Assembly: GCA_003868215.1 (NCBI GenBank)
Contig: QWDQ01000046.1
Location: forward strand, 150,563-214,562
DNA: 64,000 nucleotides
Direction of reading: 5' to 3'
DNA from: Pseudophaeomoniella oleicola
Lineage: Eukaryota > Ascomycota > Eurotiomycetes > Phaeomoniellales > Phaeomoniellaceae
Shown here: positions 1 to 64,000 of the stretch, one piece after another
Layout of the letters: every line of letters begins with the position of its first letter
Position numbering within the stretch: the stretch's first letter is position 1
Notes under the pieces: model-generated
Databases searched by the model: none
Seen by the model: the letters and a program-made list of their open reading frames with translations, nothing else
What the model was told of the DNA's origin: nothing
Program-made: the position numbers and the translations under genes

Positions 1-386
1 AACGATTTGCTTTTCGTGCAGTCCGGCATAAGATTGTCCTTCACGGGAACGATAGTATACATAGTTCAAGATTTTGTACACAAGTAGAAGTAGAAGAGAA
101 GGTACAAGAACGGGATCGGCAGAATGGAGCACGACGGTGCACGGCTAACGGTTTCGCTGCGCTAAACGTCTATGAAACCCGGTCAGCCGGAGACGACTCT
201 CCATTGTCACCCCTTTTTGGCTCAGGGTAGCTTGACCCAGGGAGTCTCAGATCTAAAATCAATATCAATCTTATATTTTCAGACGTCTCCGGTTTTGCTC
301 TCTTCGACTCTTCCGACCGCGTTTATACTTTTGCTTTTGTTATTCGGCCTTTTCTTTTCATCTTTTTTGATTACGGTAGCGGAACC
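1..386. other. Left-edge non-coding DNA and 5' flank of the rhodopsin-like gene
   Basis: No gene is supported here. The last ~100 bases before the ATG at 387 are rich in T and C tracts, as is common just upstream of fungal start codons. A short open frame (172-411) running into the gene has no recognisable product. Confidence 0.5.
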
Positions 387-1833
387 ATGGCTGAGAATAG
401 TGACAGTCTGAGGCCATGGGCGTTAGCCACGGTCTGGGGCGTGACGGGCATGTCGTTCACTGCCGTTGCCCTCAGGCTTCTGTCCAGATGGGAGAAGAAG
501 GCGCCATTGAAGGCGGATGACTATTTGATAATATTTTCTCAGGCTTGGAATTTTTTGGTGGTGGGATTCATCATGGGCAGTACGTGCTCGCAGCAATCTC
601 CGCCTCGTTCCAGAGCTTGTTCTCACTAAATTTTGGCGAACAGTGAACAAGTACGGAATGGGTCTACATGCGGATACTCTACCTCCCGAACATGTGGTGA
701 AGGTCGCTCAGGTACATTTGAAATGAAGACTTGTGGCCAGAAGATCTTTGTTAACACGAAGGCAGTTCCTTGTGGTTGCAGAAGTCCTCTATGTTTGGAA
801 CTTGGTCTGGTCGAAACTGTCGCTCCTTTCGCTATATTACAGGATCTTCGACCTCCCCAGCTTCAAGATTTGGGCGTACGTCATTGGAGCCTTCATTATC
901 GCCTGGGTGATCACCATCACGTTTGTCTTTATATTCATCTGCGTTCCCGTTGAGAAGTTGTGGTACCCGCAGACACCGGGATATTGCATCAACCAAGTAG
1001 GAACTTGGATTGCCAATGCTGTATCGACTATTCTCACCGACCTCGCTATTTTGATTCTACCTCTGCCCCAAGTCTGGAAATTACAACTTTCAACTTTCCA
1101 GAAGATATCGATCACAGTTGCTTTTGCTTTGGGATTTTTGTAAGCTTCGATGGAATGTGCACGGATTATTTACACCTACTAACATCTACCAGTGTTGTCT
1201 TTGCCAGCATATACCGTTTAACTGTGCTCTTCTCATACTCAGCACTGGACTCAACTTGTACGTTCAACCTATGATTTGTGACAAACCCGAACTTTATAGT
1301 CACCAGCTTAACTCCTCTATTTTGTACTCGCACTAATGCTTACGTTTGGCTTAGACACTCTCGCTCCTGTGGTAGGCTGGACTGCTATCGAAATGTCCGC
1401 CGGGATAACCAGCGCCTGCCTCCCCACTCTCCGCCCTGCCCTTCATTACATCCTCCGCACCATCGGTATTAAGCAGGGCATCAGTTCCTTAGTCAACACT
1501 ACCCGCCGTGGCACCAACAACATCAGTTTGACCGACGGCTCAGCCTCCAAACTGCGCTCCAACAGCGCACTAGACTCTGGTCTGAGCCATCATGGGCGCG
1601 TCGAGAATACAGCTGTCGGTGCCTTCCACCGCCTCAGGGATAATGGAAGCAACGACACGAAGTTGAGACCCGACCATGGATTCGTGCATACCGTCACCAG
1701 CATGCCCGGTAGCAAGGATGGGAACATAAGCAGCAGCAAAGGCGACGCTGATTCACAAAGCGGCGATGAAGTTCCATTGCATTCGATCAGGGTTCATCGA
1801 GACTTCAAATCTGTAGAATCTTCAAGGGTTTGA
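387..1833 (+). CDS. Rhodopsin-domain integral membrane protein (fungal SAT4-like family)
   Basis: Five exons: 387-579, 644-711, 766-1139, 1193-1257, 1355-1833, giving 392 aa. All four introns have GT-AG ends, and frame is kept throughout. Several hydrophobic helices are visible, including one near FIIAWVITITFVFIFICVP and one near AVSTILTDLAILILPLP. The family signature KYGMGLHADTLPPEHV lies across exon 2, and the late signature YTLAPVVGWTAIEMSAGI spans the last splice. The final ~110 residues are a hydrophilic, low-complexity tail that is probably cytosolic. Proteins of this family are plasma-membrane or endomembrane proteins, abundant in Pezizomycotina and mostly uncharacterised; some are fused to CFEM domains, but none is present here. 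No ligand or retinal-binding function is claimed. Family assignment is confident; function is unknown. Confidence 0.85.
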
Positions 1834-2107
1834 AATTTCAGTCAAACACAAGACAGCCTTGAATCCTCCTCCACTGAACTTTTCCTCTTCTCCCTCTCTC
1901 TCATCCCCCCTTCTGCCGAATGCAGATAGCCACACGACCTGACGACAAACTGGGGCCACGCACGCATGCACGAAAACTGGTGCAATCACAGTTTTTCCGG
2001 ATTCAACGCCTGCGAAAACAAGAATATCACAGACAATCATGTGTGTGTGTGTGTGTGTGTGTCTCAAATTCATTAAGCAAGACGCAACTCAATCTAATCT
2101 AATCAAC

Positions 2108-2147
<40 letters not shown>

Positions 2148-3186
2148 ACACCCACCCCCCCCCCCCCCCCCCCCCCCCCACACACACACCCACCACAAAA
2201 AGAAAAACCAAAAACAAAAAANNNNNNNNNNATATACAATAATATCACTGGTTGGTTGGTGGGTGTTTTGTTTATTTTATTTCATATACAACACACACCA
2301 CTCAACCTAATACACCCCCCCCCCCCCCCCCCCCCCCTCCCAAAACATCCAAAATACCAAGATACCCCAACCGCAGTAAGGAGAGGAAGAAGAAGAATCA
2401 TGAAGGAAGGAAGAAAAGAGCCGGAGAACGAGAATCCAAACCGTTCGTCCGTCCGTCCGTTTGTCCATTCATGTTACGTATGTATATCTATATAGAAATG
2501 TTAGCGAAGAAAGGGCTACTTTCCCCACCAATCCAATCCAATCCAATTCACAAAACCAGATAATTAACTCCAGATACAATATTAAATTTAAATTTCGCAT
2601 TGGGGGTTTTTTTTTCTTTTCTCCATGTCTCATCGGTTACGGTATATTTATTTACCTACTACGAGGAAGGCTAGCGACGTATAAATCTCGGTTACGAAAA
2701 TTTCAAAAAAGAAAAAGGGGGGTAAATAAACTAAATAGCTAGTTAAGGAGATAGATATGTAGAATAGATAGATTAATGACGCAGGTACCCGCGAGTAGAC
2801 GAAGTAAGTATTCAAGAGAGTGTGGGGGAGGAGAGGAGAGAGAGAGAGAGAGAGAGCAAGGCTGAATGAACGAATGAATGAATGAAAGACAAGCTGAGTC
2901 AGTGAAAAGAGAGAGGCGGGGGGGGGAAGGGAGGAGTGGTCTTCTTCGCTAATGGAAAACATTTAGGTTAGGTTAGGTGTATAGGTAGGTAGGTAGGTAC
3001 CTAGGTAGGTAGATATGTAGATATAACCAATCACTTTATCTACTTCTACTATCTACCTTGCCTAGCTACCTCTTCACTTTGTAAGAATACCAAACCCCCT
3101 CCGCGTCCTTCCTTTCCTTTCCTGTCTGTTCCTCGGCTCCCGGTCCCGTCCAACAGACAAGTATGCCAGTCTGCCAGTCCAAATGT
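1834..3186. repeat. Simple-repeat and homopolymer-rich intergenic tract
   Basis: Contains (TG)n at 2040-2062, C runs at 2109-2147 and 2155-2179, a third C run at 2315-2337, a (GA)n tract near 2829-2856, and GGTA/GGTT-type repeats at about 2964-3012. Open frames here are translations of repeats. No gene is supported. Confidence 0.85.
2222..2231. other. Assembly gap of ten N
   Basis: Ten consecutive N lie between C- and A-rich homopolymers. The gap is probably of unknown true size, with local base calls of low reliability. Confidence 0.95.
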
Positions 3187-4242
3187 CTAATTCTTACCGT
3201 ACTTCGCGACAAGCTCCAATAGACCCCGCTCGATGTCGGCCGGGTTGGTCGCGTTGAGGTAGTGGCTTCCGCCGGGGAGGATTTCGACTTTCGCTTCGAC
3301 GCTGTTGGTGAAGAGTTTGACGTGTTCGTGGGCGATGGGCGGGGGGTAGACGACGTCGTCGGTGCCCTGCGTGGAAGGAGGGGTTAGTTTAAAGTGAACA
3401 GGGGGATTGCGGTGGTGGGCAGGTTACGACTTACTTGCATCCAGTATACGGGGCACTTGATGTCTCCGACTCTCAGTTCCAAACCGTCGCGCTCTAGGAG
3501 GTTGATAACTGCCATCTTGACCTTCATTCTACCCTCGTCTCCCTTGTAGATACCCTTCAGGGTCGTCGTCCAGAACGCTTTCGTGTCCTCTGTTGCACCG
3601 GCCCCAAATCCGAGCGAGCCAACCATTCCGCACCAAATGTCGTCGATCAAGAAGTCGGGGGTTGGGACGGTTGATGACCATCCTGCTAGGAATGGTGACA
3701 GAATCGGAGCGGGGTTCCAGGCGCCTTTCTCTCGCGATGCCGAGGATTCGTATGTCATGGAAGTTCCGAGGGGCATAAGACCGAGGATCTGTTGAGCACC
3801 TGTGTGAGTATAGGCGTCATGGCAGAACCGTAGGTAAACGGCGATTCTATTCGCGTTGCGAGGTATAGTGAACCAAACATACCCTCTCTGGGGCCAACAA
3901 TGCCATCCTCACTACCATCCAGCCACCCTGACTTGTACCCAAGGCGAATGCTTTCTGTACGCCCAATTTGTCCATCACTTGCAAGCACATGATGGCGGTA
4001 TCCCAGTATGTGAAATGTTCCACCGGGGAACTTGTTGCTCCATGACCTAGAGGCTCGATGGCGAGCAGGTTTAGAGCACCTTTTAGTTTCTGGCTTTCAA
4101 ACTGGTCGCGGAACAGTGCACTTGTTGTGCACATGGAATTGATCAATACGGCGGTGGGCTTGGAGGGGTCATAGGGCGCTGCCAAGGCATAGCCAGCCTT
4201 GATGCCACCGAGATGGGGAACTTGGACAGTTTGCGACGCCAT
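3187..4242 (-). CDS. Alpha/beta hydrolase
   Basis: Three exons read on the minus strand: 4242-3883, 3788-3435 and 3366-3187, giving 297 aa. Acceptor AACAG before 3788 was preferred over the nearer CACAG because only it keeps the frame (APER then ILGLMP). The catalytic triad can be proposed from sequence: Ser104 in the nucleophile elbow GTSQGG, Asp241 in GTDDVV and His273 in GGSHYLN. An oxyanion-region motif LINSMCTTS follows the first strands. The length and motif order fit the AB_hydrolase_1 fold. There is no signal peptide, so it is probably cytosolic. The substrate cannot be inferred. It stands alone, with gene-free DNA on both sides. Confidence 0.85.
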
Positions 4243-7200
4243 TCTGAGGACAATCTTACGAACAAAGATGACGCAATTCGAACGGACGAGAGAGATGAAC
4301 AGACACTATGAGAGACGAAGATATTGATATAGGTAGCAGAGGACTGTTTACATACGATTAGAGACTGAGACCCTTTCTTTATTGATTGGTGACAGTGTCC
4401 CCGCCCAATCGCGTTGAAAAGAGTAAGTCGACCCAAAGAAGCCAGAAAAGGGTCTAGGAACAGCAGCAATTGACAGGTGGAGGCTCCCCCAAAGAACATA
4501 CTACGTACGGTAGAGCGAGACGGTGGACTACCCGTGGTTGGCATGTTGATAGCGACCGAAGTTTGGGCGATAGACCGACAGTAGTAAGTTAGTGGACGTT
4601 TCGGTAGTCCGTCGAAAGTCTGTTAACCGTCGAGCCGTGGCATGATTGAGCCGGCGAGTCGGTGGTCAGGAAAGCCCACCAGGCACTGGTCTGCACCAAG
4701 CAGACCTCGGTTTGCTGTTGAGCTCTTACTACTATGGTATAGGATAGGATATTATAGCAGAATGCATGATAGACGGTGGAGATGCAAATGCACTTCAGCT
4801 TAGGATATCGTAGTATAATGCCTGAAACTCAGAAAGCGTTGAATTGAAGATAAGTTGTAAGTTAGACGGCTTACCGCTCACGGCTCACACGGCTCGATGG
4901 TTACCTTACAGTAAGTTAGACAGGAAATGACAAGCCAAAATGAAAAAAACGTTGAAAGGGATGGAGGGGCTTACCGATGCGCTAATTGGCGAATAAAACG
5001 TCTCGTAGCGAGAAGTGACAATTCATTAATTCATTAAGTGTATTACGATAGTCGTTGCGACGTACCTCGGGAACAAGCGAGGCAGAAGCGAGGCAGAAGC
5101 GAGCGAGTGGCGGCCGCCTTCCCCGGAACTGGGCGTCGTTCCTTGCAATCATCTCCCGCATGGCGCCAGTAACGTCTTCATTACCGCTCTTATATCTTCA
5201 TTACTGCTCTTTAGAAGAGAGACGACCACTTGATGCTAGAACAGCTACATATGGCATGAGTAGCATGTGTGACTTTATTTTGCGATTTGAAACACACAAT
5301 AAAGGCAGAATAGCCAGTTGCCTCTCGACTTTACGTCGCCTACAAGGCAAGTGGCAGAGGCACAAATACAGACTAAAATCCTAGGCTGCAGGTCCTCGTT
5401 GGCACCTGTCATGGCTTGTAACAGTTCCTAAACTCTTGAAAGAAATGAGAACCAAATAGGGATGCACTTCCTTTTTTGAATTAGACAGAACAACGCAAGC
5501 TACCAACTTCGGCAGCCCATCAAATTCATACCCTTCCTCTCCAAAAAAAAAAGGGCTATAGCCGCTTCAATCGACTTTAACTACACTTACATCCCTGTCC
5601 AAGGTAAACGCATCCAGCAGGACACAATTATTTGGCACCCACGCCGTCCACAAAATGAGGTCCACAAGACCTGTCCCTACCCAAGTCATCTTTGCGTATG
5701 GGAAATCCGGATCGACTGATGGGGTGTCTCAAGCAATCCGCTTGTTCACTACATTCCAGTAGATAGCTACACCTTGCTCAAAGTTGTCTGCAAAGTGTTC
5801 TCATATCCAACATCTTCAATAAGGTCCGTGGTCCATTCTGCAAAATCTCTTCCATGAGTTGAAGTGAGCAAAAGATTACAAGATCTGATTTCATTTCTGA
5901 GAGTCCATATGTGCCTCTTTTCCTGTCTCTAATACAACAAAAGGCTTAGCAACAAGATGAGCCATATTGCCTAGCACTCTGCAATGGATACCTGGCCACA
6001 AAGCTCAGTGTCGCCCCCCTCGCGTATCTGCACGTCAGAAAAATGCATCATGAAGACTGAATTGTGACAATTTCGCGGCTGAGGGGTCGACTGCTGAACA
6101 AGTAATCTAGGATGCTACTTATGAATGACAAGCACATCGGGGTACGACAACTGATGCGTAAAAGCTGGTCATGAATAGTCCTATTATCAATGCTCCCCTG
6201 TGCGATGGACACACAGCGGATTACGCCACTTCGACCGGTGCCCCTTTCACCAGTCATTTTACGGTATATGAGCACCACTTTCCTTTTGAATTGATTTATC
6301 CATAAAGCGAGCTGCAATGTTGATTCGGCCAGATCGATGATGGAGGATAACGGTTGGTTATGCAGCAAGGCCATCGCATGTCACACCTTGGTCGATCAAG
6401 GCTCTGCTTTCAAAATCATGATGTTCTCAGAGATACTTCTATTAGACTCATAACGATAGGCCGGGCGTAGATGATAGACTATCGAAGCTGTGTCATTATT
6501 CGAGACTAGTCCCAGCTGAATGCTGGCGGTCAGTCAGTCACGGCAGTTGCGGTCACAGCATATATATGTATACAAGCTGAAAGACACGTCTAAGATCTCG
6601 CTCCAAGATATAGGAGCCATAATGCCCCTTATATACTATGTAAGTTACATGAGAGTTACCTTTTGGACGACGGCAAGTTCATCGAGGAAAACCAGATGAT
6701 GACGTCTACGGTTTCTCGGAAGCGGGAGAACCAGGCTCCGATTCGATAAGGCGTCGAATTTAAGCTTATCGGTCAGTTATCAAGAAAAGAAGAAGAATCA
6801 ACGGCAAAAATAAAAAGAACATCATAAGATAACAATGACTTCATGACTTTGGACTGGTTCCATTTCTTTCACGGTGACCTATCGTAATATTCAACGAATT
6901 CTCACGAAGCGCTGATCCCATGGCGAATGCAAATGACTGTTAGACAAAGTAATTCGTCTTTAGACAATGGGAATTCATCAATGTCGATCCGACAGTCCGG
7001 AAACTGGGCGATATCAATCCTTCATTGGCTTTCAAATCTGCGCTAGATCACGACATGCCGAGATGCTCTTTGCAGCAGCCGACAGTCTTACCCTACTCTG
7101 CGTCTTCGTTCTCCACAAGCTCGTTTCTTCGGTTCTCAATATGCCTCGATGCCTCCATCGAAGTGTATCTTGGGCAATTAGGTGGGCCATGATCCGTGGT

Positions 7201-7411
7201 TAAATACCTTACATATCTACTTGTGGCCGGATGTATCTGCCCTTGAAGAGCTCCATGACGGACATGACGTAGCACGAACCTTGTACAACCTACAATATTA
7301 TGATTCGTTCTTTGTTTTGCCTATATCACTATTTTGCGCCTGGAGTTCTCTATCCCTTTCTTAGAATTATCACCAACAGTCTCGAGCTTTGGGGAATTTG
7401 GCAGTTGCGCC
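4243..7411. other. Long gene-free interval
   Basis: Several short open frames occur on both strands, such as 5055-5384 and 6048-6374. None has a recognisable motif or coherent splice structure. The interval includes the 5' flanks of the alpha/beta hydrolase and of the DHA1 transporter. I see no tRNA, transposon or tandem repeat in it. Confidence 0.5.
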
Positions 7412-9234
7412 ATGCACGACCTCTTTAGAGACTCTGCCGCAGGGCAAATTGTCCGTTTCATCACCAGAGGTCGTGTCCTACAGTATCCTGAAGAAAAGGA
7501 TCCTTCTTTTTTGGAGCGATGCCTCCACCGGGAGAAAACAGAGAATGTTAGGCAACATGGAACCCCTCGACCGCCAGCGCAAAATGAGGAGCGTCAGGAT
7601 ACCACCGACGATGCCGATGCGAGTTCATCAACCAGCACTGTACTGGGAGATGCTGAGCCTAGAAGAAATCTGTCCGCAAAAGAAAAGAGTGACATAGAGA
7701 AGGGATTAGATTTTGACATTGTCGACTGGTACGGACTAGATGATCCAGATGTCAGTGTAATATAACACACTTCACCCTACATTGGCTGATTTCTACGCAG
7801 AACCCCATGAATTGGTCAAAGGTCAAAAAATGTTTCGTCACGTTCGAGATCATATTTCTCACTTTCTCTGTGTATATTGGTTCTGCTATTTACTCTGCCG
7901 GGATTGAAGGAGTCACGTCCACTTTCGGCGTCTCCCGCGTTGCCGCTACTTTGGGCTTGACAATGTTCGTGGCGGGTTACGGAACCGGTCCCATGATATG
8001 GTCGCCGATGTCTGAAGTCCCTGTCATCGGTCGTAACCCTGTGTATATCACCACATTACTCGTTTTCGTCTTACTTCAAATTCCTACAGCCCTCTCCGTC
8101 AACTTTGGCATGCTCCTGGCCTTCCGTTTCTTGACTGGCTTCGTCGGTTCCCCAGCTCTTGCAACAGGTGGTGCTTCTATCGGCGACATGTACAAGCCCA
8201 GCAAGCGCGCATATGGGATAGGACTATGGGGCATCGGGGCTGTGTGTGGACCCGTGATGGGACCCCTTGTGGGCGGGTTTGCTGCACAATATGAGGATTG
8301 GCGCTGGACCATTTGGGAATTGATGTGGCTTTCTGGCTTCTGTTGGGTTCTTCTATTCTTCTGCCTTCCCGAGACTTCGAGCTCAAATATACTCGCGCGT
8401 CGCACCAAACGTCTCCGCAAAATTACCGGCATTCTTCAACTTCGCTGCGAACCCGAACTGGCCGCCGAGCACATGACCGGTAAAGACGTCGTGATGATGG
8501 TCCTGGTCCGCCCACTCACCCTCAACTTCGTTGAACCCATGGTCTTTTTATTGAATCTATACATTGCTTTAGTGTACGGGCTGTTGTATATTTGGTTTGA
8601 AAGCTTCACCATCGTCTTTAGCGAGCATTACGGCTTTTCCCTAGGCATCTCCGGTCTCGCCTATCTCGGTATCCTTGTCGGCGCTCTCATCACCATCCCC
8701 CCCTTTTTCTGGTACCTGTACCGCTATATCGAACCGCAATTCAATGAGAACGGGGAATTACAACCAGAGAAACGACTACCGCCTGCTTTTGTGGGTGGCT
8801 TTGCCATCCCCATTTGCCTCTTCTGGTTCGGTTGGTCCGTTGAAGGGAACCAACATTGGATTATGCCTGTCATCGGAACCGCCTGGTTTAGTGTCGGCGC
8901 TTTCTTACTTTTCAACGCTGTCCTCAATTACCTGGGGGATGCATATCCTGAATATGCCGCAAGTGTCCTTGCTGGAAATGATCTCATGAGAAGTGCCTTT
9001 GGTGCAGGCTTCCCTCTGTTTGCCACCGCGATGTATAACAGGTTAGGCGTTGCGTGGGCGAGTAGCTTATTAGGCTTCCTTGCTATTGCATTCATACCAA
9101 TTCCTTTTGTTCTATACAAGGTAAGGCTTTCAGACCCCCTTCCTGTTTTGTGGATCCGTCGTTCTAACCGGTTCCCGCAGTTCGGACCTACTCTTCGGAA
9201 GGATTACAGCAGACACGCCCGCAAAGATTTATAG
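7412..9234 (+). CDS. MFS transporter, DHA1 family (polyamine/drug-type)
   Basis: Exons 7412-7750, 7801-9120 and 9181-9234 give 570 aa. The start at MHDLFRD was chosen over an upstream in-frame ATG at 7334 because MHDLxRD is the usual beginning of this subfamily. The first intron interrupts the conserved DPDNPMNWS entry to TM1. About 12 membrane helices follow, with GPMIWSPMSEVPVIGR (motif-A-like loop between TM2 and TM3) and LTGFVGSPALATGG in TM4. The N-terminal ~110 residues are cytosolic and acidic, as in Tpo1-like carriers. Such proteins export polyamines, drugs or metabolites by proton antiport at the plasma membrane; the actual substrate is not predictable. The 60-nt last intron is a multiple of three without a stop, so retention would add 20 residues. 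Confidence 0.88.
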
Positions 9235-9941
9235 ACCACAGCTTCAAACGTTTTGTTTTCGTATTCATATTCGATTCCTGTACATCACTACAACAACGCC
9301 TGTTTAGACACTCTCAGCGACGACCATCCTTCGCACACGCCTGCAAGACCGTTTCACATCATACTCAATCCTAATTCAATGACCCAGACTTTACCAGGCA
9401 CTGATTCCGATACAAACGCATCATACGCACCTTGATATACGATAAACAAAAAGAGCCACAAAACCAAAGTAATCAGATCTGCCTCTCTGTCGGGCCTTTA
9501 GAAGGTATATATCTTTCCCGCGAGGCATTCATATGATAGAAATAGATAGATGCATCCATAAGAAAAGACACATCATTTCATAAAGAAACCCATTTATTAC
9601 ATTCCTTAGGGGTAGTGTAGTCATACCATCCACACATCTCTTCCAGCCCTTTAGGAGAAAAACCACACGTTTCTTTTTTTTTCTTTTCACCTCTGAATAT
9701 ATGTATATATATATATAGAGATATTCACATCTTATTATACATGTCTTAATACTCTCTATATATATCTCGTTATTGTATAACTTATATTTTATTTTACCTT
9801 TTTTTTTTTCATATCTGAAATATACACATCTCATCACCATTATTTTATTAATAATTACCTCTTTCTTTCTTTATCAAGGTCTTCTTCTTCTTCTTCTTCT
9901 TCTAGATATTTACCTTCTAAAAAAAACCTCGGGGGGGGAGG

Positions 9942-9972
<31 letters not shown>

Positions 9973-11570
9973 GTTTAAAATTATTTTTTATTTTTTTTTT
10001 TTTTTTTTTTTAAATAGGTAGGAAAAAGGTTGGGTTGGGAAAGGGGGGTGATTTTTGGGGGGGCCCTATTATTAAAAAAAAAAAAAAAATAAAAACAAAA
10101 AAAAAAAATTTTTTTTTTTCTAAAAAAAAAAAGAGTTTTTTTTTTTTTTAATTATATTTTTATATATTTTTTAAAAAAATTCATTTTTTTTTTGTGTTTT
10201 TCCCCCCCCCCCCCCCCCCCCCCCGCCCCTACCCTCACCATCCATCTAATTGACTGATAATTGAGGTAGAAGTAGGTAGGTAGGTAGGTATCTGTCTTTC
10301 TACCTTACCTATCTATGTACATATGTATATTTATAGGTACTAAGGTAGTACGTTTTGTAGATTGCAGTTGCTGTGCTGCAGTTGTTTGATGTAATACCTA
10401 GTTATATATTATCTATCTAATTACATATTTCACAAAGTTGCGTTTTAAGTAATTACATGTAAGTTATTACTCACGGATGATTACCTACCTACCTATACAG
10501 ATCAAGAATTGTGATTAATTAGAAAGAACAGATGGTATAGATGAAACGTTTGGCTATCTTAAGGTAAGATAAGGTTAAAATAAATAGGTCTTGTAACAGA
10601 GGTACATACTCGTAATAGTGTACATAGGTAACGTCATGATGGCCTACCTACCTACCTACCTGTCTGCTTGGCCTGCCTGCCTGCTTGCTTGTCTTTCTTA
10701 CCGGCGAGTTCAGGTATTCGAAGGGGGAGGAGGAAGGAGGCGGGGAGGAAGAGGGCCGCGGGTACTCTGATGGTGACGATGAGGTAAGGTAGCGAGCTAG
10801 GTGGATGGGTGATGATATCAATATTGGACGGTTCCGTCGAGCTCTGGTGGCGCTTTCTGAGATACTGCGTAGTAGTAACATTTGGACCAAACAGCAAAGC
10901 ACGCATCAAACATTCGGAGTCGTGCACCCGACAAGTCAATCAATCCAGTGCGATCGCAAACCGAGGGTCCGATCTACGTCAATGCGGACGTGCGGTGCTT
11001 GCATGCCACCCGTGTGTGTGTGTTGATACTAGCGCACTGATCCGGGTTGTTGGCAGATGGAGCCCGTCAAACCTTCAACTCCACTGTATCACGATTTCCA
11101 TTTTCGATTTTCGACGCTTGGCTCACTTGGGGTCTCTCGTACGCTCGGAACCGTCTCTGTCTGGGAAACTACCCCGTGCTTGGTTCCTTAGAATTATCGT
11201 AGATAGGAATTGAGCTCTTCGTCCCAACCTTGTCGATCTCTGTTGTTCTTGGTTTGGTTCCGGAAAGATGGAAGGCTGCAGGCTTGCTTGAGTCGTAAGT
11301 AACGGAACTGAATCCGCGACGGTGATTACGCAAGCTCTATTGAACAAGAGCCGAAGAGTCGCAGTTTCGCCTTATCAAGGAACCATCATGACAGAATATG
11401 AGGATCGTGACATGGCAACATTTTCGTGCGATCGGAACATGTGGGTTGTAGTACGGCCATGCACTGCAGTCTAGCAACGCTCAGACGACTTAATAGTGAA
11501 ACCGGCCAAGGACTTCCGCATTAACGCTATGCTGTCACGAAAGCGTGAAGGCTCATCGACGATCACCAGG
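9235..11570. repeat. Gene-free tract with an extreme homopolymer core (about 9880-10225)
   Basis: From about 9880 the sequence is (TTC)n, then G, T and A runs, then a C run at 10202-10224. The bases look like noise around a low-complexity core. GGTA/CTAC repeats follow at about 10265-10300 and 10642-10662. From 10800 to 11570 the sequence is of normal complexity, but no gene was recognised; the open frame 10809-11213 has no family features. Confidence 0.7.
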
Positions 11571-13087
11571 CTATGGCGAATCCATCGCGAGGAGAGACAA
11601 GGATAGTCGATCTTTGCTGGCAGGTTGGCTGATCATCATGTTCGACGCTGACGGCGTCGAAGTGTCAAGCTGCTGTACAGCCATGACTTTACGGTCTTTT
11701 CCTCGGCCTTTGATACCCTTGTTGCTGTGCTTGTACATTTCTCGGAGGTAGTCCCACAAATCCCTTTCTTCAACCGAAAGTTGATAATTGACATCCTCGG
11801 GGTGATGAATGCCGGAGAACTTCATAGTCAAATCATTGATAGCATCGGCATGGAAGCGTTCCATATGTCCTTTGAGGTTTCCTCGTTGACTAAACAGCTT
11901 CCCACAGCCTTCGAGACGACATTCAAACATTCTCTTCTCTTCACGGCTAGCATGGACCGTTGCTCGATGACTCCTGACATTACCTCTTTGAGCGAACCGT
12001 TTCTCGCACAGATCGCATGCAAAAGGCTTCTCGCCTGTGTGACGTCGGATGTGGGTTTTTAGATTACCCAGTTGTGTGAAACGGGATGGGCAGGGAGGGT
12101 AGGGGCACGCCTTGGGGTAAACGACAATGTTAGCCAGGTCGATATCGTGCGCGGTAGAATAAGATATGTCATAGTGCAAATGAACAGATAAGCGTCGCTT
12201 ATAGATGCAGCACCTTGCCCAAGGAGAAACCCCGCTGATAAGCATATGGGCGTTCCAAGGATATAGCGGAAGTCTATTCCGCCAAGTATTCGGCCTTTGG
12301 GCCATTTTAGGCAGTCGATAGGTAACTATATCCAATACCTCTGAAAGCCTGTGTAGGTGGTATAGAACAAGAGGAAAGAATGTAGAACGACTGAGAACAG
12401 ATACGAAGCATTCGGGTATGAAGAGATCGCGTGACTTACGAAGGGCTTGAGGCCCGAGTGAGACCGCAGATGGATATCCAGATGTGTCTTCTGGGTGAAT
12501 ATTTTGCCGCAGTCGCTATGCGGACAGGCGTGCTTTTTCTCTTTCACGGATGAACCTTCTTTGCCCTCGTCGACTCCAGGAGATCTGGATTCACTCCGCG
12601 ATCCTGTAGAGGAAAGATCGATGTCTTTAGACTTGGCTTGAATCTCCTTCATCAGAGCGTTGATGGAACCAGGCTGCTCGGCCGCGGGCTTGATTCGCGG
12701 GCTTGGGGTCAATTGAGGACTTGGGTCTGGCGTAGGGAACGGGGCTTGGGATGCAGCGCTCTGAGATTCTGTGTTGGTGGGAATATCGATGACAGTTGGC
12801 TCGACTTTGACGGGGTAGAGTGTTGGCAGGAATGGAGAAGAGTCGGTCGTAAGTAGAGGACTGGCACCTGGTGTAAAAGCTGTTGAGAACGCCGACATGA
12901 AGGACGGGGAATCAATGGTTTGAAAGGTCTGTTGTAGTGGGAATTGGAAACCGGCAGTCGAAGGTGGAAGGGTCTCCATCTGGGGCCAACGTGATTCTGG
13001 AAGCGTTGAGGGAGAAGAAGACCACAAGCTCTCATCTTTGAGATCCTTGAAGGAAGTCTGGAAAGGATCCTGAAACAATACGTCCAT
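11571..13087 (-). CDS. C2H2 zinc-finger transcription factor, Azf1-like
   Basis: Exons 13087-12440 and 12110-11571 encode 395 aa. Four C2H2 fingers run from about residue 188: CPHSDC...HLDIHLRSH (C188, C193, H206, H210), CPYPPC...HIRRH, CDLC...HRATVH and CRLEGC...HMERFH. Linkers such as HTGEKPF are present, and the tail after finger 4 (FHADAINDLTMKF) resembles the yeast Azf1 end of the array. The N-terminal half is Ser/Pro/Thr-rich and unstructured, a probable activation region. The start MDVLFQDPF is preceded by a stretch with no better ATG. A 329-nt intron, unusually long for this window, falls exactly between fingers 1 and 2 in phase 0. Azf1 proteins are nuclear regulators of carbon-source and cell-wall genes; targets here are unknown. 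The terminal 40 residues are basic, then Ser-rich. Confidence 0.85.
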
Positions 13088-13953
13088 GGTCGAGGGCCGG
13101 CGTGGTAAAATGTATACACGGAAGAAATGTTCGCTGTTGGTGCAAAGGCGGTGTGCACAGGTCGTTGGAAGTGTACAATTATGTATTTCACAATGCAGTG
13201 CTGAGGCAAGATAAAGCAAACTAAGTACTTGAGAAAGGAGAGAACAGCATTGAAGGCAGAGAGTTACGCAACTACAACAATGAGGACGTAGTAGTCTTCA
13301 TCAAGTATATAGGTAGCGACGCTAGGATGCGCTCAGAGACGGTACCCTTATAATCCCAAGGGTATGGCTAGGAGCTTTTTCAAGATGCTTGTGACGCCAA
13401 TGGAACGTTCAAGGCGGGAATAGTATCAGTTAGTCTGGAGATCGGGTGGGGGTGAGATTGGTACATTGATGGTGGGTGTGTGAGATGTGAGTGCGAGTGC
13501 GAGTGCGAGTGTATGCGTGGCGTGCGTGTGGTGGCACAGGCTTTCCTTGGGATAGGAATGAGGTGATCGCCTACCGGACCAAACCCTGACGTTCCCATCT
13601 TCATCCCTTTTGAGATTCAACCTCGCTATCAGTCAGGTGGATAAGTTCGAACATGTAACGTAAAACTCGATGCAAAAAGTCAGATCAATCGACGGGGAGA
13701 ATAGCTTTGGCTGGATGGAGACTGACGACATGGTTCAGAGATTGCTGGCGAATGATGGTCAGTTTCGGCGGAATCGCCCCAGTCAAGACGGGATGGGCGT
13801 CGATGGCCGATCGTCGTCGTCGCTACGTATGAGGCACTACGTTAGGTATGTTGCACAATCTACAGACGCAGAGTACATGCGACTGCTGCACCCGGAGTGT
13901 TATCTTAGTTGCAGAATTAAGATACCCCTCTAACACAACAGGGACTGTGATAC

Positions 13954-13965
13954 TACTACGTAGTA
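13954..13965. repeat. Dispersed palindrome TACTACGTAGTA, copy 1
   Basis: A perfect 12-bp palindrome inside the longer sequence GATACTACTACGTAGTACG. It is intergenic. Confidence 0.8.
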
Positions 13966-14253
13966 CGCAGTAGATGCCGATAGGCAAATTTTGTTTGGAT
14001 ATACCGTGATGCAGTATATAAGATATCTAGGATCCCTCGGAGAAAGCACTGAATCATCTATCGTCCTATGACAGGACATCTCAAGACACTTATCTCTGAT
14101 CCTCAATGAAGGTGTCAAGTCTTTTCGTCTTTTGATCGTTTCCGTGTTTGCAGAGCTGAATGGGCACATAGAGCCTAAGCTATCTAGGCCGTACATAGTC
14201 CCAAGTCGACCACGCTACGACGCCCAGGAATACCGCTCTAGGATGCCACCAAT

Positions 14254-14499
14254 CTAAGGTACGATCAAGAGATTCCTGAAACTCATAGAACAGCCGAATC
14301 CCTCGGCCCACTTCACACGTCCCAACCCCCGATACTCGCGATAGTGAGGTTCTCCCGTTACATGGTACACTGGCGCAGCGCATATCTCAAACATGTGTCG
14401 CATGGCGTGGGGGATGGAAAGTCTCCGGGAAACGTCGGTAGCCTCCTCGTCTCTCAAGCGAAGGCGCAGGACGCCGCCGATGTCGTGTAGCTTAGCCAT
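14254..14499 (-). other. Coding-like orphan open frame of 81 codons, unidentified
   Basis: ATG at 14499, stop at 14254. The translation begins MAKLHDIGGVLRLRLRD and has mixed composition with GC-rich codons unlike its AT-richer surroundings. I recognise no family. A second frame (14383-14180) overlaps its end, so it could be a fragment of a decayed or spliced gene. It is not called as a gene. Confidence 0.25.
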
Positions 14500-14702
14500 T
14501 TCCCGGAGAAGGTATCAAGACTGATCACAAGGCGCTAAAGAAAGAAGCTATAGTGTTGTCACAGTGCCAGAACATAACAGGGTGGCTTGCATCGTGTCCA
14601 AGCTGGTGGGTAGACTAGAATGCGAGAGAAGAGTGTGGTGGCAGCCTTTATCTCATGGCACCCCCTGTAGAATGTCACCGCCTAGCAAAGACGGCGAGAT
14701 AC

Positions 14703-14714
14703 TACTACGTAGTA
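14703..14714. repeat. Dispersed palindrome TACTACGTAGTA, copy 2
   Basis: The 12-bp palindrome again. Its flanks match copy 5 at 53824 over about 23 bp (GAGATAC on the left, CGTA on the right). Confidence 0.8.
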
Positions 14715-16291
14715 CGTAGGACTCCAGGTGAATTAATCAGACGCTACTAAGCCAGTCTTGCGATCATGCCCTAGTCAGATGAATTCTCTTTCGTCGGCGA
14801 AGGATCTGATGCTGGTGGCTATGATGCTACCTCGCGAGCCGGCGCGGCCCGGGGTTACAAGTCATTTTGCATGCCATTTTTGTTGTTCTGCCTGTGTTAA
14901 ATGGTTTTATGAAGGTACTTAGAACATATCGTTGATATATCGTTGAGACCTGTTCTCTTTAGACGTTGCCGAGGTGTCTTTAGGTGGTTACCGCCCGAGG
15001 CAAGCATCTTCGTCCGTATCACCGCTCGTGGGGGCTTGAATTATGTCATTTGCACCTACGTTACCACGGTACTTAGAAACTATAGACTCTGTCTCCATAC
15101 TGCGGCTGAAGAAAGAGGTCAAACGTGCCGACGATGCATGCATCGTAGTAGATATTGGAGCTGTAATATGAAAACCTAGAGTAACGGGCTGAGAAGCTCG
15201 TCTGTCTTATCCGCTCTACGATACCTAGGTAAGTAGGCCATTGTCATGTATATGGTTCCCTGTACGTGGTGGCAGTCTCGGATATAGCGCTGGGGGAAAC
15301 CAACAGCCAACGGCTCCCACTTCTGATGACAGCCACCTTATGTCACCAGATCAATGGTTAGGACACAGAGCGATTTCACTTCTATGGCATTTGCGCCGGA
15401 CGACTTATCTCAACATCACTCGTCACCCCAGCAAGCATCCGATATCAATCAGATTTTTCCTCTTCGAGCAGCTCGCAGGTCCGTAACAAAGATCAGCGAT
15501 CTCCGATGGGAAATGAGTTGATCACCATCCATCCATCCCATCTCGCCTGGCGAGCCACTGGCAAGGATCCTACTCTGAAAACCACCCGAGCTATAACCCC
15601 ATTTGGAGACACTTGAAGCAAGCGATGTACCAGGCATTTAATATGGCATTTAGCTGAGCGAGATATGCGAGCCTTGGAATCCCGCATGTAGTTGCTAATG
15701 AAGTAATTCACCGAATAAGGGAAAAGCTCAAGGAAGAAATGTACCGTAGTAACAAGATGTAGATGGAGGCACCATCATGCACACAAAATGATGACCTATT
15801 CTCGGGGATTGAGATCATTGACCGACTTGAAAGTCTGCGGTAGGCTGAACCTCGCACCACTAGAAGGGTAGACACAACAAGCATGTGACGAGATAGCTAC
15901 TACACCCAAGTAGGTAGGTAGCTAGATAGATGGAACTTCTGGAAGTGTAAATAGAATACATTTTTGTGCTTCAGAGTGATGGCCAATCATTCTGGTCTTT
16001 CAGTTGTATGTGCCTCCAAACTGTTCTCGTTGTCCATCCTAGGCCACATGCAACAGTGCTGCAGTCCCCAGTTGGTCTACATGTGACCAGAGCCATTGTT
16101 ATCGGATCGCTAACTGTCCAACAAGAGGAAAGAAGACCCCCGTTCTCTGCAAATCTACAGCGAAGATTGCCGCCCTTCGTGAACTCCATCCACGTCCCTT
16201 TCGTAACCGAGCCGCCCGTAACTGTGCAGAAGAAGCGAGATATTTGCCCAAAAGATTACTATATCCCCCAATCTCAGACGAGATAACAACA

Positions 16292-18475
16292 TTACCTAGC
16301 TCCGTGCCAGGGACCGTAACTAGTAGAAATGTTAGCATCCTGTCTAACACATGAAGATGACCTGTTGATGCGCCGTGGGGGCTGAAGGGTAATGTTGGGA
16401 AACGAAGATTTGAAATCAGGCTTGCTCACCTCCAGATACGAGCTTTCATATCACCACTTCCAGTAGCGAACAGAGCACCAGTTGGGCACGGTGCGACAGA
16501 GATAACCGAGTTCTTATGACCTTGAAGCATCATCTGTGCATCACCGGTAATAGGGTCCCAGAATTGAACACCGCGATCCTTGGAACCGCTCATGACCCAC
16601 TCGCCGTTGGGAGTCAAACAGACACTGAGGACATAATCCTAAAAGGTAATTAGCTCCAGAGTTTACACAATTGGCGAAGCAATGATAGTACCTTATGGCC
16701 TTCAAAAGTGCGCACACATTTGCCACCTTTGGGACCGCCGTTTGGAATTAAGCCGCGGGGAGGTGTCAACTCCCACATCTTGATAGTTTTGTCAAGACTA
16801 CCGCTGACGAGATCACGGCCATTTGGTGCGAAGGCGACTGAGTATACGCTGTCTTGGTGGCCCTCGGGTCCTTCGAGGCGCTCGAGCAGATAACCACTGG
16901 TGGTGTCCCAAACGCGGACACTACGGTCCAAAGATCCAGCAGCAACGTAGCGACCGTCTGGAGACAGAGCAACAGTCGTTACGCCGTCCTCAATGCTCAA
17001 GACTAGCACCTGCTGGCCGGCGTCGATATCCCAAAGGCGGACAGTCTTGTCACCGCTTCCAGAAGCAATGTGACGGCCATTTTTGGCAAAATCAAGAGAA
17101 TAGATGTCTTGTTCATGACCAGAGAATGTGTTTCGGATCTTGCGAGATGCAATGTCCCAAACCTATGAGGCAAGTCAGTATTGATAAAGCGCGTATGCGA
17201 TTGACAGTTTCTTACCCTGATCAACTTGTCTTCAGCACCAGTGGCCAGATAACGTCCGTCGGGACTGAAGCAAACGCTCCTAATGTACAAATCGCCCTCC
17301 TTGTCGACAGTTTCGTCAATCAAGACCGCGGCACGCTCTCCGGTCTGGACATCGAAGATTTGGGCTGATCTGTTACAACCAGTGGCGATGTATTTACCAT
17401 CTTGGCTGAATCGTACGCAACATACAACGCTCTCATGGGTAAGACTCTGCATCAACTGGACATCCAGGACACGAGGAATCTCCGGATTGAACACCGCATA
17501 CCAATCACCATTTTCGCCGACGCGTTTCTTTTCTGGCGGCAATTCGTCGTGATTCAAATCTGCGAGCACATTGCCAACGCGCCAGTTTCCTTGTGGCTGG
17601 CCAGGTGCAGGAGTTGGGCGAGCGACCTGGGGTGATGCCCGCGGATCTGGGTAAGCCAGGTGTTGGGTTTGTTGTGGCGTGGCTGGACCTGGTGGTCCAC
17701 GGTTTGTGCGCGGTTTTCCTGGTCCTGGTGATCCAGTAACAGGAGGTTGTTGTGGTCCGTAACCTAAACCGACGTTAGCGAAATCGGCGCGATGCGTCTT
17801 GAAAATGGTTGCGCATACCGTTCAATGTAGGACCCTGCTGATAGCCAGGAAAAGAACCCGGCTGCTGGCCTGGCGGTGGTCCCGGAGGTTGTTGGTTGGG
17901 AGGTTGAAGAGGATGCTGTGACGGAGGAGGCTGTTCATGAGGTGGAGGAGCGAGACCTGGACCACCTTGCCCTTGATTTGCCATAATACCCCCAAAGAGG
18001 TTACTGGTCCCATGGCCTACGGTAGGTGGAGGTGGTTGTGCAGGACCCCCATGGTGAGGAGGCCCAGCCATATGTGGCGGAAGCGGTGGACCACCTCGTT
18101 GTTCGAGCTCGTGTCGCAGAAGACGGATCTCGTTTTCATATCTGACGATTCGCATTAGTAGTTGCTGCGCGCAATGCATGCAATAATACTCACTCCGTCT
18201 TCAGCTTCATGTGTGTCTGTTCCAACTGATAGATCTTCGCGCGGATCTGCTCCATCTCGTTGACTTGGCTTGCAACTGTGACTTTCATCAGCACACGAAA
18301 TACATTTCTCTGCCGGGGACGTGACGCATGGATAGATGGTTAATAACATACCCTGATGTTCATAATCCCCAGCCGCACGGCTCTGATTGTCGAATTCGGC
18401 TCGTATTTGGTCCAACAATTCATTGAGCCTGGTATTCTGCGCTTGCGGGATCATCCCGCGATGAGCGTTATACAT
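16292..18475 (-). CDS. TUP1: Tup1/RcoA-type WD40 transcriptional corepressor
   Basis: Seven exons on the minus strand: 18475-18352, 18275-18194, 18141-17819, 17763-17216, 17162-16692, 16638-16430 and 16319-16292, giving 594 aa. The N-terminal ~95 residues are the Tup_N coiled-coil tetramerisation helix ([14 protein letters not shown], then [12 protein letters not shown]). A Pro/Gln/Gly-rich linker follows to about residue 235. The C-terminal half holds seven WD40 repeats, for example [22 protein letters not shown] and [20 protein letters not shown]. The protein acts in the nucleus with Ssn6/Cyc8, bridging DNA-bound repressors to histone deacetylases. Reading through the exon-6 donor meets TGA directly after ARIWR. 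Splicing to a 28-nt last exon instead gives [13 protein letters not shown], like the Tup1 end ARIWKY, so the spliced form was chosen. Confidence 0.92.
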
Positions 18476-21095
18476 TGCGATATTGTTGTAAGAGAATCGC
18501 GATTATGATTTTCGATGGACGATAGATGCAGGAAGAAAGTTGCTTTTGGAGGATCGTTGATTGTGAGGTGCACGCAATGGTCCCAATAACAGCCGAGGCG
18601 GAACCCGATCAGACTCCAATCGGCTGCGAAAAAACTAGACCAAATCGTTGATGGGCCGCTTTTGTGATTGTCGCCCCTAGGCGACCAACTGTCAAAATTG
18701 ACCACTGTCGGACAGATCAGAAATTGGCGATGGGTTGGTAGTGCCCTTGCGACAAGTGTTGAGCAAAGAGGGATGGGGGGAGAAGAAGAAGAGGTGCTCC
18801 AGGAGTCAATCGAGAAAAAAGACAAAGCTTGGTTAAAGGTGAAGAAGACGAAGACGGTTGGTTTTGCTTGGGGAAGGGAAAGGAAGGGATTGGATTGGAT
18901 CGGTAGGGTTTATGGTAGCGATAGAATCAGTCAAACCACTAGCGCCTGCCGTCATCATCAGTCAGTTTCCTTACAGGTAATAATTAGTATCATTCGTTTT
19001 ATGTTCCGGCGAAGTTTAGTATCATGTTCATACTACGAATACGAGTAGATTTGGCTTTACTACCTTAGGTACCGTAGAGGCCACTTTTCCGGTAAGTTTA
19101 AGTACCATACTACGATGTATGCTGTTTGTATCAATACGTGCATTTGGCTATATGTATACTGCTGCTTATCGAGGGTCTGAGTGTTGTATTGCAGTACTGC
19201 AGATGAGGTAAGACTGAGAGATCCTGCACTGTAAGTGATTTGAAGGAGGGGATCCGTCGACAGTAGAGGATGGCCGTCAAATTCAAGCCTAAGATTAATT
19301 AGATGAAGGTATCCTCTCAGGTACGGGACCTCTATAACGTACAAGGCAGGTGCTCTATCTACTACCTGAGGTAGGCTCGGTAGGTAATTATTATTAGGAG
19401 GTACGGAGTATCTTAGTCACCTATGCTAGCCTAAGCCTAACTAAACAGGCGCCACTTCAGGAGAACTATGGGCCGGGGATTTAGCCCAGGTACGGTACCA
19501 TCGTGTTCCTCAGGTAAAGGTTTCAAGTAATCAACCTCCAAGAAGAGGGGGAGGATACCGAGGGTGGGTTAACTTTGGCTAAGATAGTCACAGTAAGAAG
19601 GCGGCGCGTGGACTGGCATGCCCACAGTAGCATGGCCTTGAATGCTTGGTTGCGGTCACTGAGTCATGAAAATGTACCGCTACAGTTCAAACAGTAATTA
19701 TAACTACGATGATGATTTACGGATCACTCGATGTTTACTGGGCCAATGAACGATACTCCGTCAGATCATTCTGCACACCCATATTGAACCCAAAGGTTGA
19801 TTATATAGATGGAAAAACAAGACAGTAGACAAGGGAGGTAACACAGTACGCATCCTTTTCTCGGTCCCTTGGCGAGTTGATATGGAGCGTTATGGACCAG
19901 ATCAGCACTACCACATTACAGGCAACAGTCCGATTGCTCATTGTTGTTTGAAGCAGGCAGATAGATATATGGACCATTATAAGTTGTACAAGAACCCACG
20001 GGTATGCAAAGATGACTGATCGGCAAAATGCAGGCCAATACTCCGGATATCCGCAACAGCTCTACCTGACATCAATTGCTTAGTGAGCAACACTCTGCAT
20101 ACAATGTATGCATATAAATGTCTAGGCAGGCATCATTTGATTTTGTACTGTGCCACTAATATTTCTGCCCCCGCAAGCACAAGCACAAGCACGTGAGACC
20201 GGAGGAACGCAAGGTGTTCAATGTACATAGTACTACGTAGTAAGACATACTTGTAAATCCCAGCAAATCGATTGTGAACCGGGCGCTCGGACCCATATGC
20301 GGCTTGTGGCTGAGGACTGTTAACGTTATTCGTGTAGAAACACGGCCTTGTCTCGGAACCAAATGTTGAAACGAGCAGAGATGCCAACTGAACCAGACGG
20401 CTCAATGCATGGGGTAGGTTTTGCTAAGGACGAACTGTCTATCTACAGAAAGCGGATTTCGAGCACTTGCTATGGTAGACCGGGTTGGTAGGCAGAGCAC
20501 AACAACTTAGGCCAGCTTTAAGGGTAGTTAGAACCATAAAAGAAGATAACCAGAGGTACTGTTTCATCGGCTAGTACATACTGTACGCATGCTCACGACA
20601 ATAGGCAGGAAGGTATTGTTCAGAACAGCCGGTGTATTCGGCTCCTTGCAAACACACAAGATGGTGTAACGCTTTCTGGCTCAGCCCGAGATTGTCCAAT
20701 GCGAGGACGTCCTCAGTAGTAAATGGTTTAGAACCAAATCTTTTTCAGCTTTTTCACTGTTTGATGTATATACTTCGTCGGAAAGGTGTTTAAGATATCC
20801 GCAGACAAGACATTGTACAGAGTCGTGATAATTTTTGAAAGTCGCTAAGCTCTTCCTATCGTACAATAGCCCAAGTTGGTGCAGTTGCAGCCATGACAGT
20901 CTCGCATGGTACCATACACCCTGACTAACCGCTCTTCATGATTGCTATAGCTTATGCCCTTTGTAGAATTCGTTTCAATCTGACAGAGCCCCTGTCGCAA
21001 ACGTACAAAGTCCAACCAAAAGAATCCAGAATCGAAACGCCGTACAAGCCACCGAAACGGCGCTTAACCAAGCGGGGAGACGAGTCTGTCCAGCG
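18476..21095. other. Gene-free interval upstream of TUP1
   Basis: It contains the TUP1 5' flank and roughly 2.5 kb without a recognisable gene. Short palindromic runs of GTACC/GGTAC and one TACTACGTAGTA copy are present. Short open frames, such as 18668-19048 on the plus strand, look non-coding. Confidence 0.5.
20231..20242. repeat. Dispersed palindrome TACTACGTAGTA, copy 3
   Basis: A perfect copy in intergenic DNA, preceded by ACATAG; it lacks the longer flanking identity of copies 1, 2 and 5. Confidence 0.8.
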
Positions 21096-21389
21096 TTAAC
21101 AATGTTGTAGAAAGACAGCTTTTCGTGATGCGCACCTCATGAAACTTGGCTTAGGTTCACTTCGAGTGTAGCCCAAGTAGATGATCAACGGAACGTAGCC
21201 ACTGCACCATGTCAGCGACTGGAAGACACATACAGACTTCGGATTAACTCACTAATGCACGACGACACGGGTGACATCAAGAAGCTTGCCGATGCGTTCC
21301 TGAGAGGAAGGTCAGTCTTCCATTGAACACTTGATTAACGGTCCAATTTGCAACTAGCTTACCTTAGTCTCTTCTGATAACTGGAACAT
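21096..21389 (-). CDS. TOM7: Tom7, small subunit of the mitochondrial outer-membrane translocase
   Basis: Three small exons on the minus strand, 21389-21363, 21299-21253 and 21201-21096, encode 59 aa. Each is too short to stand out as an open frame. The protein starts MFQLSEETK, continues [20 protein letters not shown] (the single membrane helix begins here), then [16 protein letters not shown]. This is the canonical Tom7 pattern: a short cytosolic head, one tail-anchor-like helix containing the GY(V/I)P kink, and the conserved GYTRSEP segment. Both introns have good signals: GTAAGC with TCTCAG, and GTGAGT with GTGCAG. Tom7 tunes assembly and stability of the TOM40 complex. The last ~14 residues are divergent. 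Length matches the family (about 55-60 aa). Confidence 0.9.
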
Positions 21390-22043
21390 TTTGTAGATAT
21401 GTATTCCTTTTGCTTGGGATCTAAGGAGGCAAATCAATTATTCAAAAGAAGCGGCAGGGATATATTTCGATTATGCCGTTCTGTGATAGCTTTTTCTTAT
21501 TGTACAATATGATGTCGCATGCAAAACTTTTTGGAGGTGATCTTAGCTCACATCTTACTGATGCCAAGCCTACTCAAATCTACAGGGGGTTCACCCCTTC
21601 TCCAGGAGAACGGTCTTTGGCTCCTAGTCAACTCAAAGAGCAAGATGAGCCAACGTTCAGCCCTGGCCCAAAACTCAGGACTTGCAGTCCATGCAAGAAC
21701 TATAGCATAACCAACACGTCGCAACTAGCTCGAGAATGTTCGATCTGCCCAGCAGCCTCTCGACGCTCTCGAAAGGTATATTCATCGGGTCTTGTTGTTG
21801 CTTGGAAGATCACAAGATCCTCTGAATAAGGGTATTTGAAGCTCAGGCTACGTCTTTCATAGATCTGAATCTAGTCCGGCTGACAGAATTCTACTTCAAA
21901 ACCGACTCAACGATGCTGACACTCCGTCTTTGTGAGGATGCGAAGTTCAGATTGCCTATCCAAGAATCTCTAAGCTATCACCAGACTTTCAATGCAAGAT
22001 GTAGCGCGAAGAGAGGTCACGGTAGAATTTACCTACATAGGAA
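21390..22043. other. TOM7 5' flank; no gene seen
   Basis: An open frame at 21473-21829 (+) has no motif or family resemblance. The N-terminal part expected for the hydrolase relic downstream was not found here. Confidence 0.4.
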
Positions 22044-22740
22044 ATGCTTATAAAGGTTCGTACAGGTTTCGGAATTTCAGAGCTACCATCCGATTTCAGC
22101 TCCGATTCTAAGAGCTATGTCAATATGGCTAAAGAGCTGAAGTTGCTGCTTGACCCCGCAAACATCAAGCCGCCATACCTCATCGTCATGCACTCGGAGG
22201 CCCTGTTTTCCTGGTCGCAATCCTGGTCGCAAATTTCTCAGTCCATTCCCTCAGGATGTTGCGGGTACGGTCTTCGTAGACATGGTGACGGAAGAAGGCT
22301 ACAGGTTACCACCCAAAGGATTACCAGAGATCATGAGGGGCCGGTGGGAATGTGTGGGCATGTCATTGTTATGGACCGAACGCAGACCCGTCGTGACGGA
22401 AGAAGAATGGAAAGACGCCCTTAACAGCGAAGGTCTAGGAAACGAACCTCCGCTAGAAGAGAGAATAGACCGACAGCGAAAGGCCAGTCGATTTGAACTA
22501 GCCAGCCTCATCTCGTCATCTGACATTTCAGCGGAGAAGAAACAATTCGACGCCACCGTCCTCCCTCGCTGTCCAATTCTCCATTGGAGTTATTCGTGGT
22601 CATGGATTCGTGCCTTGTCTCTTCAGAGCACATTATAATGACGGAACACCTTAAGGATTTGAGCGATGGCCCAGACGCCCGGATCATTTTCTGCTCCGTC
22701 TAGAAGCAACATATCATCAAGGAGACAAAAATCCTTTTCA
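22044..22740 (+). pseudogene. Decayed alpha/beta hydrolase (relic)
   Basis: Hydrolase-like sequence is spread over several frames. One frame gives GFGISELPSDFSSDSKSY and then PPYLIVMHS, the strand leading to the nucleophile. The frame then shifts: GGPVFLVA, the second half of the GHSxGG elbow, lies in another frame, and RKFLSPFPQDVAGTVFVDM in the third. The last frame stays open to about 22638. Further on, LSDGPDARIIF resembles the strand before the catalytic His but is followed by an in-frame TAG at 22701, just before KQHIIKE. A 12-bp tandem duplication, TCCTGGTCGCAA, sits at the first break. No GT-AG intron of reasonable size explains the frame changes. The N-terminal third is missing. It is unrelated in sequence detail to the intact hydrolase at 3187-4242. 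Confidence 0.7.
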
Positions 22741-23263
22741 CAGCTTCTTTGGTCCGTAATGACTATCTATACTTCACCTGGGTTCTTCTTGAAATATCAA
22801 GAGTCAAGCGTCTGTTAACACTGCATTGTGGGCAAGCTTCACTAGATGGTTACGAGTGAATATTGGCGGTGACTGAGCCAGAGCTTTCGTGAGCGAAGGT
22901 CCTGACTATAGCCAGGGACATGATGACATCGCCTCATTTTGTTACAGTAAGGTATTTAACTGAACACTTGCCATGTAAACCAAATATACGAGGGTATCTA
23001 TTTGGCACCCGAAGTCCTGTGAAAGTATTGCGGAAGCCTAGAGTATGTACGGAAGGTAAGGTAAGGTAGCTAAGGTTGATGCAGTAGGTATTACGCCAAG
23101 CATTAGAGCTCGGCTCGTAGTTCTAAGGCAAAAACCCTGGCCATGATCAGAAGCCGAAATAGATTTGCCCAGGATCACAATCTGAGGGTGGTAGGCCCAC
23201 AAGAAGAATAGCACTCACCTCCATCATCTTGCGCATACGCAGATATCTGTCTCTATAGCCAAC
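22741..23263. other. SF3b4 5' flank
   Basis: No gene seen between the hydrolase relic and the SF3b4 start. A short AAGGTAAGGTAAGGTAGC repeat lies near 23053. Confidence 0.5.
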
Positions 23264-24349
23264 ATGTCTGGCGCAAGACACTGGTGCGCATTCTTACTGC
23301 TGTCGCCAAAATTAACACTAACATGATCATAGGGAGCAAGACAAAGAGGCGACTGTCTACATAGGCAATCTCGATGAACGTGTCACAGATAGCCTGGTAT
23401 GGGAGCTGATGCTTCAAGCTGGCCGCATTGTTAACGTCCACCTTCCAAAAGATCGCGTCACACAAACACATCAAGGCTATGGCTTTGTAGAGTTCATCAG
23501 TGAGGAGGATGCCGAGTATGCGGCGAGGATAATGAACCAGGTCCGACTGTACGGAAAGCCTATCAGAGTCAACAAGGCATCAGCCGATAAGCAGAAAACC
23601 GTGGAAGTTGGTGCGGAACTTTTCGTGGGCAATTTGGACCCTCTAGCCACGGAGCAAGTTTTATACGACACGTTTAGTCGCTTTGGTACCTTGGTGGCAC
23701 CTCCAAAGGTAAGACCGTCCATTGAGCGTACAAGGGATCGCTGACACAAGGCTAGATCGCCCGTGACGATGCGAACTTGTCAAAAGGCTATGGGTTTGTC
23801 TCATTTACAAACTTCGAAGCGTCCGATGCGGCCATCGCAAATATGAATGGACAGTACCTCATGAACAAAGAGATCTCAGTACAATACGCTTATAAGAAGG
23901 ACGGCAAAGGCGAGCGGCATGGAGATCAAGCGGAACGGATGCTTGTAGCACAGGCTCAGAAGCACAACGTACAGCCAACGATTACACCCATGCCAGCACC
24001 TTTAATGAATGGTGCAATGGGAATGCCACCGGCAATGATGCCAGCCACTGGTGGTCCAAATGGCACTTACCAAAACGTCCCCCCACCCCAGCAAGTAAGG
24101 CCACCTCCTCAAGTAGCGCTGGGTGCTCCCCCACCGGGTCTTCCTGCTCGCCCACCTCCATCGCAAGCTGGCTACGGTGGACCGCAGAACTTCGTTCCTC
24201 CTGGCTTCGGCAACGTACCGCAAGGGTTTCCGCCACCAGGAGCAGCGCCTCCTGGATTTGGTCCTCCACCTGGATTTGGCCCTCCCGTTGGAGCAAATGG
24301 AGTCCCCCCTCCCATGCCCCCCGGATTTACTCCAAACTATCGTCGATAA
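23264..24349 (+). CDS. HSH49: Spliceosomal RNA-binding protein SF3b subunit 4 (Hsh49)
   Basis: Exons 23264-23283, 23333-23708 and 23756-24349 give 329 aa. Two RRMs are clear. RRM1 covers about residues 14-92, with RNP2 VYIGNL and RNP1 [11 protein letters not shown]2 covers about 103-180, with LFVGNL and KGYGFVSF. The linker [14 protein letters not shown] and the segment [17 protein letters not shown] after RRM2 are hallmarks of SF3B4. The remaining ~130 residues are Pro/Gly/Met-rich, as in human SF3B4. The protein is part of U2 snRNP SF3b and contacts pre-mRNA upstream of the branch site. The first coding exon is only 20 nt (MSGARHW); its 49-nt intron contains a clean ACTAAC branch site. Assignment is firm. 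Confidence 0.95.
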
Positions 24350-25172
24350 ACATTGTGGATAAGGTATTGGGATTTAAGTTTCATTGCGGGATGATATTCA
24401 TGGTACAGTGCCTATCAGCATTCATGAGTAATGTCCATGTACCTCCGAGTGTTCACTCAAAATCATGACTGGGATATTGAACGAATCCAGCATCGAGGTA
24501 CTTACTGTGGACCGAAATGGATACATTTTTATGATGACTCCATCGAACGAGGAGACATGACTGTTGTCGACTAGGTGTAGGAATCACCAGGTACCGATGG
24601 CAGATTATAGGCCACAACTACGCCTAACAGATACGAAGACAAGAAGGCGAGAATGCGTATGCCGGCAAATGTCGTGAGATAATGCGGTGCGCTCCAATAA
24701 GGCCATCGTCACCGCACTGTATGTGAGAGAATCACACGATTGCGTCATTCGAGAAGGAGATGAAGCGGAAACTTGAAGCAAATATTTGAGGAACATTGCT
24801 ATTGCAAAAAAGGAGCTCTATCAGCTCGGGGATGAAGAACTTCTCCTAGGTGTTCTTCAATGCCAACAAGATTTAGAAATCTCTCCTGCGAGATTGGAGG
24901 GCTTGAATAGCCATAGGAAGACATCAGGTCTTCGTGGTTGATGACACTGAGGTTGACAAGATAAGAGACACAAAAAGGAGTATACGAGGTGCAACTTAAG
25001 TCGGCTGTTGAAAGGCCATACATATTTACCATTGATTTGAGTAAGATCTGAACTGATAAACTCGCTACCACAACAACGCCAGCGCTAGTAGAATCTCAAT
25101 AAGTGAATGCTGTAATACTGTTGTCAGGTTGTATTGGCAGTCCCGCGACGATGCAGGGGGCCTTCCATGCTC
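24350..25172. other. Intergenic, convergent side of SF3b4 and DUF2015
   Basis: Open frames at 24605-24796 and 24799-25071 on the minus strand were read and not accepted. One minus frame near 24610-24700 reads hydrophobic (LAFLSSYLLGVVVAY) but has an upstream stop and no convincing acceptor. Confidence 0.4.
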
Positions 25173-25609
25173 TTAGGAAAAGCTGACGAACTTCGGATCC
25201 TTCGGTCTCCCATCCTCACCTATTCCCTCTTCCCTAAACCTGACCTGCATCCATACTCTCCTGGCTTCATCAAAGCCAACACCACGATTCTTCATGATCT
25301 TCTGTATCTGCTTCTTCCCTTTGGAGTCAAGACCGGCTCTCGAATCGTTGTTTGCTAGATTGGTGGATAAATCAAAGTTGGTGGATGATAGTCCGGATTC
25401 CATGTCTGAAGCGAAGGAGGTAGGTAGGCGAGTATATATTGCACGAGGGAGAGGAATAGACGGTAGAGGAATATCAGGAAGACGGTGACGGAGGAGGTAG
25501 AGGACTACAACCGGACGTTAGCATAACCCAGTCGTCTCGAAGTGTTGCAGCGCCTACCTGTTGCAAGGATCAGCGAGACAAGAGAGACGGTGTACAGGAG
25601 GTATGCCAT
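25173..25609 (-). CDS. DUF2015 family small fungal protein
   Basis: Two exons on the minus strand, 25609-25558 and 25504-25173, encode 127 aa. The first exon encodes most of a hydrophobic N-terminal segment, MAYLLYTVSLVSLILAT, a probable signal anchor. A Pro-rich stretch follows. The C-terminal ~60 residues are the conserved part: SRAGLDSKGKKQIQKIMKN, then FDEARR, and GADGRP-like GEDGRPKDPKFVSFS at the very end. This pattern is that of a fungus-restricted family of unknown function (assigned from memory as DUF2015). The intron has a GCTAAC branch and TTGTAG acceptor. It is divergent from eL28, with start codons 352 bp apart. No function is assigned. Confidence 0.82.
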
Positions 25610-25961
25610 CTTTATGGATGTGGCAGTGCCTGCGACAAGAAGAGAATCCCAAATACAAATGGACTATACTTTGGGGCAGGCCGTAATGAAGGACTAAAGG
25701 GCCAGCGGCAACCAAGACATTTCGTGGCCTCTCTACGGAAGAAACAGCGAGGTGATCGTTAAGTCACCTGCGGAGATGGTCGGGAGCTGACGTTTCGTTG
25801 CAGCCGCATCTGGGCATTCCTTGGCGATTCTGTCAGATCACGTGCCATCCCCGCACGGACCATCCAATTGTTGCGCACAGTGGATTTTGTGTGTCTGAAT
25901 GCGAGGTCACTGTCGCCAATTTTCGAGATTTACTCGTTCATACCACAACACAACGTACAAC
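25610..25961. promoter_or_regulatory. Shared upstream region of DUF2015 and eL28
   Basis: A 352-bp spacer between two divergent start codons. The ribosomal-protein side carries pyrimidine-rich patches. No specific factor site is claimed. Confidence 0.45.
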
Positions 25962-26530
25962 ATGGCTGACCGATCAAACGTCTCCGCAGACCTCGTCTGG
26001 GCAATTGCCCGTAAGTCTCGAGCCTTGACCCGACCTGGACTCCGAATTGACTGTTTCACAGGATCCCAGAACTCTTTCCTCGTCAAGAGGAAGGAAGCTG
26101 GTGGCGTTCAACTCTCCCGCGACCCAATGAATCTGACCAACGTGCATACCCGAACCCAGGCCGGTTTCGCCAACGACAAGGCTGTCGGTGTCCAGGACTC
26201 AGGCGATGGCGGTGTCGTTCTGACCACCAAGAAGACCAAGGTTCACCAGAACCGACCTGCTGCCAACTACAATGTTGTCACCTTCGGCAAGAACAAGCCA
26301 ACGCGCAAGTAAGGATTAACGGCTGAACATAGTCAAGGTCTGGTGATGCTGACAAACGTGCTAGGATCTACAAAGGTATTGCTGCTTACACTGGCCGCAA
26401 CGGTTACCGATCCGATCTTCTTCCAGACGCTGTCCAGCGGGCCAGCGCCGTCAGATATTCTCAGAAGCAAAAGAAGGAGAGAGCGGCATCCAAGCCAAGA
26501 GGTGCAAAGGCCAAAGCCGTTGAGGCATAG
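25962..26530 (+). CDS. 60S ribosomal protein eL28
   Basis: Exons 25962-26010, 26062-26308 and 26365-26530 encode 153 aa. The start MADRSNVSADLVWAIARSQNSFLVKR is typical of eL28, and the C-terminus is Lys/Arg/Ala-rich (KQKKERAASKPRGAKAKA). The protein belongs to the large ribosomal subunit. It is present in animals, plants, fission yeast and filamentous fungi but absent from S. cerevisiae, consistent with a Pezizomycotina source. Both introns have canonical ends. The second donor, CAA/GTAAGG, overlaps a TAA stop in frame, so unspliced transcript would terminate at once. Intron in the first ~50 nt of coding sequence is usual for fungal ribosomal-protein genes. Confidence 0.94.
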
Positions 26531-27775
26531 ATTAGTTCAAGTCAGATGAAGGGCGGTCCCAGGACAGCGGAAGCAAAAGCAGATTCATCTTAGACATTCT
26601 TCGGACCCAGGTATGGGATTGGAGGCTTTGGGATCAGAGCGTTCGCGCTCTCTAAGTTGGTAAAAGTCTGGAGTCATCATAGATGGCTAGTAGATACAAT
26701 GGCACATCCAAACTCGTGCTACGTACTGAAGATACCTCAAATGAAATAAAACATGCCACAGCCTGTGACAGATCCATTTATATGATACCACGAGAGTGTT
26801 GACCTGTAGTCTGTTTCGTCGATAGCTAATATCGCTGGTAGAGTGACGTCGAGAGGTATCCAACCGTGGCCAAGTTTCTTAGGCGTAGTGTGAACGGAAG
26901 TAGCCGGAAAGAGTCGCAACGTATCGTAAGAAACCGGAAGAGATCAGACTAGGAACCCGTTCCTGTTACCTTTTTGGTAGACAAGATTCCGGAGTGCATA
27001 TTGACATTGCGGAGGAGGGGAAGCTCTGATCCAGATCCACCGAAATAGTCGATATGATCTATTCTTCAATTTCAACCTCGTATGGGTTGGATGTAGGGCA
27101 GAATCGCATCCCTAGACGCCCAAAGAGACAGCACCTAACAGTTACGCCCCTCGGTCGCTGTAGGCCCCGTCCGTTCAGGGCCCGCTGCCCCTCCAAGACC
27201 AGATAGGTTAGGTAAGCAATCTGATCATCGCTTCCCAATCTCCGCTGAACTGGAAGGGGAGCATTTGGGGTTTTACGGGTAAGGTAAGATACTCCGGTCC
27301 CTAAAGGATCTACTACGTACCAGCTCGGTAGTACTACGTACTACTACGTAGTAAACCATCCAATCTCCAAACGTTAGGTAACCGTCCGAGCATCTTTTTG
27401 TCCCTCTACCCCACCATTTTTTGTGTCAGCCATTTCCCGTGCGAACCATTGGTAGGTACAACACAATACCCCCAACGTTGCTGTATCCCCAAGCCGGCAA
27501 GCATCTTTCCTGCTATACTGTACTCTCCCCTCACTTCATTATTACCGACACTATCTCTCTCTTCCTTGTTTCCTACTTCCCCCGCAACTCTTCTATCAAT
27601 CTCTCTTCGTCAAAGTTCCTTTAAAGCACCAAGGGAGTTACACTATCAGTGAAGCTTCAGCACCTGCTCTTGTCTCATAGTAAGTCTCACCCCAACCCGA
27701 GCCCAACGGTTCAAGATTGCTAGAACTGACATATCACTCACTCACTCACTTCAGTTCACACACAACATATTCAAG
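26531..27775. other. Intergenic region and MDH promoter
   Basis: No gene seen. A cluster of TACTACGTA-type palindromes lies at 27310-27353. From about 27400 to 27620 the plus strand is rich in C and T, a feature of strongly expressed fungal promoters and leaders. It ends in CTCACTCACTCACTTCAG, a possible acceptor of a 5'-UTR intron starting at GTAAGT at 27681. Confidence 0.5.
27342..27353. repeat. Dispersed palindrome TACTACGTAGTA, copy 4 (clustered)
   Basis: The perfect copy ends a cluster in which TACTACGTAC occurs at 27311-27320 and again at about 27332. This is the densest patch of the motif in the window. Confidence 0.8.
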
Positions 27776-29145
27776 ATGGTCAAGGCTGGTATGCGCCCTC
27801 CTCGCGCCCAGCTAGAGATATACTTTACTAATGGTTTGCAGCTGTGCTCGGTGCTTCAGGCGGTATTGGTCAGGTATGGCACTACAGTTCTCACACATGA
27901 CTTCATAGCAGGCGCTTACATGTTGTTTACCAGCCATTGTCGCTCCTCCTGAAGGCTTCGCCATTGATCGACGTACTCGCTCTGTACGATGTTGTGAACA
28001 CTCCAGGTGTCGCAACAGATCTCTCACACATTGCATCAGTCGCGGTACGCAGAACTGGTCTAGTGACAATAGGCATATCGTTGATGATAGTATAGAAAGT
28101 TACTGGCTACCTGCCAAAAGACGACGGTCTGAAACATGCCTTGACTGGTGCTGACCTTGTCATTATCCCAGCTGGCATTCCTCGTAAGTTCGCCATATCA
28201 CAACACCTGAAGATCTATGCATTAATCCACCCATAGGGAGGCCAGGCATGACCCGAGACGACCTGTTCAAGATCAATGCTGGTATCGTCAAAGGTTTGAT
28301 TGAGGGTATTGCACAGTACTGCCCCACGGCTTTCGTCCTGGTCATTTCCAATCCGGTCAACTCTACGGTTCCTATCGCCGCCGAGGTCCTGAAGAAGGCT
28401 GGTGTTCTCGACCCAAAGCGTCTTTTTGGTGTCACTACCCTCGACGTGGTCCGTGCCGAAACCTTTGTTCAGGAAATCACTGGCTCGAAGGATGCCTCCA
28501 AGACCGTAATTCCAGTCATTGGAGGTCATTCTGGAGAGACTATTGTACCACTCTTCAGCTTGGCTAAGCCGGCTGTCAAAATTCCAGAGGATAAACTCGA
28601 TGCACTGGTTCACCGTAGGTTAAATGTCGAAGCTCATAGGCAGTTACTGACGAAGTTTGTCCAGGTGTTCAATTTGGGGGTGATGAAGTTGTCAAGGCTA
28701 AGGATGGCGCCGGTTCTGCCACGTTAGCCATGGCATATGCAGGTTTCAGGTTGGTCTGGTTGAAATTATCATTCATTCTATACTAACCCAAATGACAGAT
28801 TCGCTGAGGCATTGCTCAAGGCCGTCGGCGGTGAAAGTGGCGTCGTAGAGCCAACCTTCATCTACCTGCCAGGTGTCCCTGGTGGCGACGCCATTGTCAA
28901 GGAGACCGGTGTCGACTTCTTCGCTACTCCAGTTGAACTTGGAGTATGTATACATCCTGACCCCTCATACAAAATCTCGCTGACATCCATATCAGCCAAA
29001 TGGTGTCGAGAAAGCCATCAATCTTCTTTCCGATATCAATGATCACGAGAAGACCCTCATCAAGACTGCAATTGATGGCCTCAAGGGCAATATCACCAAG
29101 GGAATTGACTTCGCTCAAGCCCCACCTCCTCCAGCACAAAAGTAA
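27776..29145 (+). CDS. Malate dehydrogenase (NAD), without visible targeting sequence
   Basis: Eight exons encode 333 aa: 27776-27788, 27842-27873, 27934-28044, 28096-28183, 28237-28614, 28665-28749, 28799-28943 and 28996-29145. The NAD-binding loop GASGGIGQ is at residues 8-15. The substrate-binding loop Arg82-Arg83 and Arg88 lies in [11 protein letters not shown]. The catalytic pair is Asp151 (TTLDVVRAE) and His179 ([11 protein letters not shown]), with Arg154 beside it. The protein interconverts malate and oxaloacetate. It begins directly with [12 protein letters not shown] and ends PPPPAQK, so neither a mitochondrial presequence nor a PTS1 is evident; a cytosolic form is inferred. Seven introns, three in the first 110 codons, make it the most intron-dense gene here. 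Confidence 0.95.
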
Positions 29146-29540
29146 TGCAATTCTCAATTCTGTCTCCTGCATCAGAGACATTTCTCTATTCGCTCATTGC
29201 GCCAAAAGGCGCTTTCTGAAGACGGCCACGGATTGCTGACCATTCACGCTCCTCGGATAGGTTGTGAGAGCGGGCGCGGTTTTATTACGATATCAACCTT
29301 TTTCGATCCTCGATTCCTGCGGGCATGACTTTTAGGAGCGCATGTAGCTATGACGGCTTACGACACACCATGCATGAATAGACAACGATCATAGTCTGTC
29401 TTCTTGGCCCGCGCGCCTTTGTCTATTGCATATGCTCAGCTCAGGTGACCTGTCACCTTCACTAGCGTGCAAATGTGACTGTGGCTACTCCCATTCCGGG
29501 AATTTATGCAAATCAGTTGCTAAACAGCTCGAAATCCTCT
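29146..29540. other. 3' convergent spacer between MDH and Trs33
   Basis: No gene seen; holds both 3' UTRs. An open frame at 29426-29614 is not supported. Confidence 0.5.
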
Positions 29541-30230
29541 TCATGATCTCATCTGCACTGTCTTTATTTGAAAAGTTGCCGTTGGCAGCTCACTCGTCTC
29601 CGCCTGCACTGTAACTTCTATTCCTAAGCTCCCTAAGACCCCTTGAATAATTCCGCATGGAAGCCACAGATAGGCCTGTGCCCGTCGCAATGCCTCTGAC
29701 CTTTCTCTCATCGTTAAGCTCATCTTAGTAAGAGGCCGAAACACGTTGTCCGTCAATACATAAACTCCCCTGTGATTCGTCTTCAAGTTATCAATCTGCT
29801 TCTTGAAAAGCAGGGTCCACAGATCTTTACATAAGAACTTTATGGCGTCGAGCGGGGTCGTGAAGAGCGGACGTGGAGATGACGGTGTAGATGCGCTAAA
29901 TCGTTCAGAAAGTGACAGGCCAACTCTTTGACCTAGGGAGAGGAGACGAGCGTGGAGCAGGGAGTTGTAGAGTTCTTGGAGGTCCGCAGGTATCGGAGGA
30001 TGGTTTTGAAGGGTGGTCTTGGAATTTGCTGCTGATCTGGACGATTTCGCGCTGTCGGTTGGAGGTGACGAGGACACTTCGGAGGTGGCAGGGATCGGTA
30101 GAGCATTGTATGCCATTCGTTCAGCCAGCGGGACAACTTCGATCAGGAGGAGATCGAGGCAGGACACGTTTAGGAAGCGGGCATTAGGATCGGAGGAGTT
30201 GAAGGAGGGGAGCGGTGCGTCGAAGGACAT
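29541..30230 (-). CDS. TRS33: TRAPP complex subunit Trs33 (TRAPPC6-like, Bet3 family)
   Basis: A single exon of 229 aa with start MSFDAPLPSFNSSDPNARFL. The fold signatures of the Bet3/Trs33 group are clear: the first helix CLDLLLIEVVPLAERMA, the middle GQRVGLSLSERFS, then the strongly conserved DAIKFLCKDLWTLLFKKQID followed by NLKTNHRGVYVLTDN, and the C-terminal PCGIIQGVLGSLGIEVTVQAE. A Ser/Pro-rich insertion of about 35 residues (near 45-80) separates helices 1 and 2, common in filamentous fungi. TRAPP is the tethering complex and Ypt1/Ypt31 exchange factor at the Golgi. It is divergent from DCP1. Confidence 0.93.
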   Translation of the reverse strand: MSFDAPLPSFNSSDPNARFLNVSCLDLLLIEVVPLAERMAYNALPIPATSEVSSSPPTDSAKSSRSAANSKTTLQNHPPIPADLQELYNSLLHARLLSLGQRVGLSLSERFSASTPSSPRPLFTTPLDAIKFLCKDLWTLLFKKQIDNLKTNHRGVYVLTDNVFRPLTKMSLTMRERSEALRRAQAYLWLPCGIIQGVLGSLGIEVTVQAETSELPTATFQIKTVQMRS

Positions 30231-30834
30231 GTTTGAGCGTCAATGTTCTTTTCTTGGTCTCTTCCAGTGGGAGGTGGTATGCTGGGAAGACAGAAAGTTC
30301 CTTGTGGCAGATCCAAGTCGCAGATGTGGTGATAGATTATATCATCTTTGGTGAGAAGCGTGTGTTTGGTTTCGGATAGCTCTGTCACGGACCTGAGGTT
30401 ATAGCATATGTTGCGATACAAGAGCGCTAAAATGGCCAATCGATCATTCCTTCGCTCAAATCTACATAGCAGTCTTAATGAGTACAAAAATGTCTTGTAG
30501 GAAGCTAGGTTGTTGTCATTGCGGTTACGGAGGAAGTCAAAGCTCTCCCCGCGGTCCCCGTATTGGTTTACGTAGTACGGGCTAACAGCAGCATCTTGTC
30601 CAGAACAACGCTGATGTTAAAGTCGCCTGAGATTTGGCGCGCATATCGTGAGGGCTGTGGAAAGCGCTCAATAGCGACGAGGGTCTTAGGTATTAGGCCT
30701 TGGGAGTGCATGATATCTCAAGTTTAGCAGCCCAGAAGTATATGCCTGAATATCGAAGGTGGCCTGAGAGCACACCACTTTTCTTCCAAGTACTCTATCT
30801 TTGGGCAACACGCAATGCAAACGTCGCCTAGACG
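30231..30834. promoter_or_regulatory. Shared upstream region of Trs33 and Dcp1
   Basis: A 604-bp spacer between divergent starts. It contains a half-copy of the dispersed palindrome, TACGTAGTACGG, near 30570. No other element recognised. Confidence 0.4.
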
Positions 30835-31764
30835 ATGACACCTCGAAAGACCCATTCGCGCCGTCATGGCAGCCATGCGAAATCTTCACTCTCGGCTCAG
30901 GTTCACTACAACGGCAACTACGCTCAGAATCAGTCGCATGGGTATCACGCTTCCGACTATGAATCCGACGCGCAATACCTCTCGGAACCTGCGCCTCCCA
31001 CTGTTGTGCCTCCTGCATCCTCGAGAACAGTAGACGAAGTCAATCTTTCCGTACTCCAGCGTTATAATCCTGCAATCAGCGCAATCCTGTCCAAAGCATC
31101 GTACGCAGTTGTGTACATTTTCGACCCTACAACCTCATCCTGGGAGAAGAGCGGGGTTGAAGGGACACTGTTCGTTTGTCAATTACAGCCCGGTCCAATC
31201 GGAGAGGACAGGTTCAATGTGATCGTGCTGAACAGACGCGGTCTTGATAACTTCGAAGCGCAACTCTTGGACGAGGGCGATGTAGAGATCACGGATGAAT
31301 ACGTTATCCTCAACGTCAAGAACGAAGAGTCAACCGTAGATCAGACGCAGAAAGTCTATGGAATATGGATCTTCTGTGAGCCTCCGCCGAGTTCTACGGC
31401 CGATGCTAGGCTCGACAACGCGAAGAAGATGAAAGAGTGCGCAGCATATGCTGAACATAGCAGACATCAAGCTCTGTCAGCTATATCACAGCATCATCTC
31501 AATGATACAGATGGCGCGTCTGATGCTCGGGATGTGCGTCAAAATCATCAGGTCGATTTACTGCAGCTGTTCAAGCAGTCTGCAACTGGGGTTCAGCCCC
31601 AAAGCCAGCAAAACAACCACCAGAATCATTACGCAAGCAACGGTCAATGGCCCCATAGTAATGGTGGTGGTAGTAGGCAGGCACAGCAGGGCCATACAGG
31701 GGTACAAGCCAACAACAATGTTCTGGCAGATCTGTTCAGGAATGCTGGGTTCGGGTCGACGTGA
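30835..31764 (+). CDS. DCP1: mRNA decapping complex subunit Dcp1
   Basis: An intronless gene of 309 aa. The EVH1-like Dcp1 domain spans about residues 65-210: VDEVNLSVLQRYNPAISAIL, then ASYAVVYIFDPTTSSWEKSG, VEGTLFVCQL, FNVIVLNRRGLDNF and the late KVYGIWIFCEPP. These are the characteristic segments. The N-terminal ~60 residues and the C-terminal ~90 are disordered, the latter rich in Gln, Asn, His and Ser. The last residues, NVLADLFRNAGFGST, form a short conserved-looking helix. Dcp1 activates the Dcp2 decapping enzyme in cytoplasmic P-bodies. In budding yeast the domain is interrupted by insertions; here it is compact. Confidence 0.93.
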   Translation: MTPRKTHSRRHGSHAKSSLSAQVHYNGNYAQNQSHGYHASDYESDAQYLSEPAPPTVVPPASSRTVDEVNLSVLQRYNPAISAILSKASYAVVYIFDPTTSSWEKSGVEGTLFVCQLQPGPIGEDRFNVIVLNRRGLDNFEAQLLDEGDVEITDEYVILNVKNEESTVDQTQKVYGIWIFCEPPPSSTADARLDNAKKMKECAAYAEHSRHQALSAISQHHLNDTDGASDARDVRQNHQVDLLQLFKQSATGVQPQSQQNNHQNHYASNGQWPHSNGGGSRQAQQGHTGVQANNNVLADLFRNAGFGST

Positions 31765-32653
31765 GGCTACAGCTAGCTAGCCACTCTTGAGAGATCGCAT
31801 TGGACCATCATCTGGACAAACTGTGTTAGATCTTGAACGTCTGGGAAACCTTTTTGCAGATATCATCTTGGAACAGGACCCGTGCTACCTTCAGCCTTGG
31901 AAGGGTAAAAATGGTGACTGAGCAATGGTCTGCGCTCAGAAGGGATTGACTTGGGAGTCATGGGCAGAGACTCCCACTGTTGGATTGCTACATCGCTAGC
32001 ATAATACACCGAGACTGGCTACACGATAGCCAACTGCACAGGCCTTTCCTCCCTGATATGGGCTGAGGAAACACGATCGGAAGCAAAGACCGCGCTGTCG
32101 TGATGGCCAGGTCCACCCTTATCGAAAAGCCACCCGCCAAAGATTATCAATACTCCCAACGCGCAATTCTGCTGTCAATCCCAAAATCCAATGTGCCTCT
32201 CTATATCTTCGCTCGGCCCTGTGATAACTTTATGTACACGAGGAGGTTGGATGATCTGCTGAAAAGAATAGGCTGGCCTAGTAGAGGAGGAATCTCATCA
32301 TGGCCGAGATCATGGAGATCTGCATATATTTTTTTTTTGCGGCGCTCCCTCACATCCATTCCCAACTAAGAGGCACATGAGCGAGGAAAAATGATATGGA
32401 TCAAGTCGAGTCGACGACCATCGAGGTTCTTTGTCTTAGTATCTAGCTAGGTAGGTAGCTCCAAAAACAGTGTTAATACAAGACCATATTCATTACTACC
32501 TCTTCCTCCCAATACCTTTCTTCTATCCAAGCCTTTCCCCATGTCTTCTGGTATTATTATTACTTATGTTATACCAGATCCAACAAACTTCTCCCTCTCC
32601 CCTTGTACCTATCTGTCCTTTACCTCTACAAACACTCCCATCCCTCATCTACT
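31765..32653. other. 3' convergent spacer between Dcp1 and the LDAH-like gene
   Basis: No gene seen. CTTCTTCTT repeats begin at about 32660 and run into the end of the LDAH gene. Confidence 0.5.
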
Positions 32654-34087
32654 TCATCTTTCCTCTTCTTCTTCTTCTTCTTCTTCATCCTCATGATGAT
32701 ATCTCTCCCCAATCCACCCGACAACCTTCTTCGCCACAAACCCACTGTGCCGAATACAAAACCCGTGGACTAGATCTGATTTTTGCTCGATTAGGAACGT
32801 CGGTGAAGAAGAAGATGATGATGATGATGATGTTGCTGCTGATTCTTGGTTTACGGTGGTTGTGGGAGTGGGAATGGTGCGGGTACGGGTACGAATCAGG
32901 TCTTCGCGAGATTGGTTGGAGACCCAGTGATCGTCGGTGGCGTAGAGGAAGATTAATTTGGGTTTTGGGGGGTTGTGCTGGTTATGAGAGGAGGGGGAGG
33001 AGGAGGAAGCAGCATCACTCCAAACGCTGGTCTTCCACGCTTCGCTTTCGTCCACGATCTCTTTCATCTCGTCCCTCGCCATCCACAAAGCTTGTTTCAC
33101 GCCTCCTTTAGTCCTCAGGAATTTTGCGGTCGTTTCGACAGCTGGGGCGGGTAGGGAGTGGTGACCTTGACCCATTACGGTTGCTACGATGGAGTTCAAG
33201 AGAGTGGGCGAGACTAGGTCTAGAGCCGTGGTGAAGTGCGAGACGAACGACTGTGCGAGGGAGGGGGCGTAGGGGATGCGGAGGAGAGGGGTGAGGATAC
33301 GGCCGGAGGGGGAGGTGGCGATGTGGGTTATTGTTGGGGTGAGGAGGAGGGCGAGGTCGACGTTCAAGGAGGAAGAAGACGAAGAACTGGTGGCTGTCTG
33401 ACTTGAGGTGCGAGATTGGTGTGCTAGATTGATTAGTTCCATGGCTATGTAGGCACCGACGCTGTGGCCAATGAGAATCACCTCGGTCGGTCGTCGTCTT
33501 CTTCCTCTTCGTCGTCCAGGCTTTTGCCCATGTGTTGATGTTGCCGTAGCTTCTGCTTCGTAGACACCATCACCGCTGATAACACCTTCATCATTGCCGT
33601 CATCATCTTCATCTTCATCTTCATCTTCATCTTCCTCCATCCTCTCAACAATCTCCAAAACCCGTCTCCACACAATTTCAATCTGATCTCTCAACCCAAG
33701 GGGACGCACCCCTTCCCTTTTCTCTCCCTCCCCGATGATCTCAAACCCAGCCAAAGACTGCCCATAAATCACGTACCGCGGCGATAACCCGTGCACCAAC
33801 AACGACAAGAAACCGTGATAATATTCGATCAGACCCGGGTTCCCTGGTATGAAATATATCAATCGTCGAGCAGGTGCTTCACATGTCCTAGATCTGTCGT
33901 CATCGTCGTCATCGTGATGTCTCGCGGCATTTGGATTTGAAGTGGTGCTTGAATTGTGTGTTGTTGTTGTCCTCGCTGTTGTCGGACGTAGTAGAGAGGA
34001 GGGAGGAGGTATGTATAAGAATTGGTCCGATGAGATGGAAGACTGCAATTTTGTTTTCGGCATGTTTGTTGGTATACTGTTTCTCAT
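32654..34087 (-). CDS. Lipid-droplet-associated hydrolase (LDAH-like)
   Basis: An intronless gene, 477 aa from ATG 34087; a second in-frame ATG at 34063 is an equally possible start. The LDAH signature IYFIPGNPGLIEYYHGFL is followed by the nucleophile elbow ILIGHSVGAY (Ser near residue 205), an acidic-residue motif YATDDHWV (near 387) and a His in SDLVHGFCIRHSG (near 444). The family associates with lipid droplets and acts on sterol or lipid esters, although activity is debated. Unusual points: an acidic stretch (EEDEDEDEDEDDDGN) inserted ahead of the elbow, several poly-Ser runs, and a Glu-rich C-terminus coded by a (TTC)n tract. These expand the protein well past the usual ~300-350 aa. Confidence 0.86.
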   Translation of the reverse strand: MRNSIPTNMPKTKLQSSISSDQFLYIPPPSSLLRPTTARTTTTHNSSTTSNPNAARHHDDDDDDRSRTCEAPARRLIYFIPGNPGLIEYYHGFLSLLVHGLSPRYVIYGQSLAGFEIIGEGEKREGVRPLGLRDQIEIVWRRVLEIVERMEEDEDEDEDEDDDGNDEGVISGDGVYEAEATATSTHGQKPGRRRGRRRRPTEVILIGHSVGAYIAMELINLAHQSRTSSQTATSSSSSSSLNVDLALLLTPTITHIATSPSGRILTPLLRIPYAPSLAQSFVSHFTTALDLVSPTLLNSIVATVMGQGHHSLPAPAVETTAKFLRTKGGVKQALWMARDEMKEIVDESEAWKTSVWSDAASSSSPSSHNQHNPPKPKLIFLYATDDHWVSNQSREDLIRTRTRTIPTPTTTVNQESAATSSSSSSSSSPTFLIEQKSDLVHGFCIRHSGFVAKKVVGWIGERYHHEDEEEEEEEEER

Positions 34088-34538
34088 CACACGTATATTC
34101 AACTTCAGTGTTCCTCGGGTGAGTCGTCTACTTTAGTAGCAATCATACAGTGAGGCTGTCCCTGCCAGAGTGTAGTCTCAGACTGACTGTCCTATGTTTC
34201 GGTGGTTGCAGACATTGAAATCTCAAATATATTTAGTGTGCAATGTCTACGCCTCTCAAATTTCACCAAAACAGCAAGATTGAATTACGTATATTTTACG
34301 CGAGTCGCGAAATTAGAGACGATCCGTGGTTCATGTTCCTGTTCATTTTGTAGGGAAATACAACGCTTGGATAACGTTCATAGCAAGCAGTTCGAGCTGC
34401 TGGGTATCATATCACATCCGCTGTGGGCCTCCGTAACAATATGCAAAACTGCAGTGACGCCGCGAGATTCCCATGTTCAAAACATCCAGAACTCCGACTC
34501 AGCAGAAAATAAAGCTCAAATCGCCAGACGCCAAGAAA
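34088..34538. other. Spacer between the SNF2 gene end and the LDAH-like gene
   Basis: 450 bp without a supported gene; an open frame at 34202-34654 (+) has no features. Confidence 0.5.
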
Positions 34539-37500
34539 TCACTGCGCATTGCAGTCCGTTTTCTCCTTCAATCTCTCCCTTCGTTGCCCAGCTGGTTCAG
34601 GAGACGGGGTGCGACCTGTTGAGACAGTCCCATCGTCGGATGAGATCTCAATGATCCCACAGTCTGCTGGTAGTTGTACTGGTTCTGACTGTTCAAGTTT
34701 TGTGGCGTCTATCTGGCGCGGTTCCTGCACAAGTCCTCCCTCAGATTCGTCGACGCCGTCAAATCCGAACCCAGTACGATGGTTAGAAGGTCCATCCGGT
34801 CCATCCGGTGCGACAGAGCTAGCTCGCGGACGTCGAGCACCAAGCAAGCTGACATATGGTGCCGCGTCCTCCGGCTCGTATGTCTTATTAGGACCGGAAT
34901 GAGGGCCCAGGTTCAAGCCCTCACCAACGAAAGAATGGTCCCAACTTGTCATACTTCGCTGAGCTTGTTGAAACGCTTCCATGTCTTTCCTTAGCCTTGC
35001 TTGTCTTAATTCTTCCGCCTCTCGGATCCTACGTAACTGCAAGTGGTGGAAAGCTATCGGGTCGTCACGCTGAAGCTTCTCGTCGTCGAGTTCTTGTTGA
35101 ATCTGTCTTATCTCCTCCGGGGTCAGTTGTTCGTCGTCCTCTCTTTGGAACGTCTCTGTGAGTTCGATATTCCGAATATTATGAACGTCTCGCAAGATCT
35201 CATCCAGGACCCGAGGATCCTTGCCTTGAAATTCAGTAAGATCGTGTTGATCGACTTCTCTAGGTACGAAAAGGTAATCTTTGGCCTTCTTCGTGGCATA
35301 ACTGATCCATGACTTGGAATCTACAACTCGGGCGCTAAGCTGCGTTTTGAAGACTGCTTTATTGTAAATAACATCTTCAAACGTACCGCCGGCACGGAAA
35401 CGGTAAACGAAAACCGGTTTCTTCTGCCCTAGTCGATAAGCACGACCGATAGCTTGTTCTTCCCACGTAGGATTGAAACCAAAGTCGAGGATAACAACTC
35501 TATTTGCGCCTTGAATGTTAAGGCCTAGACCGCCGGCCCTCATCGATATCAAGAATACCTTTTCTTCACTGGATTTGTGATTGAAAGCCTTAGTGGCGGT
35601 CTGACGATGTGAGATATTTGTTGAACCATCAATCCTGGCGAACTTGATGCCTCTCCTTCTTAACAAGTCCTCGTAATAGTCTAGGCCAAGTAGGGTATGA
35701 GAAAATAAGAGTATCTTATCGTCAGCTTCAATAGAATAACGGATGATTGCTTCAACGAGCGTGGCCTTGACGGAGTGTTTTGGATGGCGAAGATCTCGAA
35801 TTTGATGAAGATGTTCCATCTGTTGCTCTAATAGATCGGTAGAGACGTCTGCGAAGGAAATGTACTGATCCAAAGGGACGGCTTCACTCCCTCCGTCTTT
35901 CTCAGCAGGTGCAGGTGGAGGTACAGCTAGTTGAGTCATAGCTTTGCCTGCCTCAAGCTTAGCAGCAAATGCAGCTGGATGATTGCAGAGAAGAGCCAGT
36001 AACGCAAGCCAGGTAAATATTCGCGCATTCGTTGCCTTATCAATGTCTTTGGTGTTAAGCATGCTTTCTGCAAACAGCTTATATTGAAAGCACTGTTCGT
36101 CAGTAAGAGGAATCGTAAGGAAGAACTCCGTTTTCTGCGGCATATCACTTGCTATAGCGCCTATGTCTGCTCGATGGATTTTAGGCTCGAGAATCTTCTT
36201 TAAAAGATGCAGACGTCGTAAACATTTCCGTCTTTCCGAAGCACTGGAGTCTTGATAAAGACCTTCAGCAATAGGCTCAGAGTATTTTGCCTTAAACTGT
36301 ACTATCTCACCAAGGTAGCCTGGTGCTACCCATTGAATCATCGCGTAATACTCTTCCAGGCTATTGGCCAGAGGGCTTCCAGTCAGCGCAATGCGAGATT
36401 TCGACTTGAACATAGACGCAGCTTGGAAGATCCTGCCAGTATAATTTTTCATCCTGTGGGCTTCGTCGGCGACGATAATCTTCGCATTCAACAGTCTTTC
36501 TCTGGCGACCTCGTGGTTCCTGACGGCAGCATTATCGTCCGTACCTTTCGGTTGTTTGATAATCATATTTCTGAAAGTTTCGTAGCTCGTTAGAAGGACA
36601 CCGCCTTCTCTAGCCCACGCAGCGACAGTCATCTGGCGCTGGACGACCGGCATGGCTGTGAGATGCCGAATGCGGCCCATGTCAACCCCCGCAGGAGTCC
36701 AGATAGCGAATTCATCGACCCAGTTAAGAACAAGACTCGCAGGTGCGAGAACAAGAGCCTTAATTCCCCGTAAACGCTCAGGAATTTGATCACGTATGTG
36801 GGCTTCTGGAGAAGCTGCAACTTGAGCGAGCGTAGAAAGAAATGCTATAACTTGCATAGTCTTCCCAAGGCCCATGGTATGTGCAAGAAGACAGCCCTGC
36901 TCTTTACCGCTCGCAACGACTTCTCTCCAGATGAATTCAATTCCTGAGACTTGGTGTGGCTTTGCCCGCGAACCGATCTGCGGATCAAGAAAGATAGGCA
37001 CTTCGCCATAACTGATTACAAGACTAGTTCTTGTCCCTCCTTGAAGTTCCAATTGACTCGTGACAGCAAGTTTACGCTTCTGGTAATCCTCCATAAGCAC
37101 TTGTTCCTTTCTCTGCCATTCCAGCGCATCTTGACTCTCCTGAACTTCCTTCCTCCTCTTCTTATGTGGTGTTTGAGCTGCCGCGTCTTTGTCATGACGG
37201 TCGTCGTCGGATAATTCCGTAGTCGCTAACACTACAGGAAAGGATGTCTCTTTGCCCAGCCTTTTTTTTAACGTCTTCCGGGTAGTTTTGACAAATGCAC
37301 GCAAGCCATTTAGTCGATCAGGTAAAGCTGTGAAATGATCATACGGTATATCACTGAGTCCACTGTACCATCGGCAGAAATGAAAGCAGATGTACAGTCT
37401 GGCCAGAGTTTGTGCAACTGTAAAGACGGCGTCGAACATCTCGTCTTCAAGGTCATGGTTATTGGAATTTTCGGTATGGTACCTTATGTCGACCAGCTGT

Positions 37501-39869
37501 TGAACTCCCGTCTTAATATCTTCTTCGATCTCATGTTGAGAATGTTGACTGATATGAAGAAGTAGTTCCTGAGCCAGGACAGTATCAATTTCGATTATAA
37601 GCTTCACTAGTAATTTTTTGTGCTCTGATTCGGACTCAAGCTCTAAGGTATTTAGGCTTCGGATCGCCTCTAGATCATATAGACTCGCTGAAGAGCTTTG
37701 TGTCGAACTAGATGAAGAGCTTTGAGGTCTCTGAGACCGTTTGCGCTTTACCGATTTTCTTGGAGGTTGACTGGTAGAACTTTCTGCATGTTCTGCTTCC
37801 GCTGAATCGCTGGAGAGAACAACCGCATTGTCTCTCTCATCACCCGCGTCCTTGAATCTGCTTTCGCGTACAATATAAGGCAGAGTATCAAGATCACGCT
37901 CGCTGCCAGCAGGCGAAGGTTGCTCATTATCTGTGACTTCATGATCTAGAGCGACTTGAGCATCTTGATACACTTGTTCAGTGGATCCTTCGTCCTCTGG
38001 AATTTCGGCTTCGAGGATCTGTTCAGTCTCGTCGACATCCATCTCATCATCTCCTGCATTGCCGTCTATAGTTTCATCGAGGTCGACAGGCTGGGATGTG
38101 ATTGCGTCTTCCACCACAAAGTCATTGATTGAGATGTCACTGTCAGATTCGAGGACCTCCTCATCTTCCGAGAGGTCAAGTTGAGGCTTCAGAGGTTTGA
38201 CTTGGCCAGTCTGCTTCTTGGTCGGCCTGACAGGCGGCATCAGCTCCATAAGTACTGCAGCCAAGTGTTTGGCTTCTTCTTGTTGATATATATATTCCTC
38301 GAGGCTTTGGCATTGATACTCCAAGTCTGCTGCCTTACGCCATACATGCATAGCAATATCTGATCTCGCTCTTTCGATTTTCTTAGCCAGATAGCGCGCC
38401 TGCGCTTCCCACGCGGCCGATTCCGCTTTTCGGCGGCCTAGAAGGGCTGCTCTCTCCCATGCCTTGAATGCTTTCGCGGCGACTTTCAAGCTCTTATTTT
38501 CCTTCCAGTTGCATACGTATTGACTGATCATGGTATCGATGATCTCATTGATCTGCGTCGTCGACATATATGATGATTGTTTGGCTCTGTTCTCTTCAAG
38601 TTCCTTTTGCACTTCAGCCCAGGTCTCGTCGTCTAGGCTTTCACCCCCGTCAGATACGTCGTCAAAATCAATGACCTCCGTATTATTAGGCGGATATTTC
38701 TGTAGGAGTCGATCGAGATAATCGTCATGTGCGCCTTCTTGGAACGCAGGGCTTCTGTTCATATCGTATGTTACGTCTATGTCTCGGCCGATATCTCCCG
38801 AGGTCGTGGCTTCTGTCACTGGCCAAGATGCTGTACTCTGCTTGGTCGGATCTGCACCTGGCGCGAACATTGTAAAGAATCGAGACCTCCTAGAGGTTTT
38901 CCAGCTGGGATAGGAGAATCGGAACAGTACGGAAGTGTTAGTCTCAAGTGACCTCACAGGTTGTTGAAGGAAGTAGCGCATTGCTTTATGAACAAATTGT
39001 CTATTGCCCGGTGACTTCTTGGAATCCCTGTAAAAGGAGCGGTCATTGTCCATCTCTGGTAAGATCGGATAGAATATATCTTCAATATTCATTGTCGAGG
39101 AGGTCATATATCTTTCGACCGTAGACCCCGTACGATCAGGCGTTGAGTGGCTGCCGACAGGGCCGAGGAAGGTTGGCCTTATCCGTTTGACTTTGCGGGG
39201 TAGTGCACGAACCAGAGCCTGATCATTGTCGTCAATAGAGTGTCCTGACTGCCGGAAAGGTCGCTCAGCTTCGACATGGCTAAGAGCAGCATTCTCTGAT
39301 AATCCTAATCCCCTCACAATGTTGCCTTGCGTAGTAGAGTCGGCAAGAGTCGGGAGATCTTTTCCAATTTCTTCTTCGATCGAAGGTTTGAGAACGGGAT
39401 CGTAGAACAGCGGCGGGGGAGGAGGGCGCGCCAGGGATTGTGCAATTGCAGATCTCGGGGACACGCCTCTCGAGCCAAGATCAGATGTTGCTGGAGTACT
39501 CGTATGGAACCAGTTCGTTGTATTGGTTGTTGTCTGTGGGCTTGCAAATACATAGTTGGATTGTTGTGGATACAAAGCATGGTATTTTCGTGACTGCTTC
39601 TGAAGAAAGAGGATGGCGAGTAATATTGTCCGACGTTGGCCCATGGACCTGATATTGAGGTCGGTCCGTAATTCACTCTCCCCGATACCAGTGAGAAATA
39701 GCTCTCCGTAAACATCGTTCTCGTAGAAGCTCGAAGCAATGGCGTCAATGTTCACTTTGGTTGCTGAAGGTTTCGCTTTCAACCATGGCGGATCGGGGGT
39801 TCGGACAACTTCTTCGACAACCTTTTGCACATCCCAGTCATACGGATCATCCTCATAGAATTCGTCCAT
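34539..39869 (-). CDS. SNF2-family DNA-dependent ATPase, ATRX/Rad54-like
   Basis: One uninterrupted exon, 1776 aa, the largest gene here. The start MDEFYEDDPYDWD was chosen because the open frame before it begins with a non-ATG codon. Residues about 45-100 (DVYGELFLTGIGESELRTDL, then NIRSMGQRRTILLAI) look like a SAM-type domain. A long acidic, Ser-rich middle follows. The helicase core starts near residue 960: PHQVSGIEFIW, Walker A HTMGLGKTM near 998, and DEAH in VADEAHRMKN near 1133. The C-terminal lobe contains ISMRAGGLGLNIQGANR near 1446 and QAIGRAYRLGQ near 1475. The AHTMGLGKT form and spacing resemble ATRX and Rad54 more than ISWI or Swi2. It is predicted to be a nuclear chromatin or recombination remodeller; the exact orthologue is not settled. 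It is divergent from glutathione synthetase. Confidence 0.88.
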   Translation of the reverse strand: MDEFYEDDPYDWDVQKVVEEVVRTPDPPWLKAKPSATKVNIDAIASSFYENDVYGELFLTGIGESELRTDLNIRSMGQRRTILLAILFLQKQSRKYHALYPQQSNYVFASPQTTTNTTNWFHTSTPATSDLGSRGVSPRSAIAQSLARPPPPPLFYDPVLKPSIEEEIGKDLPTLADSTTQGNIVRGLGLSENAALSHVEAERPFRQSGHSIDDNDQALVRALPRKVKRIRPTFLGPVGSHSTPDRTGSTVERYMTSSTMNIEDIFYPILPEMDNDRSFYRDSKKSPGNRQFVHKAMRYFLQQPVRSLETNTSVLFRFSYPSWKTSRRSRFFTMFAPGADPTKQSTASWPVTEATTSGDIGRDIDVTYDMNRSPAFQEGAHDDYLDRLLQKYPPNNTEVIDFDDVSDGGESLDDETWAEVQKELEENRAKQSSYMSTTQINEIIDTMISQYVCNWKENKSLKVAAKAFKAWERAALLGRRKAESAAWEAQARYLAKKIERARSDIAMHVWRKAADLEYQCQSLEEYIYQQEEAKHLAAVLMELMPPVRPTKKQTGQVKPLKPQLDLSEDEEVLESDSDISINDFVVEDAITSQPVDLDETIDGNAGDDEMDVDETEQILEAEIPEDEGSTEQVYQDAQVALDHEVTDNEQPSPAGSERDLDTLPYIVRESRFKDAGDERDNAVVLSSDSAEAEHAESSTSQPPRKSVKRKRSQRPQSSSSSSTQSSSASLYDLEAIRSLNTLELESESEHKKLLVKLIIEIDTVLAQELLLHISQHSQHEIEEDIKTGVQQLVDIRYHTENSNNHDLEDEMFDAVFTVAQTLARLYICFHFCRWYSGLSDIPYDHFTALPDRLNGLRAFVKTTRKTLKKRLGKETSFPVVLATTELSDDDRHDKDAAAQTPHKKRRKEVQESQDALEWQRKEQVLMEDYQKRKLAVTSQLELQGGTRTSLVISYGEVPIFLDPQIGSRAKPHQVSGIEFIWREVVASGKEQGCLLAHTMGLGKTMQVIAFLSTLAQVAASPEAHIRDQIPERLRGIKALVLAPASLVLNWVDEFAIWTPAGVDMGRIRHLTAMPVVQRQMTVAAWAREGGVLLTSYETFRNMIIKQPKGTDDNAAVRNHEVARERLLNAKIIVADEAHRMKNYTGRIFQAASMFKSKSRIALTGSPLANSLEEYYAMIQWVAPGYLGEIVQFKAKYSEPIAEGLYQDSSASERRKCLRRLHLLKKILEPKIHRADIGAIASDMPQKTEFFLTIPLTDEQCFQYKLFAESMLNTKDIDKATNARIFTWLALLALLCNHPAAFAAKLEAGKAMTQLAVPPPAPAEKDGGSEAVPLDQYISFADVSTDLLEQQMEHLHQIRDLRHPKHSVKATLVEAIIRYSIEADDKILLFSHTLLGLDYYEDLLRRRGIKFARIDGSTNISHRQTATKAFNHKSSEEKVFLISMRAGGLGLNIQGANRVVILDFGFNPTWEEQAIGRAYRLGQKKPVFVYRFRAGGTFEDVIYNKAVFKTQLSARVVDSKSWISYATKKAKDYLFVPREVDQHDLTEFQGKDPRVLDEILRDVHNIRNIELTETFQREDDEQLTPEEIRQIQQELDDEKLQRDDPIAFHHLQLRRIREAEELRQARLRKDMEAFQQAQRSMTSWDHSFVGEGLNLGPHSGPNKTYEPEDAAPYVSLLGARRPRASSVAPDGPDGPSNHRTGFGFDGVDESEGGLVQEPRQIDATKLEQSEPVQLPADCGIIEISSDDGTVSTGRTPSPEPAGQRRERLKEKTDCNAQ

Positions 39870-40722
39870 AGTGTAGTGGCAAACGTTAGACAGCTGATAT
39901 GATGTCAAGTTGCAGAGATGTAGGCGTGGGAACGTGGAGAGGATACGATATCAGAAAAACTGCAGAACTGAATCGTGTGACTGCTTGCCACATGCACGTA
40001 GGAAGAAGAAGTAGAACGAGGGACACGAGATGCAATAGTTCCAGAACGGCAGTGTTAAATCGCTGAAACGAGAGTATCATCGCACAAAGGTAAGTAGGAT
40101 GCTTGAAAATGAGAAAAACATAGTATGCTCAAAGGACATCGAGGTGTGAATGATTAATAGCATGATCTGCAGTCACAGACGGAGGCATCAACGAAAGGCG
40201 ATAATTCACTTTCCAGACCTCACTGAGAGAGCAGTACCAGATATGACATTTTAAGGAAGAGAAAGACAACTCGGTTGAGTGGTGTTACTTTGATCTGCAG
40301 TCACATCTGAACAGATCTGATGGAATAGTGTAGAGGATAAGTACACAGCAGATTGCTGGCAACTAATCTGGTTGTCTTTGCATCGTTGCTGTTTCGAATC
40401 TCAAATCTTAGGTCACTTGGACTTGATTACTTTACTTTTCGAGTCGTGTATTCCCCGCGAAGTTGTGGGGAAGGACAAGCGACAAGGAGATGAGCGCGTA
40501 AATTGATTTTCAATAAGGTAAGCAATCGTTGCCAGGGCGGGGTCCAGGTGGGATGCGATGTCTTCTTCTTCAAAAAGTCTTCCACTGGACCATTTCTTCT
40601 TTCAGGTCAGGTCAGATACTGAATTGGTCTGTCGCAAGTGGTCTACATCTGTTCTACAGTGTCTCTGTTGAGCTACATCTTCTAAGCCAATTGAGAACAG
40701 GAGAACAAAGTTGGTCAAGGAA
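39870..40722. promoter_or_regulatory. Shared upstream region of SNF2 and glutathione synthetase
   Basis: An 853-bp spacer between divergent starts. A near repeat, TGATCTGCAGTCACA, occurs at about 40162 and 40291, a possible paired element. No gene seen. Confidence 0.4.
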
Positions 40723-42381
40723 ATGGCTTCCCTCGCCAATTATCCACCGGACCTGACACCAGAGCAAAAGGAACACCTGGTTTTCACCATTAAAAATTGG
40801 TCCATAAGGCATGGACTAGCGGTTCGACCGAATCCTGCATTCGTCTCTCCAGATCTGGATTCCAATGCGATTTTAGCGACCAATGCGCCCGTCACTCTGT
40901 TCCCAAGTCTCTTCCCACGAGCTGCGTTCGAGCATGCGCAACATTTGCAAGTACCTTACAACGAACTCTATGCAAGGATAGCGAATGATGAGGAATGGCT
41001 CGGCGAGGTCCTGAAAGAGTGAGTTGTTATCCCCCGGTGTTCGTTGAGACTGGCCCTAGAGGTGCTAATATACATCCACAGCCTCATCGATGTTGACGAT
41101 TTTGTTGAAAACCTATGGAAATGCCATCTCAAAGTCAAAGAGGAGGGATATGTTCAGAGCCTGTCGTTAGGGCTCTTTCGCTCGGACTACATGTTAGACA
41201 CCTCCCGAGAGGAGTCACACAGTACCGATCCAACAATAAGACAAGTGGAATTCAATACGATATCTTCATCTTTTGGGGGCTTGTCGGCCTTGGTGGCAGG
41301 CCTCCATACCCACCTGCTAGCCGATAAAGCATCCAACCCCAAAGCCTATCCACAACACCCAGTGTTTAGGACTGCACAGAATACAGCTAATGTCCCACCG
41401 CCGAATCCCTCCGTGCCTACCCTTGCGAAGGGTCTGGCAGCTGCTCATGTCGCATACGGTCCTTCCAAGTCTTCTCCCGCTTTACCATTATGCATACTCT
41501 TTTTAGTTCAGCCCACCGAACGAAACATATTCGATCAATTAGCACTGTCAGATTATCTCACAGACGAGCTTTCCATCCCTGTTTTCAGACTTCCGACGAC
41601 CTCGATCCTCAAGGACACATCCATACCTTCGTCCAATGAAGCTCGACCACTTATCTACACTCCACCTTCATCCCCTACGAGCCCTTTCGAAGCAACTGTA
41701 GTATATTTCCGTGCATTATATGCTCCATCGGAGTATGATGGCCCAGACGCGTGGGTTGCACGGACACACTTGGAACGTTCCGCGGCTATCAAATGCCCAA
41801 CTGTACTCACCCAGCTTGCCGGGACGAAGAAAGTCCAACAAGTCCTTACATCCGCTCCACCGCTCACGGATCATCTTCGCTACTTCCTTCCATCGACGAC
41901 TCCTAGCGCAATCGCATCGATACGAGCCACGTTTGCTCCTCAATATGCTCTCACCAGTGAGTCTAGTGCCGACAAGTCTGGCCTGGACCTTGCCATGAAC
42001 CCTGAAACCGCCGAAAATCACGTTTTGAAACCGCAACGAGAAGGAGGTGGAAACAATATTTACAAGCAAGAAATCCCTCGATTCTTGAAGTCTTTGAAGA
42101 GCGAAGAAGAGTATAAAGCTTGGGTTCTCATGGAATTAATCAAACCGCCTGATGCGAAGAATGTTGTACTCCGGCAGGACGGCCCTGTCGTATCCGGCGA
42201 TGTGGTGAGTGAGCTTGGTATCTTTGGAGGTATCTTGTGGGACAAGAGCCCATTGTCTACAGAGCCGACGATCTTATTGAACAACACCGGCGGATATTTG
42301 CTCAGAACGAAAGGCAAGGAGAATAATGAAGGAGGTGTGGCGGCTGGTTTCAGCAGCTTAGACAGCGTATTACTCTACTAG
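40723..42381 (+). CDS. Glutathione synthetase (eukaryotic type)
   Basis: Exons 40723-41018 and 41082-42381 encode 531 aa. The start MASLANYPPDLTPEQ was preferred over an upstream non-ATG frame opening. Recognisable segments are APVTLFPSLFPRAAFEHA, LGLFRSDYMLD, IRQVEFNTISSSFGGLSALV and the glycine-rich ATP loop EGGGNNIY near residues 418-425, followed by WVLMELIKPP. The C-terminus ELGIFGGILWDKSPLSTEPT is typical of the family. The enzyme joins gamma-glutamylcysteine and glycine with ATP in the cytosol, the second step of glutathione synthesis. Length is slightly above the usual ~475-500 because of loop insertions around residues 130-240. Yeast GSH2 is the reference. Confidence 0.95.
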
Positions 42382-43494
42382 AGACAGACCAGTCCAAGAT
42401 GTCAACATCGCAGCCATCATTGGAATTCTCAACATATCAGCTCGCCCTCCTGGGGCAGTTCAGACCGTCGTACACTCTTCAGCTACAACAAAGCGAACTC
42501 CCTTACAACTTTCAGAGAATCACAACTATGCTGTACCTATAACTATATCATACATAATATCATACCACGTAGTAATCAATGGTAATTTAGGGTCCGTACT
42601 TAGCAAGCGAGTCATGGAAGGCTGTTTTTAGGTTCGGGATTGCCCGGACCAGTGGCAGGGGAAATCTTCCCAGAAAACTTTTGTCCATCCGCTGCAACTC
42701 CCGAAGTCTTTGTGTTCAATCCTCTATTTGATCAACGACTTTGCCCATGAAGCCTGTCATGTAAGAATTGTTTGCAGCAGATCTGCTACTGGAAGTGTAA
42801 GCGTTCATTATTGATACAGTACCAGAGAAAGGCGATACCACGGCTTTGGCTCCGTTAATGTACATTCCAACGAAATCTCTGTCTTCAACAGGCTCCACGG
42901 TACCAAATCCCCGGGACAATCAGGGCTAGCTTCGCCCGAGCATTCTTGAGGTAGCGATACGCAGGTCGCGTTAACTTACTGTATGCGGTTCGTAGGGTCA
43001 CAGTAGAATCGTGTGTTGATGTCTCTGCGCCGTTTTCTAGCGTGGAAACCCCCTCGGGGTATTCGAATTACAGGACAAGTCTCTGGCTCTCTGACCATGA
43101 GTATCCGCTAGTGCTCAGGTAGCGAGCGCCTCAATTTTCCCTTTTCGAGGAACTCCCACGTTAGCAACGATCCCAAGTTGCAGCATTATGATCTATGTCT
43201 CCATCTGACCTTTTCACTGAAAGTCTTATCAATCCCGAACATATCTAACAGTTCGTACCCGGAGCGGGTGCATATCGAGTCCAACATTCCCAACCGGCCA
43301 CTTCCTTAAAGCGATAGCGTTCGCTGACGACCTTGTATATTGATCCTCCCGACGTCTTTGAAGCCTAGACATGGGTTCTATCTTATTCAGACCATCTAGT
43401 ATTCGTTCCACCGAGCCATGAGTAACACCTTGTGCACTGCCGATCGATGAACGAGTATCTGCCCTTGAGGTGGTATTTGTTTATCAGTTTCAAC
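42382..43494. other. Gene-free interval after glutathione synthetase
   Basis: A minus-strand frame at 42716-42919 and a neighbouring coding-like stretch near 42980-43070 were examined; no single reading frame or splice path joins them. No gene called. Confidence 0.4.
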
Positions 43495-44268
43495 ATGGGT
43501 ACGCTCTCTCCAACTAGTCCTTTCTGCCAACGAAACTAACTCTCGGTTTTCACAATAGCTACAAGCAGACCGTTAAGCTGTACTTGTTCAATAATGCAGC
43601 TCATGACCTCATCATGCTCGTCCATGAGCCCCTATGGCAAATGCTCGTCACAGAACCCTAAGAGCTTCCAGCACGCTGCAAGGCCTTCGTCCTCTCTGAA
43701 CCCCTCCCCTTCACTCTGGCTATCGGCATCGCCCTCTGCAACTAAGCCATCATCTGCACCAAACCACGTCTCGGAATCATTTATACCTTGTCCATTGGGC
43801 AGGTCCGCTCAGCACATCCCTCAACCTAGTCCAGCCTCTCTGCCATACTCACCCGTTCTCCCCGAAGGCAACGAGCCTACAATCAATCCCCCAAACCTCA
43901 TCATCAGCCCATCTGGTCGCCATGAGAAACGTGTGGCGTCCCAATCACCCTCTCTACACTCTCCATTCAGACCCCGAAAGAGAACTCGTCTCCATCTTGG
44001 GGCAACACCCACGACCACCAACGATATAGTTCGGACCGGCAATACTGGTATTACGACGATGACAACGACGACGAAAACATCCTCGTTGAAGATATGCGGT
44101 TTACCTACGCCACCAGACGACAGCCATACCGGTTCTGATTACATTGGTGCTCAGCATGGACCAACACCGGCAATAGAAACAAAAGCCAAAAGAAAGCAAG
44201 AACACATCTCAGAGCTACCTACCGAGCGCCCTACCACCACCACCACCACCACCACCACCACCTGCTGA
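43495..44268 (+). CDS. Hypothetical Ser/Pro/Thr-rich protein
   Basis: Proposed exons 43495-43498 and 43559-44268 give 237 aa. The first exon is only ATG plus one base. The 60-nt intron has GTACGC, an ACTAAC branch and CAATAG, and it joins in frame to the long open frame. The protein begins MATSRPLSCTCSIMQLM. It is rich in Ser, Pro and Thr, with a basic patch RPRKRTRLH, a short motif LKICGLPTPPDD and a terminal run of Thr coded by (ACC)n. No domain, signal peptide or membrane helix is seen. The GLPTPPDD motif looks like a short linear motif and could be regulatory. It may instead start at the internal ATG 43594 without an intron. I do not recognise the family. Confidence 0.5.
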
Positions 44269-45280
44269 ACGAGGGACTAATCCCGGTTTCCTGAAATGTC
44301 GGTGTTCTAATTAAACTTGATCCCCCCCCCTCCTTTAATGATGACTTTTATGAACCCTCACCGATACTCTTCCTTCCTTCTCTAATTATCTATCGTAAAT
44401 AACGGGAAAAGGAAGGAAGGAAGGAAAGAAAAGCAAAAAAAAAGCTCGACGGGCGTTTGCAAACTTTGACCGATGATGACAACAACTAAAGCTGAAGCTG
44501 AAAAGAAAAGAAATTACCGGCTGGCAAACTTCCTGCTCCTGCAAGAATAAAATATCTCGCGACGAACACAAACAACTCTGGTTGGAGAATAAATAGGTCG
44601 GACGAAGCCTGGAAGCAAAGCAAGCAAGGCCTTTCGAGATAATTACATATTAGATGCATGCGAGAGAAATTCCTTCCTTTTTTATCTCAAAAGGAGGAAG
44701 TTTTGATTCAGCTACCTAATTAATACATTCGAGATAAAATATATCGATTATCGAGATGTTGTCACACTCGTCAAAAAAGGTCTCAAAAAAAAAGGTCTCG
44801 GACAGTAGTGACTAGTGGCCTACTTCGAATACTGTTTAGGATTGTCAGGCGTCTGTCTGTATACCTAGCTATTGTTTTGCTTTTCGACACTTTGTGTACT
44901 CCATGCCTTGGAACATGACCCTTTCCTGCGTGATCCAAATACGACCGCATCTATCCGCAGATAAGAGACAAGAGAAATTCAAAGACAAGAAAAGGGAACA
45001 TATCGATTCGTGACCGTAGGAATAATCCCTGGCAGGGCACATGGGTTATCATTTCCCGAGGAGTTGATTCTAAATATTGGTACTCAAGGCTTTGAAACCA
45101 GTTCATTTTTTTCGCTCTCTTTCTGAAATAATGACACGGCTAAGACAGAATCTGTGCAATCAAGTAAAAGGAATTTTGATTGATTTGAAATACTCTGACA
45201 TACGTCTCAAGAACATTGACGACAGACGAACTGTAGCAGTGAGTGAAATGAAAGGAGAGCTGATGCAGGGTGCCTGCTCG
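44269..45280. other. Gene-free interval with short simple repeats
   Basis: Contains a short C run near 44321-44330, GGAA repeats near 44408-44430 and AAAAAAAGGTCTC direct repeats near 44773-44800. No gene seen. Confidence 0.5.
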
Positions 45281-45520
45281 CTATATATCGACGGTCGATG
45301 AAGATCTGTGACCATGTCCGCGATGATGATGATGATGCTGCTGGTGTGGATCATCATAGTCATATTCGGAACCCCCTTCCGGGAACGCTGCTGACAGCTT
45401 CATGAATTGAACGTCTGAAATCACCATTGAACCGTGAACTCCCGTGCCATAACGCGTCCATTTCCCTTCCCTATTCCAATCGCAAAAGAAGAAGCTCAGA
45501 TGTCCACCAGGGTATGTGCG
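45281..45520 (-). other. Coding-like exon with His-rich end, just downstream of SHO1
   Basis: On the minus strand a strong acceptor (TTTTCTTATTTGCAG) opens a frame of 79 codons ending at 45281. It reads RTYPGGHLSFFFCDWNREG, then YGTGVHGSMVISDVQFMKL, and ends in an acidic and His-rich tail (DDPHQQHHHHHRGHGH). No upstream exon with a matching phase was found, and SHO1 ends only 59 bases upstream with its normal terminus. It could be a small separate gene, an alternative SHO1 3' exon or chance. Confidence 0.3.
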
Positions 45521-45578
45521 CTGCAAATAAGAAAAGTAAGGTCGTAAGCGAGCAATCGCTGTCACTGCAGCCTTTTCA

Positions 45579-46684
45579 TCATAACAAGATCAAATAGTTT
45601 GATGGTGCTATACCCGTCTCCCCATTTTCTTTCTTGGCCTGCCACCATCTACCACTAACGTCGGAGACTTCAAGAATTTCATGTTTAGAAAAGCTAATTT
45701 CGTTGGCGTCATCTGGATTCGCTTCATATGAATAGATCGCCTTGGCTCGGTATGGGTACTCGGTTGGTTGAGTGACTTCGGGATTCTCTTGTGCGGCTGG
45801 CGGAACATTGCCTGTGCCTGTACCCGTGGCTGTACCCGTGCCCAATCGTGGCGCTGAAGAATTGCGAGTCTCTCCAGCTGGACCGCCAGGATAACCAGTG
45901 ACTGGTGAGGAAGTTTCGAAGCCGTTCAACTGAGCTGAGGTATACATCTGTGGTGGGCGATTTGACACGGTGGTCTCTGGGCGAGGGCCAAAATTGTTTG
46001 ACATCGGCCGACTGTTGCGATACGACGTTCGTTGATCTTTGTGTAAAGCGAAAGAGTCGAGATATGCGCGATGCGCTGCTTGTGGTGTTGATCCAAAGTA
46101 GAACATCCAAACGATCTAGGCAGTTAGTCAAGAACAACCTCTTCAAGAGCAATTGACTTACAGCAATCATCGACAAAAGGATGAACCCGGCTGCCGCTGC
46201 CTCTTTGGCGCCATCGGGGCTATAAACCAAGCTGTTGACGGCAGAAGTTGTAAATACAAGACCGGCAGCCAAGTAACCCACAATCTATACTGGTTAGCAT
46301 CCGCAGTCCATGCCAAGAATACGTGTTATCCTACCGCGATGCCGTAGGTACTTGATGAATCTGAAGCGAACACAACCGTTACGCCCAATATGCAAACAAG
46401 CATGTAAACAACTCCCCACCAAGCATAGTTTGGAAATGCTGATCTGATGTCTGCCACCACGGATGAGATGAAAGCTATCAACCACGCAAGCTGGATCTTT
46501 GGTCAGCGTAATTGCGCGCAGCGCTTAGGGAGAGGTTACAAACAATTGCAATTGAGATCGTCGCCAATGCAAACGGGTCGCCAACGATGTGCCCAAGGTT
46601 GAACCGCGCCATACCTCCTCGCGTGTTGGCCGTGTTGTAGTCTTTACGCAGCGATGGAGAGTTGAGCGATCCGTAGGATGGCAT
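45579..46684 (-). CDS. SHO1: Sho1 osmosensor: four-helix membrane protein with C-terminal SH3
   Basis: Exons on the minus strand, 46684-46544, 46490-46335, 46284-46162 and 46115-45579, give 318 aa. Four membrane helices occupy about residues 35-140: [20 protein letters not shown], then [40 protein letters not shown] and [21 protein letters not shown] hydrophilic linker follows. The last ~60 residues are an SH3 domain: [20 protein letters not shown], then [20 protein letters not shown], with LILL at the end. Sho1 sits in the plasma membrane and feeds the HOG MAPK pathway by binding the Pbs2 proline motif through its SH3; it also acts in invasive growth. The start MPSYGSLNS is the first ATG of the frame; an internal [11 protein letters not shown] is an alternative. 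Confidence 0.94.
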
Positions 46685-49462
46685 GAAGGAGATATTGTCC
46701 CTTTTTCTGTGATTGCGGCGCTTAAATTCTGTCGGTCTCGGATCTTTCGTGTCGACAATCAATGATGGATGTCCCGTTCCCAGATTTCAGATTCCAGCTC
46801 GAACAGGTGTTTTCAGGATTCACAGAATGATGAATGGCGTGATTTACATGAGCCAGACGGTCGTGTGTGGTTATTGATTCGTTGAATCGTGGCAGACTCG
46901 AGTTCGCAATGTTCGAAAGTTGGGGTAGTGACAAGGCAAAACAAGAATTGAAAGAATGGCAATGGTTCAGACGATTCGGATGATGAGTTGACCGAATATG
47001 TTGGAGTAGAAGTAAAGCAAGATGAGACGAGTTGAATGAAGCAATAAAGGAAAAGGGTTGCCTATAGTTGGTAGGCTGTTGAGGTAACGAACGAAAGGCT
47101 GCAAGTGATCTTTTCTGGGATGAAGTGAACTGAATTAGAGGGTGAAGCAGGAGGATCGGGTCGATGAATGAAGGGGGGAACGAGAGGAACGAGAAGAACA
47201 AGAGACGCCGCGCAGGGGAAACTGAAATGATGCGTCGCGGGTGAGCAAAAGAGGAATAGATTCAAATACTTGAGTGTGGAGGGAGAGAAAGAGAAGAAGA
47301 GAGAGAGAGAGAGAGAGAGAGAGTCCAGGCAATTCGTTGGAAGTTTAGTTAATACCTTAGGTACCTAGGTACTTTACCGTAGTAGGAACCTCACTAATTT
47401 AGGCAACGTTAAGTTGCGTCTAGTTATACCATATTCTACTTCAGGCATCCTTAGGCGTGGCTTGTCCTTTCACAGATGAAATTAGATAGGCAGTCTCCAA
47501 CCAACCAAATTCTCCGAAGAGAAATTAGACGACCAGAGCGTGGCCTTAAACCCTGCTCTCGCTGTGAAATATTGAGTACTAATTACTCCCTGCTACCTGA
47601 GGTAGGTGCATACCTAAGGTGTCTAGATGCCTAATATCAGAGGTGCTCCTTTTCGTCTGATGGTCTGCGGTGTCGAGGAATAAGTCACCTGAAGTCGACA
47701 GACAGACAGACAGAATCGTTAATGCATAAGGCTTAGTTGGTCATTGGCCCCTTCCTGCTATTGAAGCACCGCTTAATGTGCTTGAATTGCTACTCATTAC
47801 TCATTTCCCACGAATATCTCAATCTCAGTATTCTTCCTGGTCAATGCCATTCCAACATAGGCGTAGACTATCACTAGACGAGAACGAAGAGGTGTGATCA
47901 ACTAATAAAAGAGGAGCTGAAAGTTCAACGGGACATCCTGTTCCTGAAATTCGTTTCAGACCCTGGATTCTCGGAAAAGATGTGGCTCTTGTCTCCAAAG
48001 ACCTCATCTCATCGTTCTCTTGAATAATGTACAGAGTACGGAATACTGTTGGATCCAATGCGCAAGCGATGGAAGTGGCGATAGATGCATACAGGAATCA
48101 GTGAAGCCGGGAGCGATATGTCGAGCTGTACAGAATCTTCCCCCCTATATTCGCTTACTTGTTATACATGACAATCACGTTTCCGCACCACGTTGAACCA
48201 ACCATCTTGCAATATTGCATGTGGACGACGTATGTGCTCTACTATGGTACTTCGCATGATCACCTTGTAATCGTGCTGTATTCGCAACGGTCAAGGGCTA
48301 TCATGAAGAAGGTCAACTGCCGGCTTGTGCAATCGATTTGCAAGAAAATCGACTCATAATGGTATCATATTCGAGGTCAAGGTGAATGCACCCTCCCAGC
48401 GAGATCATCTTATCAAACCGTCTTGAGGCGTCAATTGTCAACGGCACGGCACCCTCCTATCCAGGCGCCCATGCACAAGTACGCAATGGGAATGGGAGCA
48501 AGAAATGCAGATGTCCAATGATCAATAAAGTGCTCATCTTGCCCAAGTATTGGATCGACATTCTACTTCCCCAATCTGTCCTCTTGTGGCTTGTCATATC
48601 CGCTTCGTGCCGTCGTTTGACCCACGACCTTCTCCCGATCTTTGATACAGGCCTGAAACAGCTCAACCACGGTGGGTGCTAAGAATGATCATCGAGTCGG
48701 TCCAGAGTGCGATGAGCAGCCCACTTACCTAATTTTCGTTCCACTTTGTCCCTTCAAAAAGCCGATATTCTCTGCTCATTTTGGACCTTCAACGAAGTGG
48801 ATCCTGACGTTGTCGACAATGTTTTAGGACCACCGTCGCAACCCTCTCTTGTCGAAAGCAAACATGCTTGGTGATCACTGATCGAACGGTATAAGGTCAA
48901 GATGATGCCGATGACGTTCCGCACAAACCGGAAACTTGCACTCATACCAGGGTCGCTTCAAGACCATATCATGAGATGGTAAAACAACTCAAGTGTCGTT
49001 GAAAGACATCTGACGACACGAATACTCCGCAGAGTCTTTGACATAAAGGCCAAATTGACCATGATGACTTCATCAAGCCGTGAGTAACCCTACGCTCGAC
49101 ATCTGATCGCTACCATATAATGCTCTGGTCGTCGTGCGCTCCTGCGTCAACATCTCTTCAGGACTCGAATACGCCAATCACACCTATTGCTTGATTGATG
49201 GCCTCCCGAGAGATCCCATATTGCTACGAGAAGAAGCCTGCAAGTTCGCCGATATCGAGCGGACCAATGTATACGCGCATACGGCTGAGAAAAGGCAGCT
49301 TGCGCTCGTACCAAGTAACTGTATGCCGTTCATATATACGCGCTTAAATTCGGTCTTCTCCAGAACGAGATGGAGCTATATACTGAGAAGTATCCGAGAA
49401 CAAGGCAAAGAGTACAGGTTCACCTATAGCATTTCCTCCATAAGACTGGAGGCACTTGGCCG
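46685..49462. other. Long gene-free interval upstream of SHO1
   Basis: (GA)n lies at about 47299-47323; a TTAGGTACCTAGGTA cluster lies at about 47355-47375; GACA repeats lie near 47698-47713. Open frames 48386-48682 and 49134-49487 (+) have no recognisable family. Confidence 0.5.
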
Positions 49463-50823
49463 TTACACTTTTCCCAGTAGGCCTTGAGGGGTCACACCTT
49501 TAGTTGCAAACGCAATGAAACCGCCGAACAAACACATGGCGCCACTATACATGGACGCTTCGAAGAAACCGCCATATCTGTCCACAAGTGCCCCATTCAC
49601 CGGAGGACCTATTAGACCTCCGACAGCGCTTATGGCCAATCCCATACCCAAGTAGGTTCCGATGTTCTGCACGTCTTCAGTGCAGACAGACACAGCCGCG
49701 GAAGCTCCAGAGATGATTGTCCCTGAGGAAAACCCAAAGGACACCGCATAGATGATCAGTCCCGCATTGCTTGTTGCTGAATTCATGCAGAATATGACAA
49801 CGCCGGAGACTATGGCTCCTAACGCGAACATGTTCAACCGTCCGTATTTATCCGCTAGAATACCGGGGATGATACGGCCGAACGTGGAGGCTGCGTTGAG
49901 AATCGCAAGCAAATAGCCGGAAAGTATTGCGTCCATGCCTCTTGTGACGGCGTATGTTGGGAGGTAAAAGAGCGGAGTGAACATGCCATCGAACACGAAA
50001 AACAATGAGATAACCAAGAGGATGAATCTGATATTTTTGTAGGCAGCTGGCAACCAAAAGGTTGACGTTCTTGACGGTAGGCGAGCCCTGATGGCCACAC
50101 ACGCGAAAGCCATCAAGGGCAATATGAGGAACCCAATAATTCGTACCGACCAACCAAAACCGAGAGAAGAGCTGTTCAGCATTTTTGATAATGCAATAGG
50201 GATGATGATACCGCCGATGGAGGATCCAGATACGACCACACCCAAGGCAGCTGCTCGCTTCTTGTCGAAGTATTGAGACACTGCTGCGAATGCTGGGATT
50301 TGTAGGAGGCCCATGACAATACCCATCAAGATCCCTTGCACGAGCATGAATTGCCAATATTCCTTGCACAGACTCAGCATCATGATGGCGAAAACGTACA
50401 TGATTGCTGCAGGTCGGATGATCTACTGCAATGTTAGTGGAATGATGGGACTGTTACTATGGTCCGATAGCATACCCATGCGCCAAATCGATCAAACAAG
50501 GGACCTCCGAGCATGCCTGCTGCGAACTGGAGGAAAGCTGATAACGATCCAATCCAGGAGATAGCATCTGGGGATTTGTCGTGGAGTTGGTGTTTCAAAT
50601 AGTACTCTTCAAAAGTACCAAATGAATTCGCAAATCCCAGACAACAGAAGAAGATTGTAGAACCCCCAGCTGCAACGAGCCACGCTCTGGCACCGCCATC
50701 CGGTGCCTCTCCAACTTCGGAGGCATCAGCCTGGGACTTTTCCTGACCGGAAATGCTGTTGACGGTTGATTGCTGCCTTTCATCTCCACGAGAGACTCTC
50801 GGCTCCGTTACTGTAGACGCCAT
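49463..50823 (-). CDS. MFS transporter, monocarboxylate (MCT)-like
   Basis: Exons 50823-50476 and 50422-49463 on the minus strand encode 435 aa. The N-terminal cytosolic ~40 residues lead to DGGARAWLVAAGGSTIFFCC, the classic entry motif of fungal MCT-like proteins (PDGG.AW), and then FANSFGTFEEYY. About 12 helices follow, with FDRFGAW at the end of TM2 and ADKYGRLNMFALGAI in the second half. The acceptor is ambiguous: TTGCAG is followed at once by TAG, so TAG just before ATCATCCGACC is used as the 3' site to keep the frame open. The family transports carboxylates, riboflavin or other metabolites at the plasma membrane; the substrate is unknown. It is divergent from a Zn2Cys6 factor that may control it. 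Confidence 0.87.
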
Positions 50824-51286
50824 ATGGCAATACGAGGTGATTACGAAAAGGGTAGATTGAAATGATAGCTGAGGTTTGCTGGCTTCGAGGCTAGAGATGT
50901 TCTGAGATGAAGTCGACACATCTTCGGAATGAGCGTGGTTGGAACATCCAAGTCTCTTAAATACTATAGGAGGTGGTAGGTATTGCAACACTATTCTGAA
51001 CTATTCATCTATGAATTACATCTCGTTGGCCGGCGGACTCGGCGATCGGGTTCAAGAGTCGGATCCGATATTCGGGAAATTGCCGGTCCGCTCTCAGCCT
51101 CAAAGAGACTACCTCACCAAATTACCGATTTCGAACCATTAACCCCGATATTGATCTCTGTTCCTCAGATAATATAAAAGAATAACCCGTCGGACTTAGT
51201 CTATTGTAGTCCTTTGAGTCCTCGATCTCAGGGCTATGAATTGCTCTAGTGCGGACTATCCGAAGCCATAGCGAAGGTGGGTGGCC
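50824..51286. promoter_or_regulatory. Divergent promoter with clustered CGG/CCG triplets
   Basis: A 463-bp spacer between the MCT-like transporter and the Zn2Cys6 factor. Between 51031 and 51090 there are about nine CGG or CCG triplets, including the 10-bp palindrome TCGGATCCGA at 51059-51068 and GCCGGTCCG at 51082-51090. Zn2Cys6 proteins bind paired CGG triplets, so this is the inferred control region; which pair is bound cannot be told. Confidence 0.5.
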
Positions 51287-53723
51287 ATGGCCGACCCCGA
51301 ACCTCGACGGAGAAGGCCAGCTGTGTAGGTCTGGGGTTCCATTCGTTACCTTCGCGCTCTGATAACGGGATCATTACAGTTCATGCTCTCTATGCAGGAG
51401 ACGCAAAATTCGGTGCAACCGAGAAACTCCCTGCAGTAATTGTGTGCGGTCCAGGAACCAGACTTGCGTCTATGAGAATCAACATACGCAACACCCTCGA
51501 CAACATCTTGGGCAGAGCCGAATAATTGACCAAGGTTTCCCAGAGTCAGTACAAAATGACAGAGCCTTCGACACGAACAGAGGATCGGCGGTCCCAAGCC
51601 ATCCGTCAAGCTCCTCAGCAGCTGGTTCAGCAAGAGCATCGACTCTGACGAGCCAGCCGTCTCTTCGAGATGTTGAGTCCCTAAAAAGCCAGATTCGACA
51701 TCTTGAACAGCGGCTATCCGAAGCTACATCAAGCTCCGCTGGGTCTCCGGTTTCGAGTTCCAACATCGAGACAAAATCATCACGTATTGGTGGGACCTTT
51801 TATTTGCATCGTGAAAGCCGCTCGTCCGGCCAACCTCCGGCCGTCATCCGCGGTATCACGCATAAGACACGCCTGTTTGGCCAAAGCCATTGGATCAATG
51901 GCGTTACAATGGTAAGCTCTCGAGACATCTCGTCGGACCTCATTGGGGAAGTGGCCTGACCACCATCAGTTTCTCGATATGTTTGAGATGATTGAGCCGC
52001 AACTACGAGAAGAAATCTCAAAGGTTTTCTCAGGCATACAGAGATGTAAGACCTTAGGAAAGCTCATCAAATCGAGGCGGGCACCTCATTGGCCCTTGCC
52101 ACCACAGACTGATCTTCCTCCGAAAGATATTGCTGACGAGCTCGTTGATTGTTACTTCCGGACTAATGAAAACATCTATCGAATCCTGCATATTCCTAAT
52201 TTTAGAAGGGACTATGAAGCGCTCTGGGTGCCGGAAATTAAGCCCGAGACGGGCTTCCTCGCGCAACTGAAGCTAGTGCTCGCTATTGGAGCTATCACCT
52301 ATGATGAGCAATTCTCTCTACGTACCTCAGCCATTCGATGGGTATACGAAGCTCAAACTTGGCTTTCCGAGCCAAGTTTCAAGTCAAGGTTGGGCATTAA
52401 AGCTCTGCAGACCAATCTGCTGCTTCTGCTTGCTCGAGAGATAGTAGATACAGGCGGAGAACCGACATGGATTTCAGCCGGCTCACTGCTCAGAACAGGA
52501 GTGCACATGGGGCTACATAGAGACCCCGCGCACCTGCCAAAAATGACCACCTTCGCTGCTGAGATGCGCCGAAGACTATGGAATACGGTCCTAGAGGTCA
52601 ATTTACAATCGAGTCTGACTTTGGGAGTACCTCCATTGTTTTCCCTTGATGACTTTGATACGGCACCTCCCAGCAATCTCGATGACGACCAGCTCACAGC
52701 CAATGATTCTGTGCCAAAACCAGAGGGTGAATTCACGCAAGTATCCATCGCAATAGCTTTCCGTAGGACCTTTTCACTTCGTCTTGCAGCCACCAAGTTC
52801 TTGAATGACCTCGGATCCAGTGGTACCTACGAAGAGACGCTTCGACTTGATGCAGAGCTAAGGGCTTCATACAAAGCCGTATCTCAGATGATTCGAGGAC
52901 GAAACTCGAGCACCGTGCCTTCCCCCTCTCGGTTCGAAATAGGCGCGATAGATTTCCTCATGCATCGCTACCTTTCGGCCCTTCACGTCCCTTTTTTTGG
53001 GCCCGCATTACACCAAACCGCCTATGCATTTTCCAGAAGGGTAGTAATCGAGACTTCACTGAAGATCTGGAGTTTAGCTTACCCATCATCTTCAATCATG
53101 ACTGCTCCGTCCCGTAGTGGAACAATTCCAGCAGATCGAAACGATTTAGCACGTCTCGTTACCTGCGGCTCTGGAACATATCGCACCACGGCTATGCAAG
53201 CTGTCTTACTCATAGCAGTAGAACTTCGAACGCAACTACAAGAGGAAGAAAGCTTAGGCCCCGTACCTCTACGAGTAGACTTACTTTCCGTGTTAGACGA
53301 TGCGAAAGCCTGGTGCTTGCGGTGTATCGAGATTGGAGAGACCAACATCAAAGGCTACATGCTTATCAATGCAGTTGCTGCATATATTGAAGGACTGATG
53401 CAAGGCCTTGGGAGGTACGAAACGGCGCGATTGTTACTGGAGGCTGCAGAAGGTGCTAGAGAAAGATGCTTGCCGATCCTTGAAGAAATGGCAGCCCACA
53501 GCTGTCAGGACGAGAGGGCAGCAGATGATGATGATGATCAGACGGCGCTAGACACGAGGCCTGAGGAAGTCGAGGACTGGGACTATATGGTAAGTAAAAG
53601 ATCAACCCCACGGCACTTGCTAATGGCTCATGATCATGGTAGATGTCAGGTGCCTTTCTCGGTCAGGAAGATACGGACCCTATAAGTTGGATCTTTGACG
53701 ACGACGTTATGCAAGCTACATGA
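51287..53723 (+). CDS. Zn2Cys6 fungal-specific transcription factor
   Basis: Exons 51287-51324, 51380-51911, 51970-53589 and 53643-53723 encode 756 aa. The zinc cluster is at residues 15-42: C15-x2-C18-x6-C25-x5-C31-x2-C34-x7-C42 (SCSLCRRRKIRCNRETPCSN). It is completed only by splicing the first 55-nt intron (GTAGGT/TTACAG). A Leu-containing coiled segment, DVESLKSQIRHLEQRLSE, follows at about 120 and may mediate dimerisation. The middle-homology (Fungal_trans) domain lies at about 200-560, with WISAGSLLRTGVHMGLHRDP as its signature. The C-terminus is acidic (DDDDDQTALD; SWIFDDDVMQAT), a probable activation region. It is nuclear. Its head-to-head placement with an MFS transporter suggests a pathway-specific regulator of that carrier. 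Confidence 0.92.
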
Positions 53724-54051
53724 TGTAGAATTGAATCTCTGGATCTGTTCATTGGCGTGATCGTTATTACAACAATCGCAAAGAACCGATGGCATTGATA
53801 TTTATTTTATGACGTTGAGATACTACTACGTAGTACGTAATGACTAAGCGTACCTGAATCGTGTTAGTCTGCGCTGATCGCATTGGACTTTTCTGATTGG
53901 ATTGGACTTTCAGAAGCGGGTCGTGCACGATTGAAGGTCCCACACGGAATGTCATAACATCATCTGGAAAATGTTTCTCTTCTTTCTATACATCGTCGGG
54001 CGTCAATAGAGTATCTTGCAATCATCGTGGCTGCTTGCCCTGTAGATCGTC
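53724..54051. other. Spacer between the Zn2Cys6 factor and the Avt-like transporter
   Basis: Holds palindrome copy 5. No gene seen. Confidence 0.5.
53824..53835. repeat. Dispersed palindrome TACTACGTAGTA, copy 5
   Basis: The 12-bp palindrome with flanks GAGATAC and CGTA, identical to copy 2 (14703) across about 23 bp. Confidence 0.8.
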
Positions 54052-55788
54052 ATGACAGATGCAGTAGACAGTCAGAAAGATAAACGAATAGCAGATGTGG
54101 TATCAGAACATTTACCTGCCGGCTATACGGCCAGTTTCGATGGCCCATCAACTGAGTCAAACGGTCATACTGCATCGAACTCTGCCACGGATGACGCAAA
54201 TCAGGAACAGGAATCATCTTTAAAACTGCAAGGAGGTGACATTCATCGAGACTTGTTCAAAATAGATGCCAGGGCAAGGTTACAGCAAAGAGCGGCCACA
54301 TTTGCACATCCCACTCCGCGGAGGGATCCGTCGGTCACAAGAAATGGACTTTCGGCTTCTGAACAACGAATTCCTGGGGGCTTCCGGAGGCATTATCTCC
54401 AGAGAAGACGTGGTAGCTTTCGAAATGTTCCGGTGACGAGGAACTTCGTCGAGTTTCTTGACTTGTATGGAAGTTTTGCGGGAGAAGATCTGGCCGACTC
54501 AGAGGACGAATCAGCTGTTGTTAGTGACCTAGAAGACGCCGAACAACCCACCGAAAGCAGACCCCTCCTTGGACGTCGCAGAAGCTCCAAGGCTAAAAGG
54601 AAAGGTGACGCTGGTATGACCAAGTCATTCTTCACCCTACTCAAGGCTTTTGTTGGCACGGGCATAATGTTCTTACCGAAAGCATTCAACAACGGCGGCA
54701 TTCTTTTCTCTTCATTGACACTGCTTGTGGTGTCTGCGGTCACCTTGTTAGCATTTCATCTCCTCCTACAATGCCGAAAGCACTATGGAGGTGGCGGTTA
54801 TGGTGACCTGGGAGAGATCATCGGCGGTCGAAAGATGCGCACGTTGATTTTGTCCTCCATTACAATTTCACAGATCGGGTTCGTCTGTGCTGGTATTGTT
54901 TTCGTGGCAGAGAACATGCTCAGCTTCCTCGACGCGGTTCTGCACGGCTCAAGCCCGTTGTCCAGTCGAGCTCTGATAGCATTACAACTGGTGGTTCTCA
55001 TCCCATTATCTTTTATCCGGAACATCTCGAAACTCGGACCGGCAGCCCTACTCGCCGATGTCTTCATCCTGATCGGTATTGGTTACATTTACTATTACGA
55101 TATCGGTACGATTTCAAGTGCAGGTGTCCATAAGACGGTACAATTGTTCAACCCCAAGCAGTATACCCTGACCGTCGGCGCCGCTATTTTCACTTTCGAG
55201 GGCATCGGTCTCATTATGCCCATTCAGTCTTCGATGAAACAACCCGAGAGGTTCGAACCACTTCTGGGTATAGTAATGCTGATCATCACAATCATCTTTA
55301 CCTCCGTGGGTGCACTTTGTTACGCCACCTTCGGTTCTGCCACACAAATCGAGATCATCGCCAACTTCCCTCAAGACAGTAAACTCGTCAATGCTGTCCA
55401 GTTTCTCTACTCTCTTGCTGTGTTGGTCGGCACACCCGTCCAGCTCTTTCCGGCGATCCGTATTTTGGAAGACAAATTGTTCCGCGGTCGTCTTTCATCA
55501 GGAAAACGTAGCGTCAAGACGAAATGGACCAAAAACGCATTCAGGACCGCACTCGTCATACTCTCGGGATTGATCTCGATTCTCGGAGCGGGTAATTTGG
55601 ACAGATTCGTGGCGTTGATCGGATCTATCGCTTGCGTACCTTTGGTCTACATCTATCCACCGTACTTACACTACAAAGGCGTTGCGGAGTCTCGGGGGGA
55701 GAGAATTGGGGATCTAGTATTCATGGTCATCGGTGCAGCGGCAATGATCTACACCACTTGTATCACAATCATCAACAGTTTCATTTAA
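54052..55788 (+). CDS. Vacuolar amino-acid transporter, Avt3/Avt4-like (AAAP family)
   Basis: An intronless gene of 578 aa with a ~185-residue hydrophilic N-terminus followed by about 11 membrane helices. The first helix carries the AAAP signature FFTLLKAFVGTGIMFLPKAF. Later segments include GDLGEIIGGRKMRTLILSSI, SISQIGFVCAGIVFVAEN-like ITISQIGFVCAGIVFVAEN, and FTFEGIGLIMPIQSSMKQP. The long cytosolic N-terminus with EESRPLLG-like ESRPLLGRRRSS just before TM1 resembles Avt3/Avt4, which export neutral and other amino acids from the vacuole. The dileucine-type RPLLG motif fits vacuolar sorting. Lies downstream of the Zn2Cys6 factor in the same orientation; no functional link is implied. Confidence 0.92.
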   Translation: MTDAVDSQKDKRIADVVSEHLPAGYTASFDGPSTESNGHTASNSATDDANQEQESSLKLQGGDIHRDLFKIDARARLQQRAATFAHPTPRRDPSVTRNGLSASEQRIPGGFRRHYLQRRRGSFRNVPVTRNFVEFLDLYGSFAGEDLADSEDESAVVSDLEDAEQPTESRPLLGRRRSSKAKRKGDAGMTKSFFTLLKAFVGTGIMFLPKAFNNGGILFSSLTLLVVSAVTLLAFHLLLQCRKHYGGGGYGDLGEIIGGRKMRTLILSSITISQIGFVCAGIVFVAENMLSFLDAVLHGSSPLSSRALIALQLVVLIPLSFIRNISKLGPAALLADVFILIGIGYIYYYDIGTISSAGVHKTVQLFNPKQYTLTVGAAIFTFEGIGLIMPIQSSMKQPERFEPLLGIVMLIITIIFTSVGALCYATFGSATQIEIIANFPQDSKLVNAVQFLYSLAVLVGTPVQLFPAIRILEDKLFRGRLSSGKRSVKTKWTKNAFRTALVILSGLISILGAGNLDRFVALIGSIACVPLVYIYPPYLHYKGVAESRGERIGDLVFMVIGAAAMIYTTCITIINSFI

Positions 55789-56891
55789 GCGCGCATGGGA
55801 CAGCATAGGGCATACAACGGCAACTTGGGTAGGCCATAGTCAGCGCAATCACAAAAGTCATTATGATATTGACCTGAATGTCAAGAAGTGAATATCGCTC
55901 AAGGGAGTGTAGACGTGATAATTGTCTATTTCGTAATCGGGGTAGAATCTGGATGCCGTGCGTTTGGTAATCTGTAGTCACATATTATGTATGCGGTAAT
56001 GATCAAGTAGACCAGAGAATGTCTACTTGGAATTATCATTATTATTGCTCCCAATCCAATGCTAAACGGCGATGACCGGAATTGGATGTGGAGGAAGAAA
56101 AGTAAAGTGTCTGTCTGCACCATATTTACTGTACAGAGACTGCATTCAACACCAGAGATTCGGATATAATTACAAACGATCCAATCCCGCTCATGACGAC
56201 GCCCGTCTACCCTTTATGTCCCAACCACCACGTATGCTTTTTGCTATCGACGACGACGACGCGACGCTGAATGCTAACTTAGCACTCACGACACATGCTT
56301 ATGGCTTACGCGTACCTAAGCTTAGCACGGATGCGATTACGCATTGGCAGAAGTCGGAGGTGATGGCTAACTGCAGCGTTGAACTTCGAGTATTTCGTCT
56401 ATACATACAAAGGATACGAGTTGACTTCAATTGATCAATGATAACCATGTTGATAGACAAGATGGCTACGACTGGTTTGTAAATATTCAGAATTAATTCA
56501 TTCGTTGGATGAAGCAAGATGATTGATTAGCACCCAAAGAGGAAGCTCTAGAAACTGGGATCCTTCGACGCCGTTCACACGTCATCTCACCCTTCCTGAC
56601 GACAGCCACATCGACCTCAATTCAGGGAACATCCGTCATCATTTGCATCGATGGTAATTGCATAGAGATAAAGAATGTTGCCTGACACGCCATCGTACGT
56701 AACTACGTCTACGAATCCCACAGTAGTCAACCAATCCGTTCTGTGATGCGTCTATCCAATCGAAAGATATAAAGTATCCGTATAAGGTCATCGTGAAGAG
56801 AAGTGCATGAGAGATTAACAGGCAGAATTAATCCCTCGTCTTGCACCACCCATCAATCCCCTAGACCACGCCTTTCAGAGCCCCAGAGACC
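55789..56891. other. Gene-free interval
   Basis: No gene seen. The open frame 56072-56434 (+) and a minus-strand frame at 56299-56517 show no family features. Confidence 0.5.
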
Positions 56892-58137
56892 ATGGCTATC
56901 ACATCAGATAGATTTGCTTCGGAGAAGGAGGATCATCCGCCAAGCTATGATGATACACTGCCTGCTTCCGAGCAAACTCGTTACACTGATGAATCTGTTA
57001 CCGACCTCGAGTCCATACGAGTCTCTGTCCTACAGGACGAGGGATCTGACGATACGGACGAGAAGATGAAGCTCAAAGCTGAAGGTGAAGTAAATATGGG
57101 TCGGCCAGAACCAGCGAGGTATGTTCTGTCAGCATCGCAAGAACGAACGAGGAAAGTTCGCTCGATGATGATATCGCTGGCGCTTGCTTTGGTCATAGCC
57201 CTCGGCTTATACTGCACTAGTCAGGTATGAGATTCTCTCTCCCGCGATGCTCTCCTCGTGAGTGGAAAATCGGGTCACTGACACTGAGGACTTTCCATTG
57301 TAGAGATCGAAATCCCATGCGGTACTGCCCAGTCGCCCAGCAGATCCACCACCGTACAACGATAACGCCGAAGTCCCAGTTGCACCTCCGGAATCCGCGA
57401 GCAAATACCCCCGCAGAATCCGCGTCTATGACCCCTCCGGTCGCATCACGGGTACCTATCCGCTATACGACGAGGTCGATCTATCTACCGCTTCCGGCTC
57501 CATTGACGTCGTGATCGTCCTTCAACCACCATCCACCAACAATGAATCCTATACCCCGGCCATCCTCAAGATCGGAAGCATGTCAGGATCTATCCGTGTA
57601 ACGATCAAACCACCACCGTCATATGATTCCGAGGACGAAGCAAGTCTCGCCAGCTACCGCAACTTCACAACGCACATCTCAACCCACTCGGGTTCCATCC
57701 ACGGCTCCATCGTACACTCCCAAAGCACCACCCTCTCCACATCCTCTGGCCTGATCCACACCACAATCCTTCCCTACCACCTCAGCTCCTCCTCCTCCCC
57801 CTCCTCCCTCTACACATCCTCCTCCTCCGGCCGCACCGAGATCCTCGTCGCCTCCCCCATCGTTTCCAACAAGGGCCCTCACTCCCTCACCAACCTCCAC
57901 GCCCACCACAAATCCGTCGGCAGCGGCTCCATCAAACTCACATACCCGCACGAGTGGCAGGGCAAAGTCGTCGCCGACGTGCGCGGCAGCGGAAGCGTCC
58001 ACATGGACGGCGTCGGGCTCGATGTCTGGCGCGAGGGGTATGGTAGGTGGGTTGGGGAACGGGGCGGCGATGAGAATGGTTCGACGGTCGATATTGAGGG
58101 GTGGGGCAGCGGAAGGGTCGAGTTTCATGCTAAGTGA
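56892..58137 (+). CDS. Single-pass membrane protein with DUF4097-like repeat ectodomain
   Basis: Exons 56892-57224 and 57304-58137 encode 388 aa. The N-terminal ~90 residues are hydrophilic, with PPSYDD. One membrane helix follows (MMISLALALVIALGLYC, about residues 93-109). The rest is extracytosolic by inference. It carries regularly spaced Gly-Ser turns: TASGSIDVVIV, GSMSGSIRVTI, THSGSIHGSIV, TSSGLIHTTIL, GSGSIKLTY and GSGSVHMDG. Such SGSI spacing is what a stacked beta-helix of the DUF4097 (putative adhesin) type shows. Introns: GTATGA to TTGTAG, 79 nt, directly after the helix. Function is unknown; surface or vacuolar adhesion is a guess. Ser/Thr density suggests O-glycosylation. Confidence 0.78.
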
Positions 58138-60069
58138 TTTGCTTAGACCTCCAAGAGCTTGCGAGGCTTGGACCGGTGACGATCGTCGTCGTCGTCGGCA
58201 GGCGTGGTATAACGTCTGAAGCGAAACTGCAGCTGTCATCATCATGATGATGATGTTGGAAAAAAAGAAGGGGGGGGGAAGGAGTAAATAGTGCTCTACA
58301 AATTGCAATACTTGTCCATTTGCTAGGTTGGCTATGTACATTTCTTTCATGGTTTTTTTTTTTTTTTTTTTTTTTTCTTCCTTCCTCCTTTGCAAGCATA
58401 TGAAATTCAGCATGAAATAGGAAACCGGCTCTTTGTTAATAAATGACCAACTCAATCAAAAGTATTCCAATATTTCCCAATGTTTGATTTTCGGTCATTC
58501 TCCCCTTTCTTTCATTCATTCATGACAGTAACTACCAATACTTCAACCCCCGCCCCCCAACTTCCTAGTATCTCCCTTTCCCTGAGTACTTAAGTGATCA
58601 ATCATGTATTAACAAGACTTGTGACAAGAGTTAAGAACAGGACAAGACAGGAAAAGGAAAGTTTTTTGATGAAAAATGGGGGAGGGATTTTTTGCGGAGA
58701 TTTGTATATATATATATATATATATCATATGGCTTTGTAAATCCAATTCAATTTACATATGCCGCCGCGAGAAAGATAGGTTTTGTAACTGACTGACTGA
58801 CTGACTGACTGACTGACTGACTTGTTTCTATCCATCCTGAATTTTGGCTGGCTGGCAAAAAATCTACTCTATATATATATATATATATATGGGAGGTGAG
58901 GATCGTTATGGGAAATCGGAATTTAGAGAGGGAGGAGGAGGAGGATGAAGTAGAGATCAGAAGAGATTTAGGTAGGAAGGTAAGAAAGAATGAAAGAAAG
59001 AAAGGAAGGGATTCTGTTGAGATATGTATATATGCCCTGAACTACCTAACTTAGGTACCTTACTACTGAGATGGGTAATTAATTGAATTCCAATTCAGGG
59101 GTCCGGACCAGAGAAAGAAGAAATTTGAGTGATAAAAATAAACTTTTCATGGAAGGAGAATGAGGTAGGTACCTTACTTAGCACGTTGTCGTGCTCTCCT
59201 TTCTTTTCATGGTAGGTACCTAGGTTAGAGAGGTAGGTAGGTAGGTAGGTAGGTAGGTAGGTAGGTATTGGCCAATTGGCTGCTCAGGCTGTGTGTTTGA
59301 TCGAGTGTGTGAAAGAAGAATTGAATGAGTGAGCACTGAGGACGGTTAAGAGAGGGGATGAGAAGAGATGGGTTTTCAAGGATATGGATTGTCCGTCTGT
59401 TTTGTACTGCTGTGTTCTGCATGACCAAACATATGGACAACGGACAATGAGAGAACAATATACCGGGGGGAGGGTATAACATGTATCATGAGGGAAGACA
59501 GAGGTAGACTGGCTGGTTGGCTGGTGTCTACTGCCTGTCGTTCATGTCGTCGTGTCTCCTGCCTCTATCCTGTTGACCATCATAGATAGTGAATCCAAAC
59601 AGCCGTATGCCGCCCGTCTCATGATTGAACCTCACCGTCACCGTATTCGTATCCCCCCGCCGTATCATCGTAATGTCGTATCATCTTCTCCGTCTTCTAT
59701 TATCCTTATTGTGTCTGTCGTGTTTGTTGAGTCTTGATTTGTTTTCAACTGAATTCAACGCACTTGCTGTTCAAGGAGACTCTCTCTTAGCCAGCATTTC
59801 AGCTTTGGACTCAGATACGAGGACTTCAGAAAGAGTGCACAGCTCCGAGGACGACGAGTAGTAGCACAACGTGCAGATTCTGGTGAGATTGAGATATAGC
59901 AGACGCTGGGCCTTGATACTGACTGCCTTTGCAGAGCCAAACTTCGTTGAGTACCAGTCGTCCGGTCCTGACGCCTTGGTCAAGTCCATAGAATCCTCGT
60001 CATATCAAAGAGTCTGCATTCGATCTCAGTCCAATCTTCGAATATTTGTCGAACCCCACAGCCCTCATC
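58138..60069. repeat. Microsatellite-rich tract before the RGS gene
   Basis: T run at 58353-58376, (TA)n at 58705-58725 and 58870-58890, (GACT)n at 58788-58822, (GGTA)n at 59231-59267 and G run near 58269-58278. A 62-codon frame at 59673-59861 (+) begins MSYHLLRLLLSLLCLSCLLS, signal-peptide-like, but is otherwise unsupported. A canonical-looking intron (GTGAGA to TTTGCAG, about 59881-59935) lies upstream of the RGS gene and could belong to its 5' part. Confidence 0.6.
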
Positions 60070-60816
60070 ATGCCCTTTTCTTTGAAACTGAGGAAATTCC
60101 GAGAGCGCATCCGTGATGGCCTCTCAAAAGGGAAGAGAAGAAGCAACAACAGCGATCCTGTGAAGGGGAAAGCCCCAGCGACCCATGCTCGACGCTCGAA
60201 GGTGTATACCATGGAAGCCCTTGAAACAGCTTTGAAGACCGACCCTACACCACTCCTCCGGTTTGCAGCAACCAAGGATTTTACTGCAGAGAGCATCAGT
60301 TACCTGCTCCATGTCAATGAATGGAGAGAGAAATGGAGCCGACTGCCTGAGTTCAAGAACGATGAGCCCCAAGCCTTGAGACAACGTCAGTTCAACCACG
60401 CTGTGGAAATCTACTCGTCGTTCATCAGCAATGACTCCAAGTTCACAATCAACCTGGAGGGGCCGCTGCAGGGGGAATTGGCAGCAATACTGGGTCCAGC
60501 TGCGTCAACGGTCAATGTCAAGACCAAGAATGACAAGAACAATGCCGCGGTCCCCTTTGCTCCTTGGGATACCGACACCAGCGCAAGCCTCTCGACGCAG
60601 CCAGTGAGCTCTGATGGCCGCGAGACCGACGACAGTGCTTTGGAGGAATACATGCCCGCCACTCTGTTTAGGTTGAAGAATCGTCTGGCAGGCGACGTGC
60701 CTACTCCAGAGGCGTTCAATGAGTCGATCTTCGACAAGTCGGAGATCAGTATCAAGGAGCTTGTGCTCACAAATACATGGGCAAGGTTCGTGAAGGCGAA
60801 GGGTCTAGATGGATGA
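60070..60816 (+). CDS. RGS-domain protein (5' end uncertain)
   Basis: The ATG at 60070 gives 248 aa in one exon. Residues about 45-240 resemble the RGS module of fungal 7TM-RGS proteins: PLLRFAATKDFTAESISYLL, then VNEWREKWSRLPEF, AVEIYSSFISNDSKFTINLE, and at the end FDKSEISIKELVLTNTWARF. A ~70-residue Ser/Thr/Asp-rich insertion sits before the last helices. The N-terminus (KLRKFRERIRDGLSKGKRR) is strongly basic, which could favour membrane contact. RGS proteins speed GTP hydrolysis by G-alpha subunits. The open frame continues upstream of the ATG to a TAG at 59989, and an acceptor CCATAG lies there, so another exon may exist. No 7TM region was found upstream; it may be a free-standing or truncated copy. 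Confidence 0.6.
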   Translation: MPFSLKLRKFRERIRDGLSKGKRRSNNSDPVKGKAPATHARRSKVYTMEALETALKTDPTPLLRFAATKDFTAESISYLLHVNEWREKWSRLPEFKNDEPQALRQRQFNHAVEIYSSFISNDSKFTINLEGPLQGELAAILGPAASTVNVKTKNDKNNAAVPFAPWDTDTSASLSTQPVSSDGRETDDSALEEYMPATLFRLKNRLAGDVPTPEAFNESIFDKSEISIKELVLTNTWARFVKAKGLDG

Positions 60817-61154
60817 AGGCCGTGATAATGTGATGTTTTCTCATCGTTTGGGGTCGGTTGTCATGCAACAGGTTACGAGGGCGTTGGACGGCTGATCAGG
60901 TGGTCAATAAAGACCTTTCAAACATTCAAAGAACCCTTTTTCAAGCTTGTTATCATCTTTCCGGTCTTTGTGAAACTTCATCTGGTCAGAAATGTGAATG
61001 TCCAGCTGAAATGAAGTGGTACAAAGAATAGGAGGTAGCAGGATCTCCTCACCAACACATGTTATATGTGCCAACCTCACACATCAATATCAAAGCAGCT
61101 CCAAAACTTTCCCATCAGGACTGAGTGGTGAAGTACCTCGGGAAAATACTGCTA
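60817..61154. other. Convergent spacer between the RGS gene and DAK
   Basis: 338 bp holding both 3' ends; no gene seen. Confidence 0.5.
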
Positions 61155-63146
61155 TTACAACCCTTGCAATAAGCCCGCCAGAAACTCGCTCAATCCATAA
61201 GCCCCTGGGTCTGGACACAGCTTGAAATTCTCTCCACCAACATACACAGATCTACCAAGACTTGCCTGCATTCCCTGGGTCTTCATCATGCCCTTCTGTC
61301 CTGCTGCTACAGCTGCTTGCAAGTCCTTTGTTTGCGCCAGTGTTTCCACGAATGGATGAAGAGTGTCGATTACTGTACGATCCCCCGGTTGCGCCGGGGT
61401 ATAGCGTGATAGAGACTCAAGAGCTTTGGGAAGGCACTCAGCCCAGGTTTCAACATTTACCATGGTTTTCTGGTCCGGCTTTGTCGATGCGAGAGCACCG
61501 CTGAGCGCGCTCAGAAATATCGCGTAAATCGCTCCGGAGGTACCATCCATATTGGCCTCGACGACTCGGGCGATCCGGCTGACGAATTGAACGGCATCAT
61601 CAGATAAAGGTGACGACTTGATGGAAGATAGGACAGCTTATGAAGCACATCAGTATCTGCGAGCGATGCCATGAGTACTCATACAGGGACACTTACCTTC
61701 CGCTCCACGTTTGAGGACCTCCCCACAGTCCCCGTCTCCTACAAGAGTGTCATATCTCGTCACATCTGGCTCTGCCTCAATCAGGCTTTTTAGGCCAGCT
61801 TGCATTGCCCTTGTGGCTGTTGTGAGATCGACTGCCCCCTGTTAGCATGCAAAAGCTGACTCGTGATGTTGGTCTCACTTCTGAGATTGCTTTCTTCGGC
61901 CTTGTCTCCAATTTGATCTGAGACCTCGACCTTACTGTGAACAGTCGATTCCCACGATGAGGCTGGAATAGCATCAGGCCACCCAGTTGCCCCTGTAGGG
62001 GCATCCAGAAAATCAAGCACGGAAGCATGTCGCTCCAGTCCAGTATGAGTCAGCTTCAAGACTGAGATACTGAAGCCTAAACCATTGAGACTAGTCATAT
62101 ACGTGCCTGACAAGACACGTTTGGGACGTAACCCGTAGTCTGCCTCCAACTGTAGACAGACGATTTCGGTAATGGCACCGAACTCCAAAGGACTGACTCC
62201 ACCAAGATTGTTCACTAACAGAACAATAGAGTCAGTAGACTCGATCCTCACGAACGCACGGTCGGCATCATTGAGGTCCAAAAGCTGCGTCAGCATCGAT
62301 CGGACAAGTCCTGAAAGATCCGTCTTGACTCTACCGAATCCTTCTTCATTATGGATTCCCATTCCAATTTCGATCTCATCAGTAGAATTGATACCGTCGG
62401 TAGACGCCACTCTGCCTGGTACATGGACGTGAGCCAATGAGGCACCGACAGAGACAAGATTTGACGAGACTTCTGTCGCAATCCTCGATATGGTGTTCAA
62501 ATCGTACCTGTTGGATGATACCGTCAGCTTTTCTCAATTCTGTTGGGATTGATGTGCTTCTTCTACCCTGCCGCGGAACAAGCTCCTGCAATTTTCTGCA
62601 CCAACACAGTCCCTGCAATGCCTCTCCTGCCAATTCTACCATTTCTGGATCGACCAACACCGACATCATCTCCGACGACCAGTATTTCCGCCTGTATGCC
62701 AGCTGCTTTGGCCTTCTCGACGGCCATCCCAAAATGGAGGCAGTCACCGGTATAGTTCATGATGATGACGAGCACGCCCTTCCTAGTGTCCACCAGCGAT
62801 GAGATACATTGATAGATCTGCTGGGCCGAAGGACTCGCAAATATCGATCCTGCCACGGCGGCATCCAGGAAGTCCTTCCCGACGAATCCAGCAAAGGCAG
62901 GCTCGTGGCCACTGCCTCCGCCGGATATGAGACTGACATGTGGTGCCTCTTGTCGAACGGCGGAATACAAGACCTTGTGCTCGAGATCCACGGCTAGTGA
63001 AGGATTGGTTCGAATTGCACCCTGGAGCGCGTTTGTGACCAGGTAGATAGCATCATCGGCGAAATGTTTGGCTACACGACAACTGTCAGTTCTCTCCCCT
63101 TGGCTTGCTTTTCTGGTGTCAGATCTCCTCAGAACGTACTAGACAT
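61155..63146 (-). CDS. DAK1: Dihydroxyacetone kinase
   Basis: Five exons on the minus strand, 63146-63140, 63071-62567, 62507-61879, 61831-61697 and 61636-61155, give 585 aa. The first exon is just 7 nt (ATG TCT A). The K-domain has GGGSGHE at residues 53-59 and the covalent substrate His223 in GMGIHNEEG. The L-domain starts near 382 and has the Mg-ATP motif GDGDCG at 412-417 and later DGTSGAIYAIFLSALSGAL. The enzyme phosphorylates dihydroxyacetone (and glyceraldehyde) with ATP in the cytosol, serving glycerol and methanol use and detoxification. The 47-nt third intron (GTGAGA to GGGCAG, branch GCTAAC) marks the linker between the two domains. The total length equals the family norm (~585). 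Confidence 0.93.
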
Positions 63147-64000
63147 GATGGTCTTCTCAGAAACGCGGTAGGAACTTTACAAGATAACAAGTCCATGACT
63201 GTCAGTCATCAACCGTTGGTTCCCGCGGAGTGGTGGTGAAGGTATATAGGTAGCTATCAGAAGCATAGATATCCAATCCCGCACACTTTCGGTTATTACC
63301 TTAGGTAACTACACAGCCACCAACCCCTCCTCCTCAGTTCTCGGAAACATATCATACGTGCGGAAAAGCACTTTCGGAAAAGCACACCATTGTCTTGCTC
63401 CCCCCTCCCTAGTCTGCCCATCATCATCGAATCCAAAAGGACACAGCTAATAGCATCTTCTCCTCCTCTTCGCTACGTTGGAAAATTTATCGGCTAGATC
63501 CTATAAAAGACGATATGATGGGCAACGCCTGCCTGAACAGATGCGGTGGATTTTCGTTGCAAGCGAGGATGGAAGTGGGCAATTGATATGAATAAACAAA
63601 TAGTCATAAGTAAGCCCTTCCCCGCCATTACAGACAGTTTAGTTTGGTTGGTCGGTTTGGGGGCGATTTGACGGAGGGAATTCTAGCGATGATCCACACA
63701 GGAGGAGATGTTATGAAGTGCCGCCAGAAGAACACTCTATATCAATATATTTCAGTCGGGTCATCATATACGTTAAGTATTACGATATGTAAGTACTCGT
63801 GTAGTGTGGCTAATTTTGAAACCCATTTAATTATTTATTTGGGGTCGATAATGATGATGCGTCCGTCTTGTCTCCTTTTGTCATCATGGTTCTGAAATAC
63901 GCATGGGAGGGGGGGGGGGGGGGGGGGGGTGGTTTGGGGGGGAAGAAATAGGAAATTTAATTTCTTTTTTCATATTTGTTTTCCCACCGCTCTTTTTTTT
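63147..64000. other. DAK 5' flank and right edge
   Basis: No gene seen. A G run at 63909-63929 and T run near the edge end the window in low-complexity sequence. The open frame 63644-63895 (+) is not supported. Confidence 0.55.

Follow-up and report, generated by a model that had tools for sequence, protein, structure and literature searches.

The window analysed here, a stretch of 64,000 nucleotides of the genome of Pseudophaeomoniella oleicola (C54:150563-214562), carries one 12-bp palindrome, TACTACGTAGTA, at five places, and the question raised by this locus is what kind of element such a strictly repeated word represents. The preliminary description offered three readings: the end of a miniature repeat, a protein-binding site, or a hairpin-forming element. 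We examined the palindrome in the window, in a 264-kb sample (C1:1-200000 plus the window), and in the whole assembly of 26,126,811 bases in 112 contigs (26.1 Mb). Besides the window, sequence context was read from partly overlapping stretches of the assembly totalling about 252 kb; the contexts come mainly from one contig. Genes were predicted with a simple hexamer model trained on the sample; its calls are approximate and cover 53% of the 264 kb.

Distribution and Abundance of the Palindrome

The five exact copies of TACTACGTAGTA are present as described. Copy 1 (13954–13965) lies within the nested form TACTACTACGTAGTACGCAGTA (13951–13972) and copy 2 (14703–14714) within a nested form at 14700–14721, each of these forms having one difference from the exact nested 22-mer. 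Copy 3 (20231–20242) is flanked by divergent predicted genes. Copy 4 (27342–27353) is located 423 bp upstream of the start codon (ATG, 27776) of what we take to be a malate dehydrogenase gene, and copy 5 (53824–53835) 216 bp upstream of that (ATG, 54052) of an amino-acid transporter gene (Aa_trans). Relatives with one mismatch are found at positions 10863–10874 (TACTGCGTAGTA), 27332–27343 (TACTACGTACTA, overlapping copy 4), and 42563–42574 (TACCACGTAGTA), and the partial word TACGTAGTA at 27311–27319 (minus strand, adjoining copy 4), 30569–30577 (plus strand), and 4499–4507 (minus strand); the cluster of related units reported around copy 4 is present. With at most one mismatch allowed, the window has 8 sites, a number reached in 0 of 100 dinucleotide shuffles (mean 0.07). 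Domain matches show the genes of the window to be fungal (a Fungal_trans domain, a DUF7607 helicase, a eukaryotic glutathione synthase). The window sequence also includes 10 N, and a 12-mer of C occurs at 76 overlapping positions (both strands pooled), which correspond to long C or G runs.

The assembly contains 1223 exact copies of TACTACGTAGTA and 4 of the reversed spelling used as a control. At about 47 copies per megabase, the word exceeds chance by two to three orders of magnitude. For the whole genome, 0.3 to 7.6 copies are expected from Markov chains (orders 0 to 5) trained on the 264-kb sample, which itself has 8 exact copies. A count near the chance level, which the preliminary description had named as evidence against its own claim, is clearly not what is observed. 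At most one mismatch gives 2158 sites (control 123), so that the one-base variants number 935, about 816 of them above control, and are fewer than the exact copies.

Edges, Flanks, and Tandem Forms

We read the flanks of 46 distinct copies: the window contributed its 5, and contig C1, where 46 are listed, contributed 41. Beyond the 12 bp, they share just partial or tandem repeats of the word itself and a mild bias in the base next to it (G 37, C 24, T 19, and A 12 on 92 sides). What recurs in the flanks is TAC ahead of the word, CGTA or CGTAGTA behind it, or another copy that shares a TA with it. Since no flank beyond the word is common to the 46 copies, TACTACGTAGTA does not terminate a longer repeat, and the alignment of copies 1 to 5 is likewise confined to the word. 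The reading as a miniature repeat end is therefore not supported, as the flanks are unrelated on both sides and the 46 copies show no target-site duplication longer than a possible TA (a two-base match in 2 of 46 and a three-base match in 0 of 46). The TA is part of the palindrome, so its duplication is indistinguishable within occupied sites. A longer repeat or MITE was rejected, no shared internal sequence and no partner inverted repeat at a fixed distance being found in these copies.

The longer matches claimed within the window are real: copies 1, 2, and 5 have GATACTACTACGTAGTACG in common, and copies 2 and 5 share the 23 bp of GAGATACTACTACGTAGTACGTA. They correspond to the nested form TACTACTACGTAGTACGTAGTA with differences, in which TAC in front of the word and CGTAGTA behind it make up part of a second copy, and the additional GA or GAGA ahead of the match may be due to chance. 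Shared flanks are thus mostly absent, and what remains of them is a partial repetition of TACTACGTAGTA. The hairpin reading appears unlikely because the word is a perfect 12-bp palindrome without a loop; longer inverted arms were looked for around copies 1 and 2, and none were found. A search for structured RNA across the window gave no Rfam match at gathering scores.

The exact nested 22-mer occurs 18 times in the genome (control 0). The 10-bp tandem form was matched 30 times, at 28 places that include two triples (control 0). In some tandem pairs (C1:1076738 and 1076748, C26:285960 and 285970, C22:165568 and 165578, C58:80812 and 80822), both units are one identical variant, from which it follows that existing copies of TACTACGTAGTA duplicate as units, presumably between TA steps.

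Sharp edges at TA and unrelated flanks are what would be expected of a tiny copied unit, CTACGTAG bounded by TA on both sides, that an enzyme inserts into TA steps or that a transposon leaves as a scar. In the latter version, a Tc1/mariner-like transposon would duplicate TA and leave four bases from each of its ends. The nested (18) and tandem (30) forms could be anticipated from re-insertion at the inner and outer TA, and a sister palindrome, TACCTAGGTA, with 1058 copies in the assembly against 35 for its reversed control (e.g., C1:66831-66861 and 139625-139634), likewise reads TA, palindrome, TA. The same-variant pairs, on the other hand, indicate duplication in place, and TACCTAGGTA differs in its placement relative to genes, occurring between convergent genes at 5 of 13 classed sites. 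In the 264 kb, no further multi-copy word emerged as a possible source element, which for a Tc1/mariner transposon would have CTAC...GTAG ends at TA. Excision scars of the Tc1/mariner type do resemble TACTACGTAGTA in having TA on both sides of a short remnant that starts with C and ends with G, but they vary and are fewer than the copies found here. The motif-bearing stretches of C6, C7, C8, and C12, compared in search of an empty site, were not homologous and yielded none. Taking enzymatic insertion and the scar version together, we regard a copied unit as an unlikely source of the word. Its most specific form, in which CTACGTAG and one TA would be a self-multiplying 10-bp micro-unit inserted by an enzyme at TA steps genome-wide together with TACCTAGGTA, seems to us quite improbable.

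Variants and Partial Words

The one-base variants were counted at each of the six positions of the half-site, summed over both strands. Position 1 has the fewest, 113 (control 30), and the outer positions deviate in 3.3% of cases; the counts for positions 3 to 6 are 251 (control 18), 123 (control 15), 145 (control 21), and 160 (control 14), and position 2, obtained by subtraction, has 143. Conservation falls from 97% at the first base of the word to almost none outside, and with the position 2 control taken as 20, the information of the consensus is about 19.5 bits, where 13.6 would be sufficient. Such a surplus fits a copied unit better than a protein site, and together with the sharp edges, it speaks against the preferred reading discussed below, as protein sites usually taper.

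The spectra of substitutions were counted by hand in the first 100 matches listed for each position. At position 1, the replacements are C 41, G 31, and A 28; at position 3, G 74, A 19, and T 7, the G class being partly the nested or a 7-bp-duplicated form, as at C1:564613, inside an exact nested 22-mer; and at position 5, G 57, T 24, and C 19. At position 6 (T 71, G 24, A 5), the spectrum looks like CpG decay, with mostly C to T at the central CpG in 71 of the 100 matches listed. At position 4 (G 48, C 43, A 9), it does not look like plain mutation, as it is not led by transitions, the transversion to G equalling the transition to C.

After subtraction of the control, the ratio of one-mismatch to exact copies is 0.67. 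By our own calculation, constant birth with neutral decay would give about 1.09 (12/11), and the copies of TACTACGTAGTA are therefore either young or kept. An excess of exact over one-mismatch copies is also what a recent burst of insertion would leave. No clear excess is seen among more distant relatives: 28 sites in the 264 kb have at most two mismatches, compared with 1 to 28 for twelve shuffled palindromes, and 102 have at most three, compared with 60 to 144.

When the full copies are masked, parts of the word remain enriched in the non-coding sample, TACTACGTA with 14 occurrences against 0.6 expected and ACTACGTA with 20 against 2.3. These partial words correspond to a recognition site with a weaker half or to a lost TAC unit; strict insertion of 12 bp would leave fewer of them, and insertion of a whole unit does not predict enriched words lacking the outer TAC. 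TAGGTACCTA is enriched as well (8 in 264 kb, 0.2 expected), and so are the further non-coding words TAAGTTAG (15 against 1.3) and GGTAAGGTA (13 against 1.3) of the 264-kb sample.

In another possible origin, the word would be a neutral mutation product, an inverted TAC repeat form anchored at TA, grown by slippage, and tolerated only outside genes. Units do duplicate in place, another TAC starts 9 of the 92 flanking sides, and the flanks of the 46 copies are rich in TAGTA and TACGTA. Forms (TAC)a(GTA)b with a or b equal to 1 and 3 also occur, and ACCT repeats and GGTA-based words are common in this DNA. Set against this, the 2+2 form is strongly preferred genome-wide over the others, and among non-homopolymer trinucleotides only TAC gives it repeatedly (8 in 264 kb, the next best having 1). 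Long TAC repeats are not prominent, with 2 runs of the ACT class of at least 12 bp, and under a steady process the one-mismatch copies should be no fewer than the exact ones, the opposite of what is observed. We consider this neutral origin about as unlikely as a copied unit.

Placement Relative to Genes and Clustering

All five copies of the window are outside predicted coding segments, as had been claimed, and the same holds for the 8 exact copies of the 264-kb sample (p = 0.0025, with 53% genic). At loci L004–L015, 0 of 14 copies overlap predicted coding DNA, 4 of these 14 being little informative as they lie in loci without a predicted gene. In total, coding overlap is seen for 0 of the 22 copies examined (4 of the 22 from loci without a predicted gene). 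The 9-mer TACGTAGTA behaves similarly: among its 20 separated sites in the 264 kb, none is inside a predicted gene, 17 lie between tandem and 3 between divergent genes, and none between convergent genes, with six of the sites in one 4-kb region. Convergent regions make up about 16% of the intergenic length, and the deficit there is weak (p = 0.028 by site, p = 0.081 by 14 distinct regions). In tandem regions, there is no clear lean toward the start-codon side (mean fraction 0.41 compared with 0.50).

The genes adjoining the copies show no functional theme. In the window, the neighbours include a weak C2H2 match (below the cut-off) and the amino-acid transporter; elsewhere they include a PALP enzyme, a hydantoinase, an AAA ATPase, an ankyrin protein, a cyclin, a WD40 protein, an amylase domain, and a GH7 enzyme, 8 of the 18 proteins compared there having no family match. 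Three exact copies occur within 460 bp (L015:1501-1960) between the amylase domain gene and the GH7 glycoside hydrolase gene.

The copies are clustered. On C1, with 46 copies, 10 of the 45 gaps between neighbours are shorter than 500 bp, where 1.5 are expected for random non-coding positions, and 2000 simulations gave at most 7. Matches with at most two mismatches occur at 0.2 to 0.5 per kb at distances of 100–1500 bp from a copy (12 loci). The background over 200 kb of C1, coding DNA included, is 0.08 per kb; in non-coding DNA, it is at most about 0.17 per kb, so there is a real local excess by a factor of about two to three. Within a 17-kb contig, a segment of 1.5 kb (L079, C6:9400-10900) contains three exact copies, TACTGCGTAGTA twice, and several variants. 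The close pairs have neither a significantly preferred spacing (6 of 18 pairs in one 3-bp window, p = 0.12) nor helical phasing (p = 0.75 to 0.97); of the 20 matches, these tests excluded the two triples.

A Putative Protein-Binding Site

Of the three readings in the preliminary description, the protein-binding site is the best supported, by the absence from predicted genes, the clustering, and the tolerated variants, and it is still short of proof. Lying outside coding DNA in clusters near genes, as transcription-factor sites in general do, TACTACGTAGTA may be the preferred recognition site of a putative dimeric sequence-specific DNA-binding protein, a reading that we adopt tentatively and rate slightly below an even chance. 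Dyad symmetry, gene avoidance, clusters, partial words, and the excess of exact copies fit such a site best, at that same guarded level. The enrichment of TACTACGTA without the remainder of the word is as expected of a site with one weaker half, and the lack of TACGTAGTA sites between convergent genes (0 of 20) is a weak point in its favor.

The fungus would make use of the site at hundreds of intergenic, probably regulatory, positions. The protein would bind as a dimer, with one subunit on each half (TACTAC and GTAGTA), selection would hold the exact copies in excess, and new sites would form locally when pieces of 3, 7, or 10 bp between TA steps are duplicated. Protein use and local duplication are compatible, as duplication may supply sites that the protein then uses.

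Several observations run against a protein site, including the missing preferred spacing and phasing, the missing theme among neighboring genes, the decay-like position 6, and the duplication of copies as units. The lack of an excess at two mismatches argues against an ordinary transcription-factor site, and we lowered our initially even estimate a little because the sites with two and three mismatches are within the range of the shuffled palindromes.

One guess for the binder is a bZIP-type protein with an ACGT core, because T, G, and C occur before ACGT and A hardly does. The fungal bZIP proteins Pap1 and PcRsmA bind TTACGTAA, the nearest fungal site among those compared here, which resembles our word in being a palindrome around TACGTA upstream of genes (PMC8977021). 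The flanking bases of CTACGTAG differ from those of TTACGTAA, and the TACTACGTAGTA word extends over 12 bp; in the 264 kb, TTACGTAA has 0 occurrences and CTACGTAG has 12.

Relation to Known Repeated Palindromes

Among known phenomena, the highly iterated palindromes of cyanobacteria come closest: HIP1 (GCGATCGC) and the alternate HIPs are exact palindromes repeated genome-wide far beyond chance (PMC4390886). In a eukaryotic counterpart, an enzyme of DNA modification or repair would recognize the word, create it, and maintain it. A very high count of a single exact palindrome is found here too (1223 against 4), and creation and upkeep linked to methylation have been proposed for such words (PMC4390886). 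TACTACGTAGTA differs from HIP1 in being 12 bp long, AT-rich, located in a fungal nuclear genome, and absent from predicted coding DNA in the sample. The one-base deviations of HIP1 are biased to the first and last base (PMC4390886), whereas those of TACTACGTAGTA are rarest at the outer bases. A counterpart of this kind appears very improbable to us.

A literature search, with most subscription journals outside its scope, found no description of TACTACGTAGTA or TACCTAGGTA by title or the start of the abstract among the papers listed. Pairs of TACTACGTAGTA separated by no more than 30 bp are present in prokaryote assemblies (22 stretches, L057–L078), whose titles all name Bacteroidota, Bacteroidales, Bacteroidaceae, or Bacteroides, and in a single contig (L056) of a viral collection. 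The Bacteroidota occurrences form arrays with a period of 21–22 or 42–44 or abutting 24-mers, and their flanks differ from those of the fungal copies. We regard the Bacteroidota and viral occurrences, without proof, as independent of the fungal ones.

A strict 12-bp palindrome at this density is unusual for a compact eukaryotic genome. As a copied unit, TACTACGTAGTA would be a mobile sequence of exceptionally small size, and if the micro-unit bounded by TA were true, hundreds of candidate regulatory sites would owe their distribution to transposition-like copying. If a protein binds TACTACGTAGTA, the positions of the copies would at once name the likely targets of a major regulator or chromatin-organizing protein.
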